A stretch of 64,000 nucleotides of DNA from contig OY987226.1 in assembly GCA_963920705.1 (NCBI GenBank), positions 5,830,501 to 5,894,500 on the forward strand, read 5' to 3'. Below are positions 1-64,000 of the stretch, one piece after another (position 1 is the stretch's first letter; each line of letters begins with the position of its first letter). Both the position numbers and the translations under genes were made by a program. The notes below the pieces were generated by a model that had not been told where the DNA came from, ran no database searches, and saw nothing but the letters and a program-made list of their open reading frames with translations. The DNA comes from Odiellus spinosus (taxonomy: Eukaryota > Arthropoda > Arachnida > Opiliones > Phalangiidae).

Positions 1-111
1 GAAGTAGGACCCCTCCGATCTCGTAAAATTGGGAATTTTACCCATACAGAGAGGAGCGCTATATCGAACATTAGAGTAGTAGACTTCAAAGGAGGGTTTC
101 ATCTACTTCTG
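1..111 (+). mobile_element. Family A MITE, right end only (cut by window start)
   Basis: The sequence matches the right third of the full-length family A copies, for example 4567-4677. It includes the inner arm ACCCATACAGAGA and the terminal arm ending in CTACTTCTG. The left part lies outside the window, so its target duplication cannot be tested. Confidence 0.85.
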
Positions 112-736
112 ATAAGCATGATATTTTGGAAAATACGATGTTTTCAGTAACTTATGGTATTGGTTTTCAGCTGGTCTAGACGCTAAAACAAAGAAATTAT
201 ACACAGTTACAACTTTGGAAAAGGTCTAAATACCCGTATAAAAACCGGTTCTCCAATGTTAATTTAAAACCATCTAATGTTGCGATGAATATATATTCTC
301 ACGTTTTAGGTTTAGATTATTTATTTACGGGCAGAAAGTATTATTTCGTGATAAACTGATCGTTTTTGCGCACGATACTTGGTGGTTATTTTTAAACAGC
401 TTATGAGTTTTATGTGTGAAACTTTTCGCGCGTTTATGGTAAGAAAATATCTTATGAATACTTTATATCAGTACTAAGAACCCAATAAGTTAGAAGTTTG
501 TGTGTCATGGTTTGTTAGTTATTTGTTTTTAGATATGTTGGGAACATTTGTCGATTCAATACCCTTGTGTTTAATATGCAAAATCATTAACCAATTCTAA
601 AATAGCGTTTATGGGTCTTTAACGTTTTCTGGTTAGTTAAAAGCACTTCTAATTAACACATTTGACTAAAGAATTTTAATTTTGAGCGTGACAGATGGGT
701 TTGATATCCAGTCACTGTTTCCAAAAACCTTATTCG
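112..736. other. AT-rich spacer, no gene seen
   Basis: No ORF, family repeat or structured element was recognised between the family A end and the first minisatellite. Confidence 0.5.
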
Positions 737-1890
737 ATTGCCATTTGGTTAGTTTATTTCATTGGCATTTGGTTAGTTTATTTCATTGGCATTTGGTTAG
801 TTTATTTCATTGGCATTTGGTTAGTTTATTTCATTGGCATTTGGTTAGTTTATTTCATTGACATTTGGTTAGTTTATTTGACATTTGGTTAGTTTATTTG
901 ACATTTGGTTAGTTTATTTGACATTTGGTTAGTTTATTTGACATTTGGTTAGTTTATTTGACATTTGGTTAGTTTATTTGATGGACATTTGGTTAGTTTA
1001 TTTGATGGACATTTGGTTAGTTTATTTGATGGACATTTGGTTAGTTTATTTGATGGACATTTGGTTAGTTTATTTGATGGACATTTGGTTAGTTTATTTG
1101 ATGGACATTTGGTTAGTTTATTTGATGGACATTTGGTTAGTTTATTTTGATGGACATTTGGTTAGTTTATTTTGATTGGCATTTGGTTAGTTTATTTTGA
1201 TTGGCATTTGGTTAGTTTATTTTGATTGGCATTTGGTTAGTTTCTTTTGATTGACATTTGGTTAGTTTCTTTTGATTGACATTTGGTTAGTTTCTTTTGA
1301 TTGGCATTTGGTTAGTTTCTTTTGATTGGCATTTGGTTAGTTTCTTTTGATTGGCATTTGGTTAGTTTCTTTTGATTGGCATTTGGTTAGTTTCTTTTGA
1401 TTGGCATTTGGTTAGTTTCTTTTGATTGGCATTTGGTTAGTTTCTTTTGATTGGCATTTGGTTAGTTTCTTTTGATTGGCATTTGGTTAGTTTCTTTTGA
1501 TTGGCATTTGGTTAGTTTCTTTTGATTGGCATTTGGTTAGTTTCTTTTGATTGGCATTTGGTTAGTTTCTTTTGATTGGCATTTGGTTAGTTTCTTTTGA
1601 TTGGCATTTGGTTAGTTTCTTTTGATTGGCATTTGGTTAGTTTCTTTTGATTGGCATTTGGTTAGTTTCTTTTGATTGGCATTTGGTTAGTTTCTTTTGA
1701 TTGGCATTTGGTTAGTTTCTTTTGATTGGCATTTGGTTAGTTTCTTTTGATTGGCATTTGGTTAGTTTCTTTTGATTGGCATTTGGTTAGTTTCTTTTGA
1801 TTGGCATTTGGTTAGTTTCTTTTGATTGGCATTTGGTTAGTTTCTTTTGATTGGCATTTGGTTAGTTTCTTTTGATTGGCATTTGGTTAC
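737..1890 (+). repeat. Minisatellite, core CATTTGGTTAGTTT, 20/24/25-bp units
   Basis: About 48 units share the core ATTTGGTTAGTTT but fall into ordered blocks. The first is 24-bp units beginning CATTGGC (to about 860). Next come 20-bp GACATTTGG units (860-980), 24-bp GATGGAC units (980-1150) and a few 25-bp GATTGGC units ending TTTATT. The last block is a long run of 25-bp units ending TTTCTTTT (about 1230-1888). The 24-bp blocks stay in frame (IWLVYFIG and IWLVYLMD), producing short repetitive ORFs; the 20- and 25-bp blocks break frame. The ORFs are therefore by-products of the satellite. Confidence 0.95.
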
Positions 1891-1936
1891 TATTTGGTAA
1901 CTAATTTTGAATATAAACCTTGAATTGTGAATTAAA

Positions 1937-2090
1937 TAGAGGTCGGGGATTGGACAACTTATTTCTTATTATTTTTTCTTTATTCATAATTTGAAATTAT
2001 CCGCAATCGAAATATTTAATTTAAGATTATTGATATAATTAACTGATTAACCAGATATTTGTGGATTATCTTGTCCAAACCCGAAATAGA
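1937..2090 (+). mobile_element. Family O foldback element, diverged copy
   Basis: It starts GGTCGGGGATTGGACAA and ends TTGTCCAAACCCGAAAT, the same inverted ends as the copy at 57836-58004. Both also contain a GATTAAC/ATATTTGTGGATTAT segment. The inner part is AT-rich with no ORF. Confidence 0.6.
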
Positions 2091-2604
2091 ATTAAATAGG
2101 CTTTTGCCTCTAACTTACAGAACAAAATTTGTTTCTCAAACTCCTCCTATGACTAAGAATAATATCTTTAGCATTTATAATTGCGTGCCCCCTTAATCTA
2201 AAGGTCTCCATTTAATGACCTTTTGTAAGTCGTTCATTTTACCCTCCCTGATCTCAACACCGTTTCACGATATTAGCTTCAGCAAGAGCGAAATATATTT
2301 TAAATATTTATAAACGTCACGTAGATACCTCTTCTCTCGTTCGATCCCGCGATTGCCTTTTTAAGAAGTTTTTAAAAAGCGTTCCCAAGATCATTACCAT
2401 ATATTTCCTATTTTAACATGGCACGCGCCTATTAAAGGGTTTCTGACATTATATCATAGCGAATTTCAAAATTGGCCAAGTAAATTTAGTTCAAACAATT
2501 AGTTCTTTTTTAATAACCGTGTAAAAACAAATTTGATAGTTAAAATTAAAATTAATACGATCTGTATTTAACTTTAAAATCAAAATCTCTGAGAAATTCG
2601 CATT
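2091..2604. other. AT-rich spacer
   Basis: No ORF was seen. Only faint precursors of the following 32-bp repeat (GAAATCG / AAATCTC) appear toward its right edge. Confidence 0.5.
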
Positions 2605-3345
2605 GAAATCATCAAATTTCGTAGAAATCGAAAAATCTCAAATGTAAATCTCATAGAAATCGAAAAATCTCAAATGTAAATCTCATAGAAATCTAAAAAT
2701 CTCATTGTAAATTTCATAGAAATCGAAAAATCTCATTGTAAATTTCATAGAAATAGAAAAATCTCGATGTTAATTTAAAAGAAATCGAAAAATCTCTATA
2801 GGAAATTTCATTGAAATCGAAAAATCTCTATAGGAAATTTCATTGAAATCGAAAAATCTCTATAGGAAATTTCATTGAAATCGAAAAATCTCTATAGGAA
2901 ATTTCATTGAAATCGAAAAATCTCTATAGGAAATTTCATTGAAATCGAAAAATCTCTATAGGAAATTTCATTGAAATCGAAAAATCTCTATAGGAAATTT
3001 CATTGAAATCGAAAAATCTCTATAGGAAATTTCATTGAAATCGAAAAATCTCTATAGGAAATTTCATTGAAATCGAAAAATCTCTATAGGAAATTTCATT
3101 GAAATCGAAAAATCTCTATAGGAAATTTCATTGAAATCGAAAAATCTCTATAGGAAATTTCATTGAAATCGAAAAATCTCTATAGGAAATTTCATTGAAA
3201 TCGAAAAATCTCTATAGGAAATTTCATTGAAATCGAAAAATCTCTATAGGAAATTTCATTGAAATCGAAAAATCTCTATGGTAAATTTCATTGAAATCGA
3301 AAAATCTCTATGGTAAATTTACATTGAAATCGCAAAATTTCCACA
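2605..3345 (+). repeat. 32-bp minisatellite (GAAATCGAAAAATCTC...)
   Basis: The unit is 32 bp and contains GAAATCGAAAAATCTC followed by TATAGGAAATTTCATT. About 16 central units (2785-3300) are nearly identical. Both edges decay: the left has TAAATCTCATA variants and the right has GGTAAATTT variants. Identical core with diverged edges is the usual sign of homogenisation by unequal exchange. No long ORF crosses it. Confidence 0.95.
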
Positions 3346-4333
3346 GGACATTTACTTTAAAATCTCAAAATCTGAAAGTTAACAGTGAAATCATAAATTT
3401 CCATCAGAAACCCATCCCTCTAGTTGTCTTAGTTATTTTTCGTTAGAGTTAGTGGACAAGATTATAGTTGCATCGACTGGCTTCCCCATTTTAGCAAATC
3501 ATCTTCAACCGTAGATTTTATTATATTAATAATTAATCCTTCTTACTAAAAAGAGTAAATTGCAAGAAACTCGCGCACCTTGGTGTCGTAAACCCTTTAA
3601 GCTTTTCGAAAAACACTTAGAGCTCGAACAGAACTTCCCTTTTTGGTTGCGGGGAGAGAAAACGGCGGGAGACGATCCAGGCAGTGTTTCGCGTGGTCAA
3701 TCGATGCACGCTCGACCAGTAATTAGGCTTAGCCTATTGGACAAAAGCATTATTATCAGGCCGCGCTGAGGGACGAATTACGAGATTCTGGCTATGTAGG
3801 GTCATCTGGTTTGGTTCCCGGCGAATAACTTACGAGCCTAGCCGCAATTCGCGGGGCTAAAAAGCTACAAACGTCTCTTGAATGCCTGTTGACCCGCGTG
3901 TTGCTTGACGAAAAAATAAAATAAAACACGCTTAGGGTTGGTTTTCCATTATTGCAACGTTTATAATATGGAAATTATCTCGTGTTGTTCCTTTTTAGAT
4001 CGGTTTTATTTTATTTTGTACACTCCTCGGGTGAATGTTTAAGCCAATGGGAAACTCGCTGGCTATTCTCGTGTTCAATATAAGTACCAGGATATTAATA
4101 AAAGTTAAATGCCGTATATTTATATACCGATAATTATGCAGTACTCTTTTTGATTTGATTTTAAAAACTTGCGTCAATATATATCAAGTATGCCAGGATG
4201 TGTTTAAAATATCTTTGCTCTAACTTTTTTAATAAGGGGAATAAGTTCATGGTATTATTAAAGTTAGGAGTTACAAATGGAATATGAATAGCATTATCCT
4301 AGACCTAGCCAGACTCGTGTAACGCGACCATGA
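3346..4333. other. Spacer with a GC-richer island at about 3555-3920
   Basis: The island is richer in GC than its surroundings and holds a 69-codon frame opening on TTG (3560-3769). That frame has no recognised domain and is probably incidental. No repeat family was seen here. The island could be regulatory or a lost exon; nothing in the sequence decides. Confidence 0.35.
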
Positions 4334-4684
4334 CTATTATCAGAAGCCGATGAAACCCTCCTTTGAAGTCTATTACTCCCTGGTCTTGTCTACCCCTCTC
4401 TGTATGGGTTAGTTTCAAAAAGCGCGATTCGTACGCCTCCTAACGGTAGATATTTTCGGAGCGGGAGTTCGTCGAGCGAATATCTCTAGCAGCCTCGGAG
4501 TTCGTCAAAAAACGTCGTCGTTTGTGGAGAGAGAGAATTTCCAATTTTCCGTGGACAGGGGGGTATGAAGTAGGACCCCTCCGATCTCGTAAAATTGGGA
4601 ATTTTACCCATACAGAGAGGAGCGCTAAATCGAACATTAGAGTAGTAGGCTTCGAAGGAGGGTTTCATCTACTTCTGCTATTAT
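4334..4684 (+). mobile_element. Family A MITE, full length, with 7-bp TSD
   Basis: The element (4341-4677, 337 bp) begins CAGAAGCCGATGAAACC and ends with its complement. CTATTAT is duplicated at 4334-4340 and 4678-4684. Inner arms TCTCTGTATGGGT and ACCCATACAGAGA extend the foldback. Short ORFs inside, including frames opening MKPSFE at either end, arise because the terminal repeat itself contains ATGAAACCC. There is no transposase, so it is non-autonomous. Confidence 0.95.
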
Positions 4685-5546
4685 TGCTTGGTCAGTTTGT
4701 TTCGAAAGATTTCAAAGAAGGCAATTAAAATATTTTTTTTTTTTACTATTGTGGTCATTTTTCTAAGGAATTTCCCAAAATGGTACTCAAATTCCATTTG
4801 TAGCTTTTGAAAACCCTATGCCAAACCTTAATTTAAAATATTTGTCGATTTTTTTTTAAACAAAACGAATTTAATTAACAGAAGTTTCGAAGAAGTAGTT
4901 TCTCCATAGCAGAAACCCTAATTGTCACAATGAATACTGTTATCAAGTCACAAGCATTCTTAATGTGAACAAAGCAGTATGGTTAAATGCTACTAATGCG
5001 AACTAGTCCAAATCGGAAGCCTCTATAAGTTCGGATATAAAAGATGTTTAATATCGATAAGAGTTTAATATCTAGGGTGACGGGCTAGAATAATAGTCCC
5101 ACGAGGGACACGTGACCGCCCGTAGGCCTATTACAAATCGCTTCTCCCTGTTTAAAGTGCCTAACTCTCCGCGCTATTCCCAAACGCTAGGTGGCGCGTT
5201 TTTGCGGCCTGGCGGTCCGTGTCACCGGACTAAAGAAGAGCTGACAGCCGCTTTTAGCCGATTAGGGACCTTTGGGACCACCCACGCTCGTCGTACCCTA
5301 TGACGCTATGTCACGTGGAGGGGAAGGGGGTAGAAGAGACGCTAGCAACGTGACCTTATGGAGCTGCCAGTTCGTGCCATTTGTATCTTTCGATGCCGAC
5401 ATCAGGGGCCTTCGCGAATCCCGATTCTTTTATAAATGTATATATTAAAAAAAGAAAATCCTTACTTTATTCATGGCGTCCGGATAGAGTTGCAAAGACG
5501 CGTAATGGTTTCGGTTAACGTAAAAAGTACCATGGATGAGCTTTCT
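4685..5546. other. Spacer with GC-richer island at 5090-5430
   Basis: The left part is AT-rich. The island contains three CACGTG or ACGTGAC-type motifs (about 5109, 5311 and 5350) and a 63-codon frame (5112-5303) with no recognised domain. It has no repeat-family match in the window. Candidate regulatory DNA; a diverged exon is possible. Confidence 0.35.
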
Positions 5547-5887
5547 TTAAAGGGAAGTTTTCAACCTAAAAACAAGTGATTTTTAAAGTAAAAAAATTAA
5601 AAACAAATAGACTAGAAATAACTTACCCGAAAAAGTTTTAGTTGGATTCATGGATATCACCTGATCTCCCCATATTAGGACTAGCGACCAATGACATTGA
5701 TCCATGGCCCTTATATGGGGAATGCAGGTTCTCCATTAATCCAGCTAAGCCTTTTTTCGGGTAAGTTTCAGTTTATTTCTAGTTAAAAACTTGTTTGTAA
5801 ATTTTTTTTACGGGTGAGTTAAGCCTATTTAAACTATAAGGAATCTATAAAACAATCACTGGTTGTTAGTTTGCATTCTACCTTTAA
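5547..5887 (+). mobile_element. Family C TTAA element, diverged full copy
   Basis: It is flanked by TTAA at 5547-5550 and 5884-5887. The left end AGGGAAGTTTTCAACC pairs with the right end, whose complement reads AGGTAGAATGCAAAC. Inside are the mirrored family C landmarks: ACTAGAAATAA...TTACCCG on the left and CGGGTAAG...TTTCTAGTT on the right, plus GGATTCATGGA facing CCAGCTAAGCC. The foldback is near full length and has no coding capacity. Confidence 0.85.
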
Positions 5888-6182
5888 GGATAAGAAATTT
5901 TTGTAACGGTTAAAAATTTATTTTGAAATAGGCCTAGTTTTTCCTTTTCCGGTTTGAAATTTAATGTATATAATAATGTGTTGTGAAATGATGAGTTTAA
6001 AGGGCAACCAACTTTAAAGGATTACATTTTGGGGTCTGTCAGTTCGTAATTTAACGATTTTAAAATATCGTATTTTTACCGTTGTAAATATAAGTTAGGA
6101 ATTATCTAACGTCATAAGGAAACGGCCAATCTAAAATAGAATATATTTACGAGTTGCCATCAAAACCAATTAGGTTTAATGA
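5888..6182. other. AT-rich spacer
   Basis: No gene or repeat family was recognised. Confidence 0.5.
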
Positions 6183-6513
6183 ATTATATCAAGAATCCAT
6201 TCAGGTTCCATAAGAATATGGGAGTATAGCTTTAGCCTCTGGTACCATCCTCCCAACCTTTGTAACAAAAGTTCGTCCGCAATTTTCGCAACATTAGCAC
6301 GCTTAGATCTTTTTTTGGTCGGCTCCATTTTTATTACCCAAAATATTATGTCAAGGTCGTTAGTGGCGCGGGTTAGTAATGTAATGTCAGGAGCGATTTA
6401 CTTGAAAAATCGATTCGAAGCAGACGAACTTTTTCTACAAAGTTTGGGAGGATGGTTATTGAATCGCTGCCCTCCCATATTCTTATGGAACCTGAATGGA
6501 TTCTTGATTATAT
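6183..6513 (+). mobile_element. Family K MITE, full length, with 7-bp TSD
   Basis: The element spans 6190-6506, starts CAAGAATCCATTCAGG and ends with the inverted copy CCTGAATGGATTCTTG. ATTATAT is duplicated at 6183-6189 and 6507-6513. Subterminal inverted pieces include CCATAAGAATATGGGAG and CTCCCATATTCTTATGG. The 71-codon frame at 6315-6530 runs through it and is incidental. The other copy is at 24833-25148. Confidence 0.95.
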
Positions 6514-6886
6514 TATATTCTCAATCATAGTAATTTTTCCTCAATCATAGTAATTTTTCCTATCTAAATTGAAATATATATATATATTAATTCATTTATT
6601 TTTGTAGTTTAAAAGAATACAAGCCATTATATTTGGAATTAAGGTTACTTGATGCAGCGCTTTCCGTAGAATTTGTCAATGATCCAATACACCACTCCAC
6701 TATACTTGAAATGTTGCCCATCGTATGTTAGTTATTCATTCATTCTACATTAAATATTTGGTATTATGACGTAATTTACACCTTCGCAAGATGCGCTATA
6801 GTGGGATCACGACCCACACACGCTTATAGCTATCCAACCTATAAGCGAAGCTTTTAGTCTTGTTTATAGCGAGAAACATTGGTCCC
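6514..6886. other. AT-rich spacer with a 20-bp doublet
   Basis: TCAATCATAGTAATTTTTCC occurs twice head to tail at about 6520-6560. Two short inverted repeats, GTGGG/CCCAC (6801-6817) and CGCTTATAG/CTATAAGCG (6821-6847), precede the coding-like remnant on the minus strand. No gene was seen. Confidence 0.45.
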
Positions 6887-7397
6887 TTATATTTTCACTA
6901 GCATAGACGGTGCGTATAATTGAGTTGTTCTCGAGGGCGGCCGTATTAAGTTTATCCGCGCTGGTTCGAAACTTAAGTCCGCTATCGGAATATATTTATC
7001 TCTAATAGACCCTTTTCTCTTTGCCGCGATGCGTTGATGGTTTGCGGGGGTGCTAATACTTGATTTAGGATCGAAGCTACAGTAATGTATAAAACTGTGG
7101 CGCATTGATTCGCCATGTTTAGCTCGCTTCTTGTCGTTACCAACTCCTCTTGAACGCGAGTATTTAAGCCATCTTCTTTTGGGACGAAGGTCCGGGTCGG
7201 ATTTCTAGAGGGGACTCCCCCAATTCTCTTTTGGTCGGGTTGTTGCGAATGTTGCCGAAGAGTTTTTCTCGTCTCATCTCTGGCCAGCCTGCAAAACACT
7301 CGTTGGTACATAAGAGTGCGCGATTGGAAGAGACAAGGCGATTTATCTCTTCGGAATCCCACTCTGGGATCGCTTGGTTGGCGTCAAACGCGAGCTT
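6887..7397 (-). pseudogene. Frameshifted coding-like remnant, family unknown
   Basis: Three minus-strand frames follow one another with protein-like composition. The first (7397-7167, 77 codons, no start codon) includes SEEINRLVSSNRALLC and GWPEMRREKLFGNIRNNP. The second is best at about 7200-6982 and includes LNTRVQEELVTTRSELNMA and ASILNQ. The third ends at 6887 with SFEPARINLIRPP. Together they look like one protein segment of about 165 residues broken by at least two frameshifts. The stretch is GC-richer than its flanks. I do not recognise the family. A decayed retroelement gag or host exon is possible. Calling it coding rests on composition and frame hand-over, not on a match. Confidence 0.4.
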
Positions 7398-7482
7398 TTA
7401 TGGTGTTACGTTTTATTTCCTATCGAATCTCTCCTATACCGTCATCATCTAGGTTAGGTTGTAATTTCAGTATGTATAAAGG

Positions 7483-7820
7483 CAGAAGCCGATGAAACCC
7501 TCCTTTGAAGTCTACTACTCTAATGTTCCATATAGCGCTCCTCTCTGTATGGGTAAAATTCACAATTTTACGAGATCGGAGGGGTCCTACTTCGTATCCC
7601 CCTGTCTACACAAAATTGGAAATTCTCTCTCTCCACAAACGACGACGTTTTTTGGAAGAACTCCAAGGTTGCTTGAGATATTCGCTCGACGAGCTCCCGC
7701 TCCGAAAACATCTACCGTTAGGAGGCGTACGGATCGCGCCTTTTGAGAATAACCCATACAGAGATAGGTAGACAAGACCCGGGAGTAATAGACTTCAAAG
7801 GAGGGTTTCATCGGCTTCTG
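7483..7820 (-). mobile_element. Family A MITE, full length
   Basis: It begins CAGAAGCCGATGAAACC and ends GGTTTCATCGGCTTCTG, 338 bp. Relative to the copy at 4341 the inner region is inverted. The flanks ATAAAGG and ATATAAT are only a weak target duplication. The frames at 7492-7746, 7505-7771 and 7587-7811 are internal to the MITE. Confidence 0.93.
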
Positions 7821-8298
7821 ATATAATGGAACTTAAGTTTGTACGCTCTGAATTTTCAAACTGACTCGGATTTTATTCTTTGTTATCTTCTTCTTTAGCT
7901 GTTAAACCGTTTTTTGAATTTTCCACTTACATTATATAGGCCAGGAGGTTTAAGATTTCATTTTTGCTCTTGCTCGTTTAAGGTCTAAATATTGAAGTGA
8001 TACTCTTGAGTGATAGCCAGTTATTTTTAATCGATTTGAACTGTTAAAGTATTCTTAACCGTATCACCAACGTTTTCGCACAATAATTAAAGTCGCTAAC
8101 TATACTCGCTAAGCCTAAATTCGTTTTGAAGCAATTTTAGACTAAAAATGCTCAAGCAAAGTGAGTAATGCCAATGAAATATGGTAAAAAAATACCTAAT
8201 AGGCCAAATTTTCGCTATCGTTAGCCGATAAAGATTAGAAATATGCTATTTTTTGGTAGGAGCTTATAGGCAATTTAGCGCTGACATCATGTATTACA
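7821..8298. other. AT-rich spacer
   Basis: No gene or repeat family was recognised. Confidence 0.5.
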
Positions 8299-8863
8299 TA
8301 AATGCAGGGGTCCCACCAGGTCCCTAAAATATCTAAAACCCCCTACTTTTTTTTGAGGTCCCTAAACCACCATAAAATCGTTATTTGGTCCCTAAATCAC
8401 CATATTTCTAGTACATTTGGTTAAAAGTACCGTCGTCCTATAATATTGAACCTGCATTGTATGCAAAGTCGAAAAACTAAGTCAGTGTGATATAATATCA
8501 CAAAAAATGTGATAAAATTAGTCAAATTTGTGATAAAAAAACCTCCTTTAAAGGAATGGTTCACCCATAAAGTTTTTTTGCCTCTAAGGATCAATAGCAC
8601 TCTTGGCAACAGAAATTTATAACTCAAAATTAATTTTTAATAATAATAATAATTTTATAGTTAAAAATAAATTTAGTATGGACGTGGCCCTTTTACCCCT
8701 AATTCTAAACTTCTCTGTCGTGCTTGGCCAGGCTAGCAATCTGATAGGCCAATAGAAATAACTTATAAACCAATGAAATGAGACTCCGAGGGGAGAGAGT
8801 CTGAGACAGTAAAGTCTAGAATCCTTCGTTTTTTAATCGGTGTTGTTTTAAAGAAAGTTCAAA

Positions 8864-9055
8864 ATGCCAAGTTGTATTATAAAAGAATGCAAAAATTTTA
8901 GTTCTCGGTTTGGACTAAGTTTTTATACGGTTCCTGATCATTTAAAGTACCCCGAACTCGCGTCAAAATGGCTAAAATATGCTAAAGAAACAGTGAAAGC
9001 CGCGTATTATACTAAGCCTTTGCCTACGAAGAAATTGGATTGCAGAGTTTGTCAG
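8864..9055 (+). CDS. THAP-domain exon of a transposon gene (probably degenerate)
   Basis: The 64 codons from the ATG at 8864 read as a THAP zinc-coordinating DNA-binding module. It begins MPSCIIKECKN, with Cys4 and Cys9 as the first metal pair. The SFYTVP segment (19-24) holds the conserved aromatic and proline, and Trp36 sits in ASKWLKYA. RVC (61-63) supplies the third Cys. Cys9 to Cys63 is 53 residues, within the THAP range. The expected histidine two residues after Cys63 reads Gln (CAA) if translation continues. A splice donor CAG|GTGCAA at 9055/9056 could instead end the exon there. The 161-codon frame continues to 9349, but the part after 9055 is the shadow of the opposite-strand ORF. 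The domain normally binds DNA at an element's own ends or at host promoters. Confidence 0.7.
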
Positions 9056-9225
9056 GTGCAATTTTCTTTCATCTGGTCTATGTCAATTAAATTTTCGATA
9101 CCGTCATTATTATTCCGCTCTTCCTGTAGTCTATCTCTAATTAAAAGTTCTTCTTCCGTGTACACTGGTTCAACTTCAAACGGATCTATTCGAGAGTCCG
9201 AATCGCCGACGGAGTTAGGCCTAGG
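9052..9225 (-). pseudogene. Acidic ORF facing the THAP exon in element T
   Basis: The 57 codons read PRPNSVGDSDSRIDPFEVEP, then VYTEEELLIRDRLQEERNNN, and end DIDQMKENCT before TGA (9054-9052). The composition is strongly acidic and protein-like. The ORF opens after a TAG with no start codon, and it stops exactly where the THAP exon ends. Further upstream on the same strand a short frame starts with ATG at 9346 and stops at 9254 (MVKLTTTRLNVKSTT...). A neighbouring frame then reads TNGTPTEGASNPGK before a GGTAAG donor-like site. I read this as the first part of a second transposon gene with frameshifts or a small intron and a deleted 3' half. The family is not recognised. Confidence 0.45.
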
Positions 9226-9751
9226 CTACGGCTTACCGGGGTTAGATGCTCCTTCAGTCGGCGTCCCGTTCGTTAGACTGGCGAGCACTGCCGTTATAAC
9301 CTGTCGTCGATTTAACGTTCAAGCGCGTAGTAGTCAACTTTACCATTGAGTAAAAGCTGAGCCAAGTTACTTTGGCCAATCAGATTATTGCCGAAATAAA
9401 AACCTTGAAGTGACGTATCGAATGCGCTCTTGCTTTACAGGAAAGCTTCATACGGGCGCCTATGTGCCCTCAATGTAATTTGTTTTAATTGTTTATTTAA
9501 AAATATACTTAATTTTAAATTTTTTTAACGCTTGAAAAATTGGTTTTGAGTTTAACTAAAGGGTTTGCAGCAAAAATATTTTAACACCGCACCATTCCTT
9601 TAAAAGTCATTATGTGAAAATTAAAAGTAGCATTTCTTCTTAAATTGGTTCCTATTTGCTCCCTATTTTAAAAATTTTGGTTCCTATTTCACCCTATTTC
9701 TAGCCTGAAAAATTCCCTATTTCCCTATTTTTGGTGGGAGTCCTGTAAATG

Positions 9752-11818
9752 AGCCCTTGGTTATATAAGGTTTCGAATAAATTGTTATCCGTAAACTGGA
9801 CCACCCGTATGTCTAGAAACTAAATGGTTTTCCGGCCTTTTCATAAATAAAAAACTGAACTATTAATCCTATTGGGTAAATTGTAATACTATAACCAAAT
9901 CCGGATACTATATATATATTTTGTTGTGTGTTTTTCATCTCCTCCTTCTCTTCTTCCCTCCTTGATCACGATACGGTGATTGTGAACAACAATTTAGACT
10001 TTTATTTAGTTTAGCATGGATGAAAGATTCCATTAATATTAGGTTTAGAAATACAGGTCCCTATAACAAAAAAAAAAATCAACAAATTCATTCAAAAACC
10101 AGCTTGCTTTCGCTTTCATTCCGGAGTAAATCAGCTATTAAATAACTATTAGAACCGGAGAAGGGTCTCTTTTTATTTACATGTACTTTAACAAATAGAA
10201 TAACCACTATTATTTGCTTTTTTAGTCCGTAATGAAACTAAAAATAGGCCGAGCGTTGCCGTGATACGCGACATGGTTCAAATCTGGATGTAATTAATAG
10301 TTTTGTACCTTAACAAAATCTCTTGCCATAACCATCTGCTGATTTCGTGCTCGTGAAAAATAGATTTTAAAGTTAAATTACTGTATTGAGAATATATTCG
10401 CAATTATTGGATGCGTTTCTTTGGGTTTAATTAATTTCCAAAGTTTGATAAAAGTATAGGTTTTGACTATTTTAAATTGGAAAAAATTCCCAGGGCTAAT
10501 TTTACGTACGAATGACGTCGGTTTTACTTTTTATTTCAAAGAAATCGACTTTCCCAATGAAGAGAAATCTAGTTTGGCCAAAAATTTCTAACTGAATTCG
10601 ACGAAAAATACGAAATACAAAAGTGGACAAAAATATAAAATGTATTTGGTTCACTTTAGTTGAATTCTGGTAAATCTGTCTATTTCATTTGGAATATTTC
10701 TTAGAATTCAGAATGAATTTTCAAATTTAGACAATTTTTGGGCAAATTATATGATTTTTCCTTATTGGGTAAGCCGATTTCCTTTATCTATGGGAGCACA
10801 TTGAAATTAAAAGTAGAAATGACGTCACAATATGTATAAAATACTTTTTTTTTAATTTAAAAATTGTTTGACGCGAGATCAATCGAATCACGTTGCATAT
10901 CTACTTTAATCAAACTTTGGAAATTAATTTAAGCCCCAACAAATTTACATGTCCATTAATTGTTAAAATATTCTCGATTAGATTAACTAGTTAACTCAAA
11001 TTTGAGTTATATTTTTAACTCAGAATATTTCCCTTCAAATTCCCTACTAAGAGAAAACCTGAAATAAACACAGACAAAATCGTAATTCTCATTAGATACG
11101 TGTTATATAACCTTTTCCACTTAATAATCGGATCAAATATTCACTACGAATAGATATTTTTTCTCCATCTTCTACTCGAGGTAACTAGAGGTATTTAAAA
11201 ATTTTTATATATATATTTTTCTTTTAGCTTATAGCGAGATTTAGAATAAGGTAACAGTAGCCGAATAATCCGTCTTGGCAGGACTATAATCCTCCGTATC
11301 CTCCGTTGAGTTTTCTCCAACCCCCTGGAAATAGTTTGGTCACGTTTAAATTTCACGCGGGACCACCGGGAGGAGAAAGCGCTACTTTTCATACGTAATA
11401 TATATTTTTTCTTATATCGGGGAAACCTCCCAATTGCTATATTCGTAGAGCTCTACAATTTCATGTTTTCCTTTGAAAATACTATGGTTTAGTTCATCGT
11501 GCGAGCGAGAAATAACAGGTCTCCATCTTTTACCCATATTATATGATCATTTTTTGTTTCATTCTTTTATAATATATATATATTACGATGTACCAATTGC
11601 CAGTTCTGCATGGCGATATCTTTAACAGATTGTGGACTATTTTTTGATCCTATTTAGGTTAACATTGCGTATTGATCCACCTCAGTATCCATGTTACTAT
11701 TTTAAGACATCGCTTAAATATTTTCCACTAAGGTCGAAAATATGTGGGACATTTTTAATATTTAGGGAACCATGTTTGTAGTTTAATTATCTGGAATAAT
11801 CAAAATATATAATTCTCT
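9752..11818. other. AT-rich spacer; GC-richer patch at 11225-11395
   Basis: A pyrimidine-rich tract lies at about 9938-9962 and a poly-A run at about 10069. The patch near 11.3 kb contains a 65-codon minus-strand frame (11392-11195) of basic residues with no recognised domain. No repeat family was recognised. Confidence 0.4.
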
Positions 11819-11821
11819 AGA

Positions 11822-12003
11822 GCCGCGTTCACACTAGATACTTTGAAACCGTTTTGAACCCTGTTGGAAAGGTCAATTTATAAAATTTTGGAGTCGCCCG
11901 TGTGGTTTTTGATGAAAAAATTCAATTAAAATTTCGAAGAGTCGATATGAACATTCGAATCGGTTTGAAAACGGTTTCAAAGATTCAAGTGAGAACGTAT
12001 CTT
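11822..12003 (+). mobile_element. Family J foldback (GTTCACA type)
   Basis: The left end GCCGCGTTCACACTAGATAC is followed by TTTGAAACCGTTTTGAA. The right end is AAAACGGTTTCAAAGATTC followed by AAGTGAGAACGTATC. Inverted ends of about 40 bp surround an AT-rich middle. No ORF. Related copies are at 20262, 28055, 29970, 35920, 48826 and 61472. Confidence 0.7.
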
Positions 12004-12055
12004 AGGTAACGTCTGTCCGCGTGGAACGTTAAAATGTACACTCAAAGTTAGATAC

Positions 12056-12349
12056 GTTATGACAAGGAGGATCAGAGAAGGAGAGGAAATGTGGGGCTGC
12101 GTTGAGTTAGAGAGAGAAGAGCCAACCTCCCACTCGGGTGGAAAGGGGGATAGGAAATTCTCGAGGTAAACTGTTGTCACGTGGTCGCTAGCTAGCGCGT
12201 CTCATAAAAGATTCGTTTTACCAACGTGACAACATTTTACCACGAAACGTCTCTACCCCCGTTCTCCCAGAGTGGGAGTTTAGGCCGACGCAGTAGGAAC
12301 CGCGCCGTCCCCACATTTCCTCTCCTTCTCTGATCCTCCTTGGTTATGA
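12056..12349 (+). mobile_element. Family B foldback MITE, with 7-bp TSD
   Basis: The element spans 12063-12342. The left end begins CAAGGAGGATCAGAGAAGG, and the right end repeats at least 34 bp of it inverted without mismatch. GTTATGA is duplicated at 12056-12062 and 12343-12349. Inner inverted pairs GTTGTCACGTGG/CCAACGTGACAAC and CCCACTCGGGTGG/CAGAGTGGGAG show that nearly the whole element folds back. The frame at 11977-12180 crosses its left side and is incidental. Confidence 0.95.
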
Positions 12350-12589
12350 TAAACTTCGTTGCAAAACACGCGTGAAGTTTGAGTTTTATTTTTTTCGCGC
12401 GTTTTTGCTTATTATCGCGAGACTAAAGTCACGTGCTTTATTTCAAGTTTTTTCAAACGTCAATTAAGCCTAACGCAAGGCCTAATTTATGTTTTAAAGA
12501 TTAGAGATGTGGAGATTATCTTTTTTTAATGTTTCTCTTACAAGAAAGTAAGAGAAATTTCTGTAATTTAATGTTACCAAAAGTCTATC

Positions 12590-13030
12590 AATTTATTCCA
12601 TAGAAGTAAACAACGCCCTGTAGCTCCGAAATTTATCCAACGAGTGGCGCTTCCGATTTCATTATTTAATCAACTGCTAGCAAGAACGTTCAGACAAGGA
12701 GAGGAAAAGTAGGGCTGCGTTGAGTTAGAGAGAGAAGAGCCAACCTCCCACTCGGGTGGAAAGGGGGATAGGAAATTCTCGAGGTAAACTGTTGTCACGT
12801 GGTCACTAGCGTCGTCGACTACTACGAAGCTGATGAAGGATCCGTTTTGCCCACGTGACAACATTTTACCACGAAACATCTCTACCCCCATTCACCCAGA
12901 GTGGGAGTTTAGGCCGACGCAGAAAGAACTGCGCCGTCCCCACTTTTCCTCTCCTTGTCTGATCCTTCTTGCTGCTAGAGTGTCTCGAATCAGAATCTGC
13001 TGATACATTTACCTTGACCTTTATAAAGTG
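12590..13030 (+). repeat. Family P segment, split by a family B insertion
   Basis: The flanks of the family B copy (to 12680 and from 12972) contain GAGTGGCGCTTCC, then ATTTAATCAACTGCTAG, and continue after the insertion with AGAGTGTCTCGAAT and ATACATTTA. The same sequence without the insertion lies at 25335-25440. The function of this duplicated segment is unknown. Confidence 0.75.
12674..12978 (+). mobile_element. Family B foldback MITE, second copy, with 7-bp TSD
   Basis: The element spans 12681-12971, from CAAGAACGTTCAGACAAGG to CCTTGTCTGATCCTTCTTG. CTGCTAG is duplicated at 12674-12680 and 12972-12978. It is close to the copy 600 bp upstream but differs in the centre (GTCGTCGACTACTACG in place of CTAGCTAGCGCG). 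The minus frame at 12670-12891 is internal and incidental. Confidence 0.95.
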
Positions 13031-14138
13031 ATAGACTTTTGATATTACATATATGATTATGCCTCACGTAATAACTAATTAATATTAACTAATTAATATA
13101 ATTGCACTGAATGCTTTCTAATCGACGAATAATTTTAGAGTTATGTAAATACATTGGTGAAATATTCCCCTAAAGCTATTAATGTCTTTGCTGTTATTAT
13201 TTACTTATAATAAGAGACACGTTATAAGTTTTTGATGAATCTATAGAATACCAATTCGTCTTTATCAATTAAAGAATTTCCGCTTTTACGCGGATCGTAA
13301 TTTTAACTCTTACTCAATTTTAAATAGCTTAAGGCCTATTAAATGACTCATCACCAGTCTTCAGTCTTGGGAACGAAATTTTCTAAATTTTATTTTTTAA
13401 ATATTTCGTTTCAGGATTATGTTCAACAGGCGTGTAAAATCTTGTAAACGTGATATTTGACAAGAATGCCGTATCAACTTTCATTGTAAGTGAATAATTT
13501 TACGTAATTATCAACCCGATATACTCGTATCTCTGAGAATTTTATTTAAAATAATAATTATTAAAATCTTTATTATACTAAGAGGGGGAACTTAATTACG
13601 CGTTACACGTGACGTTAGTGACTTTACACGCGAAAGGTTTTTAAAGGTCACCGCCCCTCCCGATTCTTTCATTGTAAAAATATTTAAAGTGAAGGGAAGT
13701 TTGGGATAATTGTCTTCAAATGTTTAAAACCAGACGCCTTTTAAAATCCTGGTTCACGATTTATGATTGGCCTCCTATTATTCACGACGCTCGCTAAATG
13801 AGGGAGGGATGAAAACTATATAATAGGGTTAAATTGTATTTGATCGTGCAACGGTGTCTGTTTCAAATTTCGAAGGTGGAACTGGTTATTTAGTTATTAA
13901 AGTTAAGCGTGAGGCTTATCGACCGTCTTACCGAATTGTTTGATATTTAGTGTTACTGACGGGAGTGGCACAACTAGTAACTACCCGGTTTCGCCTAAGG
14001 AAAATAAGACCCGTCTCCTACATTATTACCCCCCTCCAATAGATTAAGTTGGTCGGGGACTATGACGCGTACTCACTAAAGCCTGACAAATATTCCGCCC
14101 ATATTTTTGTATGAATTCCTGATATTTCAGAATGCTTC
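13031..14138. other. AT-rich spacer with GC-richer patch at 13590-13700
   Basis: The patch contains TTAATTACGCG, CACGTGACG and AAAGGTCACC motifs. It has no ORF and no repeat-family match. Candidate regulatory DNA, weakly supported. Confidence 0.35.
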
Positions 14139-14935
14139 TTAAAGTGAGACTGTCAGCATTTTTTTTTTTTTGAATCTATGTGGATTATATTTTTATACTC
14201 AATATTTTACACCTCCGGCAGGGTGACCTTTGAAAATTTGAAAATCCTATAGAGGAAATATAGGAAATTTCTTTGCGAAATATAGGAAAATATAGGAAGA
14301 ATTTTATGTAAAATATAGGATAAAATAGGAAGAAATAAGTGTAAAATATATGATAAAATAGAAAAATAATTAAAAGTAGGAACCATGTTTATTATTGCGT
14401 CACAACTCTCGCCACCGGTTTAAACATGGTATTAATATGATCCAATTGCTTAAATAGTATGGAATTTTACAGACTATTTTAACTGGAAAATGTACAGTTA
14501 AGCTAAAATAATCTTATACAACCACAGCTGACCGCATGATTTATAACTTTACCCTTAACTAGAGATTTTGAGTAGAAATATAGGAGATTATAGGAATTGC
14601 CATTAAATTATAGGAGAAAATAGGAAGGAGGTGAAATTATAGGAAAAATAGGAAAAGTGGTCACCCTGCTCCGGGTTTACACGTTCTTATGAAACTTCGT
14701 AATGAAAATGTCAAATATGTTTTTTTTTTTCGTACGAAAGGTAGGATTAAGTACTTATACGAAAAAGACCGCGCGAAAGCGACCTGATTTTAAAAAATTC
14801 GAAAATGACAATTATAATACGTATTTTTATTTTTGCGGCATAATTTTGAATTTTTTTTCAACGATTTTTCCGAAAATGCTGCTCAATTTCCATTTGAAAG
14901 TTTATCAAAAAATATGCATGACTGTCTCACTTTAA
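14139..14935 (+). mobile_element. Family I TTAA element, interrupted by family E
   Basis: TTAA at 14139-14142 is followed by AGTGAGACTGTCAGCAT. The right end ATGACTGTCTCACT is followed by TTAA at 14932-14935. Removing the family E insertion leaves about 340 bp. The right half includes the landmark AAAAGACCGCGCGAAAGCG, shared with 40064-40170 and, inverted, with 52260-52330. The frames at 14702-14935 and 14833-15075 are internal and not judged coding. Confidence 0.8.
14213..14674 (-). mobile_element. Family E CAGGGTGACC element, with 6-bp TSD
   Basis: The element (14219-14668, 450 bp) starts CAGGGTGACC and ends GGTCACCCTG. CTCCGG is duplicated at 14213-14218 and 14669-14674. The body is built of ATATAGGAAA-type words around a conserved centre with ACCGGTTTAAACATGG. 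It sits inside family I, so it is younger than that copy. CAGGG ends suggest hAT-like ancestry. Confidence 0.85.
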
Positions 14936-17263
14936 ATTACTTTCCTGGCATCAGATTATTTTCCTCTCATAACGGACACATTTTATCGCGGCAGATATCC
15001 TTGGTGTTCATGTTTATCGCCATAATTCTTTTCAATTGTCAAGACCGTGCGCTTTTAAAATTTTCGCACCCCTAATTGCTATAACATTGTTTGATTGGAC
15101 ACGAACACGTTTCATTGTTTTTCTCTCTGATAATAAATAGCGAACACCCCTAGGCACTAATATATATGCACGCGGGCGGTTTTTTCCCTGCAAATGTATC
15201 CACGCTTAGCTTCTGTTTTCTCCATCCACGAATACGTGGTTCGTCTTAGATTATATACATGGTATACACGGTGCCTTCACAATCCGCGATAATGATCAAC
15301 AAATAGATCAAGTTAAACTAGCAACAGGCGCGTATAGGAACGTGTTCTATTGGGGGTACAGCATACATTTTGTTTTGGCGCCCCATGGCATTGATAAACC
15401 CTTGGCACCCCTAGATAGGCTCTAATTGGCACCACCTATGACTGTTGTGGTATTTTTATCATGCCATATGTAAACAACGAAGTTAAGTTAGTTAGGCTAC
15501 TGTCAATGCATTGATTTCAATGTCATTTCAATTGGGAAATGAAACAATTCGATTAGTTTAAGCCCATTTTTATTTTAAACATTACGATCAGTTCATAACA
15601 GTACCATGCTGACGCGTAGACTGAATAAATATTTAAAATTAAATCAGTTTTAAATTTCAAATCTGAAAACTATAGTTCCCGTTTGTGAAGACACCTTTAG
15701 TCAGAACTTTAATTTTCTAACAGACCCTCCATCTTTTTCCAAATTGAGGGGTTTCGTTTTCAAGGTCACGTTAGGGTCAAGCGACTTCGTCATTTTCTAA
15801 TGGCTAAAGAGAGATAAAAACGTGATTAGCAGACCAAGTATCTTAGACGATATATATATATATATAGCTGATGGCGGGCCAAAATGGTAATCGTGACTGT
15901 TACATTTCCGGTAGTTTTTATAGCAAATTTTTATGTATTTTGACTACCTGTAATTGTTTTAACAACCAATTTATTAATGATGTTTAAGACTCCGATTTTT
16001 ATCGTTTTGAATCGTGAAAGCGATACCGGTAGTTTTATTGGTTATCATGAATATTTTGCCTGGGTACGTAGTCGTGCACATCCGCTCCATATTATTTAAT
16101 TTACTTTGAAGAGATGGTATCCATTTGTGACGTTAACAGATCGTGGTAAATTTAAAATTAAGTTTAATTAACTAACTGAAATCATTGGAATGATTTAAAT
16201 CATTCTAACGAACAGAATTATTACCTTTAAATAGAGCCGATAACTTAATATTTAGATGTGTTATATCATAATATATCATTTAGTTAAAATTAATTCAAAA
16301 TAGTTAAATTGCTAAGGAGATGCACTACCATTTTGAATCCTGTTTGGAGAGAAGGGGATACAAGCCAATTATATCTCGTCTTTTTAGGCAATTATATTCC
16401 AATACAAGGAAGCCCTCAAAAGATAATCTATGTTTTTCGGAACACCGTTGGAGACCATAGTGCCATTCAACAAAACACTCAACGAAAAATTCTTATTGGC
16501 TGGTATCTCCTTATCAACATCCATACAAAATGTTGAACGATTTAAATTATTTGGAGAGGGGGTTAAAACTTTGACTTTGCTGGCATTTACGAATAACCTT
16601 ATCTGAATGTGTTTTATTACATTAATTGTGCTCCTTGAGAACGTTCCCTCGTAATTTGGCTGTCGAGTTAAAACATTTATCTAGATTTGAACACTTAACT
16701 TGAGTTAACGTTCAATGAAAATGTATTTGAAATCGAAATATTTACTTAACACACCGTGTGAACTTAATACAAACTAAATTGGAGGGGCTGAAAAGCATTT
16801 TTTTTATGCCCGATTGGAAATTGCTTTCCTAAATATCTTCTTGAAACGATTGAACCTTTTTGATTTCCAATCCGTATATTTCTGACCCTCCTGAAAGTTG
16901 TGAATAATATTTTCCTTCTTCTGCTTCCGAGAAGTATCTCGCGAGATCGAGAAAGCCAAATTATGACCAGCCGGACCACCCAATCATTACTTCGGCTCCT
17001 TCGCTATACTTTTAGCTATATACGAGTTTGATCTAGAGTCATCGATTCAGCAGCTTGGCAATATTATTAGTCCTATAGGTAGGAGGTTAGGGGGAAATAG
17101 ACACGGTCTTAGCAGATTCATCAAAACACTCCCCTTCGTACTACGGTAGCTAAGATGTCTATTTTTCCAGCATTGATTCGGTTAAATTCGAAACGCAACT
17201 GGAGTCGTGTTCGGAGTTGGAAAAAGCCTGTTAAGGGATATTTATTCTAAGATTATAAGACTA
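14936..17263. other. AT-rich spacer
   Basis: It holds a (TA)n run at about 15850-15866 and short frames at 16309-16536 (+) and 16764-16979 (-) with no recognised domain. An imperfect hairpin at 17091-17168 is listed separately. No gene was recognised. Confidence 0.4.
17091..17168 (+). other. Imperfect hairpin, about 20-bp stem
   Basis: GGAAATAGACA...TCTTAGC on the left pairs with GCTAAGA..TGTCTATTTTTCC on the right across a 35-nt loop, with a 2-nt bulge. The size fits a small-RNA precursor, but the loop is large and the pairing could be chance or a decayed MITE. Confidence 0.3.
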
Positions 17264-17670
17264 GCAAAACGTGTCATTCATAAGCGACCTCTAACGGCAA
17301 ACAGTGGCATTATTAGGAACTAAACTCAAAATGTGGGAATCGTTGGTGTTGGACAATATAGTTTTATTAGTATGAAATTATGATTTTTTTTATTTCTAAT
17401 ATTTCTCAAAAAACTCTAGTAAAAATGATATTTTAAAATCTATGAATCCATCCCATAGATTTTTGTTTTGCAGCACGTTTTTAGTGTATTAAATCAATTG
17501 CTATTCACAATTTTAATAAGATAAAGCTGGATAACGAAACCTGGAGTTCGTAAGCGTTCTCTAACGGCAAACAGAAACAAAAGTATAACTTCGAGAGTGC
17601 CTGCTTTGGATAAAAAATATGCAGACGCTCTCGTAGTTTTGTTAGTTCCTACAGAACGCTTAGGAACGCC
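17264..17670 (+). repeat. Family L repeats, two copies of CTCTAACGGCAAACAG
   Basis: The first motif copy is at about 17287-17302 (CATAAGCGACCTCTAACGGC context). The second, at about 17549-17572, opens a possible small foldback: TAAGCGTTCT on the left and AGAACGCTTAGG at about 17653 on the right. Diverged copies with the same ATAAGCG / CTCTAACGGCAAACA words are at about 25464-25510 and 57745-57800. The minus frame at 17494-17712 crosses it without a recognised domain. Confidence 0.55.
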
Positions 17671-18757
17671 AGATATATTCATCTTTATCTGGGTGTTAAT
17701 CTGCCAGACCAAACTTGAGCTAATGCGAACACGCGCGTGTTGGAGGTGTTCTTAATGCGTATACACGCAATTATATTTTCTTTCCCTCGTTTTTTTTTAA
17801 AGCGTATATGGTCGGAGGGGGGTGGGGATGGATTATATCTTGTCCGTCCCTCCAGGCATACACCATGAGACTCTTTCTAAAGCGATTATCGAGAGATGGA
17901 ACCTTCTTTTCATTTCTATAAAGTTTTCTCCAACTTTTTCTTTCGATATACGTATATAGAAAGTTGTTAGACGTATATCATCCGCGCGAGGATGAGGCGA
18001 GACACTTTTTCAAGTCCGCAACTACTTGATGAATGCGCTCCGTTTTGCGAGGTGTTTCCTGACGCTTTTCTCTTTGGCATAACACGTACCAGTTGGCTCC
18101 GCTGGTTTTTCGTGCCCCTATGACCCCCTTCTCCGCCCTTGGGTCTTAGCCTGCCACCGCGTCGTCTCTAATAGCTTAATTTATGGCTGCCCGTTTTTCT
18201 CTGGTATAAAAAAAAAAACCTTACTATACCTTCCCCATCACCCCCTCTTACCATTTGAAATTGGCAGACACCTGTAACACGCAAACTTAAAACTTTTAGT
18301 GTAGTTTAGAAAACTATTTTTAACTACTATGATGTTTTACATGGCGTATTAATACGCCTCAGCCTTAACGCGTTTTGTAAACTGATCCTGAAAAGATTTT
18401 AATTTCTTTTCTCTGAAAGATGGAAAGGCCACCTATGATATAAATGGCCGGGAGTTTCGGTTAATTACAAAATACGTCTGTATAAGTCAGATCGTGTATT
18501 GTTAAGTTTCATATTTATGCCGTCTTCACTTTTATCTATAAATGATTTTGATCCGAGCGTGATTGCGTAACATATTTAAGCAAATAAAGTTTTAATTGAG
18601 GAGTTCGTCTATGACCTCCAAGTACTCCAGGAAAAGTCAAGGAAATAAATAAATTAGCTATAAACTATATAATATGATGGTTGTCACCATTTTTTTAGTT
18701 TTATCATACTATTAAAACGCCATATCAAAAATTTTATACCCCTCTGTCGAGGCGTTG
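17671..18757. other. Spacer with GC-richer island at 17720-18170
   Basis: The island contains an ACACGCGCGTGT palindrome at about 17731, a run of pyrimidines and no ORF. No repeat-family match was seen. Candidate regulatory DNA. The remainder is AT-rich. Confidence 0.35.
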
Positions 18758-19238
18758 TTAAAGGGAGAATGAAAGGCCGAAACAAGCTATTTTTAATCGA
18801 TTAAGAATGCTAAAATAATGAAAAAACAATATAACTCACCAAAAATATTTCGTTATTTTATAATCAATTTCCAAAGTTCCGATGCTAAGCCTAGGCTGCC
18901 TAGCTCGGTGAACTAGGTTAGCACGACCTGTATTTTTTTTTAACATTCGCGGCTGTTCTTGTCGCCAATCACGAGCGAGTACGCGTATTTTAAAAATACG
19001 CGTACTCGCTCGTGATTGGCAACTAGATCAGACGGGAATATTAAAAAAATACGGCTCGTGCTCGCCTAGTTCGCCGAGCTAGGCAGCCAAGGCTTAACAT
19101 CTGCAAGTTTCGGAACTTTGGAAATTGGTTATAAAATAACGAAATATTTTAGGTGAGTTATATTATTGTTTTTCTCATTATTTTAGCCTTCTTAATCGAT
19201 TAAAATTAGGTTGTTTTGGCCTTTCATTCTCCCTTTAA
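18758..19238 (+). mobile_element. Family D TTAA foldback with a 58-bp central palindrome
   Basis: TTAA (18758-18761) is followed by AGGGAGAATGAAAGGCC. The right end GGCCTTTCATTCTCCCT is followed by TTAA (19235-19238). The arms continue inward (AAAAATATTTCGTTATTTTA on the left and its complement on the right; CTAGGCTGCCTAGCTCGG facing CCGAGCTAGGCAGCC). The centre, 18963-19020, is an almost perfect palindrome of GCCAATCACGAGCGAGTACG and its complement. Only this copy is in the window. It has no coding capacity. Confidence 0.9.
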
Positions 19239-20258
19239 TTATCCTACCGAAAATGCAACTTAATTTTCATTTAAATTTAATGAAAAACTCGTGACAGCCT
19301 CACTTTAAGCCTCCAAAAAATATAAAATGAATCTCTACAGAACGGTATTCCCGTACCGAAAACTAATCCCTCAAAACTCTTCCGACATAAGAACACGAGG
19401 TTTATCTACAGGAGTTTTTGAAAAGTGTTTTTAATTTGTCTCTCCTCTTTGATGATTATTTTTTATATATGAATGTCAGTTTGCAGACGAAGCTTATAGA
19501 GCACCCCAAAAGTTAAATGACAGAAAAATAAGAGGCCCTCGCTACAATAATATCCATCTCCTTTTGTAATTTCTTATTAAGTTTATATAGACTATTTTTC
19601 TCTAGCAGACTGACTGATGCTGTATGAGTGAATCCCCAGAATCAAAATGAATGAGATTCGGCTAGGTTTTTTTTTATTATAAGAAGTATTATAAGAATTG
19701 AAGAGGGAATTGCCCCTAATAAGTCATCGGCCAGTCATTTCGCCGTTTGCTCTGATCTTTGGTTGACCTTTCAATAAACGCGGTTTCTTTTGTAGTGCGC
19801 ACCTTATACCTTCCGTCTGTGTACCAATTTGAATCTACAATACGTAGTAAACCAATATATTCCGTTATGACTGTAACCTCTGATATCTAAAACTTTTGAT
19901 TATTGTTTATCCCACTTTAATTGAGCTGCGTGTTATGAAGCTACTGTCTGTTTTTCGTAAGAAATTACAGAGTATTTGGAACTAATTTGACAAATTATAA
20001 TATAGACGATTCCTAAAGTGATTTAACATTCTCACTCACATTATTATTTACCTGTTCATCTACTTTCCATTAATTTGCAAACTTCATTAATTTTTAATCC
20101 AAGCATTCTACTTTCTATAAACCTTCACCGTGGAATGATTATATTCGTCCACATATTGCGCAATAATCATTTTAAAAAGCCTATTTTGCAACCTGCAAAA
20201 ATAGAAACAACAGAAGCAATACATGCAGTAAACGTTTTGACTTATACACTACTAATTA
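19239..20258. other. AT-rich spacer with a solo family I-like end
   Basis: CGTGACAGCCTCACTTTAA at about 19290-19309 resembles a family I right end, but no matching left end was found. Poly-T at about 19667. The frame at 20075-20275 is not judged coding. Confidence 0.4.
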
Positions 20259-20430
20259 GCTACGTTCACAGTTGACACTTTGGAACCGTTTCCAATTTTC
20301 AAATCGTCTTTTCAAGATATAAATTTCATTTCTTGATCAAAGATCTACATGGTGACTCCAAAATTTCATAGTTTGACCTTTCCAAATCGGTTTAAAACGG
20401 TTTCAAATTCTGTAGTGTGAACGCGACTAT
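20259..20430 (+). mobile_element. Family J foldback (GTTCACA type)
   Basis: It begins CTACGTTCACAGTTGACAC, then TTTGGAACCGTTTCC. It ends AAAACGGTTTCAAATTC, then TGTAGTGTGAACGCGAC. It is close in layout to the copy at 11822. Confidence 0.7.
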
Positions 20431-21310
20431 TGTGTTTAATTTTTAATTAAAGCGTGATAAGCTTATAATTACTATAATAAAATAGAAACAACGCGTTGAA
20501 AGCTTGTGTGATCATCTTATATTCCATAAAAGAAACCTTCTCGTTCATTGTTTTCAATTTTGTGGACGTATAATAATATTGAAACAAAGCATTTTGATTA
20601 ATAATCGTATATGCCATACCTTCATTGTTTTCAAGTTGGTAGACATAACTTCATAAAAAAACCGATCTAGTTTTCAACTAACTGTAAATCTAAGATGGGA
20701 TAGGTTAATGTCTGTCTAACGATATTGAAACAATACCTTAAAAGTTTGACTGATAATCTTATATAGGCCATAGATTTAACTTGACGTTCGTTGTTTTCAA
20801 TTTGGTAGATGAATTTTAGATGAAAAAATAAATAAAAACGATTTGAAAGTCATTCGTTTTAATCGTAAGGCACAGCGGGAATTTCACAATAACACCAGAG
20901 CTGCCGCCATTTCTTTTCAATGAATGAAAGAAAAAAATATTCTTTAAATCCATCTTTTGTGTTTCTCGTATTTAGCGAAAAATGGTTGCCCCCGAGCGTT
21001 TAGTTACTCTCTGCTCTGGCAGGACTTGGACCGTCTAGTGATTCTTAACTCTTATTCGACTTCTTTCGGTTAATAAATACAAACGTAGAGAAGTTTGATT
21101 CTTTTACTAAACCTTTTTCATTCTCCATTTATGTTTTTATTAACATTAAAATGTCGAATGAATGTTCGTAGGTAGTTAATAAAGATTGGGCGGGGTTTTT
21201 TATATTTTGTTAAAAAAATGTTTCTACTATTTCTCTCGCGCTCTCACTACGGCTTAAAACGTTTAAAGAGAGGATGAAAAGATTCTTTAAATCATTTTCA
21301 AATGTCTGAT
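20431..21310. other. AT-rich spacer
   Basis: No gene was recognised. A stretch around 20870-21050 is less AT-rich but has no ORF and no repeat-family match. Confidence 0.4.
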
Positions 21311-21757
21311 TTAAAGGGAAGGTGCAAACATGGCTTTTTTAAGTGTATAGGAGACAATTTAGCGGTCAATAGTATTTATGATCATTCCACCAAAAATCGC
21401 TTTTCTCATCCTCGAATTTTATCCATTTGATGACGTCATAGCATTGTCCCTAACCAAAAATCAAAACTAAGCATTTTTCTATTTTTATTTTAATTAAACC
21501 TGCGCGGACTAACAAGATCGTGACGTCATACCATGGTCAAAAATTTTCTTAAAGGCCAAGGATTTCTTCTGCCTGTAACCTGTGTGTTTCACTGAAAGTG
21601 GGCTCACCTTCTGATCTTCCCCTGTGGGTAGCAAGGCAAAAGAAAGCCTGGAGGGTGAGTTTGTTTCCAGGGTGACAGGCAGAAGAAATCTTACGCCTTT
21701 AAGATCTTTGCGGTTGATGTTAAGGATTTCAAAATATCATTTTCATTTTCCCTTTAA
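21311..21757 (+). mobile_element. Family S TTAA element, interrupted by family G
   Basis: TTAA at 21311-21314 is followed by AGGGAAGGTGCAAACATGG. The right end ATTTTCATTTTCCCT is followed by TTAA at 21754-21757. Without the insertion it is about 290 bp. The terminal match is 7-9 bp with mismatches, so the pairing of ends is moderately supported. A larger relative may be at 53161-54051. Confidence 0.55.
21549..21702 (-). mobile_element. Family G TTAA MITE, about 154 bp
   Basis: TTAA at both ends (21549-21552 and 21699-21702), inner ends AGGCCAAGGATTTCTTCTGC and AGGCAGAAGAAATC...GCCT. The body contains GGGTAGCAAGGCAAAAGAAA and GCCTGGAGGGTGAG. Copies at 47586 and 52401 are in the opposite orientation. 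No ORF belongs to it. Confidence 0.9.
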
Positions 21758-22468
21758 TAAATTTATTATTTGATTTTTCTCTTGATAGGAAAGTAAGGAA
21801 TTATGACAAGTAGTTAACCCTGGACTGATTATATTTAATTTTATCTTTTATTATTTAATTTGCCGTTGTGTTATCCGACAAGAAAACGAGTTTTTTTTTT
21901 TAACGAGTTTAATTGATCATTTTGAGCAAAGCGGCTTTAATTTTTATATTATAAATTGAATTCAAACTTTTAAAGGTATAATGAAAACGGATAAAATAGA
22001 TTCAAAGCTTTAAAATATTCATAAAACCATTAAAACTGCGGGTTTTGGTTCTGTTTTAAATATATATTTAACCATCCCTTTATAAATAGAATTCATAAAT
22101 TTTCTGTTATTGTTTGTCCGGTTTATCTTCTCAGTTTTCGGTAGATTTTAAGTAATAGTAAAATAGGTATTTATTTGGGGGTTGAAGGACCTTGCAAAGA
22201 CCTTGACAAGATCCGGATTTTCGTTGCGTTGTCTATTTATTGGTTTAAAGGTGAAATACCTTTTTATGAACTCTTTTATAACGTCCGGAAATTCTTATTG
22301 CCAAATACTAAACATATATATGTAGCTAGAAATTAAAAAAAATATATTTGAATGATTTACCAGGAATTTTAATGAGTTACGAATTTGTTAAGGATTTTAA
22401 AGATTAAAAATCTTCGACTTGTAGGAATTTTGTAGAAATGTCGCAGCCCTCAGTTAAATTGAGTAAAT
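21758..22468. other. AT-rich spacer
   Basis: No gene or repeat family was recognised. Confidence 0.5.
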
Positions 22469-22899
22469 GGGTGACCACTTTTCCTATATTTCCTATTTTT
22501 TTCTATATTTTCACCTCCTTCCTATTTTCTCCTATAATTTAATGACAATTCCTATAATCTCTTATATTTCTACTCAAAATATCTAGTTAAGGGTAAAGTT
22601 ATAAATCATACTGTCAGCTGTGGCTGGATAAGAATATTTTAGCTTAACTGCACATTTTCCAGTTAAAATAGTCTGTAAAATTCCATACTATTTAAGCAAT
22701 TGGATCATATTAATACCATGTTTAAACCGGTGGCGAGAGTTGTGACGCAATAATAAACATGGTTCCTACTTTTAATTAATTATTTTCCTATTTTATCCTA
22801 TATTTTACACTTATTTCTTCCTATTTTATCCTATATTTTCCATAAAATTCTTCCTATATTTTCCTATATAGGATTGTCAAATTTTCAGTGGTCACCCTG
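22469..22899 (+). mobile_element. Family E element, left tip missing
   Basis: It starts GGGTGACCACTTTTCC without the usual leading CA and ends GTGGTCACCCTG. The conserved centre AACCGGTGGCGAGAGTTGTG is present. No target duplication is visible, consistent with loss of the left tip. Confidence 0.9.
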
Positions 22900-23336
22900 C
22901 TTCTATTTTTGACGGTCTGTTATTGACACGAGCAATTCCAAATTTCCGACTTTTATAATCGTAGTTTTACAATTCATTTAAAAATAGTCAATCTTTATTT
23001 GAGAGCGAAGAATCCTCTTCATATTTTAATTTTAAAAATATGATAATATGGTATTTGTAAAATAACTTTTAAATTTACTGTAACACAAAACATTCAACTT
23101 CTGGTTACAAAACCTGTAAAATCAGTAACGATTGACAGCAGTTCTCATCAAACATCCATTTATACCTACCTACAACCACCCAGTATTCAATCGAGGATTG
23201 AAAAATCAGTGATATATCGTTTTTTTTGAACGTATATACGCGCTCATAGTTCTAGAAATGACTTTGAAATTTAGTAATAGTTTTTATCCCGTGTTGGATC
23301 AGTCAGATATTTCAATTTATACAAAGTTATTCTTTC
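22900..23336. other. AT-rich spacer
   Basis: No gene or repeat family was recognised. Confidence 0.5.
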
Positions 23337-23602
23337 TTGAAGGGAGAATACAATAAGTTCAATTTGTTATCGTTTAAATATCCCTAATCCAACCGTAAAA
23401 GAATAAATCTAGAAATAATTTAAAACTTACCCCCGGAAAATAGGCTTAGCTGGATTCATGGAGATATTGAATTTCTTAAAATTTATGGATCAGCGACCAA
23501 TGAGCAAAGACCCGTCATTAAGGCGAGATCTCCGTAAGACTTCCAATAACAGTCGATTGGTTGCTAACCCTTCAATGCGAAGAAATTCAGTCCACTCTTG
23601 AA
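23337..23602 (+). mobile_element. Family C TTAA element, right end lost
   Basis: The left end reads TTGAAGGGAGAATACAA (the TTAA has mutated to TTGA). The family C landmarks AACTTACCCC, AATAGGCTTAGCTGG and ATTCATGGAGA follow, then CAGCGACCAATGAGCAAAG. The mirrored right half stops after GCGAAGAAATTCA, a few bases before a family E element. Confidence 0.85.
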
Positions 23603-24028
23603 TTACACCAGGGTGACCACTTTACCTATATTTCCTATATTTCCACCTCCTTCCTATTTTCTCCTATAATTTAATGGCAATTCTTATAATCTCCTATATT
23701 TCTACTCAAAATCTCTAGTTAAGGGTAAAGTTATAAATCATACTGTCAGCTGTGGCTGTATAAGATTATTTTAGCTTAACTGTACATTTTGCAGTTAAAA
23801 TAGTCTGTAAAATTCCATACTATTTAAGCAATTGGATCATATTAATACCATGTTTAAACCGGTGGCGAGAGTTGTGATGCAATAATAAACATGGTTCCTA
23901 CTTTTAATTATTTTCCTATTTTATCATATTTCTTCCTATTTTATCCTTTATTTTACATAAAATTCTTCCTATATTTTCCTATATTTCGCAAAGAAATTTC
24001 CTATATAGGATGGTCACCCTGATTACTC
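23603..24028 (+). mobile_element. Family E element
   Basis: The element (23609-24021) starts CAGGGTGACCACTTTACC and ends GGATGGTCACCCTG. The flanks ATTACAC and ATTACTC match at six of seven positions, a possible degraded target duplication. Confidence 0.9.
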
Positions 24029-24825
24029 ATTTAAGATATGGACATAGGTTCGTCAGCTCGTAAAATAGTTGTCGAGAACAACACCAAGAGACTCTTATCA
24101 TTGTGTTGAATGAAAACTGCGTTTGAATCATTTAGTCGTCAATCGTTGCATATAACATTTTCGCGTTTATATGTCTTGAAATAGGCGAAAAGTTTGTCTT
24201 CTTTGGCCAAATGGGTTTTCATCTGTAGTCTTTTTCCGCTTGCCTGACCCCCATTATCATTTTCCTTTTCTGACTATTTTTCGCTAGCTTCCAAAAATGT
24301 TTTTTTTTTATTAGTTTTTTTATTTTATATGGTATTCTTCTAGAGGAAAGGTCTATAATTTAGAAATGGCCAAGGACGTATTTTTTTTTTTTTTTTTTCC
24401 TTTCTTCGCGTTATTTTTTCGGCATTTGCGTTACTCTCTGTTAGAACGTTTTGTTTCATAGTTTTCGTATAGTCGTATATGACAGCACTTCTATAGTATC
24501 TTTGGTGAAAAACGGTTTTGAATTGGTCAGTTCTACTCGAAACTCGCTGTTCGAAAGGTGTTATTATGTACAGAGAAAATTGGCGTGTTTTGTAACCGTT
24601 TTAAAAGTATATTGTTGTAGCTCTAGGATATAACGGATTTTGTTTTTTTATAATTTTAATGGTGATGGTTTAGCTACATATAGGGGTTAGATAAGCGTCT
24701 ATTTATTTTTCAAGTTGAATTAAGTATAATCTAGAAACTTTTAAAACTAAAATATTTTTTAAACTTTGGATTATGCAATGTGTTTTTAGTTTTTAGTTTT
24801 TATTAAACTTATATCACTTTATTTC
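24029..24825. other. AT-rich spacer
   Basis: It contains a poly-T run at about 24382-24399 and no convincing gene. The 60-codon frame at 24451-24633 has no recognised domain. Confidence 0.45.
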
Positions 24826-25155
24826 ATAGAAGCAAGAATCCATTCAGGTTCCATAAGAATATGGGAGCATAGCTTTAGCCTCTGGTACCATCCTCCCAAA
24901 CTTTGTAACAAAAGTTCGTCCGCAATTTTCGCGACATTTGTACGCTTAGATCTTTTTTCGGTCGGCTCCATTTTTATTACCCAAAATATTATGTCAAGGT
25001 CGTTAGTGGCGCGGGTTAATAATAGATGTCAGGAGCGATTTACTTGAAAAATCGATTCGAAGCGGACGAACTTTTGCTACAAAGTTTGCGAGGATGGTTA
25101 TTGAATCGCGGCCCTCCCATATTCTTATGGTACCTGAATGAATTCTTGATAGAAG
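24826..25155 (+). mobile_element. Family K MITE, second copy, with 7-bp TSD
   Basis: The element (24833-25148) runs from CAAGAATCCATTCAGG to CCTGAATGAATTCTTG. ATAGAAG is duplicated at 24826-24832 and 25149-25155. It is close to identical to the copy at 6190, suggesting fairly recent activity. Confidence 0.95.
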
Positions 25156-25989
25156 TACATAACACCCAATAGCTTAATACTATCAGCAAAGGGCCATGAA
25201 AACGTTCTCTCATCACTTAAAAATAGCCAAAAAAGTCAACACCCCTGTCTGACTCGAGGGATTTGGACTCTTCCTCGATATTTTTGAGTCGGGAGAGAGG
25301 GATGGAATTTAGGCGGGCCGCGCTTGGCTATATTGCCTCCCCAAGAGTGGCGCTTCCAATTTAACTATTTAAACCGACTGCGGCCGCTAGAGTGTCTCGA
25401 ATAAGAATATACCGGTACATTTATCTGGACGATAACTAGACTATTTAAATAGATGGAGATAAGAAAACCTGGGGTTCATTAGCGTCCTCTAAGGGCAAAC
25501 ATTGGGAAAAATATAATAACGTGGGACATTGCTCCTAGATCTCCCCGTAGATACGGTCCTCAACTTAAGATAATTGATGAAATTAAACCATTTTTAAGAA
25601 CCGTATTATTTAAGCCTCTGCATTTTCGAAAAATGTTTGACGTGAAATTTCGCAGGAAAAAGAGCATTAAAGCCTTTTAAAAGCCCGCTCGGCGGAAGCG
25701 CATTAAGAAGCCCAAAGTTTCACTGAAGGCTGACCGCGCCGCCGTATAAATATATCAAATGCACTCTTTTTAATCCCTTCAGGCGCGTATAAATGAAGTG
25801 AGCGTATCATTGCACCACTATTAAAGAGAGGTCGACCCTTGTGATCCCCTTCTTAGTCTCCCAGGTAACGATTATCTCGCATATACAATGTATTTTATCT
25901 TGTTTTGACAACAAGTACAAAGGTAGACCACCCTTTAATTCTATGATAGGTTTCTTAGAAATATATAATGACTAGGGTCGTGTGTTGTG
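25156..25989. other. Spacer with family P and L segments and a GC-richer patch
   Basis: 25335-25440 is the uninterrupted family P segment (GTGGCGCTTCC ... GCTAGAGTGTCTCGAAT), the empty-site counterpart of 12590-13030. About 25464-25510 is a family L motif (GTCCTCTAAGGGCAAACA). A GC-richer patch at 25680-25860 has two TATAAA words (25745 and 25789) but no ORF. No gene was recognised. Confidence 0.5.
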
Positions 25990-26408
25990 TCAATTCGGGT
26001 TGAAATAAGGTTTGAGACCACCATCCTTTCCGCTCACTAGGGCCGTTGTCGGTTTAGCGTTCGTTGGAGCACTTCCGTTTTTCCCGGAAGTTGAAAACGA
26101 TCGAAACAGAGAAGAATCCCCCCCCCCCCTAAGTTTATGGCATTTTTCACATTGAGTTGATACCGTTACCAAACCTGTAAATATGGCTTCTCGAACCAAA
26201 TTTAAATTATACAGTTCGTCTGTAGCTCTGTAGTAAACTCTGGTTGAAATATTAAGCTTTTTTTGGGCCCGACATGAGATGATACCATTACCAAAGGCCG
26301 TAACGATGCTTTTCGTACGTAATTTGAATTGTATACTCGCCTTAATTGAATCCTGGTAATGTTTCTCGATGAAATTTCGTATCTTTTTGTGGTTGTATGT
26401 ATGGCCAC
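25990..26408 (-). pseudogene. Coding-like remnant with a tandemly duplicated motif
   Basis: The minus-strand frame from 26408 reads RRVYNSNYVRKASLRPLVMV followed by SSHVG. About 120 bp further on, in another frame, is ELYNLNLVREAIFTGLVTVS followed by TQCEK. The two share YN-N-VR-A---LV-VS and are also alike at nucleotide level, so this is a tandem duplication of a coding-type segment, now broken by a frameshift at about 26212. The downstream frame (to 25990) continues CHKLRGGG with a C-x2-C pair. The motif is vaguely like a segment of Mutator-type transposases, but I cannot confirm that. There is no intact start or full domain. Confidence 0.35.
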
Positions 26409-26785
26409 AGAAAGGACAATATTGTTCCTAAGAGCCCCCTTATTTCTAACAATAGGGGTCCGTATTTTAAGTGGCCTAAACGAACCCTAATGTCGCTAAA
26501 ATGGAGCCCTTTTTAACCCTTCATAATATATAGCGTGGCTAAAATGGAAAACTTATTTTCTCGGGGAATATAAAGACCAGGGGCTTTTGTTTGGGCAACC
26601 ATATCAAGGACTAGTCTGAGCGAAATTGTGGACCAGTTACGATAAATCGGGGGATTACTAAATTTTCTTTTAAAGTGATGATTTCACTTGATTTTTCATG
26701 CAATCAGGACTGTCTTAAAAATCCCGCTTTATCTAAAATTGAACCTGGAAATCTCAGGGTATTAAAGACTAAATATGCAGGGGAA
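26409..26785. other. AT-rich spacer
   Basis: No gene was recognised. Toward the right the words CTGGAAATCTCAGGG and GGGGAATTT lead into the 29-bp array. Confidence 0.45.
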
Positions 26786-27520
26786 TTTAAAAATATTAGT
26801 GAAATTCAGGGCAATTTAAAAATATTGGTGAAATTCAGGGCAGTTTAAAAATATTGGTGAAATTCAGGGCAGTTTAAAAATATTGGTGAAATTCAGGGCA
26901 GTTTAAAAATATTGGTGAAATTCAGGGCAGTTTAAAAATATTGGTGAAATTCAGGGAAATTTAAAAATATTGGTGAAATTCAGGGCAATTTAAAAATATT
27001 GGTGAGATTCCGGGCAATTTAAAAATATTGGTGAGATTCCGGGCAATTTAAAAATATTGGTGAGATTCCGGGCAATTTAAAAATATTGGTGAAATTCCGG
27101 GCAATTTAAAAATATTGGTGAAATTCAGGGCAATTTAAAAATATTGGTGAAATTCAGGGCAATTTAAAAATATTGGTGAAATTCAGGGCAATTTAAAAAT
27201 ATTGGTGAAATTCAGGGCAATTTAAAAATATTGGTGAAATTCAGGGCAATTTAAAAATATTGGTGAAATTCAGGGCAATTTAAAAATATTGGTGAAATTC
27301 AGGGCAATTTAAAAATATTGGTGAAATTCTGGGCAATTTAAAAATATTGGTGAAATTCTGGGCAATTTAAAAATATTGGTGAAATTCTGGGCAATTTAAA
27401 AATATTGGTGAAATTCTGGGAAATTTAAAAATATTGGTGAAATTCAGGGCAATTTAAAAATATTGGTGAAATTCAGGAAATTCATAGCAATTTAAAAATA
27501 TTGGTGAATTTCACTAAATT
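26786..27520 (+). repeat. 29-bp minisatellite (GGGCAATTTAAAAATATT...)
   Basis: About 25 units of 29 bp, consensus CAATTTAAAAATATTGGTGA plus AATTCAGGG. Variants occur in runs (CAGTTT units at the left, GATTCCGGG near 27005-27090, ATTCTGGG near 27325-27420), showing local duplication of neighbouring units. The right flank ends TGAACCCTGG, so the array may have grown inside a CAGGG-ended element. Confidence 0.95.
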
Positions 27521-27767
27521 CAGGGCAATTTGAGGTTTGGGCATATTTGATGTAAAAGAGTTGTTTCAACAAATAGATACAATGGGTGGTCTTGGACCTG
27601 AAAATTTCAGTGAATATTTGTTTAAAACCTGGAAATTTCAGGGAAATCAGTTCGGCAAAAATTGTATGAACCCTGGCTACGTTTTTAAAGCATTTTCAAT
27701 GTTCTTATTAACTTTTTAAGCAAATGATTTCATTGGGCCGGTTTATTAAAATAAGTTATTTGTTTAA
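27521..27767. other. Spacer after the 29-bp array
   Basis: The 60-codon frame at 27537-27719 lies in sequence related to the array and is not judged coding. Confidence 0.45.
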
Positions 27768-27831
27768 AACCTTAATTTTGATGAGACTTCTCCTTGTGTA
27801 GAGAAAAGGAGTGAGTCTCGATCAAAAGGTT
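27768..27831 (+). ncRNA. Candidate microRNA-like precursor hairpin
   Basis: The left arm AACC..TTTTGATGAGACT.CTCCTT pairs with the right arm AAGGAG.AGTCTCGATCAAAAGGTT around the 10-nt loop GTGTAGAGAA. The stem is about 24 bp with single-base bulges near GAT/GA and mid-stem. Length and bulge pattern suit a short animal pre-miRNA, and the hairpin lies in repeat-free sequence. I do not recognise the would-be mature sequences as a known family. It could instead be a small decayed foldback. The opposite strand folds equally well. Confidence 0.35.
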
Positions 27832-28054
27832 GTGTTCTTAAAGCGTTGGAACTTGGAAAGAATAGGCTCTCGGTGTTTAATGATTTATGAAGCGCCCGTA
27901 AAAGACTTCCAATTAATACCCGCCCAACCGCCTTTTAAAAGCTTTTAGCAGTCTCTTTATTCTTGTTTTAGCTAGAACAGGTTAGTACTCTTATTCGAAA
28001 TTAACATTATGGGGTCAGCCGTGCATATCTTTGGACAAGAAACCCAATAAATAT
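27832..28054. other. Repeat-free spacer, candidate regulatory
   Basis: It contains TTAATGATTTATGAAGCG and CCAATTAATACCCGCC, homeodomain-type AT-rich sites in GC-richer context. No ORF. Regulatory role is inference. Confidence 0.3.
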
Positions 28055-28127
28055 CTCAAAGAGTCGATTTGAGCATTAGAAACGGTTTGAAAACGTTTTT
28101 TTTTTTGTGTCAAGTGTGAACGTAGCT
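28055..28127 (+). mobile_element. Family J right end (partial)
   Basis: GAGTCGATTTGAGCATTAGA leads to AACGGTTTGAAAACG and ends AAGTGTGAACGTAGCTA. It matches the right half of the copy at 11822. The left half is absent. Confidence 0.6.
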
Positions 28128-28207
28128 AAAGTGAGACTGTCATCATTTTCTTTCAATGATCTATGCGTACCATATTTGTGGCTAAAAACCTTTGAGTTTA
28201 CGCGTGT
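28126..28207 (+). mobile_element. Family I left end (partial)
   Basis: TAAAGTGAGACTGTCATCATT matches the family I left end. The right end is missing, and the sequence runs up to the family C element. Confidence 0.55.
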
Positions 28208-28861
28208 TTAAAGGGAGAATGCAACCTAAAAACAAGTGATTTATCGATTCCATGTCGTTTATATATTCCTAATCCGACAGTTAAAAAAATACAAACAAAT
28301 ATTAAACTAGAACTAAATTTAAAAACTTATCCTCAAAATAAGCTTAGCTGGATTCACCTGAACTCCCCATATAAGGACAAGTGACCAATCGATCGATGGC
28401 TCTTATATGGGGAATGCATGATCACATTTTTCGCTAATCCTTATACGGGGAGTTCATGATATCAAGGAGGATCAGAGAAGGAGAGGAAATGTGGGGCTGC
28501 GTTGAGTTAGAGAGAGAAGAGCCAACCTCCCACTCGGGTGGAAAGGGGGGATAGGAAATTCTCGAGGTAAACTGTTGTCACGTGGTCGCTAGCTAGCGCG
28601 TCTCATAAAGGATTCGTTTTACCCACGCGACAACATTTTACCACGAAACGTCTCTACCCCCGTTCTCCCAGAGTGGGAGTTTAGGCCGACGCAGTAGGAA
28701 CCGCGCCGTCCCCACATTTCCTCTCCTTCTCTGATCCTCCTTGATGATATCTCCTTGAATCCAGCTAAGCCTATTTTGATGTTAAGTTTTAAATTTATTT
28801 CTAGTTTAATATTTGTTTGTAATTTTTTTTCTGTTGTATTAGGATGTTTAAACGATAAGGT
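28208..28861 (+). mobile_element. Family C TTAA element, split by family B and truncated on the right
   Basis: TTAA (28208-28211) is followed by AGGGAGAATGCAACC. The left arm carries ACAAATATTAAACTAGAA and AAGCTTAGCTGGATTCA. It is interrupted by family B at 28463-28743, and resumes with CTCCTTGAATCCAGCTAAGC and TTATTTCTAGTTTAATATT. Just before the expected terminal TTGCATTCTCCCT it is replaced by a partial family A element. Confidence 0.88.
28456..28750 (+). mobile_element. Family B foldback MITE inside family C, with 7-bp TSD
   Basis: The element (28463-28743) starts CAAGGAGGATCAGAGAAGG. ATGATAT is duplicated at 28456-28462 and 28744-28750. It is almost identical to the copy at 12063, including the CTAGCTAGCGCG centre. 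Confidence 0.95.
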
Positions 28862-29071
28862 ACTTCGAGCGAATATCTCTAGCAGCCTTGGAGTTCGTCA
28901 AAAATACGTCGTCGTTTGTGGAGAGAGAGAATTTCCAATTTTCCGTAGACAGGGGGGTATGAAGTAGGACCCCTCCGATCTCGTAAAATTGGGAATTTTA
29001 CCCATACAGAGAGGAGCGCTATATGGAACATTAGAGTAGTTGACTTCAAAGGAGGGTTTCATCGTCTTCTG
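28862..29071 (+). mobile_element. Family A MITE, left third missing
   Basis: It starts within the element at TTCGAGCGAATATCTCTAGC and runs to the normal right end GTTTCATCGTCTTCTG. It abuts the broken right end of family C, so both were probably lost to the same deletion. Confidence 0.88.
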
Positions 29072-29522
29072 ATACAAAACAAAATAAAACTTTAAATTGA
29101 AACGCGTGACGTCATGAATACCATAATGGACTTAATTATCATAATTTAGATATTATGAAACATTCCTAGCTACTTATCGCCGAGTTGCAAACCTCTCGCT
29201 TTTTCTATTCTCCTGTTATTTGTCGGTATTTGTATGCAAAAAAGGTCGTTTAAAAGGAACACAAAAGAGAAGCAAAGATGGCAATTTGGCGTCACTTACT
29301 CTCACGGCAGACTACCTTCAATAGTTATACTTTAAACCGTCGCTTTAAACATACCCTTTCTTTTTCTTTCCAACGAAGAAGAGTGGGTGGAATAAAAATC
29401 AATTTTAGTGAAATACCGTTTTTTCACATTTTAAACTATTCGTATTCTTCCATAAAAATAAATCTACAAAGAGTTGAATACCCCCCTCCCCTCCCCATTT
29501 AGCAGTATGAAAAACCATTAGT
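29072..29522. other. AT-rich spacer
   Basis: The 74-codon frame at 29278-29502 shows no recognised domain. No repeat was recognised. Confidence 0.45.
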
Positions 29523-29874
29523 TTTAAATCAGAAGCCAATGAAACCCTCCTTTGAAGTATATTACTCCCTGGTCTTATCTACCCCTCTCTGTATGGGTTA
29601 GTTTCAAAAAGCGCGATTCGTACGCCTCCTAACGGTAGATATTTTCGGAGCGGGAGTTCGTCGAGCGAATATCTCTAGCAGCCTTGGAGTTCGTCAAAAA
29701 AAACGTCGTCGTTTGTGGAGAGAGAGAATTTCCAATTATCCGTAGACAGGGGGGATGAAGTAGGACCCCTTCTAACTCGTAAAATTGGTAATTTTACCCA
29801 TACCGAGAGGAGCGCTATATGGAACATTGAAGTAGTAGACTTCAAAGGAGGGTTTCATCGGCTTCTGTTTAAAT
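29523..29874 (+). mobile_element. Family A MITE, full length, with 7-bp TSD
   Basis: The element (29530-29867, 338 bp) begins CAGAAGCCAATGAAACC. TTTAAAT is duplicated at 29523-29529 and 29868-29874. Internal variants (TTCTAACTCG in place of TCCGATCTCG) place it in the same subfamily as the copies at 53420 and 62849. Confidence 0.95.
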
Positions 29875-30684
29875 CTATATTTGTTTCAATACAAGTTAAA
29901 GGTAAACTAAAAGAAAAAAAAAAAAAAAAAAATGGTCCAAATATTCATACTAGTCCTTAGTCCTTGCAATCCATTTAAACCGTTTCAAATCGTTTCACTA
30001 TAGAGTCGTGTGAACGGGAAAGCATCTTTTCTCGAATCGATTTGATTCGATTTCTCGAAACTGCTTCGGGAACCAGTTTCATACCGATTTGGTTTTCAAC
30101 AACCGATAAAAAAAAATTTAGCTTTTTAATTTTGAACTTTCACGCAAGACACTTGTGTCTATTCCTCTCCTGTTTTGTATTCTCTTTGCTGCCGTTTTGA
30201 TCTCTTGGAGCTATTTAAGAAAGCCCAAGCAGTTTTGAACTTGATGAGAACTGAAGTTGATTCTGACTAGCTCTAGTAAAAAAAAGGGTGGGATGGAGGA
30301 TTTCACTTCGGAAAATGGCGTAAAATATTGTTATTGAAAGTTCTTTTAAAGAGAGAAAAGGGGGGTTTGTCAGTTTTATTACGCGAGAAATGTCAGCTCT
30401 TTGGCTGGCTAACTTTGAACAAAGAGATTTTTAGCGCCCTCGCCACTATAAAAATTCTTTCCGACTCACTTGTTCACTTCAAAACACCCAAATTTTATTA
30501 GGCCTATTATTTTATTTTATTTTATTTTTTCCTCTAATTTTCATGAAATGAAGTGAGAGTTTTAGATTCGCGTAAGACATAGGTATAAGTCTAAAATAGA
30601 AGTCTTTGAAAAATAAATTTTCGATTGAATTTTTGAGAGTAATTTTGGGTTTTTATTGGGAATTTGCTATAGCCAATGTTCATA
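29875..30684. other. Spacer with family J fragment and a TATA/TCF-containing island
   Basis: 29970-30115 is a family J fragment (TCGATTTGATTCGATTTC, AACTGCTTCGGGAACCAG). 30360-30480 is repeat-free and GC-richer. It has TTTATTACGCG, the palindrome CTTTGAACAAAG (30413-30424), TATAAAAA (30447-30454) and an initiator-like TTCACTTC near 30473. No ORF follows within 200 bp. Confidence 0.4.
30447..30480 (+). promoter_or_regulatory. Possible TATA-box promoter
   Basis: TATAAAAA at 30447 lies about 27 bp upstream of TCACTTC, which fits the animal initiator pattern YYANWYY. A TCF/Sox-type palindrome lies 23 bp upstream of the TATA. No transcript or ORF supports it, and TATA-like words are frequent in AT-rich DNA. 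Confidence 0.2.
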
Positions 30685-30987
30685 CAGGGTTGCCACAGGT
30701 CCGGGAAAAGTCAGGGAATTTGAAAATGAACCAAAAAAGTCAGGGAATTTAAAGATCTTTTAAGAAGCCAGGAAATTTCTATCATTATCTGCTGAAAATA
30801 TTTGAAGCAGTTGTGTAGGTTAGAACAAAGATATGCGTGCAAAAAGTTTGGCGAACGCAATTGCAAAATAAAAGGTTAAAAATTGGGTAGTATTAGCTGA
30901 AATGGTCAGGGAAAATCGTTGGAAAAGGTCAGGGAAAAACCGGGAAAAGTCAGGGAATTTGAATCTGAAAAAAGTGTGGCAACCCTG
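30685..30987 (+). mobile_element. Family H CAGGGTTGCCACA element (hAT-like)
   Basis: The left end is CAGGGTTGCCACAGGTC and the right end TGTGGCAACCCTG. TCATA flanks both sides (30680-30684 and 30988-30992), a possible 5-bp target duplication. The body repeats GGGAAAAGTCAGGGAATTTG. No ORF. The second copy is at 41765. Confidence 0.8.
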
Positions 30988-30992
30988 TCATA

Positions 30993-32018
30993 GATATTTT
31001 TGTATTTTCTGAAATATCAGACTCCGAACTCTTTTCTAAAAAATTAGGATCTTTAATATAATAATTATAATTATTTTTAAGTTATTTCTTTAATTTTGTC
31101 TTTTAAATGTTTAACCAACACGCTGATTTAACTTCTCAGTGCGATTAAATTTAAATATACCCGTGACTTCAAACTCGACCTTTCTCTCCACCTTTGTTAA
31201 ATAAGTACGAGTACTTTCAGTACTTAATAAGGTTATTGTAGACTTTTGAATGTCGCGACCTCGACAAGTCACACTTCCTCTTTGTAGTAAAAGCCCTTTT
31301 TATTTTTCTCACTCGAAATTTCCAATTTTTCTAAACAAAGGGAGAAGGATCTCTGAAATACTCTTTTGAAAAGGGGCGCGAATACTTCGGCGCGTTTTGA
31401 AATTTTACTGAGCGTATAATTTGGGAGAAATTTCTTCATGCGTTGAAACATTGTGTGTCGCCGGCGGAGACTTTGCCGCGCGATCTTTTGTTTGCCTTTT
31501 TATTTTCGCTTATAAACGATGGGACGTGGAGGAAAAGCTTTCTATTTTTATAATTGACGAATAAACACCATGCCCATCCGCCGCGAGAGACGATATGCCT
31601 TAAGTGAAAAACTTGTTGTATTTTTCTTAAGATGGTTCTCTGAGAAAGATCATTTTTATTTTCTTATAATTTGGTTTCAAACCAGTAGTGGGATTGCTTT
31701 GAAGGGAATGGAAACGCTTCGCTAGCCTCCACAATGCTAGTATTTCGCTTAATTACCGCGATTAATTCCCAGCACTGTTTCAAATATTCTTAGTAATGAT
31801 GATGATGTAATATATGCTCCCGGTTTGGGTGAATTAATCTGTTTGTCTCTAGTTATTCCGTGGTATGTCTAAACTAATTGTGTATGTAGTAGTTAGCTCG
31901 ATAATTTAACGTGTTAGAAAAGCCACCTTTTGATTATAAAACTCGAGGCATAAAATGTTGTTAATTTTGATATCATAAGAGATGAGATAATTTATATCTA
32001 ATTTAAACAAATAAATTA
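30993..32018. other. AT-rich spacer, GC-richer around 31450-31600
   Basis: The minus frame at 31269-31451 has no recognised domain. The 31450-31600 patch contains GCCGGCGGAGACTTTGCCGC and TTATAAACGATGGG. No ORF and no repeat-family match. Confidence 0.4.
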
Positions 32019-33966
32019 TATTTAATTTGGTGCGGATCAATTTCATTTGGGGCCCATTTCCATTTTAATTTGGGGCCCATTTCCATTTTAATTTGCTGCC
32101 CATTTCCGTTTTAATTTGGCGCCCATTTCCATTTTAATTTGGCGCCCATTTCCATTTTAATTTGGCGCCCATTTCCATTTTAATTTGGCGCCCATTTCCA
32201 TTTTAATTTGGCGCCCATTTCCATTTTAATTTGGCGCCCATTTCCATTTTAATTTGGCGCCCATTTCCATTTTAATTTGGCGCCCATTTCCATTTTAATT
32301 TGGCGCCCATTTCCATTTTAATTTGGCGCCCATTTCCATTTTAATTTGCCGCCCATTTCCATTTTAATTTTGCCGCCCATTTCCATTTTAATTTGCCGCC
32401 CATTTCCATTTTAATTTGCCGCCCATTTCCATTTTAATTTGCCGCCCATTTCCATTTTAATTTGGCGCCCAAATCCATTTTAATTTGGCGCCCAATTCCA
32501 TTTTAATTTGGCGCCCATTTCCATTTTAATTTGGCGCCCATTTCCATTTTAATTTGGCGCCCATTTCCATTTTAATTTGGCGCCCATTTCCATTTTAATT
32601 TGCCGCCCAATTACATTTTAATTTGCCGCCCATTTACATTTTAATTTGCCGCCCATTTCCATTTTAATTTGCCGCCCATTTCCATTTTAATTTGGCGCCC
32701 AATTCCATTTTAATTTGGCGCCCAATTCCATTTTAATTTGGCGCCCAATTCCATTTTAATTTGGCGCCCAATTCCATTTTAATTTGGCGCCCATTTCCAT
32801 TTTAATTTGGCGCCCATTTCCATTTTAATTTGGCGCCCATTTCCATTTTAATTTGGCGCCCATTTCCATTTTAATTTGGCGCCCATTTCCATTTTAATTT
32901 GGCGCCCATTTCCATTTTAATTTGGCGCCCATTTCCATTTTAATTTGGCGCCCATTTCCATTTTAATTTGGCGCCCATTTCCATTTTAATTTGCCGCCCA
33001 TTTCCATTTTAATTTGCCGCCCATTTCCATTTTAATTTGCCGCCCATTTCCATTTTAATTTGCCGCCCATTTCCATTTTAATTTGGCGCCCAAATCCATT
33101 TTAATTTGGCGCCCAATTCCATTTTAATTTGGCGCCCATTTCCATTTTAATTTGGCGCCCATTTCCATTTTAATTTGGCGCCCATTTCCATTTTAATTTG
33201 GCGCCCATTTCCATTTTAATTTGGCGCCCATTTCCATTTTAATTTGGCGCCCATTTCCATTTTAATTTGGCGCCCATTTCCATTTTAATTTGGCGCCCAT
33301 TTCCATTTTAATTTGCCGCCCATTTCCATTTTAATTTGGCGCCCATTTCCATTTTAATTTGGCGCCCATTTCCATTTTAATTTGCCGCCCATTTACATTT
33401 TAATTTGCCGCCCAATTACATTTTAATTTGCGGCCCATTTCCATTTTAATTTGCCGCCCATTTCCATTTTAATTTGCCGCCCATTTCCATTTTAATTTGC
33501 CGCCCATTTCCATTTTAATTTGCCGCCCATTTCCATTTTAATTTGGCGCCCAATTCCATTTTAATTTGGCGCCCAATTCCATTTTAATTTGGCGCCCAAT
33601 TCCATTTTAATTTGGCGCCCATTTCCATTTTAATTTGGCGCCCATTTCCATTTTAATTTGGCGCCCATTTCCATTTTAATTTGGCGCCCATTTCCATTTT
33701 AATTTGGCGCCCATTTCCATTTTAATTTGGCGCCCATTTCCATTTTAATTTGGCGCCCATTTCCATTTTAATTTGGCGCCCATTTCCATTTTAATTTGCC
33801 GCCCATTTCCATTTTAATTTGCCGCCCATTTCCATTTTAATTTGCCGCCCATTTCCATTTTAATTTGCCGCCCATTTACATTTTAATTTGCCGCTCATTT
33901 ACATTTTAATTTGCCGCCCATTTACATTTTAATTTGCCGCCCATTTACATTTAATTTGGTGCGGAT
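32019..33966 (+). repeat. 23-bp minisatellite with 621-bp higher-order period
   Basis: About 83 units of 23 bp, consensus GGCGCCCATTTCCATTTTAA plus TTT. Variants are GGCGCCC or GCCGCCC and TTTCC, AATTCC, AAATCC or TTTAC. The single AAATCC variant recurs at 32464 and 33085, exactly 621 bp (27 units) apart. A similar order of variant runs surrounds each, so a multi-unit block was duplicated. The array is bracketed by AATTTGGTGCGGATCAA at both ends (about 32026 and 33952). No ORF of note. Confidence 0.97.
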
Positions 33967-35919
33967 CAACATAGCCAAAAATAAAATGTCAATTTTTAAT
34001 ATAGTTTTAGTGAACAAACTATCTCAATAAGCCCATACTTTTATCTGTTGAATACGAAATGGGCAAATTTTGTGTAGTATTCTTAAATACTTGATGATGA
34101 ACCTATACTATATTAAATTTAACAAGTAGTGGTTGCCTGTCGGCAATTCCTTTTGAACACGAGTCAATTTATCACAAAGATTTAAAATTTGAAATCATTA
34201 ATTATTTTTCTCGTAAAAAGTAACAATTCGAGAAACTGTCTTGCGGGAGTCAGTTAATGAAGTTAAAGGCGGTGAAGTAGTAGTAATTCTTTTAACCCAA
34301 TATGTATCAGTACTACTCTCTCTTTGTTGTCTGTTTAACGTCGGATAGAATTAACAATAATGGAAGTGCAGAAACATGCCGAAAATGTTTTTAAATCGCT
34401 TATCATCACGTAAGGGCACGTTTTCTATAGTAGGTAAATAAAACGACGAATGTATGTAAAATGAAATGCATTTTTCTGGACCAATCATGTTAAGCAACAG
34501 TCCGGAACGTTTATAGTGTAAAAGTCGCGCACGATGATCAAGGAGAGAGAGCCACAAAGCTGCGCCTCGCGCCCTCGAACAAAAAAACTTTATAGGTGTA
34601 TTTAAACCGGGGAAATCTTAACATGAAATCCGAATTTATTTTTGTGAACTGTAATTTTTAGAAATTGGTAAATTACTTGTATTCACAAAATGATTTATAT
34701 ATTAGATTTTCTATTATTTCCAAACGCTTCAAAATTATTATTCATGACTAAACAAATTGCAGTGTTTTACATGATACGCTTGGGCATTTGACTTTGCATT
34801 GATAGGGAAGTAACTCAGACATAATTACATTAACATGTCCTTAGCGACGCCAAACACTAATTATACTTGTTAGGCGAATTAAATTGTTACACTTCGACCG
34901 ATTTTAGCCCTTTTTAGTTTGTCTGCGGGCGAGGAGAGAAGAGAGATCGTTTTTATTCGCTCTGCCTACGCTAAACAATGAGCTTTCAGACTCGCGATAC
35001 TCCCGGGAAAAGATTATGTCAACGAAATGGATTATATTGGCTAGCTATATCACTTGTATTTAAGGAGGTATTTCTATGGGCAGAGGCCGGACAGCATATT
35101 TATTTTTGGTTAGGACCCTTAGTAGGATTTTTTAATTACTTTTTTGATTGTTCATGAAGTAGACCGTTAATTAGATAAACTGTGCTGATCGTCCGTCAGC
35201 CCCGCTTTCTACATTAGCGCGGGAAAATGAAATCTTAATGTCTGAAATTTTAGTATTTTATATGCTGGAATGGTCTATTTAAAAATATATTTATTTTTAC
35301 TTGCCGAACTTGTTAATTTATTCTTATACAATTTTAAGTTCACTTTTTGGCCCTGGGATTGAAGAATATCTGTGTATCTGTTTATCATCTTTAAGAAATG
35401 AACGTGATTTTCGACATGAGTGCTTACCGCCGCTATGGCGATTAGGACCCTAACAGATTTTTTTTTACTATACTATAGGTCTATTGAAATTTTATTAGGA
35501 ATATAAAATGACGGGTAAAAAGGGTTAAGCGAAAGAAACGCCGCATGCAGAACGAAAAAAAATATACTGCTGTGTTTCCATATGTTTACGCTTTTGCTCT
35601 TGCTTTCTATATAAACAATATTAATTTTTTTTTTTTTTTTTTTCTAACGTTTTTGACCGTGTAATTTTATTACTAAGATATTTTTCACGGTGAATACAAG
35701 TTCATACTCATTTACACAAATCTTATTTGACCAGGGTGAACATTTTAGAAAACCAGTGTAATATATGGTTTCTTGAAATTTCAGCGCGTCAATACAATCT
35801 TAAACATGATTTTCAGTTCCTTGGTGATTTGTTTTCTTTGAATCAGAATTCTCACGAGTTCATGAATGAAATTTGAATGAAAACTTTAATTGCAAACTTC
35901 ATAGATAATAGCTGTGAAA
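33967..35919. other. AT-rich spacer with a family M copy
   Basis: 34791-34868 (TTGCATTGATAGGGAAGTAA ... TGTCCTTAGCGACGCCAAAC) matches 50219-50300, an unclassified dispersed repeat (family M). The patch at 34920-35040 is GC-richer without an ORF. Poly-T at about 35625-35643. The minus frame at 34351-34557 has no recognised domain. Confidence 0.45.
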
Positions 35920-36188
35920 TTTACAAAAGCTACGGTCACACTAGCATTACTTAATCGGTTTCCAAACGTTAAAATCAAACCGATATACAAATCGCCAGGA
36001 ATCGTTTTAAGCGTCATGTGTTCACGCTTTATTTTTATTAATCGATTTATTGTACCTTCATCTATCGGTTGTGGAAACCGAATCGGGACGAAACTGGTTC
36101 CCGAAGCAGTTTTGATAAATCAAATCAAATCGGTTCGAGAAAGACGGTTTCCCCGTTCACACGACTCTAGTATGAACGCGGCTTTAGT
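35920..36188 (+). mobile_element. Family J element, long form
   Basis: The left end GCTACGGTCACACTAGCATT and the right end TAGTATGAACGCGGCTTTAG bracket an inner foldback (AACCGATATACAAATCG; CCCGAAGCAGTTTTGATAAA). The 121-codon frame at 35914-36279 runs through it and is judged incidental. It is related to 48826-49053. Confidence 0.75.
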
Positions 36189-36936
36189 GCTAGCGCGCAA
36201 TCAAAATAAATTTTTAACGAGTTTCTTAATTATCATAAAAATATATTTAAATATTAAATATATATTTATATTCGCTTAATTGAAGTTATACCATCAATTT
36301 TAAAATCTTATCTTAGCCAAGCGTATCTTTTAAATTAACGTAACTTTTAACTTCGCATTCAATTGCATTGGGAAAAATTCGTATACCTGACCAATATATT
36401 ACTTTTAAGTGCTGACATACGAACTCCTAATACCGGTAGTTAAAAGCCTTTACTACAATAATAGTAACTATAATGTAAGGAATTTAAATCTTAAGTAGGC
36501 TTAATTGAGAAAGTGGCCAGAATTGGGAACGTGGGATTTATTCCTTTCAGCTTTCAGGGGGAACAATAATGAGAAAATGTTTGATCCACATTTAAAATCT
36601 CTTTATATAGATTAGTTGTCTGTCCGTATTCTCTTTTCATCCCCTATGTATAGCTTTTAAATTCGTAAGGGGGATAGGAAAGGTGCATTATCGGTGAGCG
36701 AGCAAGCGTGCAGCCTTTTGTTTCGAGTTAAATATCTTTTAAAAGGGAAGTCGGTGCCGAAGTTGGGTTCACGTTGAATGTGCTATATGTTGCTATGAAA
36801 TTTCGTAAAGGGATGGTGAAAATCTAACCCGGTTTTTGTTTTTTTAAATATTCTTCAAAGACAGTTTTACAATATTTTTACACTTCTAGGTTTAGCATAG
36901 ATTTTTTAACTGTGATGGGTGTCAGGGGTTGATGCA
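36189..36936. other. AT-rich spacer
   Basis: No gene or repeat family was recognised. Confidence 0.45.
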
Positions 36937-36938
36937 AA

Positions 36939-37222
36939 TAGTCCTGGTCGATTTCCAAAACCGGAAGTCTAGAGAACCTCGCGAAAATTTTGGCGGGGAA
37001 AACTTTTTGTCACGTGATCGTCCGCCATCTTTTTGTAGTGTGAAAATAGCTACAGACTAACCAACGCCTCCTATACTTTATCATATAGGAAGCGTAGGAC
37101 TAACAACTTGAATTTGGTTTGTGGGAAATAAAATTAGAAATAGTCTGGCAACCTGTTACTACAAAAAGATGGCGGCGCGGCTATGAGACAAGGGCCCATT
37201 TCCGGCAAATCGACCAGGACTA
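36939..37222 (+). mobile_element. TA-flanked MITE (Tc1/mariner-type target)
   Basis: The element (36941-37220, 280 bp) is flanked by TA. It starts GTCCTGGTCGATTT and ends AAATCGACCAGGAC. A second inverted pair sits inside: CGCCATCTTTTTGTAGT (37023-37039) and ACTACAAAAAGATGGCG (37158-37174), 17 of 17 matching. No ORF. This is the only copy in the window. Confidence 0.8.
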
Positions 37223-37224
37223 TT

Positions 37225-38502
37225 CACGTCAGTTGGGGAGTTATTTGACGTAAATTTTGAAACGTTAATTTTGTCATTGGGAACTTTTGCAAACTAATGC
37301 CAATTAAACTTCGGTTTGCAAAATATAAACTTCGATTTTGTACTGGTGGTAGTGCTGTATTTATCTCCCATCATGCTTTAAAAAGTAGATATGGTTAAAA
37401 ACCTTTCATTTATTAAAATAATTAATTTTATATAATTGGTTTAATGGAGATATAAGTACAATTAACAGTCTTTAGTTCATTTTTTTGCTGTTAATCTGTT
37501 TTAAATGCTTAGCTCATACACATTAGAATTTTTAATTAAGGCTATCAGTGTTTAGATAAATTCCAATTTGTTGTAGGACTGATGGTAGAACTTTGAACTA
37601 TAAATTAAATTAAAATTCCCATGGTTAACATTTGAAGATCGTCTTCGTTGAGTCGAAGAACCTTGAAATTAGTTTCTGATTAGATCCGATTAGATTGTCT
37701 ATATCATTTTAGTTCAACCAAATTCAAGGTACAAATTCCTTCAATTTCATCTTCTCTTTAATTTAAACTCTTATGAAAACTCTTTAGTGTTGAATTTTCC
37801 ACTTGCTTTAAACTGTAGCTAACGTTTCGCTATTAGAGAATAATTCCCACGGATATTCGAATAGTAGCTTAAAGCTCAACTCGCGGGGGCCATCGGGGTT
37901 TAGTTCAACTTAAGTTAGCGGGAGGGTTAAGAGAAAATATTCTCTAGAGGTGATTTTCTCAAAGTTACTCCGTTTTGGGATCAATCTAAAGAGAAGACTA
38001 CGACCTAGCTAGAGTAAGGAAAATGTTACTTAATACTTTCTGATGAAGAGGACTAAATTGGAGATAATGGAATAATTTCGCGGATATACTTATTGATGTT
38101 GTTTACCTCTTAAAGTTCAAAGTTCGAAACCCTTCACGGGGAATTTTAGATTGAGTTAGCGAGAGAGATTCATTGAGTGATTTTTAGATTTTTATCAGGA
38201 TTTGATTTGTCGTTTTGAATTCTTATAAACAGGGAATTTGAAAAGATTTCGGGAATATTATAAATGTATTCCCCGGTGTAAGACAAGTTTGCTAAACTTA
38301 ACATTTTGTATTACCGTGTCTCAACTTTCGCTGGTGTGAAACTTGCTTTTGAACAAAAGTATAGTGTCTTAGAAATTAGTAATTATAAATTAATGATTTT
38401 CATAAATTAAATTTTATTTTTCTATAAAATTTCCGTGTTAAATATACACTTTATTGGATATATATAATCTTCAAGACAATCATTGGGGAAAACCATTCCC
38501 AC
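37225..38502. other. AT-rich spacer
   Basis: No gene was recognised. A GAGAAAATATTCTC palindrome lies at about 37931. Confidence 0.45.
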
Positions 38503-38837
38503 ATCTTTAGGAATGATCCCCAAATCTTTAGGAATGATCCCCAAATCTTTAGGAATGATCCCCAAATCTTTAGGAATGATCCCCAAATCTTTAGGAATGA
38601 TCCCCAAATCTTTAGGAATGATCCCCAAATCTTTAGGAATGATCCCCAAATCTTTAGGAATGATCCCCAAATCTTTAGGAATGATCCCCAAATCTTTAGG
38701 AATGATCCCCAAATCTTTAGGAATGATCCCCAAATCTTTAGGAATGATCCCCAAATCTTTAGGAATGATCCCCAAATCTTTAGGAATGATCCCCAAATCT
38801 TTAGGAATGATCCCCAAATCTTTAGGAATGACCCCCA
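38503..38837 (+). repeat. 21-bp minisatellite, open in frame on both strands
   Basis: Fifteen to sixteen nearly identical 21-bp units, AATGATCCCCAAATCTTTAG plus G. Because 21 is a multiple of three, the plus strand reads MIPKSLG repeats (121 codons, 38483-38848). The minus strand reads DLGIIPK repeats (149 codons, 38871-38422). A degenerate related piece (TTTAGGTATGACCCCCACAT) is at about 38992-39011. Mutual openness on both strands follows from a stop-free unit and does not indicate a gene. Confidence 0.97.
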
Positions 38838-40292
38838 CGTTTTTATGATGTACTACCACATACTTAGACAAATCAAATCTGTAGTTTCGACTGTACTGAA
38901 GTGATTACGTAATTACTTACGTATTTAGCATTGCCAAAGGCTGTAGTCAGTTATGGAAGTGGTTAACCCTTTGGAATGGACTTCACACATCTTTAGGTAT
39001 GACCCCCACATCCTTAGGAAGGACCCCCTCAACTAACTTTTCTAATAGTTGAAGCGGAAGTGGCACCATTCTCTACTTATCGTAGGTCGTAAATTAAATT
39101 ATTATGCTACGGACCCAAAAGCCAACGAAATAAAATATTAATAAATAATTATTATAATAATAATAATAAATCATACCTGATTATTTATTTATAGGCTTAA
39201 TATGTAGGTAATTTGTTTTTCAAGGGCTCGGAAATAATGTCAAATTAATTATTTAATAAATTACGTTTAGAAAATCTCTAAACGTTTTCGTTCCTTATTC
39301 AAATTGAATTCAAAATTCATACGAATTTTCGAGAGAAAACTTTCCTTATACTAATTCTATTGTTTAACAAAAACACCCTTTAAATCTATTAGTATTACAA
39401 GCACGCCTAAATTGAAATGATTTAACCTAACGATTTTTTTATCCAAAAAGTTGAATTAAACGAATTCTAAAAACAAGCAATAATTTTTTACGAAAATAAT
39501 TCGTTTTAATAGAATTAAACTTTGATAAAAAGTTTTAGAAAAAATTGGGTGATTGTTATTGGATTAATTAATCTATAATTTGTCTTGTTAGAATTAAATT
39601 ACGACGCGATTAAACTTAATCTCTATATAGTTAACTCTTGAACTTATTTTAAAATTTTGCAAGTTTTTTTCCTCTTAGACGCAATTATCTTTTGTTAAAC
39701 AGTATGCATTTTAGCATCGAAAGTCTTTATCCTTTTAAACCTTTTTGTTGAAAATCAGCACGTTCGTTTTCTTAATAATTTAATACTATAACTTATTGTT
39801 TATTGAGGAAAAACATTATCCACATTTAAACGTTTGAAATTGCAAATATTTTATATTGCCTATTGTTTTAATTTAAAAACATTTATAATGCATTTATGAA
39901 GAAACTCTAGACATTCTTAATTAGGTAATGTATTCTATATTCGTATTCAAAAGGAGTTTTTGCGCGATTCCCTTTAAATAAGATGAATACTTAAAATATA
40001 GAATTAGGCTTAGCATGTTTGAAACTTTGAAAAAAACTTAATAGGCTGTTACCAGTAGTTTTTTTCCGAAACTTAAATAACGATAATTTTCATATGAAAG
40101 TTAAAACTTTCTGGATTAAGTACTTTTACGAAAAAGACCGCGCGAAAGCGACCTAATCAGTCTACAATAGCCGCGGGACTATAGTGATGACGTAGAAATT
40201 TTTAATATTGCATTTTAATTGTATGATAAAACTAAAAAAAAATATAATCCATTGGCAGTGCACCCTCACTAAAAAGCATAACCTCTCTTAAA
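38838..40292. other. AT-rich spacer with family N and family I fragments
   Basis: About 38895-38955 (TTTAGCATTGCCAAAGGC, TGTAGTCAGTT) matches 54735-54795 (family N). 40064-40170 is an internal family I fragment (CTTTTACGAAAAAGACCGCG, TCAGTCTACAATAGCC). No gene was recognised. Confidence 0.5.
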
Positions 40293-40600
40293 ACGCTACC
40301 CTCTTCAGACGAGGCGTAATTAGCGAATTTAATCAGATTTAAACTAGTTCAATAAACCTCAGTTAAATCTGATTAAACCTCAGATAATTATCCCTCGTTT
40401 GAGAGGGTATTATACCCTCTTCAGACGAGGGATAATTAACCAAAGTATCTTGTTAATTATACCCTCTTCAGACGAGGGTTAATTAATCAAGATTTAATCA
40501 TATTTAACTGAGTTTTATTGAACTGTAAAGGCTATGTAAACCTCAGTTAAATCTGATTAAACCTCTGTTAATTATGCATCATCTGAAGAGGGTATAATCT
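40293..40600 (+). repeat. Family Q cluster of CTCTTCAGACGAGGG inverted repeats
   Basis: TACCCTCTTCAGACGAGG occurs at about 40306, 40409 and 40459 on the plus strand, and in the other orientation as CTCGTTTGAGAGGGTA (40388) and ATCTGAAGAGGGTATAAT (40580). Between them AACCTCAGTTAAATCTGATT occurs twice on the plus strand (40356 and 40540) and roughly inverted nearby. It is a compound of foldback copies, probably nested MITEs. A related CTCTTCAGACGCGTATAAT is at about 50612. Confidence 0.7.
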
Positions 40601-41261
40601 TGTGGATTTATTTTCCATTAAGCCTTTCGTTTTTGGGTCAAAATCATGATATTTTGTATGTGACCATACATTTTCTCAGCCAACTAAAAGGTGCATATAA
40701 ATTTACGTAATCTCTTCGACATTACCCACATCGTTCAAGTATGAATAGGCACCTTTAAAATTAGTCAATTTAACTTTATCATGACCGTGCTACATCACTG
40801 AATGACATAATATAGGATAATACGGTTTTAAATAACGTTAAAAGATTCCCATAACTTTTCGATATCCGAGGTCAGTAACGCTAATCTAATTCGACAAAAT
40901 GTTCCCGCATATATAAAGACTGGTAAAAGTCCTAACCTCGTAACCCTTAATTTGATTTAACCCCGTTCATTTTTCTTATGTGACTTTTAAACCACGGCTT
41001 AATACACGAATCAAAAAAAAATCAAAACAAAAAAACACAATGTCTTTTCTTTAGACCCAGTTTGACTCCTATACCTAAAGTGTGATATCATTTTTATTAA
41101 AAGTCTGTAGTGTGTAAGAGGGTATGCTTTGTATATTTCGCTTCTCATTTGGCTCTTAATCTTCGCTGCCCACTTAATACATAGAACAGGATATCGAGTT
41201 CCATGACGGGGGAAGTCACGGTTCAAGACATCCATAGGTTACAATAAGTGAAAATGTTTAC
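40601..41261. other. AT-rich spacer
   Basis: The minus frame at 41011-41235 has no recognised domain. No repeat family was recognised. Confidence 0.45.
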
Positions 41262-41703
41262 TTAAAGGGAGAATGCAACCTAATTACAAGTGATTTTCTT
41301 ATCGATTCCTTATCGTTTAAATAGGCCTAATCCACCGATAAAAAGTTTGCAATACAAATATTAAACTAGAAATAAATTTAAAACTTACCCTGAAAATAGG
41401 CTTAGCGAGATTGATGGAGATCCTGAATCGCGTCCGTGTAAGGTCTAGCGACCAATGAGCAAAGGCCCGTCGTTCACGCGAGATCTCCACGAGACTTACG
41501 TAGCTTGCGATTGGTCGCTAGACCTTACACCCGAGGAAATCAGGAGCTCCATGAATCCCACTAAGCCTATTTTCAGGGTAAGTTTTAAATTTATTTCTAG
41601 TTTAATATTTGTTTGTAAATTTTTTAAATAGTGGATTAGGCCTATTTAAACAATAAGGAATCGATAAAAAATCACTTGTTGTTAGGTTGCATCCTCCCTT
41701 TAA
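41262..41703 (+). mobile_element. Family C TTAA foldback, full copy
   Basis: TTAA at 41262-41265 and 41700-41703. Ends AGGGAGAATGCAACC and GGTTGCATCCTCCCT. The arms are nearly mirror images: ACTAGAAATAAATTTAAAAC and its inverse, GCGACCAATGAGCAAAG facing GCGATTGGTCGC. This is the best-preserved family C copy. Confidence 0.95.
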
Positions 41704-41728
41704 AATGGATGGATGGGTGAAGTTTTTA

Positions 41729-42250
41729 TTAAAGTGAGACTGTTACTGATTTTTCATGGATTCACAGGGTTGTTACAGGTCAGGGAAAACGGGGAAAAGT
41801 CATGGAATTTGAAAATGAACCAAAAACGTCAGGGAAAAGTTAGGGAATTTAAAGATTTTTCAAGAAGCCAGGAAATTACAATCATTATCTGTAGAAAAGA
41901 TTTGAAGCTGATCATGTCAGTTGTGAAGGTTATAAAACAAAGTTACGCGTGCAAAAGTTTGGCGAACGCAATTGCAAAATAATATAAAAATAAAAGGTTA
42001 AAAATTGGGTAGTATTAGCTGAAAGGGTTAGGGGAAATCGTTGGAAAAGGTCAGGAAAATACCTGGAAAAGTCAGGGAATTTGAATTTGAAAAAAACTGT
42101 GGCAACCTGGCCAGGAAATTGAGTAGCATTTTCGGAAAAATTACCTCGCTGAAATTAATATGATTGGTCCGAATTTATAATTAATATAATAGAGATTTTA
42201 CGAAAGTTTATAAATTAATTTAATCACGAAAAACGTATCTAAAAATTGTG
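41729..42250 (+). mobile_element. Family I TTAA element, split by family H, right end not found
   Basis: TTAA (41729) and AGTGAGACTGTTACTG, then TTTTTCATGGATTCA, are interrupted by family H. After it, GAGTAGCATTTTCGGAAAAA matches the copy at 52034 (AAGTAGCATTTTCGGAAAGA). The right terminus is not recognisable, so the end coordinate is approximate. Confidence 0.65.
41765..42109 (+). mobile_element. Family H element inside family I
   Basis: It starts CAGGGTTGTTACAGGTCAGG and ends ACTGTGGCAACCTGG, diverged from the copy at 30685. The frame at 41713-41982 is internal and incidental. Confidence 0.8.
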
Positions 42251-43540
42251 AAAAATTCTCAGTTACGTTTTTTGGCATGGTGATTCTGAAAATAAATTAA
42301 AAAAGCTGTTCTATTTTTAGCTCCAAGTTTCCCTTTAACGTTTCTTTAAATCCAGGCACTACTACGTAAGAAATTATTGAAAAACACTATTAATGGGTAG
42401 CTAATGGTATACTAGTTCATTGTTTTCAATTGTAATCTAAGATTGGATCGAAGTGGGGGTCATTATAGCGGATCAACGCACATTCGACATTTCCCCTGCT
42501 CTTACTTTATACTTTTGATCAATACCTGTTTGCAAACTAATGGAAACTGAGGTGTATTTATACGCAATGTTAATCTCCTTATATTGTAAAAGTAGTTTTA
42601 CAAACTTAATTCTCGCGAATAATATATAGGGTTCTCTTATTTTTCCCGCCGCGCGATATTAGGTTGGTTTGGCGGGCGGGCGGTCAGTATTCAGCTTGAC
42701 CTTTCGCGGCTTGACCCCGTGCGCTCCGTTGAGGGTTTCCTTTCTCGCGGGTGCGGGGGAGATAGAATATTATACAGATTACAGTTAGAGGGAGGGGATA
42801 ACTTCCGCTGAGTCACCCTGTCGGTGATTGCCGGAACTACAAATAACCCCCGGCCGACGACTTTTAATGCTTTTCAATCAAATTCGACCCTTCATTGCAG
42901 TTTCCCTTATCAGAAATCGCGGGATATGTTTATGGAAATCGATTTTGCCACATTTAGATAAAGACTCTAGTATACATCGTGTTAAGCGTGTAATGATATA
43001 TTTAAGACAATTTGTGGTTAGGATGTTATTCGTGTTAGCAGGAATTCATATAAATATATAGAGTATATTTATATATGAATTCCTGGTGTTAGTTTACGCT
43101 TTAAATTAAATTATAATTAAGTAGTCATGCTTAGTAACAAAAGTTTTAAGACTTCATGCTTGAAATAAATTAGACTTAACCGAAATTTAATTAAGTTGTT
43201 TTATTTAAATTTACATCCTTTTCTTTAATTTTACAGACACAGAGCTTTAGAACTTATAATTTTAATATAATGACCGAAATATTCAGTAAATCAAACCTTC
43301 CACTTTATACACGCATAATTATTAAATTATTATTTCCCACATAGTAATTTAACCCAAATCTAAATGTAGAATCTAATCTTAAAACCAGAATTAAAGAATA
43401 GAAATCAATTATTAACATATCAAAATAAAGAAATAAAATATAGAAACGTAATTATTTTATTTTCAAAAAGGGATAAAATTCCACTTTTAAGATCTTACTA
43501 TACCGTAATTGATGAGCAGCGTATGTAGCAAAATCTTGCT
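42251..43540. other. Spacer with GC-rich island 42640-42960 and a short palindrome
   Basis: The island contains CTTGACCTTTCGCGGC (nuclear-receptor-like half site), GCGGGCGGGCGG, CCCTTATCAG (GATA-like) and ATGTTTATGGAAATCG. It is repeat-free and its 77-codon frame (42828-43061) has no recognised domain. 43039-43085 is an inverted repeat of CAGGAATTCATATAAATATA. Candidate enhancer or promoter; inference. Confidence 0.35.
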
Positions 43541-43743
43541 TTAATGGGAGGATGAAGAGGACAAAGATGTAATTATTTTTTGTTTCATTTATTCAGCTTC
43601 TTAACGTAGAAAAACGTTCAGGAATTGTCTATAGATTGTGCAAAAAATCGTAAACCTGATTTTGATATTAAATTAAAATGAGAACCTCCGACTAATCAAA
43701 ATTCTCTCACTCTTTATCTAATTTCTCTTCACCCTCCCTTTAA
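43541..43743 (+). mobile_element. Family U TTAA MITE, 203 bp
   Basis: TTAA at both ends. The left inner end TGGGAGGATGAAGAGGACA pairs with the right end TCTCTTCACCCTCCCT. The body is AT-rich with no ORF. Only this copy was recognised. Confidence 0.65.
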
Positions 43744-44514
43744 GAAACAATGTTATTTCGATAAATTCCAGTCGATTTATGCCAACACGATTTTGGACAA
43801 AGCGGATATTTCAAATTTAATATTTATTTTCTTCACTGACCATAACGTCCAAGCTATTAAATTTTTATAGGAAAACAATAGAAAACTTAAAGTCTAACGC
43901 CCCCTCCCCCCAACGTCTGTGAAAAGTGACCATTATAATAATAAACCCATTTGAAATAGTCCAATTATTGAAAGGTTTTCGGCCCAAAAAAACGAGGAAA
44001 TACAATTGAAAAAAAAAAAAAGTGGCAAGCAATTTTAAGATATAAAGTTGAATAGCCGACGGTCAAGTGTCCGTAATTACGATTGGTGCGTGGGAGTGAA
44101 TAACGCACGGTAATGGTCAATCTTTATAAATGGCACCACTAGGAAAGAAACAGAGCGTATATTAGCAATTTTGACAGTAAAATTTCTTGACCGAACGTTT
44201 TGAGAATAATTTAAAGTTCATATGAAAGCGTTTATCAAAAAAAATTAATTTCAACTAACGCTGAAACTAACGAAAATATTTGGTTTTGAATGTTGCTGAT
44301 TAATACCATCTTTCGCCATAACAATTAGTAACAACCTAGAATGGTCGCTTCCAAGACTCTTAACTTTTAATATTTTAATTTTATAATTTAGTTTAAATAA
44401 AATATCTGATATATTTTAAAGAGATAAAACTAAAGATGTATGAATTTTAAATTTTCATATTTTAGAATTTATTTTCTAAAGTTTGCTCAGGTTTGCATTT
44501 CAGGGTAATGTGAA
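43744..44514. other. AT-rich spacer
   Basis: No gene or repeat family was recognised. Confidence 0.45.
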
Positions 44515-45570
44515 ATTCAAACCTGTCTAAATTAATATAAACCTTAATTTAAACCTTCTAAATTAATATAAACCTTAATTTAAACCTTCTAAATTAATAT
44601 AAACCTTAATTTAAACCTTCTAAATTAAAATAAACCTTAATTAAAACCTTCTAAATTAATATAAACCTTAATTAAAACCTTCTAAATTAATATAAACCTT
44701 AATTAAAACCTTCTAACTTAATATAAACCTTAATTCAAACCTTCTAAATTAATATAAACCTTAATTTAAACCTTCTAAATTAATATAAACCTTAATTTAA
44801 ACCTTCTAAATTAATATAAAGCTTAATTCAAACCTTCTAAATTAATATATACCTTAATTCAAACCTTCTAAATTAATATATACCTTAATTTAAACCTTCT
44901 AAATTAATATAAACCTTAATTCAAACCTTCTAAATTAATATAAACCTTAATTCAAACCTTCTAAATTAATATATACCTTAATTCAAACCTTCTAAATTAA
45001 TATATACCTTAATTCAAACCTAAATTAATATAAACCTTTATTTAAAGAAAAAATAAACCTTCTAAATTAATATAAACCTTAATTTAAACCTTCTAAATTA
45101 ATATAAACCTTAATTTAAACCTTCTAAATTAATATAAACCTTAATTTAAACTTTCTAAATTAATATAAACCTTAATTTAAACCTTCTAAATTAATATAAA
45201 CCTTAATTTAAACCTAAATTAATATAAACCTTCTAAATTAATATAAACCTTAATTTAAACCTAAATTAATATAAACCTTCTAAATTAATATAAACCTTAA
45301 TTTAAACCTTCTAAATTAATATAAACGTTAATTCAAACCTTCTAAATTAATATAAACCTGAATTTTAACCTTCTAAATTAATATAAACCTGAATTTAAAC
45401 CATCTAAATTAATTTAAACATTAATTCAAACCTAAATTAACTTAAACCTTAATTCAAACCTAAATTAATTTAAACATTAATTCAAACCTGCCTGCATTAA
45501 TTTAAACGTTAATTCAAACCTATCCGAATTAATATAAACTTTAATTAAAACCTATCCGAATTAATATAAG
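44515..45570 (+). repeat. 31-bp AT-rich minisatellite (TTCTAAATTAATATAAACC...)
   Basis: About 34 units built from TTCTAAATTAATATAAACC and TTAATTTAAACC. Units vary in length: some drop the CCTTCT block (near 45020, 45210 and 45260), and the right edge degenerates to 20-30 bp words. It is more variable than the other arrays, so probably older. No ORF. Confidence 0.95.
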
Positions 45571-46248
45571 CATAAATTATATTTTAAAGTGCCGTTTCTA
45601 AAAAATAAATAAAAATATCTTCGATTTCTAACCAGTAATTTTAATTTTTTTTATATAAATTGCATCCAAAAATGAATTATTCAGAATTACAAGACAATTA
45701 TCAGAAAACGTACTATTAATTTTAGCTTGCAATTGAACTTTAAACATTAAATCTCTTTCCGAATAGTTGTGGTTCAAAAATAGTTATTATCTAACGCGTA
45801 TTATTTTGATTGTTTTAAATTTATTTCTTCGAAAGGGGTATATTGGCGAACATTTTTCCCTATTATTTTTCCATTGTCCTGATAATTATTTTGACCAAAG
45901 TCCAGTTTATCTTTAAGTAGCCCTACTTTGAAATAAACTTTAAGGTAATCGTAAGCTTTTCGTTTCCTTATGGCCAATTCAAATTATGTCCGCACCAATT
46001 TTCCGGAAAATTGTCATTTTTCTCGAAATAGGCCGTTATCCGCATATATTGTTTGTTCAAAAAACTATCCGAATAATTTTAAAATTGATTATTATTGAGT
46101 TAATTAAGGGTATTTGGCTTATCAAACGTAAGATTTGTAATATAATTAATTTTAAATTTTATGCCCATTAAATTGTAGTTATTAATAACTAAAACTAAAT
46201 CCCATTAAAGGAATATTATTATCTGAAATGAAATAATTTTCAGATTCC
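45571..46248. other. AT-rich spacer
   Basis: The 61-codon frame at 45986-46171 has no recognised domain. Confidence 0.45.
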
Positions 46249-46673
46249 TTAAAGGAAGAATGCAACCAAGCAATTTTTTTCATCGATTCTTTATTGTTTA
46301 AATAGGCCTAATCCACTAGTGAACAAATTTACAAACAAATATTAAACTAGAAATAAATTTAACCCGGAAATTAGGCTTAGCTGGATTCATGGAGATCCTG
46401 ATTTCCTCGTCTAGCGACCAATCGAATGTGATTAGTAGTTTCGTGGAGATCTCGCGTGAACGAGGGACCTTTGCTCATTGGTCGCTAGACCTTACACGTA
46501 GACAATTCAGGATATGTCCATGAATCCCGCTAAGCCTATTTTCTGGGTAAGTTTTAAATTTATTTCTAGTTTAATATTTGTTTTGTAAACTTTTTATCAG
46601 TGGATTAGGACTATTTAAACGATAAGGAATCGATAAAAAAATCACTTGTTATTAGGTTGCATTCTCCCTTTAA
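46249..46673 (+). mobile_element. Family C TTAA foldback, full copy
   Basis: TTAA at 46249-46252 and 46670-46673. Ends AGGAAGAATGCAACC and GGTTGCATTCTCCCT. The mirrored arms are as in the copy at 41262. Confidence 0.93.
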
Positions 46674-47322
46674 CAACGTGATAAAACCAAAACTTGAATT
46701 CTTGTCTTGTCGTGAGCAGCGATAGTCACTATACATAATTAATGGTTTAAAAAATAAAAAATAAGAGATAATGAGCGTCAACAATTTAAAAAATTGCTGC
46801 CCTACTCAAATTAACACCTTGTTCAAGAACAGCCCCAAAACTTTTCTACGTTAAAAAAAAATACTACTAAAACCTCAAAACATATTTTGATGGTATAGAG
46901 CTTATTGAAGACGACCACCTGCTAAAACCATGGGCGACCAAGGAGCAATTTTAAGTTCACCACAAAAAAAAAAAAGAAAAAATTGGTTTAGTTTAAAAGG
47001 TATAGCCTTAAGAAATGACCAAAGGGCACTCATTAGGAAGTGATCGGAACGCCCTCTACATCTTCCCATTTCTATTTTTTGCGCGCCAGCAGGGAGCCCC
47101 CGTTTGAGGAACCCGCGAGAACCCCACCAAGGCGGCCCAGCTAGGGAACCAGCTTCACGCTCTTTTATCGAGTTATACAGCTAGAGGTCCTACCTGAACA
47201 TCTTTAATCCCTCCGAAATTAGTTTTCAATGCTTATTTCGATTAGACTATCAACTTTGGCTGGATGTCTGGCTAGAAATATAATCAAAATACTTAAAACT
47301 TATATAAAATAAGCTACATTCG
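46674..47322. other. AT-rich spacer, GC-richer around 47040-47170
   Basis: The patch has GGCGGCCCAGC and GGAGCCCCCG but no ORF of note. No repeat-family match. Confidence 0.4.
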
Positions 47323-47576
47323 CCATTAGCTGAAGCAGATGAAACCCTCCTTTGAAGTATATTACTCCCGGGTCTTGTTTACCCCTCTCTATATGGGTTA
47401 GTTTCAAAAAGCGCGATTCGTACGCCTTCCAACGGTAGATATTTTCGGAGCGGGATATGAAGTAGGACCCCTCCGATCTCTTAAAATTGGGAATTTTACC
47501 CATACAGAGAGGAGCGCTATATGGAACATTAGAGTAGTAGACTTCAAAGGAGGGTTTCATCGGCTTCTGCCATTAG
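47323..47576 (-). mobile_element. Family A MITE, internally deleted, with 7-bp TSD
   Basis: The element (47330-47569, 240 bp) has both terminal arms and both inner arms but lacks about 100 bp of the middle: GGAGCGGG joins directly to ATATGAAGTAGGACC. CCATTAG is duplicated at 47323-47329 and 47570-47576. The intact duplication shows the short form either transposed itself or shrank after insertion. Confidence 0.95.
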
Positions 47577-47584
47577 GTATATTT

Positions 47585-47737
47585 TTTTGGCCTAGGATTA
47601 CTTCTGCCTGTCACCCTGGACACAAACTCACCCTCCAGGCTTTCTCTTGCCTTGCTACCCACAGGGGAAGCTCAGAAGGTGAGCCCACTTCCAGTGAAAC
47701 AGGCTGGTGACAAGCAGAAGAAATCCTAGGCCTTTAA
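47585..47737 (+). mobile_element. Family G TTAA MITE
   Basis: GGCCTAGGATTACTTCTGCC at the left and AAATCCTAGGCC followed by TTTAA at the right. The left TTAA has been lost (poly-T). The body matches 52401-52554 closely. Confidence 0.88.
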
Positions 47738-48825
47738 GTTATGACATCCATTTTATTCAGTCTGCCCTTAAAGGCTAAGTCATTAATCAACGACTGGATT
47801 CATTTGAGTCTTTGGCAAAGGCCTATAAAATGTCTTGTTCCCCTTGTTTTTATTTCCACTAAGCCATGTCTCAACGGTAGCAGTTTTTTATATAAAAAAA
47901 AATGAAATAGGTTGGTACGGCCCCGCAATTGCCACCTCTCTTATCGCTTGCACCCCCTGCCCCGGGCGAAAGAAACTAAAGAGACAGATCTTTAATTATA
48001 AAAGAGCGGACTAGACAGACACCTAAGATCAAGGGAGTAAAAAAAAATTGCTTGGACCGAAATTAAAATTTTTTCTTTTGCTTATTTATTTTGAAATATT
48101 TTTTTTCTGTGATGCGGTTGATGGTGAAGAAAAACTAGTCTTTCTAGGAACCATTTTTATAATTCTTTTTTATTTTCTGGTAGCTAGATATTAGACGGAC
48201 GTTTTAGAAAATTGATATTTAATTGAGGTGTATGTATAAAGTTTAAAAGTTTTAATGTTTCGATAAATTGTTGGCTCCGGGGTTCATAATTAACCCACGT
48301 ATAATATTAGCTAACCATTAAGCTAGATTATAAGTTAATATTCGATACTAAAAATTATGAATCATTAGCTAGCCCCCGAGGAATGGATATTCCTTTATAA
48401 TGAACGTGAATCTTTGACTTTTTATAAAATATTTATTGCTTTTTCAAGGTATTGAGTTTAAAGAATTAGGAGACTTTTTTCGTATAAGTGGCTAATTTTG
48501 ATTTCAAAATATCTCTGGGTGCTCTCGAGCAAGAAAAATTACTCCGAGAGCAAGTTTTCTATTCCACTTGGCGAGTCAAAGCAGTGAAGATTAACTAAAA
48601 ACTCTTTAAAAATTGGACAATACAATTGAAAATGCACAATATTTTCACATAATTTAGCATGAATTCCTGGTAGTACCCTATAAGGGGCTTTCCCTGCCGC
48701 ACATACTCGCGATACGGTTGGAACACTTTTACAGGGATTGACCTATTTTATATGCTCTTTATTCAAAAAACCTTGCAATTTTAATCGGCTGCTGTGGACG
48801 TTATTGCTATAGCAGTTACAAAACA
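47738..48825. other. AT-rich spacer
   Basis: No gene was recognised. 48277-48385 may be a decayed foldback (CTCCGGGGTTCATAATT facing AATTATGAATCA...CCCCCGAGG). Confidence 0.4.
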
Positions 48826-49053
48826 ATAGCTACGGTCACACTAGCATTTCTTAATCGGATTGAAACGGTAAAATCAAACCGATATTCAAATCGACAGAAA
48901 TCGATTTAATCGTGTTCACGCATTATCTTTATGAAACCGAATCGGTATGGAACTGGTTCCCGAAGCAGTTTCGAGAAATCGAATCAAATCGATTCGCGAA
49001 ACGTTTTGAAACGATTTAAATCGATTCCAAGGCATAGTATGAACGCGGTTATA
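48826..49053 (+). mobile_element. Family J element, long form
   Basis: It runs from GCTACGGTCACACTAGCATT to AGTATGAACGCGGTTAT. The inner part CCCGAAGCAGTTTCGAGAAA matches 35920-36188 and the fragments at 29970 and 61472. Confidence 0.75.
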
Positions 49054-49266
49054 TTTTTTACTGTAAATCAAGACAGTCTGCTCCAGAAATTAAGTCAATG
49101 ATATTACCTAATTACTTAAAGCCAATTTTTGTGAAAATAAGGTGTGTTTACTATTATATTTTATAATTTCATAAGACATTTTAGTTCAAATAAGATTTAT
49201 TTTTATTATTAGCTTCCCCAAATTCCGGTGAAACATTTTTCTATTTAAAAAAATATACTTAAAGCG

Positions 49267-49721
49267 CAGGGTGACCACTTTTCCTATATTTCCTATTTTT
49301 TCCTATATTTTCACCTTCTTCCTATTTTCTCCTATAATTTAATGGCAATTCCTATAATCTCCTATATTTCTACTCAAAATCTCTAGTTAAGGGTAAAGTT
49401 CTAAATCATACTGTCAGCTGTGGCTGTATAAGATTATTTTAGCTTAAATGTACATTTTCCAGTTAAAATAGTCTGTAAAATTCCATACTATTTAAGCAAT
49501 TGAATTATATTAATACCATGTTTAAACCGGTGGCGAGAGTTGTGACGCAATAATAAACATGGTTCCTACTTTTAATTAATTATTTTCCTATTTTATCATA
49601 TATTTTACACTTATTTCTTCCTATTTTATCCTATATTTTACATAAAATTCTTCCTATATTTTCCTATATTTCGCAAAGAAATTTCCTATATAGGATTTTC
49701 AAATTTTCAGTGGTCACCCTG
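49267..49721 (+). mobile_element. Family E element, full copy
   Basis: CAGGGTGACCACTTTTCC at the left and CAGTGGTCACCCTG at the right. The flanks TTAAAGCG and TTTAAGCG (offset by one base) match at seven of eight positions, a possible 8-bp duplication typical of hAT elements. The E copy at 14219 instead shows 6 bp, so the duplication length is not settled. Confidence 0.9.
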
Positions 49722-50664
49722 ATTTAAGCGTCAATAACGACAAATAAAATCCAGTAGCTTTCCAATTCTGAGCGTAGAAAAAATAAAAGCTGCCTGACGG
49801 GTCTCTTATAAATTCATTTTTCTGGAAAACAATGAACCCGTTTATGTCGTTGGTAACTACCGTCTAGGACCAACAGCGGGTATTGCGCTCAACTCGCTTA
49901 AAATATGGAAAAATAATTCGAAATTTATTGAGCGTAATTTTCGTTTAAAAAGCGTTTCCCGTCAATTAGAGGGGAGAGGAGGAGAAGACAAAAGAAGAAA
50001 AATATCAAAATAATGTTGGCAAAAAATTGAAACAAGAGATTTCTTTGTTAAATATATCGTAATATACTCGGAAATATTTATCCTACCGGACGGTAATGTC
50101 CGCCGTTCAACGCTCGCGGTCAACTGCCTTTAAAGAGAAAGTCTCTCGTGGAAAATAACATCTAAAATCTTCTGAATAGTTTGGATAGTTTTAAGTATAG
50201 TTCTATGCCAAAAAATGACATTGCATTGATAGGGAAAAGTAATTCAGATATAAAAAATTACATTAAGATGTCCTTAACAACGGCAAACGCCAATAACTAT
50301 TGAAAAAGTATAGACTTATAGACTGTTTAAAACGTTGAACTTTGACCTTTATCTTTTAGCAATTTGTTCAAAAGGTTTTAAGTTAAATTTTACCAGAACA
50401 AACCGTAAATTATACCATTACCCTGGTGATTTACCGCGGAAATTACAGATTTATAACTCGGTACTGGCTGAAACCCTAGCTGTTCAGACGCGCATAATTT
50501 TTGTGGTTTAGTTTTTATCCGAGGTTTGTAGCTCTAAATGAATAGCTTAAAATCTTGCAAACCTAAGTCGTCTGAAAACAGTGTAAATTACAGATCTCTT
50601 TAATATAATACTCTCTTCAGACGCGTATAATTTTACGGATTAAAACTTTTTACTCGAGATTTAA
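49722..50664. other. AT-rich spacer with a family M copy
   Basis: 50219-50300 repeats the family M sequence of 34791-34868. About 50605-50640 has a family Q word. No gene was recognised. Confidence 0.45.
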
Positions 50665-51016
50665 GTTTTAGCAGAAGTAGATGAAACCCTCCTTTGAAGT
50701 CTACTACTCTAATGTTCCATAAAGCGCTCCTCTCTGTATGGGTAAAATTCCCAATTTTACGAGATCTGAGGGGTCCTACTTCATACCCCCCTGTCTACGG
50801 AAAATTGGAAATTCTCTCTCTCCACAAACGACGACGCTTTTTTGACGAACTCCGAGGCTGCTAGAGATATTCGCTCGACGAACTCCCGCTCCGAAAATAT
50901 CTACCGTTAGGAGGCGTACGAATCGCGCTTTTTGAAACTAACCCATACAGAGAGGGGTAGACAAGACCAGGGAGTAATAGACTTCAAAGGAGGGTTTCAT
51001 CGGCTTCTGGTTTTAG
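50665..51016 (-). mobile_element. Family A MITE, full length, with 7-bp TSD
   Basis: The element (50672-51009, 338 bp) starts CAGAAGTAGATGAAACC. GTTTTAG is duplicated at 50665-50671 and 51010-51016. Confidence 0.95.
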
Positions 51017-51590
51017 AATAGAGTTTAAGATAGAAAAGGGTTTGATATATTTCATTGGATTTTAGATCTAAATTGCGTCATAATTTTCTTCAGTAATTAT
51101 GGACCGAGTTTTTTCATAATTGGTCTTATTTGAAAACTATTTCATAGCTTTATAATAATATCACTTTTAAGCCAAATAGATATTTTCTCCTCACTTGCTC
51201 TTTAAAAGTACTTTACGTACCGCGTGCTGTTGTCCAAAACAAAGCTACGACGCGCGCCCCAAATAGGGGGACAAATGGACTCTACGACCAACGATTTTCT
51301 AACCCATTGTTTTGGCGACAAAAGTGGTTATTTTTTGGTTGCCGTGTGTAGGATATATGGAGAATAAAATCTCACATCCTGTTAATGCTTAATCAAAGAC
51401 TTCTCTGTCTAAAAATATCCAATTTTTCCCCAAGACAACGCGTGGCTCGGTCACGCGCTTCAAAATGATTGAGCTATAAACGATTGTGCTTTACTCGAAT
51501 ATGGCCCCGGTTAATACGAGCTGCCGTTTCTTGCCGCAGATTAACTTATATTAAAGGGATAATGAAGTCAAGTAATATGTTAGTTTTTAA
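51017..51590. other. Spacer
   Basis: No gene was recognised. At 51551 TTAAAGGGATAATGAAG resembles a TTAA-family left end with no partner. Confidence 0.4.
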
Positions 51591-52022
51591 CTATTATCAG
51601 AGGTATATAATAACCCCCTTCGGGGGGAAGTAAGAAAGGTAGGCAAAATCGACGAACAACAAGTGCCCGGCGTAAATCGCGGCGGATCGACACACCGCTT
51701 TACTCCCAAAAAATAGTTACACCATTTTGAACCTCCCTAAATTTTCCCTACGCACACTTCCGGAACTTGCGGGCTGAAGTCAACCTTCGAGTCCAATTTA
51801 ACAGACAGCCTGACTCCTGAGAAAGGAAGTTCTAAACACAAATCGAGCCGTCTTGTTTATACAAAGACCATTTACTAGAGTAGCGACATTGAGAAGTCCA
51901 GCGCGAGCTAGTGGCCTAGATAGTCAGCAGCGGGCTCTTGTTGTTCGTGATTTTTAGCATTGGTAGTATAGGGGCTTTCATACTTTCCCCCGAAGGGGGT
52001 TATTATATACCTCTGCTATTAT
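51591..52022 (+). mobile_element. Family F foldback element, with 7-bp TSD
   Basis: The element (51598-52015, 418 bp) starts CAGAGGTATATAATAACCCC and ends with the complement. CTATTAT is duplicated at 51591-51597 and 52016-52022. The terminal repeat itself contains a small hairpin, CCCCCTTCGGGGG. The middle is moderately GC-rich, about 340 bp, shared with the copy at 61565, with no intact ORF. Confidence 0.95.
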
Positions 52023-52033
52023 ATATAGGAGAG

Positions 52034-52641
52034 TTAAAATGAGACTGTCACTGGATTTTCATGAACTTCAAATGTAAATTAAGTAGCATTTTCGGAAAGA
52101 TAGTTAAAAATCGATTCAAAATATGTATACATGTGTCATAGAATAAAAATAACCGCGACAGTAAAAATACATAGTTTATAATCGCAATTTTCGAAATTTT
52201 TAAAATAAATTTCCCGCAATATTACGTCATTGTTATGATCATCTGGCTATTGTAGAGTCTACAGTTAATTCTCGCGCGTACTCGCACGTGATAGGTTTGC
52301 TTTCGCGCGGTCTTTTTTGTAAAAGTACTTAAAACAGAAAGTCCTACCTTTCGTATGAAAGTTTTAGAATTAAATTATACCTTATTTATTTTGAAGTTTC
52401 TTAAAGGCCTAAGATTACTTCTGGCTGTCACAATGGAAACAGACTCGCCCTCCAGGCTTTCTCTTGCCTTGCTACCCAAAGGGGAAGCTCAGAAGGTGAG
52501 CCCACTTCCAGTGAAACAGGCAGGTGACAGGCAGAAAAAATCCTAGGCCTTTAAGAACCCGTCAACACACAGGTATAGAATTTATAGTATTAATAAACTA
52601 AAAATTTGCATTCAAAACAAATGATGACAGTCTCACTTTAA
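52034..52641 (+). mobile_element. Family I TTAA element, full, interrupted by family G
   Basis: TTAA (52034-52037) with AATGAGACTGTCACTGG on the left. GATGACAGTCTCACT and TTAA (52638-52641) on the right. The body includes CTATTGTAGAGTCTACAG, the reverse complement of the family I centre seen at 14760. Without family G it is about 454 bp and has no ORF. Confidence 0.88.
52401..52554 (+). mobile_element. Family G TTAA MITE inside family I
   Basis: TTAA at 52401-52404 and 52551-52554, inner ends AGGCCTAAGATTACTTCTGG and AAATCCTAGGCCT. The frame at 52355-52546 is incidental. Confidence 0.93.
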
Positions 52642-53160
52642 AGGTAAATGTTTGTATATCACTGCGCAGTTCAATTTAAAAGTGAACATTGGTCAAAATC
52701 CGGTATTTTAGGACATTGCCCTTTGATTTAGATATAATTTCCAGCTCTTTATATGAAAAGTAGCATTGAGGAAGCATTTATATCGCCAAGATGCAATAAA
52801 ATCATTAAAAATATAATTTCGTTCATTTCGCGCCAAAATATTTCCTCTAACTTACCCTTGTCTGTAAAATGACCGGAAACTATGTCTAAACTATCTAATT
52901 TAATAAAAGAAGGGGAGAGGAAAAGTTCACGAAAGTTCCTTAAAACTAAAATTGAGGATTTCCGTTGAACCTTACCTTTTAGGTGATGTTTGTAAATTTT
53001 ATCCGCTAACCGTCAACAGTTCCTGCTCGTAACTTATCAGCAATAAAAAAAACGTATAGTATTTTTACTTACTTGGAAGCCATGTATCTCGAATAACTAA
53101 ATACACGGAGTAGATATAGACTAAAATTTGAAGGAGAGCTGATGCGAGTAATTTAAGTTT
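52642..53160. other. AT-rich spacer
   Basis: No gene or repeat family was recognised. Confidence 0.45.
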
Positions 53161-54051
53161 TTAAAGGGAAGGTGGAAAGAATAATTTTAATCCATGTTAT
53201 TTACTTGTTTAATATGAACATCATCAAGCCTAATTACTGCTATTTGTTTGTGTAAATTATATCAAGTGTTATACTAAGATAACTAGTCCAAGTGGCTAAA
53301 AACATCGGTACAAAAAGTACACCAGATTTCTAATTATTTCTAGAAAAATTCCAATATTCAGGGTCAGGTTCAATTGGCACGAGTTAACAGAGGGTAAATT
53401 CCGATGTAGTTAGTAAAACCAGAAGCCGATGAAACCCTCCTTTGAAGTCTATTACTCCCGGGTCTTGTCTACCACTCTCTGTATGGGTTATTCTCAAAAG
53501 GCGCGATCCGTACGTCTCCTAACGGTAGATGTTTTCGGAGCGGGAGCTCGTCGAGCGAATATCTCTAGCAGCCTTGGAGTTCGTCCAAAAAACGTCGTCG
53601 TTTGTGGAGAGAGAGAATTTCCAATTTTCCGTAGACAGGGGGGATGAAGTAGGACCCCTTCTAACTCGTAAAATTGGGAATTTTACCCATACAGGGAGGA
53701 GCGCTATATGGAACATTGGAGTAGTAGACTTCAAAGGAGGGTTTCATCGGCTTCTGGTAAAAATAGTTTCAGGTGTACAAGGAGAAATGTATTTCTACAA
53801 ATCAAGGATATATTAGATATCAAAAAGAAAATCGAAATATTAGAAATCAAAATAAATCAAGGAAATTTTATTAAAAAATCAGAAGAAAACCAGGAAATAA
53901 TTATTGAAATAAAACGAAATATCGGAATCATATCGTGGATGAGAAGAAATCCTAATAAATTTCTGATTATTATGGCACGTAACCAATAATTAATTCATTT
54001 GATATCTATTTTTAAAGTCCGTCATTTTTGACGATTTTACCTTTCCTTTAA
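53161..54051 (+). mobile_element. Possible family S TTAA element, interrupted by family A
   Basis: TTAA (53161-53164) with AGGGAAGGTGGAAAGAA. ACGATTTTACCTTTCCT with TTAA (54048-54051). The ends match only roughly. Right of the family A insertion, a Lys/Ile/Glu-rich plus frame to 53989 (IKRNIGIISWMRRNPNKFLI) may be a trace of coding sequence or just A-rich DNA. Confidence 0.4.
53413..53763 (+). mobile_element. Family A MITE, full length
   Basis: The element (53420-53756, 337 bp) has flanks GTAAAAC and GTAAAAA, a 7-bp duplication with one change. The frames at 53429-53647, 53519-53734 and 53529-53816 start in or cross the element and are incidental. Confidence 0.94.
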
Positions 54052-56485
54052 ATGTGTAGTATAAAGCGCGCGAAACTACAGAGCCTAAACCGTTTCCGGT
54101 GGGAGGATGATCATATCCGGTAGTGATATACAAAACCATTTAGCTTTGCTTGGTTTCCTTTTTAAACGGCCAAGTGCCGGTATGCGCGTTGAAACAATAG
54201 CGCACACGAAAAGAGGGGAATGAACAAAAAAAAAAAATGGATGAATGATTATTGTCGCGTGGTCGTGTTGTATTTATAAGTCTAAAAAGTATTATAAAAA
54301 AACAATTCGGACTTTACTAGCTATATATTATAATAGATTTGACTTCAAAAATTCGTAGAAATGTGTGTGAGTAATTTGGAGGAAATATTTAGCTACAAGT
54401 TTTCCTTAAGAGATGCAGAGAATTTCGGCATAAATTAACCGTTTTTTAAGTTAATTTAAGGTTAGATATAATTTAATTGAGGATTTCATTGATTTTTCAA
54501 ATATAAAATTAGTCTTTTTTCGTTAAAAACGATCCAAAATACACTTGTAATGGAAAAGTTTCAATGATGGTTCAAGTTTAAACCGTTGAAGGTCATAGAA
54601 TAAATATCGGTGCGGTAAAAATTAATATTTTATAATTGCCATCTTGGAATATTAAAAAAATGGTCGCGTGACTATTTTTAAGTCATAATTAAAATTTTTA
54701 ACGATAATTCCGAAGGGTTGATTATAGTTGAGCTAAAGTAATTGCGTAACTGACTACCTGTTTTAGCATTGCTAAAGGCTGTAGTCAATTGATTAATGAG
54801 AGTGCTATTAAATAAACATTTGGGTGGCGTAATAGTCCCTTTTCAATCCATTTATTAATTTAATAATATTATAAATTAACCACCATGATCATTATATTTT
54901 TGAAAGTGCAATTTTCTCGTGCAAAACTATACTCGAAAACCTTCTGTTTGATATTTCAAAATCGATCAAATGAGGTGATTAGATACGAGTTGCAAATGTC
55001 CCGGGTTTCGGCACCATCATTCACCTCTTTCTATTTACGCTCAAAACCAGAATTCAATCGAATATATTACGCGGTATATATTTCTAAAACATTGAAAGTT
55101 ATATCATTTTCAATTCAATGCATAGACAATCGCGATAAATAAATAATATCAGATTGGCTCAATAAAATTCAAACAAGTAAATGTCAAAAATTGATACAGT
55201 TTCGATTTTAATATCAACTTCACGATTCTCTGAAAGAGAAATAAACAGAATATTTTCCTTGGGTGGGTTGGGCACGAAATCACGCTAATACAGTCAAAAT
55301 ATAGCACGCGTTGGATGAACTTCTGTCTTATATTCAAGATTAACTTAACAAAATGATCAAAGTTAAGGCGGATTGCTACTTAATGTTAAAACGTGTAGGG
55401 AAAATGTAGTCTTTGTAATCTTATCTTTAACACCAGAATAACGAAACTTGAATAATTTATTATTCAAGTTTATGCAATACAATGTTATAAAATTTCGAAT
55501 GCTATATATTGTTTTTTTATTTTGGAAATCCGAAATTAATTTATCAGAACGTTAAAGGGGGACGAACAGAAAATTATTTTTCTTATCTATCTTATCTTGT
55601 CTATGCGAACGAATAATTGGTTGCTAATTACTGTCACGGTTTAAGACAATTAAACATTTAATAAATTACAAAATGCAAACCCACATTGAATTTTCTTAAC
55701 CGTTTTATATTTTTATTTTTATAGTTCATCACCATCATGGTCAATAAGTTTTTGTAATAAAATATTTAACCATTTAGCCAGAATCTTCAATTAAAATTAA
55801 AATTTTTATAAAAGAGTCGTGACCTAATTATGGCGCAATTTGTAGATCTCATCGACACTCCAATTATGTTAATTCATAATTTTGTGTGCAGATTTTGATA
55901 GTAAATCCCAAAGCTGTTACAGCTCTTAATCCGTGTAAGCTCAAAATATTATCATTATTGTCTGTTTTCCTTTAAGGTAACATTTCGTGTGTTTTAAGCC
56001 ACGTGTTATTCATGTAACATTCATACTATAGGTGTTTTGCGATTGATGTTATGATTAATACCGGTATTCCACGCGTAAGGTGACGTTTACGTGTACGAAA
56101 AGCAGATGGTATGTTATGTCCGTGGATATTCGTTTTCCATTTTGCGCACTAAAAAGTTTTCCTCAAATGACGTATACTCTTGCGGGGCTGCTGGGCTCTC
56201 AAAGCGTATTAAAAACGGGACAAAATGAGTAGATAATTGAGAAAGGTCCCAGTGGGAGTATCCTTGGTATTCTAGATGTATTTATATCGACTGGTACTGC
56301 TCCGTACTGCGTCCCTGGCCGCCACTTCGAGTGCAGCTCCCTAGTGGTTACTTATTAGGACACTTAATACTGAAAAATCTCCTGTACCCAAATCTGCGCC
56401 ACTTTTCCCCCCTCAACTTTCGAAACAAGACTTCACGTAGTTTTGTTATGAAAATGATGCGTTGTCAAACGTATAAATTTTCGTT
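54052..56485. other. AT-rich spacer with a family N copy; GC-richer patch at 56150-56420
   Basis: 54735-54795 is family N (TTTTAGCATTGCTAAAGGC, TGTAGTCAATTGA). The frames at 54885-55142 (+) and 55149-55337 (-) have no recognised domain. The patch near 56.3 kb (CTGCTCCGTACTGCGTCCC, GTGCAGCTCCCTAGTGG) is repeat-free without a long ORF. Confidence 0.4.
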
Positions 56486-56727
56486 TTAAAGGGAGAATGC
56501 AACCTTTTATCGATTTCTTATCGTTTAAATAGGCCTAATCCACCAGTAAAACTTTTACAAACAAATATTAAACTAGAAATAAATTTAAAACTTATCCGGG
56601 AAATAGGCTTAGCAGGATTCACGAAGATCCTGAATTTTTTCGCATTGAAGGGTCAGCAACCAATCGAATGTTAACGACGGGCCTTTCCTCATTGGTACCT
56701 GACCAATCAATTTGAAGAAATTCAATA
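56486..56727 (+). mobile_element. Family C TTAA element, right half lost
   Basis: TTAA (56486-56489) with AGGGAGAATGCAACC. The left arm is complete to the centre (GGGTCAGCAACCAATCG, CATTGGTACCTGACC), and the sequence breaks off after GAAGAAATTCAATACC. The break is close to that of the copy at 23337. Confidence 0.85.
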
Positions 56728-57744
56728 CCCTCTTTGATTAGCTGATTAGATGCAGTTATTTAGACATTTTTAATTATTTTTATCAATATGAAAATGGGGT
56801 TAGGCTTAGCGTATATATTAATGCTCATATTCGTTTCAAATTAAATGTTTTTCGTCATTAAAAATAGTCAAAATTAAGCATTAATCTTAAAAGTTAATTA
56901 ATTATTAATTGACGTCCCCAGCAGTTTTACGAAAAGACATCCACCTTCGAGACATTTCATAAACCAGTTTTTATTTTAGTTCCATTATAACACGCCCTTT
57001 GTAAGTAATAATTAGTCGGCTTATTTGGAAATACTAGACACGCGCTTTTTGGGGAAGGCGCATGCACGGTCGGTCAATTTTTCCATAAATGCGTAGTGAT
57101 TAAAAGGCAGCTTTATTAAGGGGCCGGAGAACAATTAGACACGCAGATAGCTTCACCCTAGAGTCGAAATTGTCGATCCCAACGACAGCAGCACGCCGTA
57201 GGCAATTTTTATTTTCCCAAACCTCGTCGAATGAAAATACTGTTCCCGCCTGAAATACGAAACTATCGCGGCAAAGTCGACAATTACTGGGAGTATTTAG
57301 CTCGCTTTAATTGCAATTTTTAAACACCCAGGGTTTGATTAGGGAGGAGAAAACCGTGAAGGAAAGTTGAGAAATTGTTGGAAAAATATTCAAACTCTTT
57401 TTAATTTTTCAACCGACGCCAAATTTCTAATTAAAACTTGGTAAACTTTTATAAAACAAGTTGAATATGATTTATCATAAATTTAATTTAGTTTCTACTT
57501 AATTTATGTAATTTCTTTCAATGGGATTGAAACTCGATATCGGTTTATGGTAGGACTATTAATAATAGACACCTATCTTAAATATAAAACCTATTATTGT
57601 CCATGGATTATTGAAGATATTTTACCAATTAATACGAAATAAAAGAATTACACATGGAGTTAGTTTTTCATTTAACTTTAATAAAAGTTTTAAAAACGAA
57701 ACGATAGGTAAGACACCTATCTTGATAGATACGTATGAATGACA
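56728..57744. other. Spacer with GC-richer island at 57050-57320
   Basis: The island is repeat-free, has no ORF, and contains GCTTTATTAAGGGGCC next to GAACAATTAGACAC, words that resemble Hox/Cdx and Sox sites. Regulatory role is inference. Confidence 0.35.
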
Positions 57745-57800
57745 AAATCTGCCGTTCATAACAGTCCTCTAACGGCAAACAGTGGCAAAGTAGTTACTAA
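57745..57800 (+). repeat. Family L motif copy
   Basis: CAGTCCTCTAACGGCAAACA followed by GTGGCA, matching 17281-17310. Confidence 0.6.
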
Positions 57801-57835
57801 CAAAACCACATGTTTGGTGATATAGGCGTGTAGAG

Positions 57836-58004
57836 ATCGGGGTTTGGACTAGAAATTTCTGATTATTTTATCTTGATTCATAATTAGAAATTATCCACGA
57901 TAAGTCTATGATAAATCCAATGTAATCGCGAATAATTTTCCGATTATTTTTTTCTGATTAACTGATTAACTGATATTTGTGGATTATTTTGTCCAAACCC
58001 CGAT
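57836..58004 (+). mobile_element. Family O foldback element
   Basis: The left ATCGGGGTTTGGAC and right GTCCAAACCCCGAT are perfect 14-bp inverted ends. GGCGTGT occurs on both sides a few bases out (57826 and 58012), a possible target duplication if the true ends lie slightly further out. No ORF. Confidence 0.65.
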
Positions 58005-58833
58005 TTCTATTGGCGTGTGCCTATATATATATAAACGTTTGCCTATTTTTTTATAGCGCGAGAGTTATCTAAACATCTTTATTGGTTATGGAGTTTAATT
58101 TTAAATTTTACAATTAAAACTAAAAATTAATATCAACCTTTGAAAAAAATATTTTTGCTGACGAAAGGTGTCGTCTGGACAAGGTGTAAAATAGATTTAG
58201 TTATTTCCAAACTTAATCAAGTGCTCTATGCAATCTTAAATGTATAGAAATTAATTAACGCAATTTCCAGTTCATTAACTGTATACCATAAAAGCCAATT
58301 TAATCTTTAAAGTTAATTACAAAAAATCTCCACCCAGAAACCAATATTAAAAAAAGGGATTTAAAACATTCATTCTTATTATTAATAGTCTTCTATCATA
58401 GGGAATCCATTTCCCGCTCACGAATAATTTACAAAACTATTTTATCTTCGATTATATATAACATTATGTATCCATTCGCCTCAACTTTCGCTATTGCGCA
58501 AACTTATCTTGAATTACAAATTTATTTAGTTTCAGTATAAATATTCACCACGGTTTCAAAGCTAGCTTATGGTCTCTCTTAATCACGTATAGATTGTATT
58601 GATCCTCTCGTTGAATGCGGTAAAAACTTATTCTGATCCTGTAGTTGGGAGCAGCTCCTCATTGCTAGGGGAGTAACACCCGCCCATTCGGTTGCATTAA
58701 TTAGTTCGACTTTGCGACTCTCTGGGGCAACTGACTATTGTAATAACACAATACTGACAATTACCAACCTCCGCCTCGTTTTCCTCCTGCAGCCAACGTT
58801 CTTACAACCCAGCTGCTCCTGATCCCAGCTATT
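58005..58833. other. AT-rich spacer, GC-richer island at 58620-58830
   Basis: The island has ATTAATTAG, a CTATTGT...ACAATA inverted pair, CAGCTGCTCC and TGCAGCC words and no ORF. It is a repeat-free candidate enhancer; inference. Confidence 0.35.
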
Positions 58834-58927
58834 TTAAAGGGAAACTCTGATTCAATATATTTTCAAGAACTCCACGGTAAATTTAGTCCGGCAGCGCGTC
58901 TACTTAAAAGTGGTACTTTCCCTTTGA
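58834..58927 (+). mobile_element. Possible family V TTAA MITE, 94 bp
   Basis: TTAA with AGGGAAACTC on the left and TACTTTCCCT with TTGA on the right. The terminal match is only 7 bp, so support is weak. Confidence 0.35.
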
Positions 58928-59499
58928 AAGAGAGGATCGTGCAAATCTTTATTAGTCCAGTTAGACTATTTCATAGTGAGAGTGCACTATTTCAAAAGTA
59001 TCAAGGAACTGTATAGTTGCTTTTGTAATGATTATTAAACTTGAATTTACGCTTTAGCTTTAGTAGCTATTCTTGTTGAAAATATTCACGTAAACGCCCC
59101 GCGTAAGAGCGGGTCTAACTATGAGTGGATATAGTTTTGCGTGTTAAGGAGGGAGTTGAAGTATAAGGGCCTCTTTCTCGAATGCGCGGGAGTTGTGTTG
59201 CGACGAGAAGAGGTTATTACGGGGGATGATCGGGAAAAAGGGACCGTTCAATTGTTATTTTTATTCAATAATAGGATCAGGCTACGTTTCTTTTTAGTTA
59301 AAGGGATATTGGTATGTTTTAAGATTGAATATATATAAATTAACTGGTCAAAGTGACCTTTTGATAACTCGTTAAGGTCACGTGACTAACGGTGTTCCGT
59401 GATTGGCTATTGAATTGCTTTTTAAAATGACAAAAACTTACCTTTATTTATAAATCACTTTGGACAGCACTTATTTATTTTTTATCAAAGTTAATTTTC
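58928..59499. other. Spacer
   Basis: The 65-codon frame at 59141-59338 has no recognised domain. No repeat was recognised. Confidence 0.4.
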
Positions 59500-59790
59500 T
59501 TGACTTTTCCAGGTTTTCCCTGACCATTTCTATACAATTTCCCTTGCCAATTTTAATCTATTTCATAAATTTATTTTTACCAGTGAGCTCTTAGCAATTA
59601 CCACTTTTTATTTGACATAGTTTATCAATCAGGGTCGGTAATTTATTCAGAATATGAGAAAAAATTAATTTGTCAATCAATCATAAACAGTTCCTTGACC
59701 ATTGGGCTCATTTTCAAATTCCCTGACCTTTAGGGGCAATTTCCAAATTGCCGGACTTTTCCAGGCACTGCAGTTTTTCCAAGTCGTGTA
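59500..59790 (-). mobile_element. Family H element, decayed copy
   Basis: The minus strand carries CAGGGAAAACCTGG and GGTCAGGGAATTTG family words. The terminal CAGGGTTGCCACA is not preserved. Boundaries are approximate. Confidence 0.5.
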
Positions 59791-61471
59791 CGCGAACCCT
59801 ATTTATAAGCTAGAAATTAATTTTTAACTTGGAAAATAGGCTTAACAAGGATCTATGGTTAGGATGAAATCTCTCCATTAACGGTTTTAAAACGGTTACA
59901 CAGTATCTGTATGAACGCGCATCTATAGCTTTCTCGTCTCCCGATAATAAATACATATAAACATGATTTTTTTAGTCGTTTACACTTCATTTTCCCTTTA
60001 AAACTTCTATGAAGATGTATTTTGACCGCGCTATGAAGGTTCTATAGCTCCATTATAATTGTATATCTACTATACCTATGAACGTTATTCAATTGAAATA
60101 TGATTTTTTTTTTCCTATTATTGTATTATGAATAATATATTCGGGTTTTTTATCCATACGACGATGACTGCAACCTATTGACGACTGTTCGAAGTGATTG
60201 GGGACCTATATTATCTCGGTTTTTTTTCGGTTAAGATAAACCATATGTTAAGTCTGCCAAATTGATACCCAAGTACCACTTTTGGAATATGGTACAATTC
60301 CCATAAAATAATTTGTACAATATAATATTCGAGGTTATTTGCTCGTATAAGTAGAACACTTAACCAATTCGGTTAGTCGATGCCTGTGAATAAAAATGAA
60401 AAACCAATATCTGTCCTGATGAACATGGACAATGAGATAATTGTCTGTTCAGAATGGTTTGCGGTGCTTTTATTTACCGTGATGTTACTTAAATTTAACA
60501 TTCAGTGTTAATCCGCGCCAGCTTTTACTCGGTTGCAAATTGCCTTAGATCAGAGATATTCATCTTTATGAAAACCGTTAGAATGTTTAGAGTTCAATGT
60601 TATTTTGTATATTATATACAATTTAAAGCTGAGGCAGAATAATGCAATGTTCACGTGGCTATTGTAGAGTCTACATTTGATTCTCTCGCGTTCTGGCACG
60701 TGATATGGTTGCTTTCGCGTGGTCGTTTTCGTTAAAGTACTTAATCCAGAAAGTCCTAATTATGTTATTATGATAAAACTATAAATAAGCATTGTAAAAA
60801 TAAAACTAGGTAATCAGTAGAAAATCATTTATCCTCAGGCTTTATTCAACATTTAAGTATACTTAAATATTAATTTTAAACTTAAGTTATTGACCATAAT
60901 TTCACTCAGGATACAATAATTTAAATCACAGCATATTACAATGCCATCCTAATACATTTATTATTAAATTTGCAATATTAAAACTACTTGAAAAACGACA
61001 TTTCTCAATGGCTTCTCCTTGACAAAAAAACGTATATATGATTCCTCTTGATTCGTCCCCTACAATAAAAATGACCGAAAACAGATTGAATATATATAAT
61101 AAAAGTGAAAACGGTTGCTAACCTATACTCTCTGACGCTTATGCAGTTATAAAATTGATATATCAATTAAATGAATCTTTGCTTTTCGACTTTTCCATAT
61201 TTATGTATATATATTCAGCCGTTCGTTGAGTATTAGACCCCCTAGTGGCCTCGCATATTGGCCGCATTCAACTCTTCGATATTCCTAGCGTATATGAAGT
61301 ATTTTATATCAGCAGACTCTTTACAAAAAGGACTTCAATGGCTCCCTTTATATACGATGTTTAGGGAAGGTGAAATGGAAAAGTTAAAATTTATTTGATA
61401 ACCTTCCTTGGATTTCCTCACCTGACTCAATTCGGGCCTCGTCAATAATTTTAAGGGTAACTTGATCGCAT
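59791..61471. other. AT-rich spacer with family J and I fragments
   Basis: 59868-59930 is a family J end (ACGGTTTTAAAACGGTTAC, TGTATGAACGCG). 60654-60760 is an internal family I fragment (GGCTATTGTAGAGTCTACAT, TTGCTTTCGCGTGGTCG). No gene was recognised. Confidence 0.45.
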
Positions 61472-62010
61472 ATCATCTTTATAAACTGATTTATTATAAT
61501 TTCAACTCTCGGTTGTTGAAGCCGAATCGATTTGAAACTGGCTCCCGAAGCAGTTTCGTGAAATCAGAGGTATATAATAATCCCCTTCGGGGGGAAGTAT
61601 GAAAGCCCCTATACTACCAATGCTAAAAATCACGAACAACAAGAGCCCGCTGCTGACTATCTAGGCCACTAGCACGCGATGGACTTCTCAATGTCGCTAC
61701 TCTAGTAAATGGTCTTTGTATAAACAAGACGGCTCGATTTGTGTTTAGAACTTCCTGTCTCGGGAGTCCGGCTGTCTGTTAAAATGGAGTCGAAGGTTGA
61801 CTTCAGCTCGCGAGTTCCGGAAGTGTGCGTAGGGAAAATTTAGTGAGGTTCAAAATGGTGTAACTATTTTTTGGGAGTAAAGCGGTGTGTCGATCCGCCG
61901 CGATTTACGCCGGGCACTTGTTGTTCGTCGATTTTGCCTACCTTTCATACTTCCCCCCGAAGGGGGTTATTATATACCTCTGGTGAAATCAATTCAAAAT
62001 AATTTAAAAA
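61472..62010 (+). mobile_element. Family J fragment, split by family F
   Basis: GCCGAATCGATTTGAAACTG and CCCGAAGCAGTTTCGTG match family J. After the family F insertion AAATCAATTCAAAAT resumes. Outer ends were not found. Confidence 0.55.
61558..61989 (-). mobile_element. Family F foldback element, second copy, with 7-bp TSD
   Basis: The element (61565-61982, 418 bp) is inverted relative to the copy at 51598 and very similar along its length. GTGAAAT is duplicated at 61558-61564 and 61983-61989. The frame at 61887-62126 starts inside it and is incidental. Confidence 0.95.
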
Positions 62011-62467
62011 GAAAGTTTCCCATTCTCTTGACTACTGCGAAACATTTTGGAACTTTGACTTTTAGGCTTAAATATTATATTATTTCTTTTCGATCCTCCC
62101 TTTGTGGGCTTCAATCAGCCTTTTGAGAATAAAGTCGACTATTTCTCGAGCTATGTGCGTGCGCAATCGGTTCACGAATCGAAACCGATTGAAGCAATAT
62201 TGTAGGAAATAGACAAAAACGAATGCATTCGTACTGCCTTCTAGTTCATTCCATATCTTTCCCTGAATTTCTACTATATGGGAAGCGAGCTAGCTAGTTC
62301 ACGATCTTTATCACACGTTACTCGCACGCGCGGGCGTATATGTGTACCTATATGGGCCTATATCATTTTTTATTTGCTCTTGGAATCAAAACCCCTACTG
62401 CGCCAGACTCGGGACGACCCCCTTTAAAGCCTTCATATTGTATTCGGTGAAGGCTTCATGCGGGAAA

Positions 62468-62498
<31 letters not shown>

Positions 62499-62841
62499 CA
62501 TCTCTTTTGTGGTGTTTAATACCAGTATTTATTGGAATAACCGAGATTGAAGCCCAGCAGAGAGATTGAGTTTGAATAAATGGAAAAGCTAGGGGGTTTG
62601 CATTTTTAATATGTTGGGTAAACTTTCAAGTGTTTGTTCGATGTATATACGAGGGTGGATTATGTATTCTATATATACGATGACCGTTTAAAATTGAGGA
62701 ATATTGCGTGAAGCGAATCACCGAAACTTACGCGATTTAAATCATTAGTCCATTTTCGATTTCATTGATATCCGAATTACAATTTATCGTCCGTTTGATA
62801 TGAAAATTTTGGTTTGAAATTTTGAATATGGCTTTTTAATA
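62011..62841. other. Spacer with hairpin plus poly-A at 62427-62498
   Basis: AAGCCTTCA (62427-62435) and TGAAGGCTT (62448-62456) form a perfect 9-bp stem with a 12-nt loop. About 12 bp later begins an A-rich run of about 30 bases. This could be the 3' end of a retroposed RNA, but no body was recognised. The 62280-62400 stretch is GC-richer without an ORF. Confidence 0.35.
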
Positions 62842-63195
62842 GTATAATCAGAAGCCCATGAAACCCTCCTTTGAAGTCTACTACTCCAATGTTCCATATA
62901 GCGCTCCTCTCTGTATGGGTAAAATTCCCAATTTTACGAGTTAGAAGGGGTCCTACTTCATCCCCCCTGTCTACGTAAAATTGGAAATTCTCTCTCTCCG
63001 TAAACGACGACGTTTTTTGGACGAACTCCAAGGCTGCTAGAGATATTCGCTCGACGAACTCCCGTTCCGAAAATATCTACCGAACTTAGGAGGCGTACGA
63101 ATCGCTCCTTTTGAGAATAACCCATACAGAGAGGGGTAGACAAGACCCGGGAGTAATAGACTTCAAAGGAGGGTTTCATCGGCTTCTGATATAAT
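62842..63195 (-). mobile_element. Family A MITE, full length
   Basis: The element (62849-63188, 340 bp) has flanks GTATAAT and ATATAAT, a 7-bp duplication with one change. The minus frames at 62777-63031 and 62958-63236 start in or cross the element and are incidental. Confidence 0.94.
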
Positions 63196-63467
63196 GAAAC
63201 ATGGGCATTAAAAAAGGTGACGAACGTATAAAACATTTATCTTATAAACTGTCGCGTAGTGTGTGAACAGGGCTTTTTATAACATTCAAAACCAATGATT
63301 CTCAAAAAATCAAAATAAAAAAAAAACTCTCAAAATCGAAATATTTTCTGCATTTAATTTGAATGACTATAATTCAAGAAGGGTTGGAATTATTAAAGTT
63401 TCAACCCCCTCTTCTTTCCCAAAATCGATCTTTGATTTGCTACCAGTGAAAGGCGATCTTTCATAAG

Positions 63468-63498
<31 letters not shown>

Positions 63499-64000
63499 GC
63501 AAAACATTTCAAATTTATTTTGAGTTATAAAAACCTCCATTTTCGATATAATGGAGTTTGTAACATTTTCCCATCATCTTCCTAACACTATACTAACTTT
63601 AAAATCTCCCAATCATTAATCTTTACCTTAGATATATAAGTAAAAGTAAAAAATAAAAAAAATATGAAATGAAAAATCTCATTTATATCTTATAGCTGTA
63701 ATAAGCGCTTCGCCATATTTTTTTGTCCATGACATCTGTCATTAGTTTTTTATAATTCACTTTTTTCTCGTTATTTGCCCTTCTAAACGTTGTGATGTGT
63801 TCAGATCGAGTTTATTAATAAGGGGTAAGGCTCAATCCGCAAAATTTGACCTTTTTTATCGCGCATCTTCATTCACGCACTTAATACGGACGGAATTTAG
63901 ACTAAAAAAATAGTATATGTATGTTATTACGTTGTATATCACGGTCTAAGATTTGTAGAAAATCGAGGCTTGGCTATTTGATTATTTGATCGCATTTGGT
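63196..64000. other. AT-rich spacer with (TA)n microsatellite
   Basis: A TA dinucleotide run lies at about 63471-63498. No gene was recognised before the window end. Confidence 0.5.

Follow-up and report, generated by a model that had tools for sequence, protein, structure and literature searches.

Seven-base-pair target site duplications point to P-superfamily transposases as the probable movers of four MITE families in Odiellus spinosus

Within the P superfamily of transposons, 1360 has a modal target site duplication (TSD) of 7 bp (274 of 279 cases) and the motif GTTNAAC, whereas the hAT element hobo duplicates 8 bp in 1,196 of 1,198 cases, as reported in PMC3276498. Three further reports describe Galileo, also of the P superfamily, whose 7-bp TSD GTANTAC/GTATTAC lies within a 15-bp palindrome (PMC4168063), the Drosophila P element, which combines 31-bp terminal inverted repeats (TIRs) with 11-bp subterminal repeats (PMC7776569), and the P-MITEs of Anopheles gambiae, with P-like ends, 8-bp TSDs and known P masters (PMC1562414). 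These papers on Galileo, 1360 and Anopheles P elements were the ones that surfaced from the literature on 7-bp P elements and MITEs, and other reports may exist; in PMC1852546, the element with a 7-bp TSD is a truncated LINE.

We have analysed a stretch of 64,000 nucleotides of the Odiellus spinosus genome (contig OY987226.1, positions 5,830,501 to 5,894,500, hereafter the window), which harbours four MITE families, denoted A, F, B and K, with a common 7-bp TSD. From the comparison with transposons of the same genome, we consider it very probable that these families are non-autonomous elements moved in trans by THAP-domain transposases of the P superfamily, of the 1360/Galileo type.

Ends and duplications of the four families

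All four families are short (approximately 280-418 bp), non-coding, high-copy and of uniform length, and are bounded by TIRs and a TSD, as is characteristic of MITEs. Their ends read CAGAAG in A, CAGAGG in F, CAAGGA in B and CAAGAA in K; the resulting CARRRR ends are real, the RRRR pattern having been spotted post hoc. Across the genome the TIR ends of K have 3,250 exact pattern matches, those of F and B have 4,516 and 2,842 matches with at most one mismatch, and family A yields 1,937 first-look candidates. Family B was found genome-wide by its TIR pattern, a nucleotide search that used the element itself as query having given no candidate in spite of its presence in the window; the words it contains may be too frequent for such a search.

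Within the window we have checked 14 two-ended copies, of which 11 have an exact 7-bp TSD (A 4, F 2, B 3, K 2). In family A these are located at 4341-4677 (forward strand, CTATTAT, with a TIR matching at 14/16 positions), 29530-29867 (forward, TTTAAAT), 47330-47569 (forward, CCATTAG, a copy with an internal deletion and mutated first bases CTGAAG) and 50672-51009 (reverse, GTTTTAG). The family F copies lie at 51598-52015 (reverse, CTATTAT, TIR of 41 bp) and 61565-61982 (forward, GTGAAAT), and those of family K at 6190-6506 (ATTATAT) and 24833-25148 (ATAGAAG), both on the forward strand. Family B is represented, also on the forward strand, at 12063-12342 (GTTATGA), 12681-12971 (CTGCTAG, a diverged copy with 87% identity to the one at 28463) and 28463-28743 (ATGATAT, TIR of 34 bp). 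Two further copies, both of family A, have a TSD matching at 6/7 positions, GTAAAA(C/A) at 53420-53756 (forward) and (G/A)TATAAT at 62849-63188 (reverse), and the A copy at 7483-7820 (reverse), which the initial annotation had not listed, has no TSD (4/7 match). Family A also left two fragments on the forward strand, one cut by the window edge (1-111) and one corresponding to family positions 132-338 (28865-29071). The window thus contains all 13 duplications originally listed, with two being imperfect, and a recount reproduced the reported frequencies of T at position 2 (T2, 12/13) and of A at position 6 (A6, 12/13).

The analysis was extended to 91 copies of the genome, comprising 36 of A (31 loci and 5 from the window), 22 of F, 22 of K and 11 of B. 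This is a non-random sample made up of best-scoring matches, copies inside fetched loci, window copies and seven B copies picked from among the 100 matches listed, from which two mis-paired rows and the mutated window copy at 47330-47569 were left out. An exact flush 7-bp TSD is present in 78 of the 91 copies (A 29, F 17, K 21, B 11), a 6/7 match in another eight (A 5, F 2, K 1) and neither in the remaining five. When exact flush repeats of 3-11 bp were scanned, 7 bp was the longest in the 78 copies and no other exact length was observed, the other 13 copies having none in this range; indeed, a hAT-type 8-bp TSD was found in none of the 91 copies. The 7-bp duplication proposed to be common to A, F, B and K is therefore borne out well beyond the window.

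A palindromic target site

Analysis of the 78 exact sites evidences the self-complementary nTnnnAn pattern that the initial annotation had drawn from the window: T2 is found in 69, A6 in 63 and both in 56, with A6 being weakest in family B (7/11). Among the first 71 exact sites, T2 occurs in 64 and A6 in 58, with binomial probabilities of 2e-22 and 3e-18, respectively, against the window composition, and TAnTA is found in 26 of these 71 sites as compared to 0.8% of window positions. The motif can be written as RTAWTAY, an A+T-rich palindrome, and the fuller target site, a palindrome near TNARTAWTAYTNA, extends past the TSD. In a leave-one-family-out site model, three families recognise the fourth every time, and none of 20,000 random draws performed as well. 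The pattern could be seen as the product of chance or of base composition, as the genome is A+T-rich and the initial sample amounted to 13 sites; however, the confinement of exact duplications to 7 bp in 78 of 91 copies, the above site frequencies and the outcome of the leave-one-family-out model refute this reading, whose probability we regard as practically nil. The 7-bp spacing common to the families and the self-complementary nTnnnAn site thus denote a type of transposase making 7-bp staggered cuts, and a palindromic motif with T2 and A6 is what is expected of P elements of the 1360/Galileo type.

P and hAT transposons of the same genome

The initial annotation had regarded the site as a one-base-shorter version of that of hAT elements, which would call for an unusual hAT lineage cutting 7 instead of 8 bp apart. 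Many hAT ends start with CAR, nTnnnAn resembles the nTnnnnAn of hAT sites, and hAT transposases are plentiful here (220 candidates, of which 150 were scored). However, the one hAT family for which both ends were resolved, an element of 3836 bp with a PF05699 domain and the TIR CAGTGGCGCCGCCAG, has an 8-bp TSD in 4/4 copies and ends that differ from those of the MITEs. Window elements with CAGGG ends were considered as a further hAT control and set aside, their flanking repeats being unclear.

A distinct scenario resulted from the P side of the comparison, which likewise consists of one family with both ends resolved. This transposon, P801, has 3777 bp and an open reading frame of 801 amino acids with THAP, TNP-like RNase-H and GTP-binding domains. 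For this protein, the PDB gave one match within an E-value limit of 0.01, namely 6p5a, the P transposase of Drosophila (E 3e-21). Three copies carry the frame intact, and a comparison over 3,300 bp showed no difference between two of these. Seven inverted TIR pairs of P801 were found in the genome and all seven are flanked by an exact 7-bp TSD (TTTGAAG, ATTATAC, ATACAGA, GTTTTAC, GTCAATC, GTTTTAC and ATTAAAC), with T2 in 7/7 and A6 in 5/7. Under the MITE site model, none of 100,000 random draws reached the joint score of these seven sites; taken one by one, three of them fit it weakly, as 16-29% of window 7-mers score equally well. The proposal of a shortened hAT site thus finds no support in the one resolved hAT family at 8 bp and the one resolved P family at 7 bp at this type of site, and the near-constant 8 bp of hobo (PMC3276498) also goes against a hAT origin, which we hold to be very unlikely. 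These same-genome controls suggest that relatives of P elements, and not hAT, make the 7-bp footprint.

The organisation of the ends is also in line with P elements. All four MITE families have a TIR of 34-41 bp and, further inside (51-123 bp from the ends), a second, subterminal inverted repeat, as determined from consensus sequences for A, F and K and from one copy for B; in the K consensus, a 35-bp TIR goes along with a 37-bp subterminal inverted repeat. P801 has a comparable plan, with a 31-bp TIR and a subterminal repeat at 95-129 bp, and none of 200 shuffles matched the terminal/subterminal plan of any of the five elements. The terminal and subterminal repeats of the four MITE families are unrelated to one another beyond CARRRR. 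P801, which also leaves 7-bp footprints, starts with CGGTGC and not with CARRRR, and the CARRRR ends are for that reason without a direct case tying them to P in this genome.

P transposases are abundant, with 386 candidate matches, of which the 150 scored are all above the PF21787 cut-off and several sit in open frames of 600-930 amino acids. The termini of five more P regions (L070, L071, L073, L074 and L075) yielded no convincing TIR/TSD pair. One of these, L074 on contig C16, contains a 929-amino-acid P gene that has P domains and lacks clear ends, perhaps a host gene.

Searches for transposases covered the P and hAT superfamilies. An autonomous element with the MITE termini, which the initial annotation had proposed to search for, did not emerge: the routes that follow gave no P element whose ends read CAGAAG, CAGAGG, CAAGGA or CAAGAA. 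Comparison of the MITE termini with 30 P loci (about 3.4 kb each) and 30 hAT loci (about 3.2 kb each), many of which may fall short of the element ends, returned weak matches with 2-3 mismatches within the first 16 bases, apart from a B copy nested inside a hAT locus (L054) with its own 7-bp TSD, GTTTTGT. Comparison of the MITE interiors with these 60 loci and seven further P stretches brought to light no coding remnant of the sampled P or hAT genes, the best E value being 0.016, the nested B copy aside. Searches for K, F and B with simple TIR patterns revealed no autonomous partner among the matches listed (the first 100 places, all on contig C1). One candidate on this contig (C1:17157361-17162388) was resolved into two independent K MITEs, in each of which the exact pattern had overlooked one end. 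TTAGG repeats were observed near the end of contig C1.

The negative outcome of these routes would also be compatible with a driver from a superfamily beyond P and hAT. Dada is a superfamily with 6-7 bp duplications, and it, or an undescribed one, could drive the MITEs. However, P801 shares the MITE motif in the same genome, and the motif agrees with those given for 1360 and Galileo in length and in T2 and A6; we thus consider such a driver highly improbable.

Proposed mechanism and comparison with known systems

Our preferred reading remains that P-type transposases move the four families. Such a transposase would insert the two ends of the element into an A+T-rich palindrome with RTAWTAY at its centre, with 7 bp between the joining points, and gap repair would then leave a 7-bp duplication with T2 and A6. 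The THAP domain presumably binds the subterminal repeat, and different P lineages may serve different MITE families. Several P transposases are favoured over one because the repeats of the four families are unlike. One transposase lineage with 7-bp spacing had been suggested for all four. If this lineage is taken to be the P superfamily as a whole, the suggestion may be right; one enzyme for all is unsupported, given that the repeats are unrelated beyond CARRRR and that no autonomous partner was found. It is unlikely, in our judgement, that one 7-bp P transposase or a close group cross-mobilises all four through little besides CARRRR and a family-specific subterminal site, over thousands of insertions.

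Four high-copy MITE families are thus pointed to the P superfamily by a contrast within one genome, 8 bp for hAT versus 7 bp for P, with one family on each side. Sites with T2 and A in the next-to-last position do not by themselves separate hAT from P, and duplication length helps. The intact frame in three copies makes P801 a natural subject for the question of what sets 7- versus 8-bp spacing, in which it can be compared with the solved Drosophila P transposase 6p5a.

In respect to known systems, hAT elements (hobo, Ac and relatives) share with the MITEs T2 and an A in the penultimate position of the site, but have an 8-bp TSD, as does the one hAT family resolved here. The Anopheles gambiae P-MITEs resemble them as MITEs with P-like ends belonging to P elements, but have an 8-bp TSD and known masters, as opposed to 7 bp and no master found here. 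The combination of a TIR and a separate subterminal inverted repeat is the plan of the Drosophila P element. Galileo, from Drosophila, shares a 7-bp TSD in a palindromic site, although its TIRs are long, repetitive and Foldback-like, unlike the 34-41 bp TIRs of MITEs of this size. 1360 (Hoppel, ProtoP), also from Drosophila, shares the 7-bp TSD with T2 and A6, and its motif GTTNAAC has close counterparts among the P801 sites, for instance GTTTTAC; it belongs to a different genome, its motif differs from the RTAWTAY of the MITEs, and the likeness concerns TSD and motif. This kind of element, the 7-bp P type, is already known, and A, F, B and K would be new members through which the 7-bp spacing seen in 1360 and Galileo is carried over to a genome of 443 Mb that is rich in P transposases.

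Target site duplications of the MITE families

A search for CARRRR...YYYYTG pairs whose terminal repeats match recovered the reported elements in the window together with their flanks; the copy at 47330-47569 (target site duplication, TSD, CCATTAG), whose start is mutated, was examined separately. An exact 7-bp TSD is present in 11 of the 14 two-ended window copies, a 6/7 match in two and none in one (7483-7820); on recount, the frequencies of T at position 2 and A at position 6 given in the initial annotation for its 13 duplications proved correct.

The survey was extended to the assembly (443 Mb, 286 contigs), of which the window is C2:5830501-5894500. Flanks of A, F, K and B copies were read from fetched loci and short stretches, and copies that happened to lie within other loci were added. 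With two mis-paired rows excluded, 91 copies were left (A 36, F 22, K 22, B 11), a non-random sample composed of best-scoring matches (20-28 of the 40 scored in each of families A, F and K), copies from the window, fetched-locus copies and the first-listed B ends. Exact 7-bp TSDs flank 78 of these copies (A 29, F 17, K 21, B 11), eight have a 6/7 match and five lack a recognisable duplication, while an exact flush duplication of any other length was found in none of the 91 copies examined. T occupies position 2 in 69/78 exact TSDs and A position 6 in 63/78, the weakest adherence to the latter being that of family B (7/11). The symmetrised site approximates TNARTAWTAYTNA (71 exact sites, sampled before the last seven B copies), and a site model trained on three families predicts the remaining fourth in every combination. 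Taken together, these results therefore show that the 7-bp pattern is real, palindromic and common to families A, F, B and K.

The K copies average 99.6% identity to their consensus (20 copies out of the best 40 of 1,799 candidates) and identity to the window copy is 98-100% among the F copies (best 40 of 957 candidates); judged by this identity, the best-scoring K and F copies are recent. The K end has 3,250 exact matches in the genome, and with at most one mismatch the F and B ends number 4,516 and 2,842, respectively. On contig C1, the first 100 F ends to be listed include 81 within 0-3.13 Mb and two between 3.13 and 16.4 Mb. The latter interval contains many matches to both P and hAT transposases; it seems that the MITEs lie in other parts of the chromosome than the transposase genes. 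TTAGG runs, a repeat that points to an arthropod, lie up to about 3.6 kb from the C1 end, and the same pattern is also internal to C1.

P and hAT controls within the genome

Transposases of both superfamilies are plentiful, with at least 150 scored matches each to PF21787 (P) and PF05699 (hAT). The P control, P801, has an open 801-aa frame in three copies, two of them identical across 3,300 bp; the copy on C1 measures 3777 bp and has a perfect 31-bp terminal inverted repeat (TIR) starting CGGTGCC. Its protein contains THAP, TNP-like RNase-H and GTP-binding domains, all above cut-offs, and has a single PDB match at E ≤ 0.01, to 6p5a (E 3e-21), the P transposase of Drosophila. The TIR occurs 14 times in the genome (≤ 2 mismatches), as seven inverted pairs, and all seven copies have an exact 7-bp TSD, with T at position 2 in 7/7 and A at position 6 in 5/7. 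None of 100,000 random sets fits the MITE site model as well as these sites do jointly; singly, three of the seven score only modestly. As the P801 ends are CGGTGC, 7-bp P transposition in this genome does not need CARRRR ends. One copy (C17:8078788-8091780) probably contains nested insertions, since its ends are 13 kb apart and the exact 7-bp TSD ATTAAAC is retained.

The sites had initially been read as a one-base-shorter hAT version. The hAT control, with an open 882-aa frame and TIR CAGTGGCGCCGCCAG, has 8-bp TSDs in 4/4 copies (TAAGGAAA, TTCTGTTT, CTCATGCA and GGCATTCG), the contrast with P being that of one resolved family per superfamily. No autonomous element with MITE ends was found among 30 P and 30 hAT loci, many perhaps short of the element ends, or the first-listed K, F and B TIR matches. 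The probable assignment of the MITEs to the P superfamily is built on footprint, motif, plan and in-genome controls, and not on a shared-end master element.

Element anatomy and neighbouring sequences

Each MITE family has a TIR of 34-41 bp and, apart from it, a subterminal inverted repeat. In the consensus this is CCTCTCTGTATGGGT at 55-72 bp in A, ACGAACAACAAG(A/T)GCCCG at 55-85 bp in F and a 37-bp repeat at 51-91 bp in K; one B copy has a 24-bp repeat with three mismatches at 98-123 bp, and in P801 the repeat is GCTTTTACTACCGTAG, at 95-129 bp. In 200 shuffles, none of the five was equalled. In Drosophila P, TIRs of 31 bp are accompanied by transposase-binding sites and by subterminal repeats of 11 bp (PMC7776569). 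The subterminal repeats are unlike between the MITE families, which suggests differing binding specificities and hence several P transposases rather than one.

A 161-aa ORF at 8864-9349 (+) in the window, THAP-like over residues 4-67 (21.1 bits, just below the Pfam cut-off of 23.9), may be what is left of a P-type gene. Elsewhere, at C16:6739500-6745800, a single long open frame (2298-5075 of that locus, 929 aa stop to stop) combines THAP, HTH, two-part RNase-H and GTP-binding domains with a weak P C-terminal match; clear transposon ends were not found at this locus, and the frame could be a P-derived host gene. The window also holds TTAA-flanked inverted-repeat elements with TIRs starting AGGGA or AGTGA (18758-19238, 41262-41703, 14139-14935 and 21311-21757); in the first two the inverted arms are long and almost complete. 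These elements may form a MITE group of their own that targets TTAA. Elements with CAGGG ends differ in their flanking repeats, namely CTCCGG (6 bp) at 14219-14668, ATTACAC/ATTACTC (6/7) at 23609-24021, TCATA (5 bp) at 30685-30987 and none clean at 49267-49721. The window further contains six long minisatellites (736-1889, 2614-3373, 26778-27477, 32041-33959, 38498-38837 and 44514-45569), whose units measure 21-32 bp; four are 97-99% uniform.

Comparison with published elements

PMC3276498 gives, for 1360, a modal TSD of 7 bp (274/279) with motif GTTNAAC, and modal TSDs of 8 bp for both P (1,207/1,226; GTCCGGAC) and hobo (1,196/1,198; GTNCGNAC), with ANAGT...ACTNT as a tendency of the P group. 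Galileo has a 7-bp TSD, GTANTAC/GTATTAC, with three 8-bp exceptions (PMC4168063), and Anopheles P-MITEs have 8-bp TSDs (PMC1562414). The 1360 and Galileo sites therefore make 7-bp nTnnnAn sites an already known trait of part of the P superfamily, to which, within the literature searched, families A, F, B and K look like new additions of the 7-bp type.
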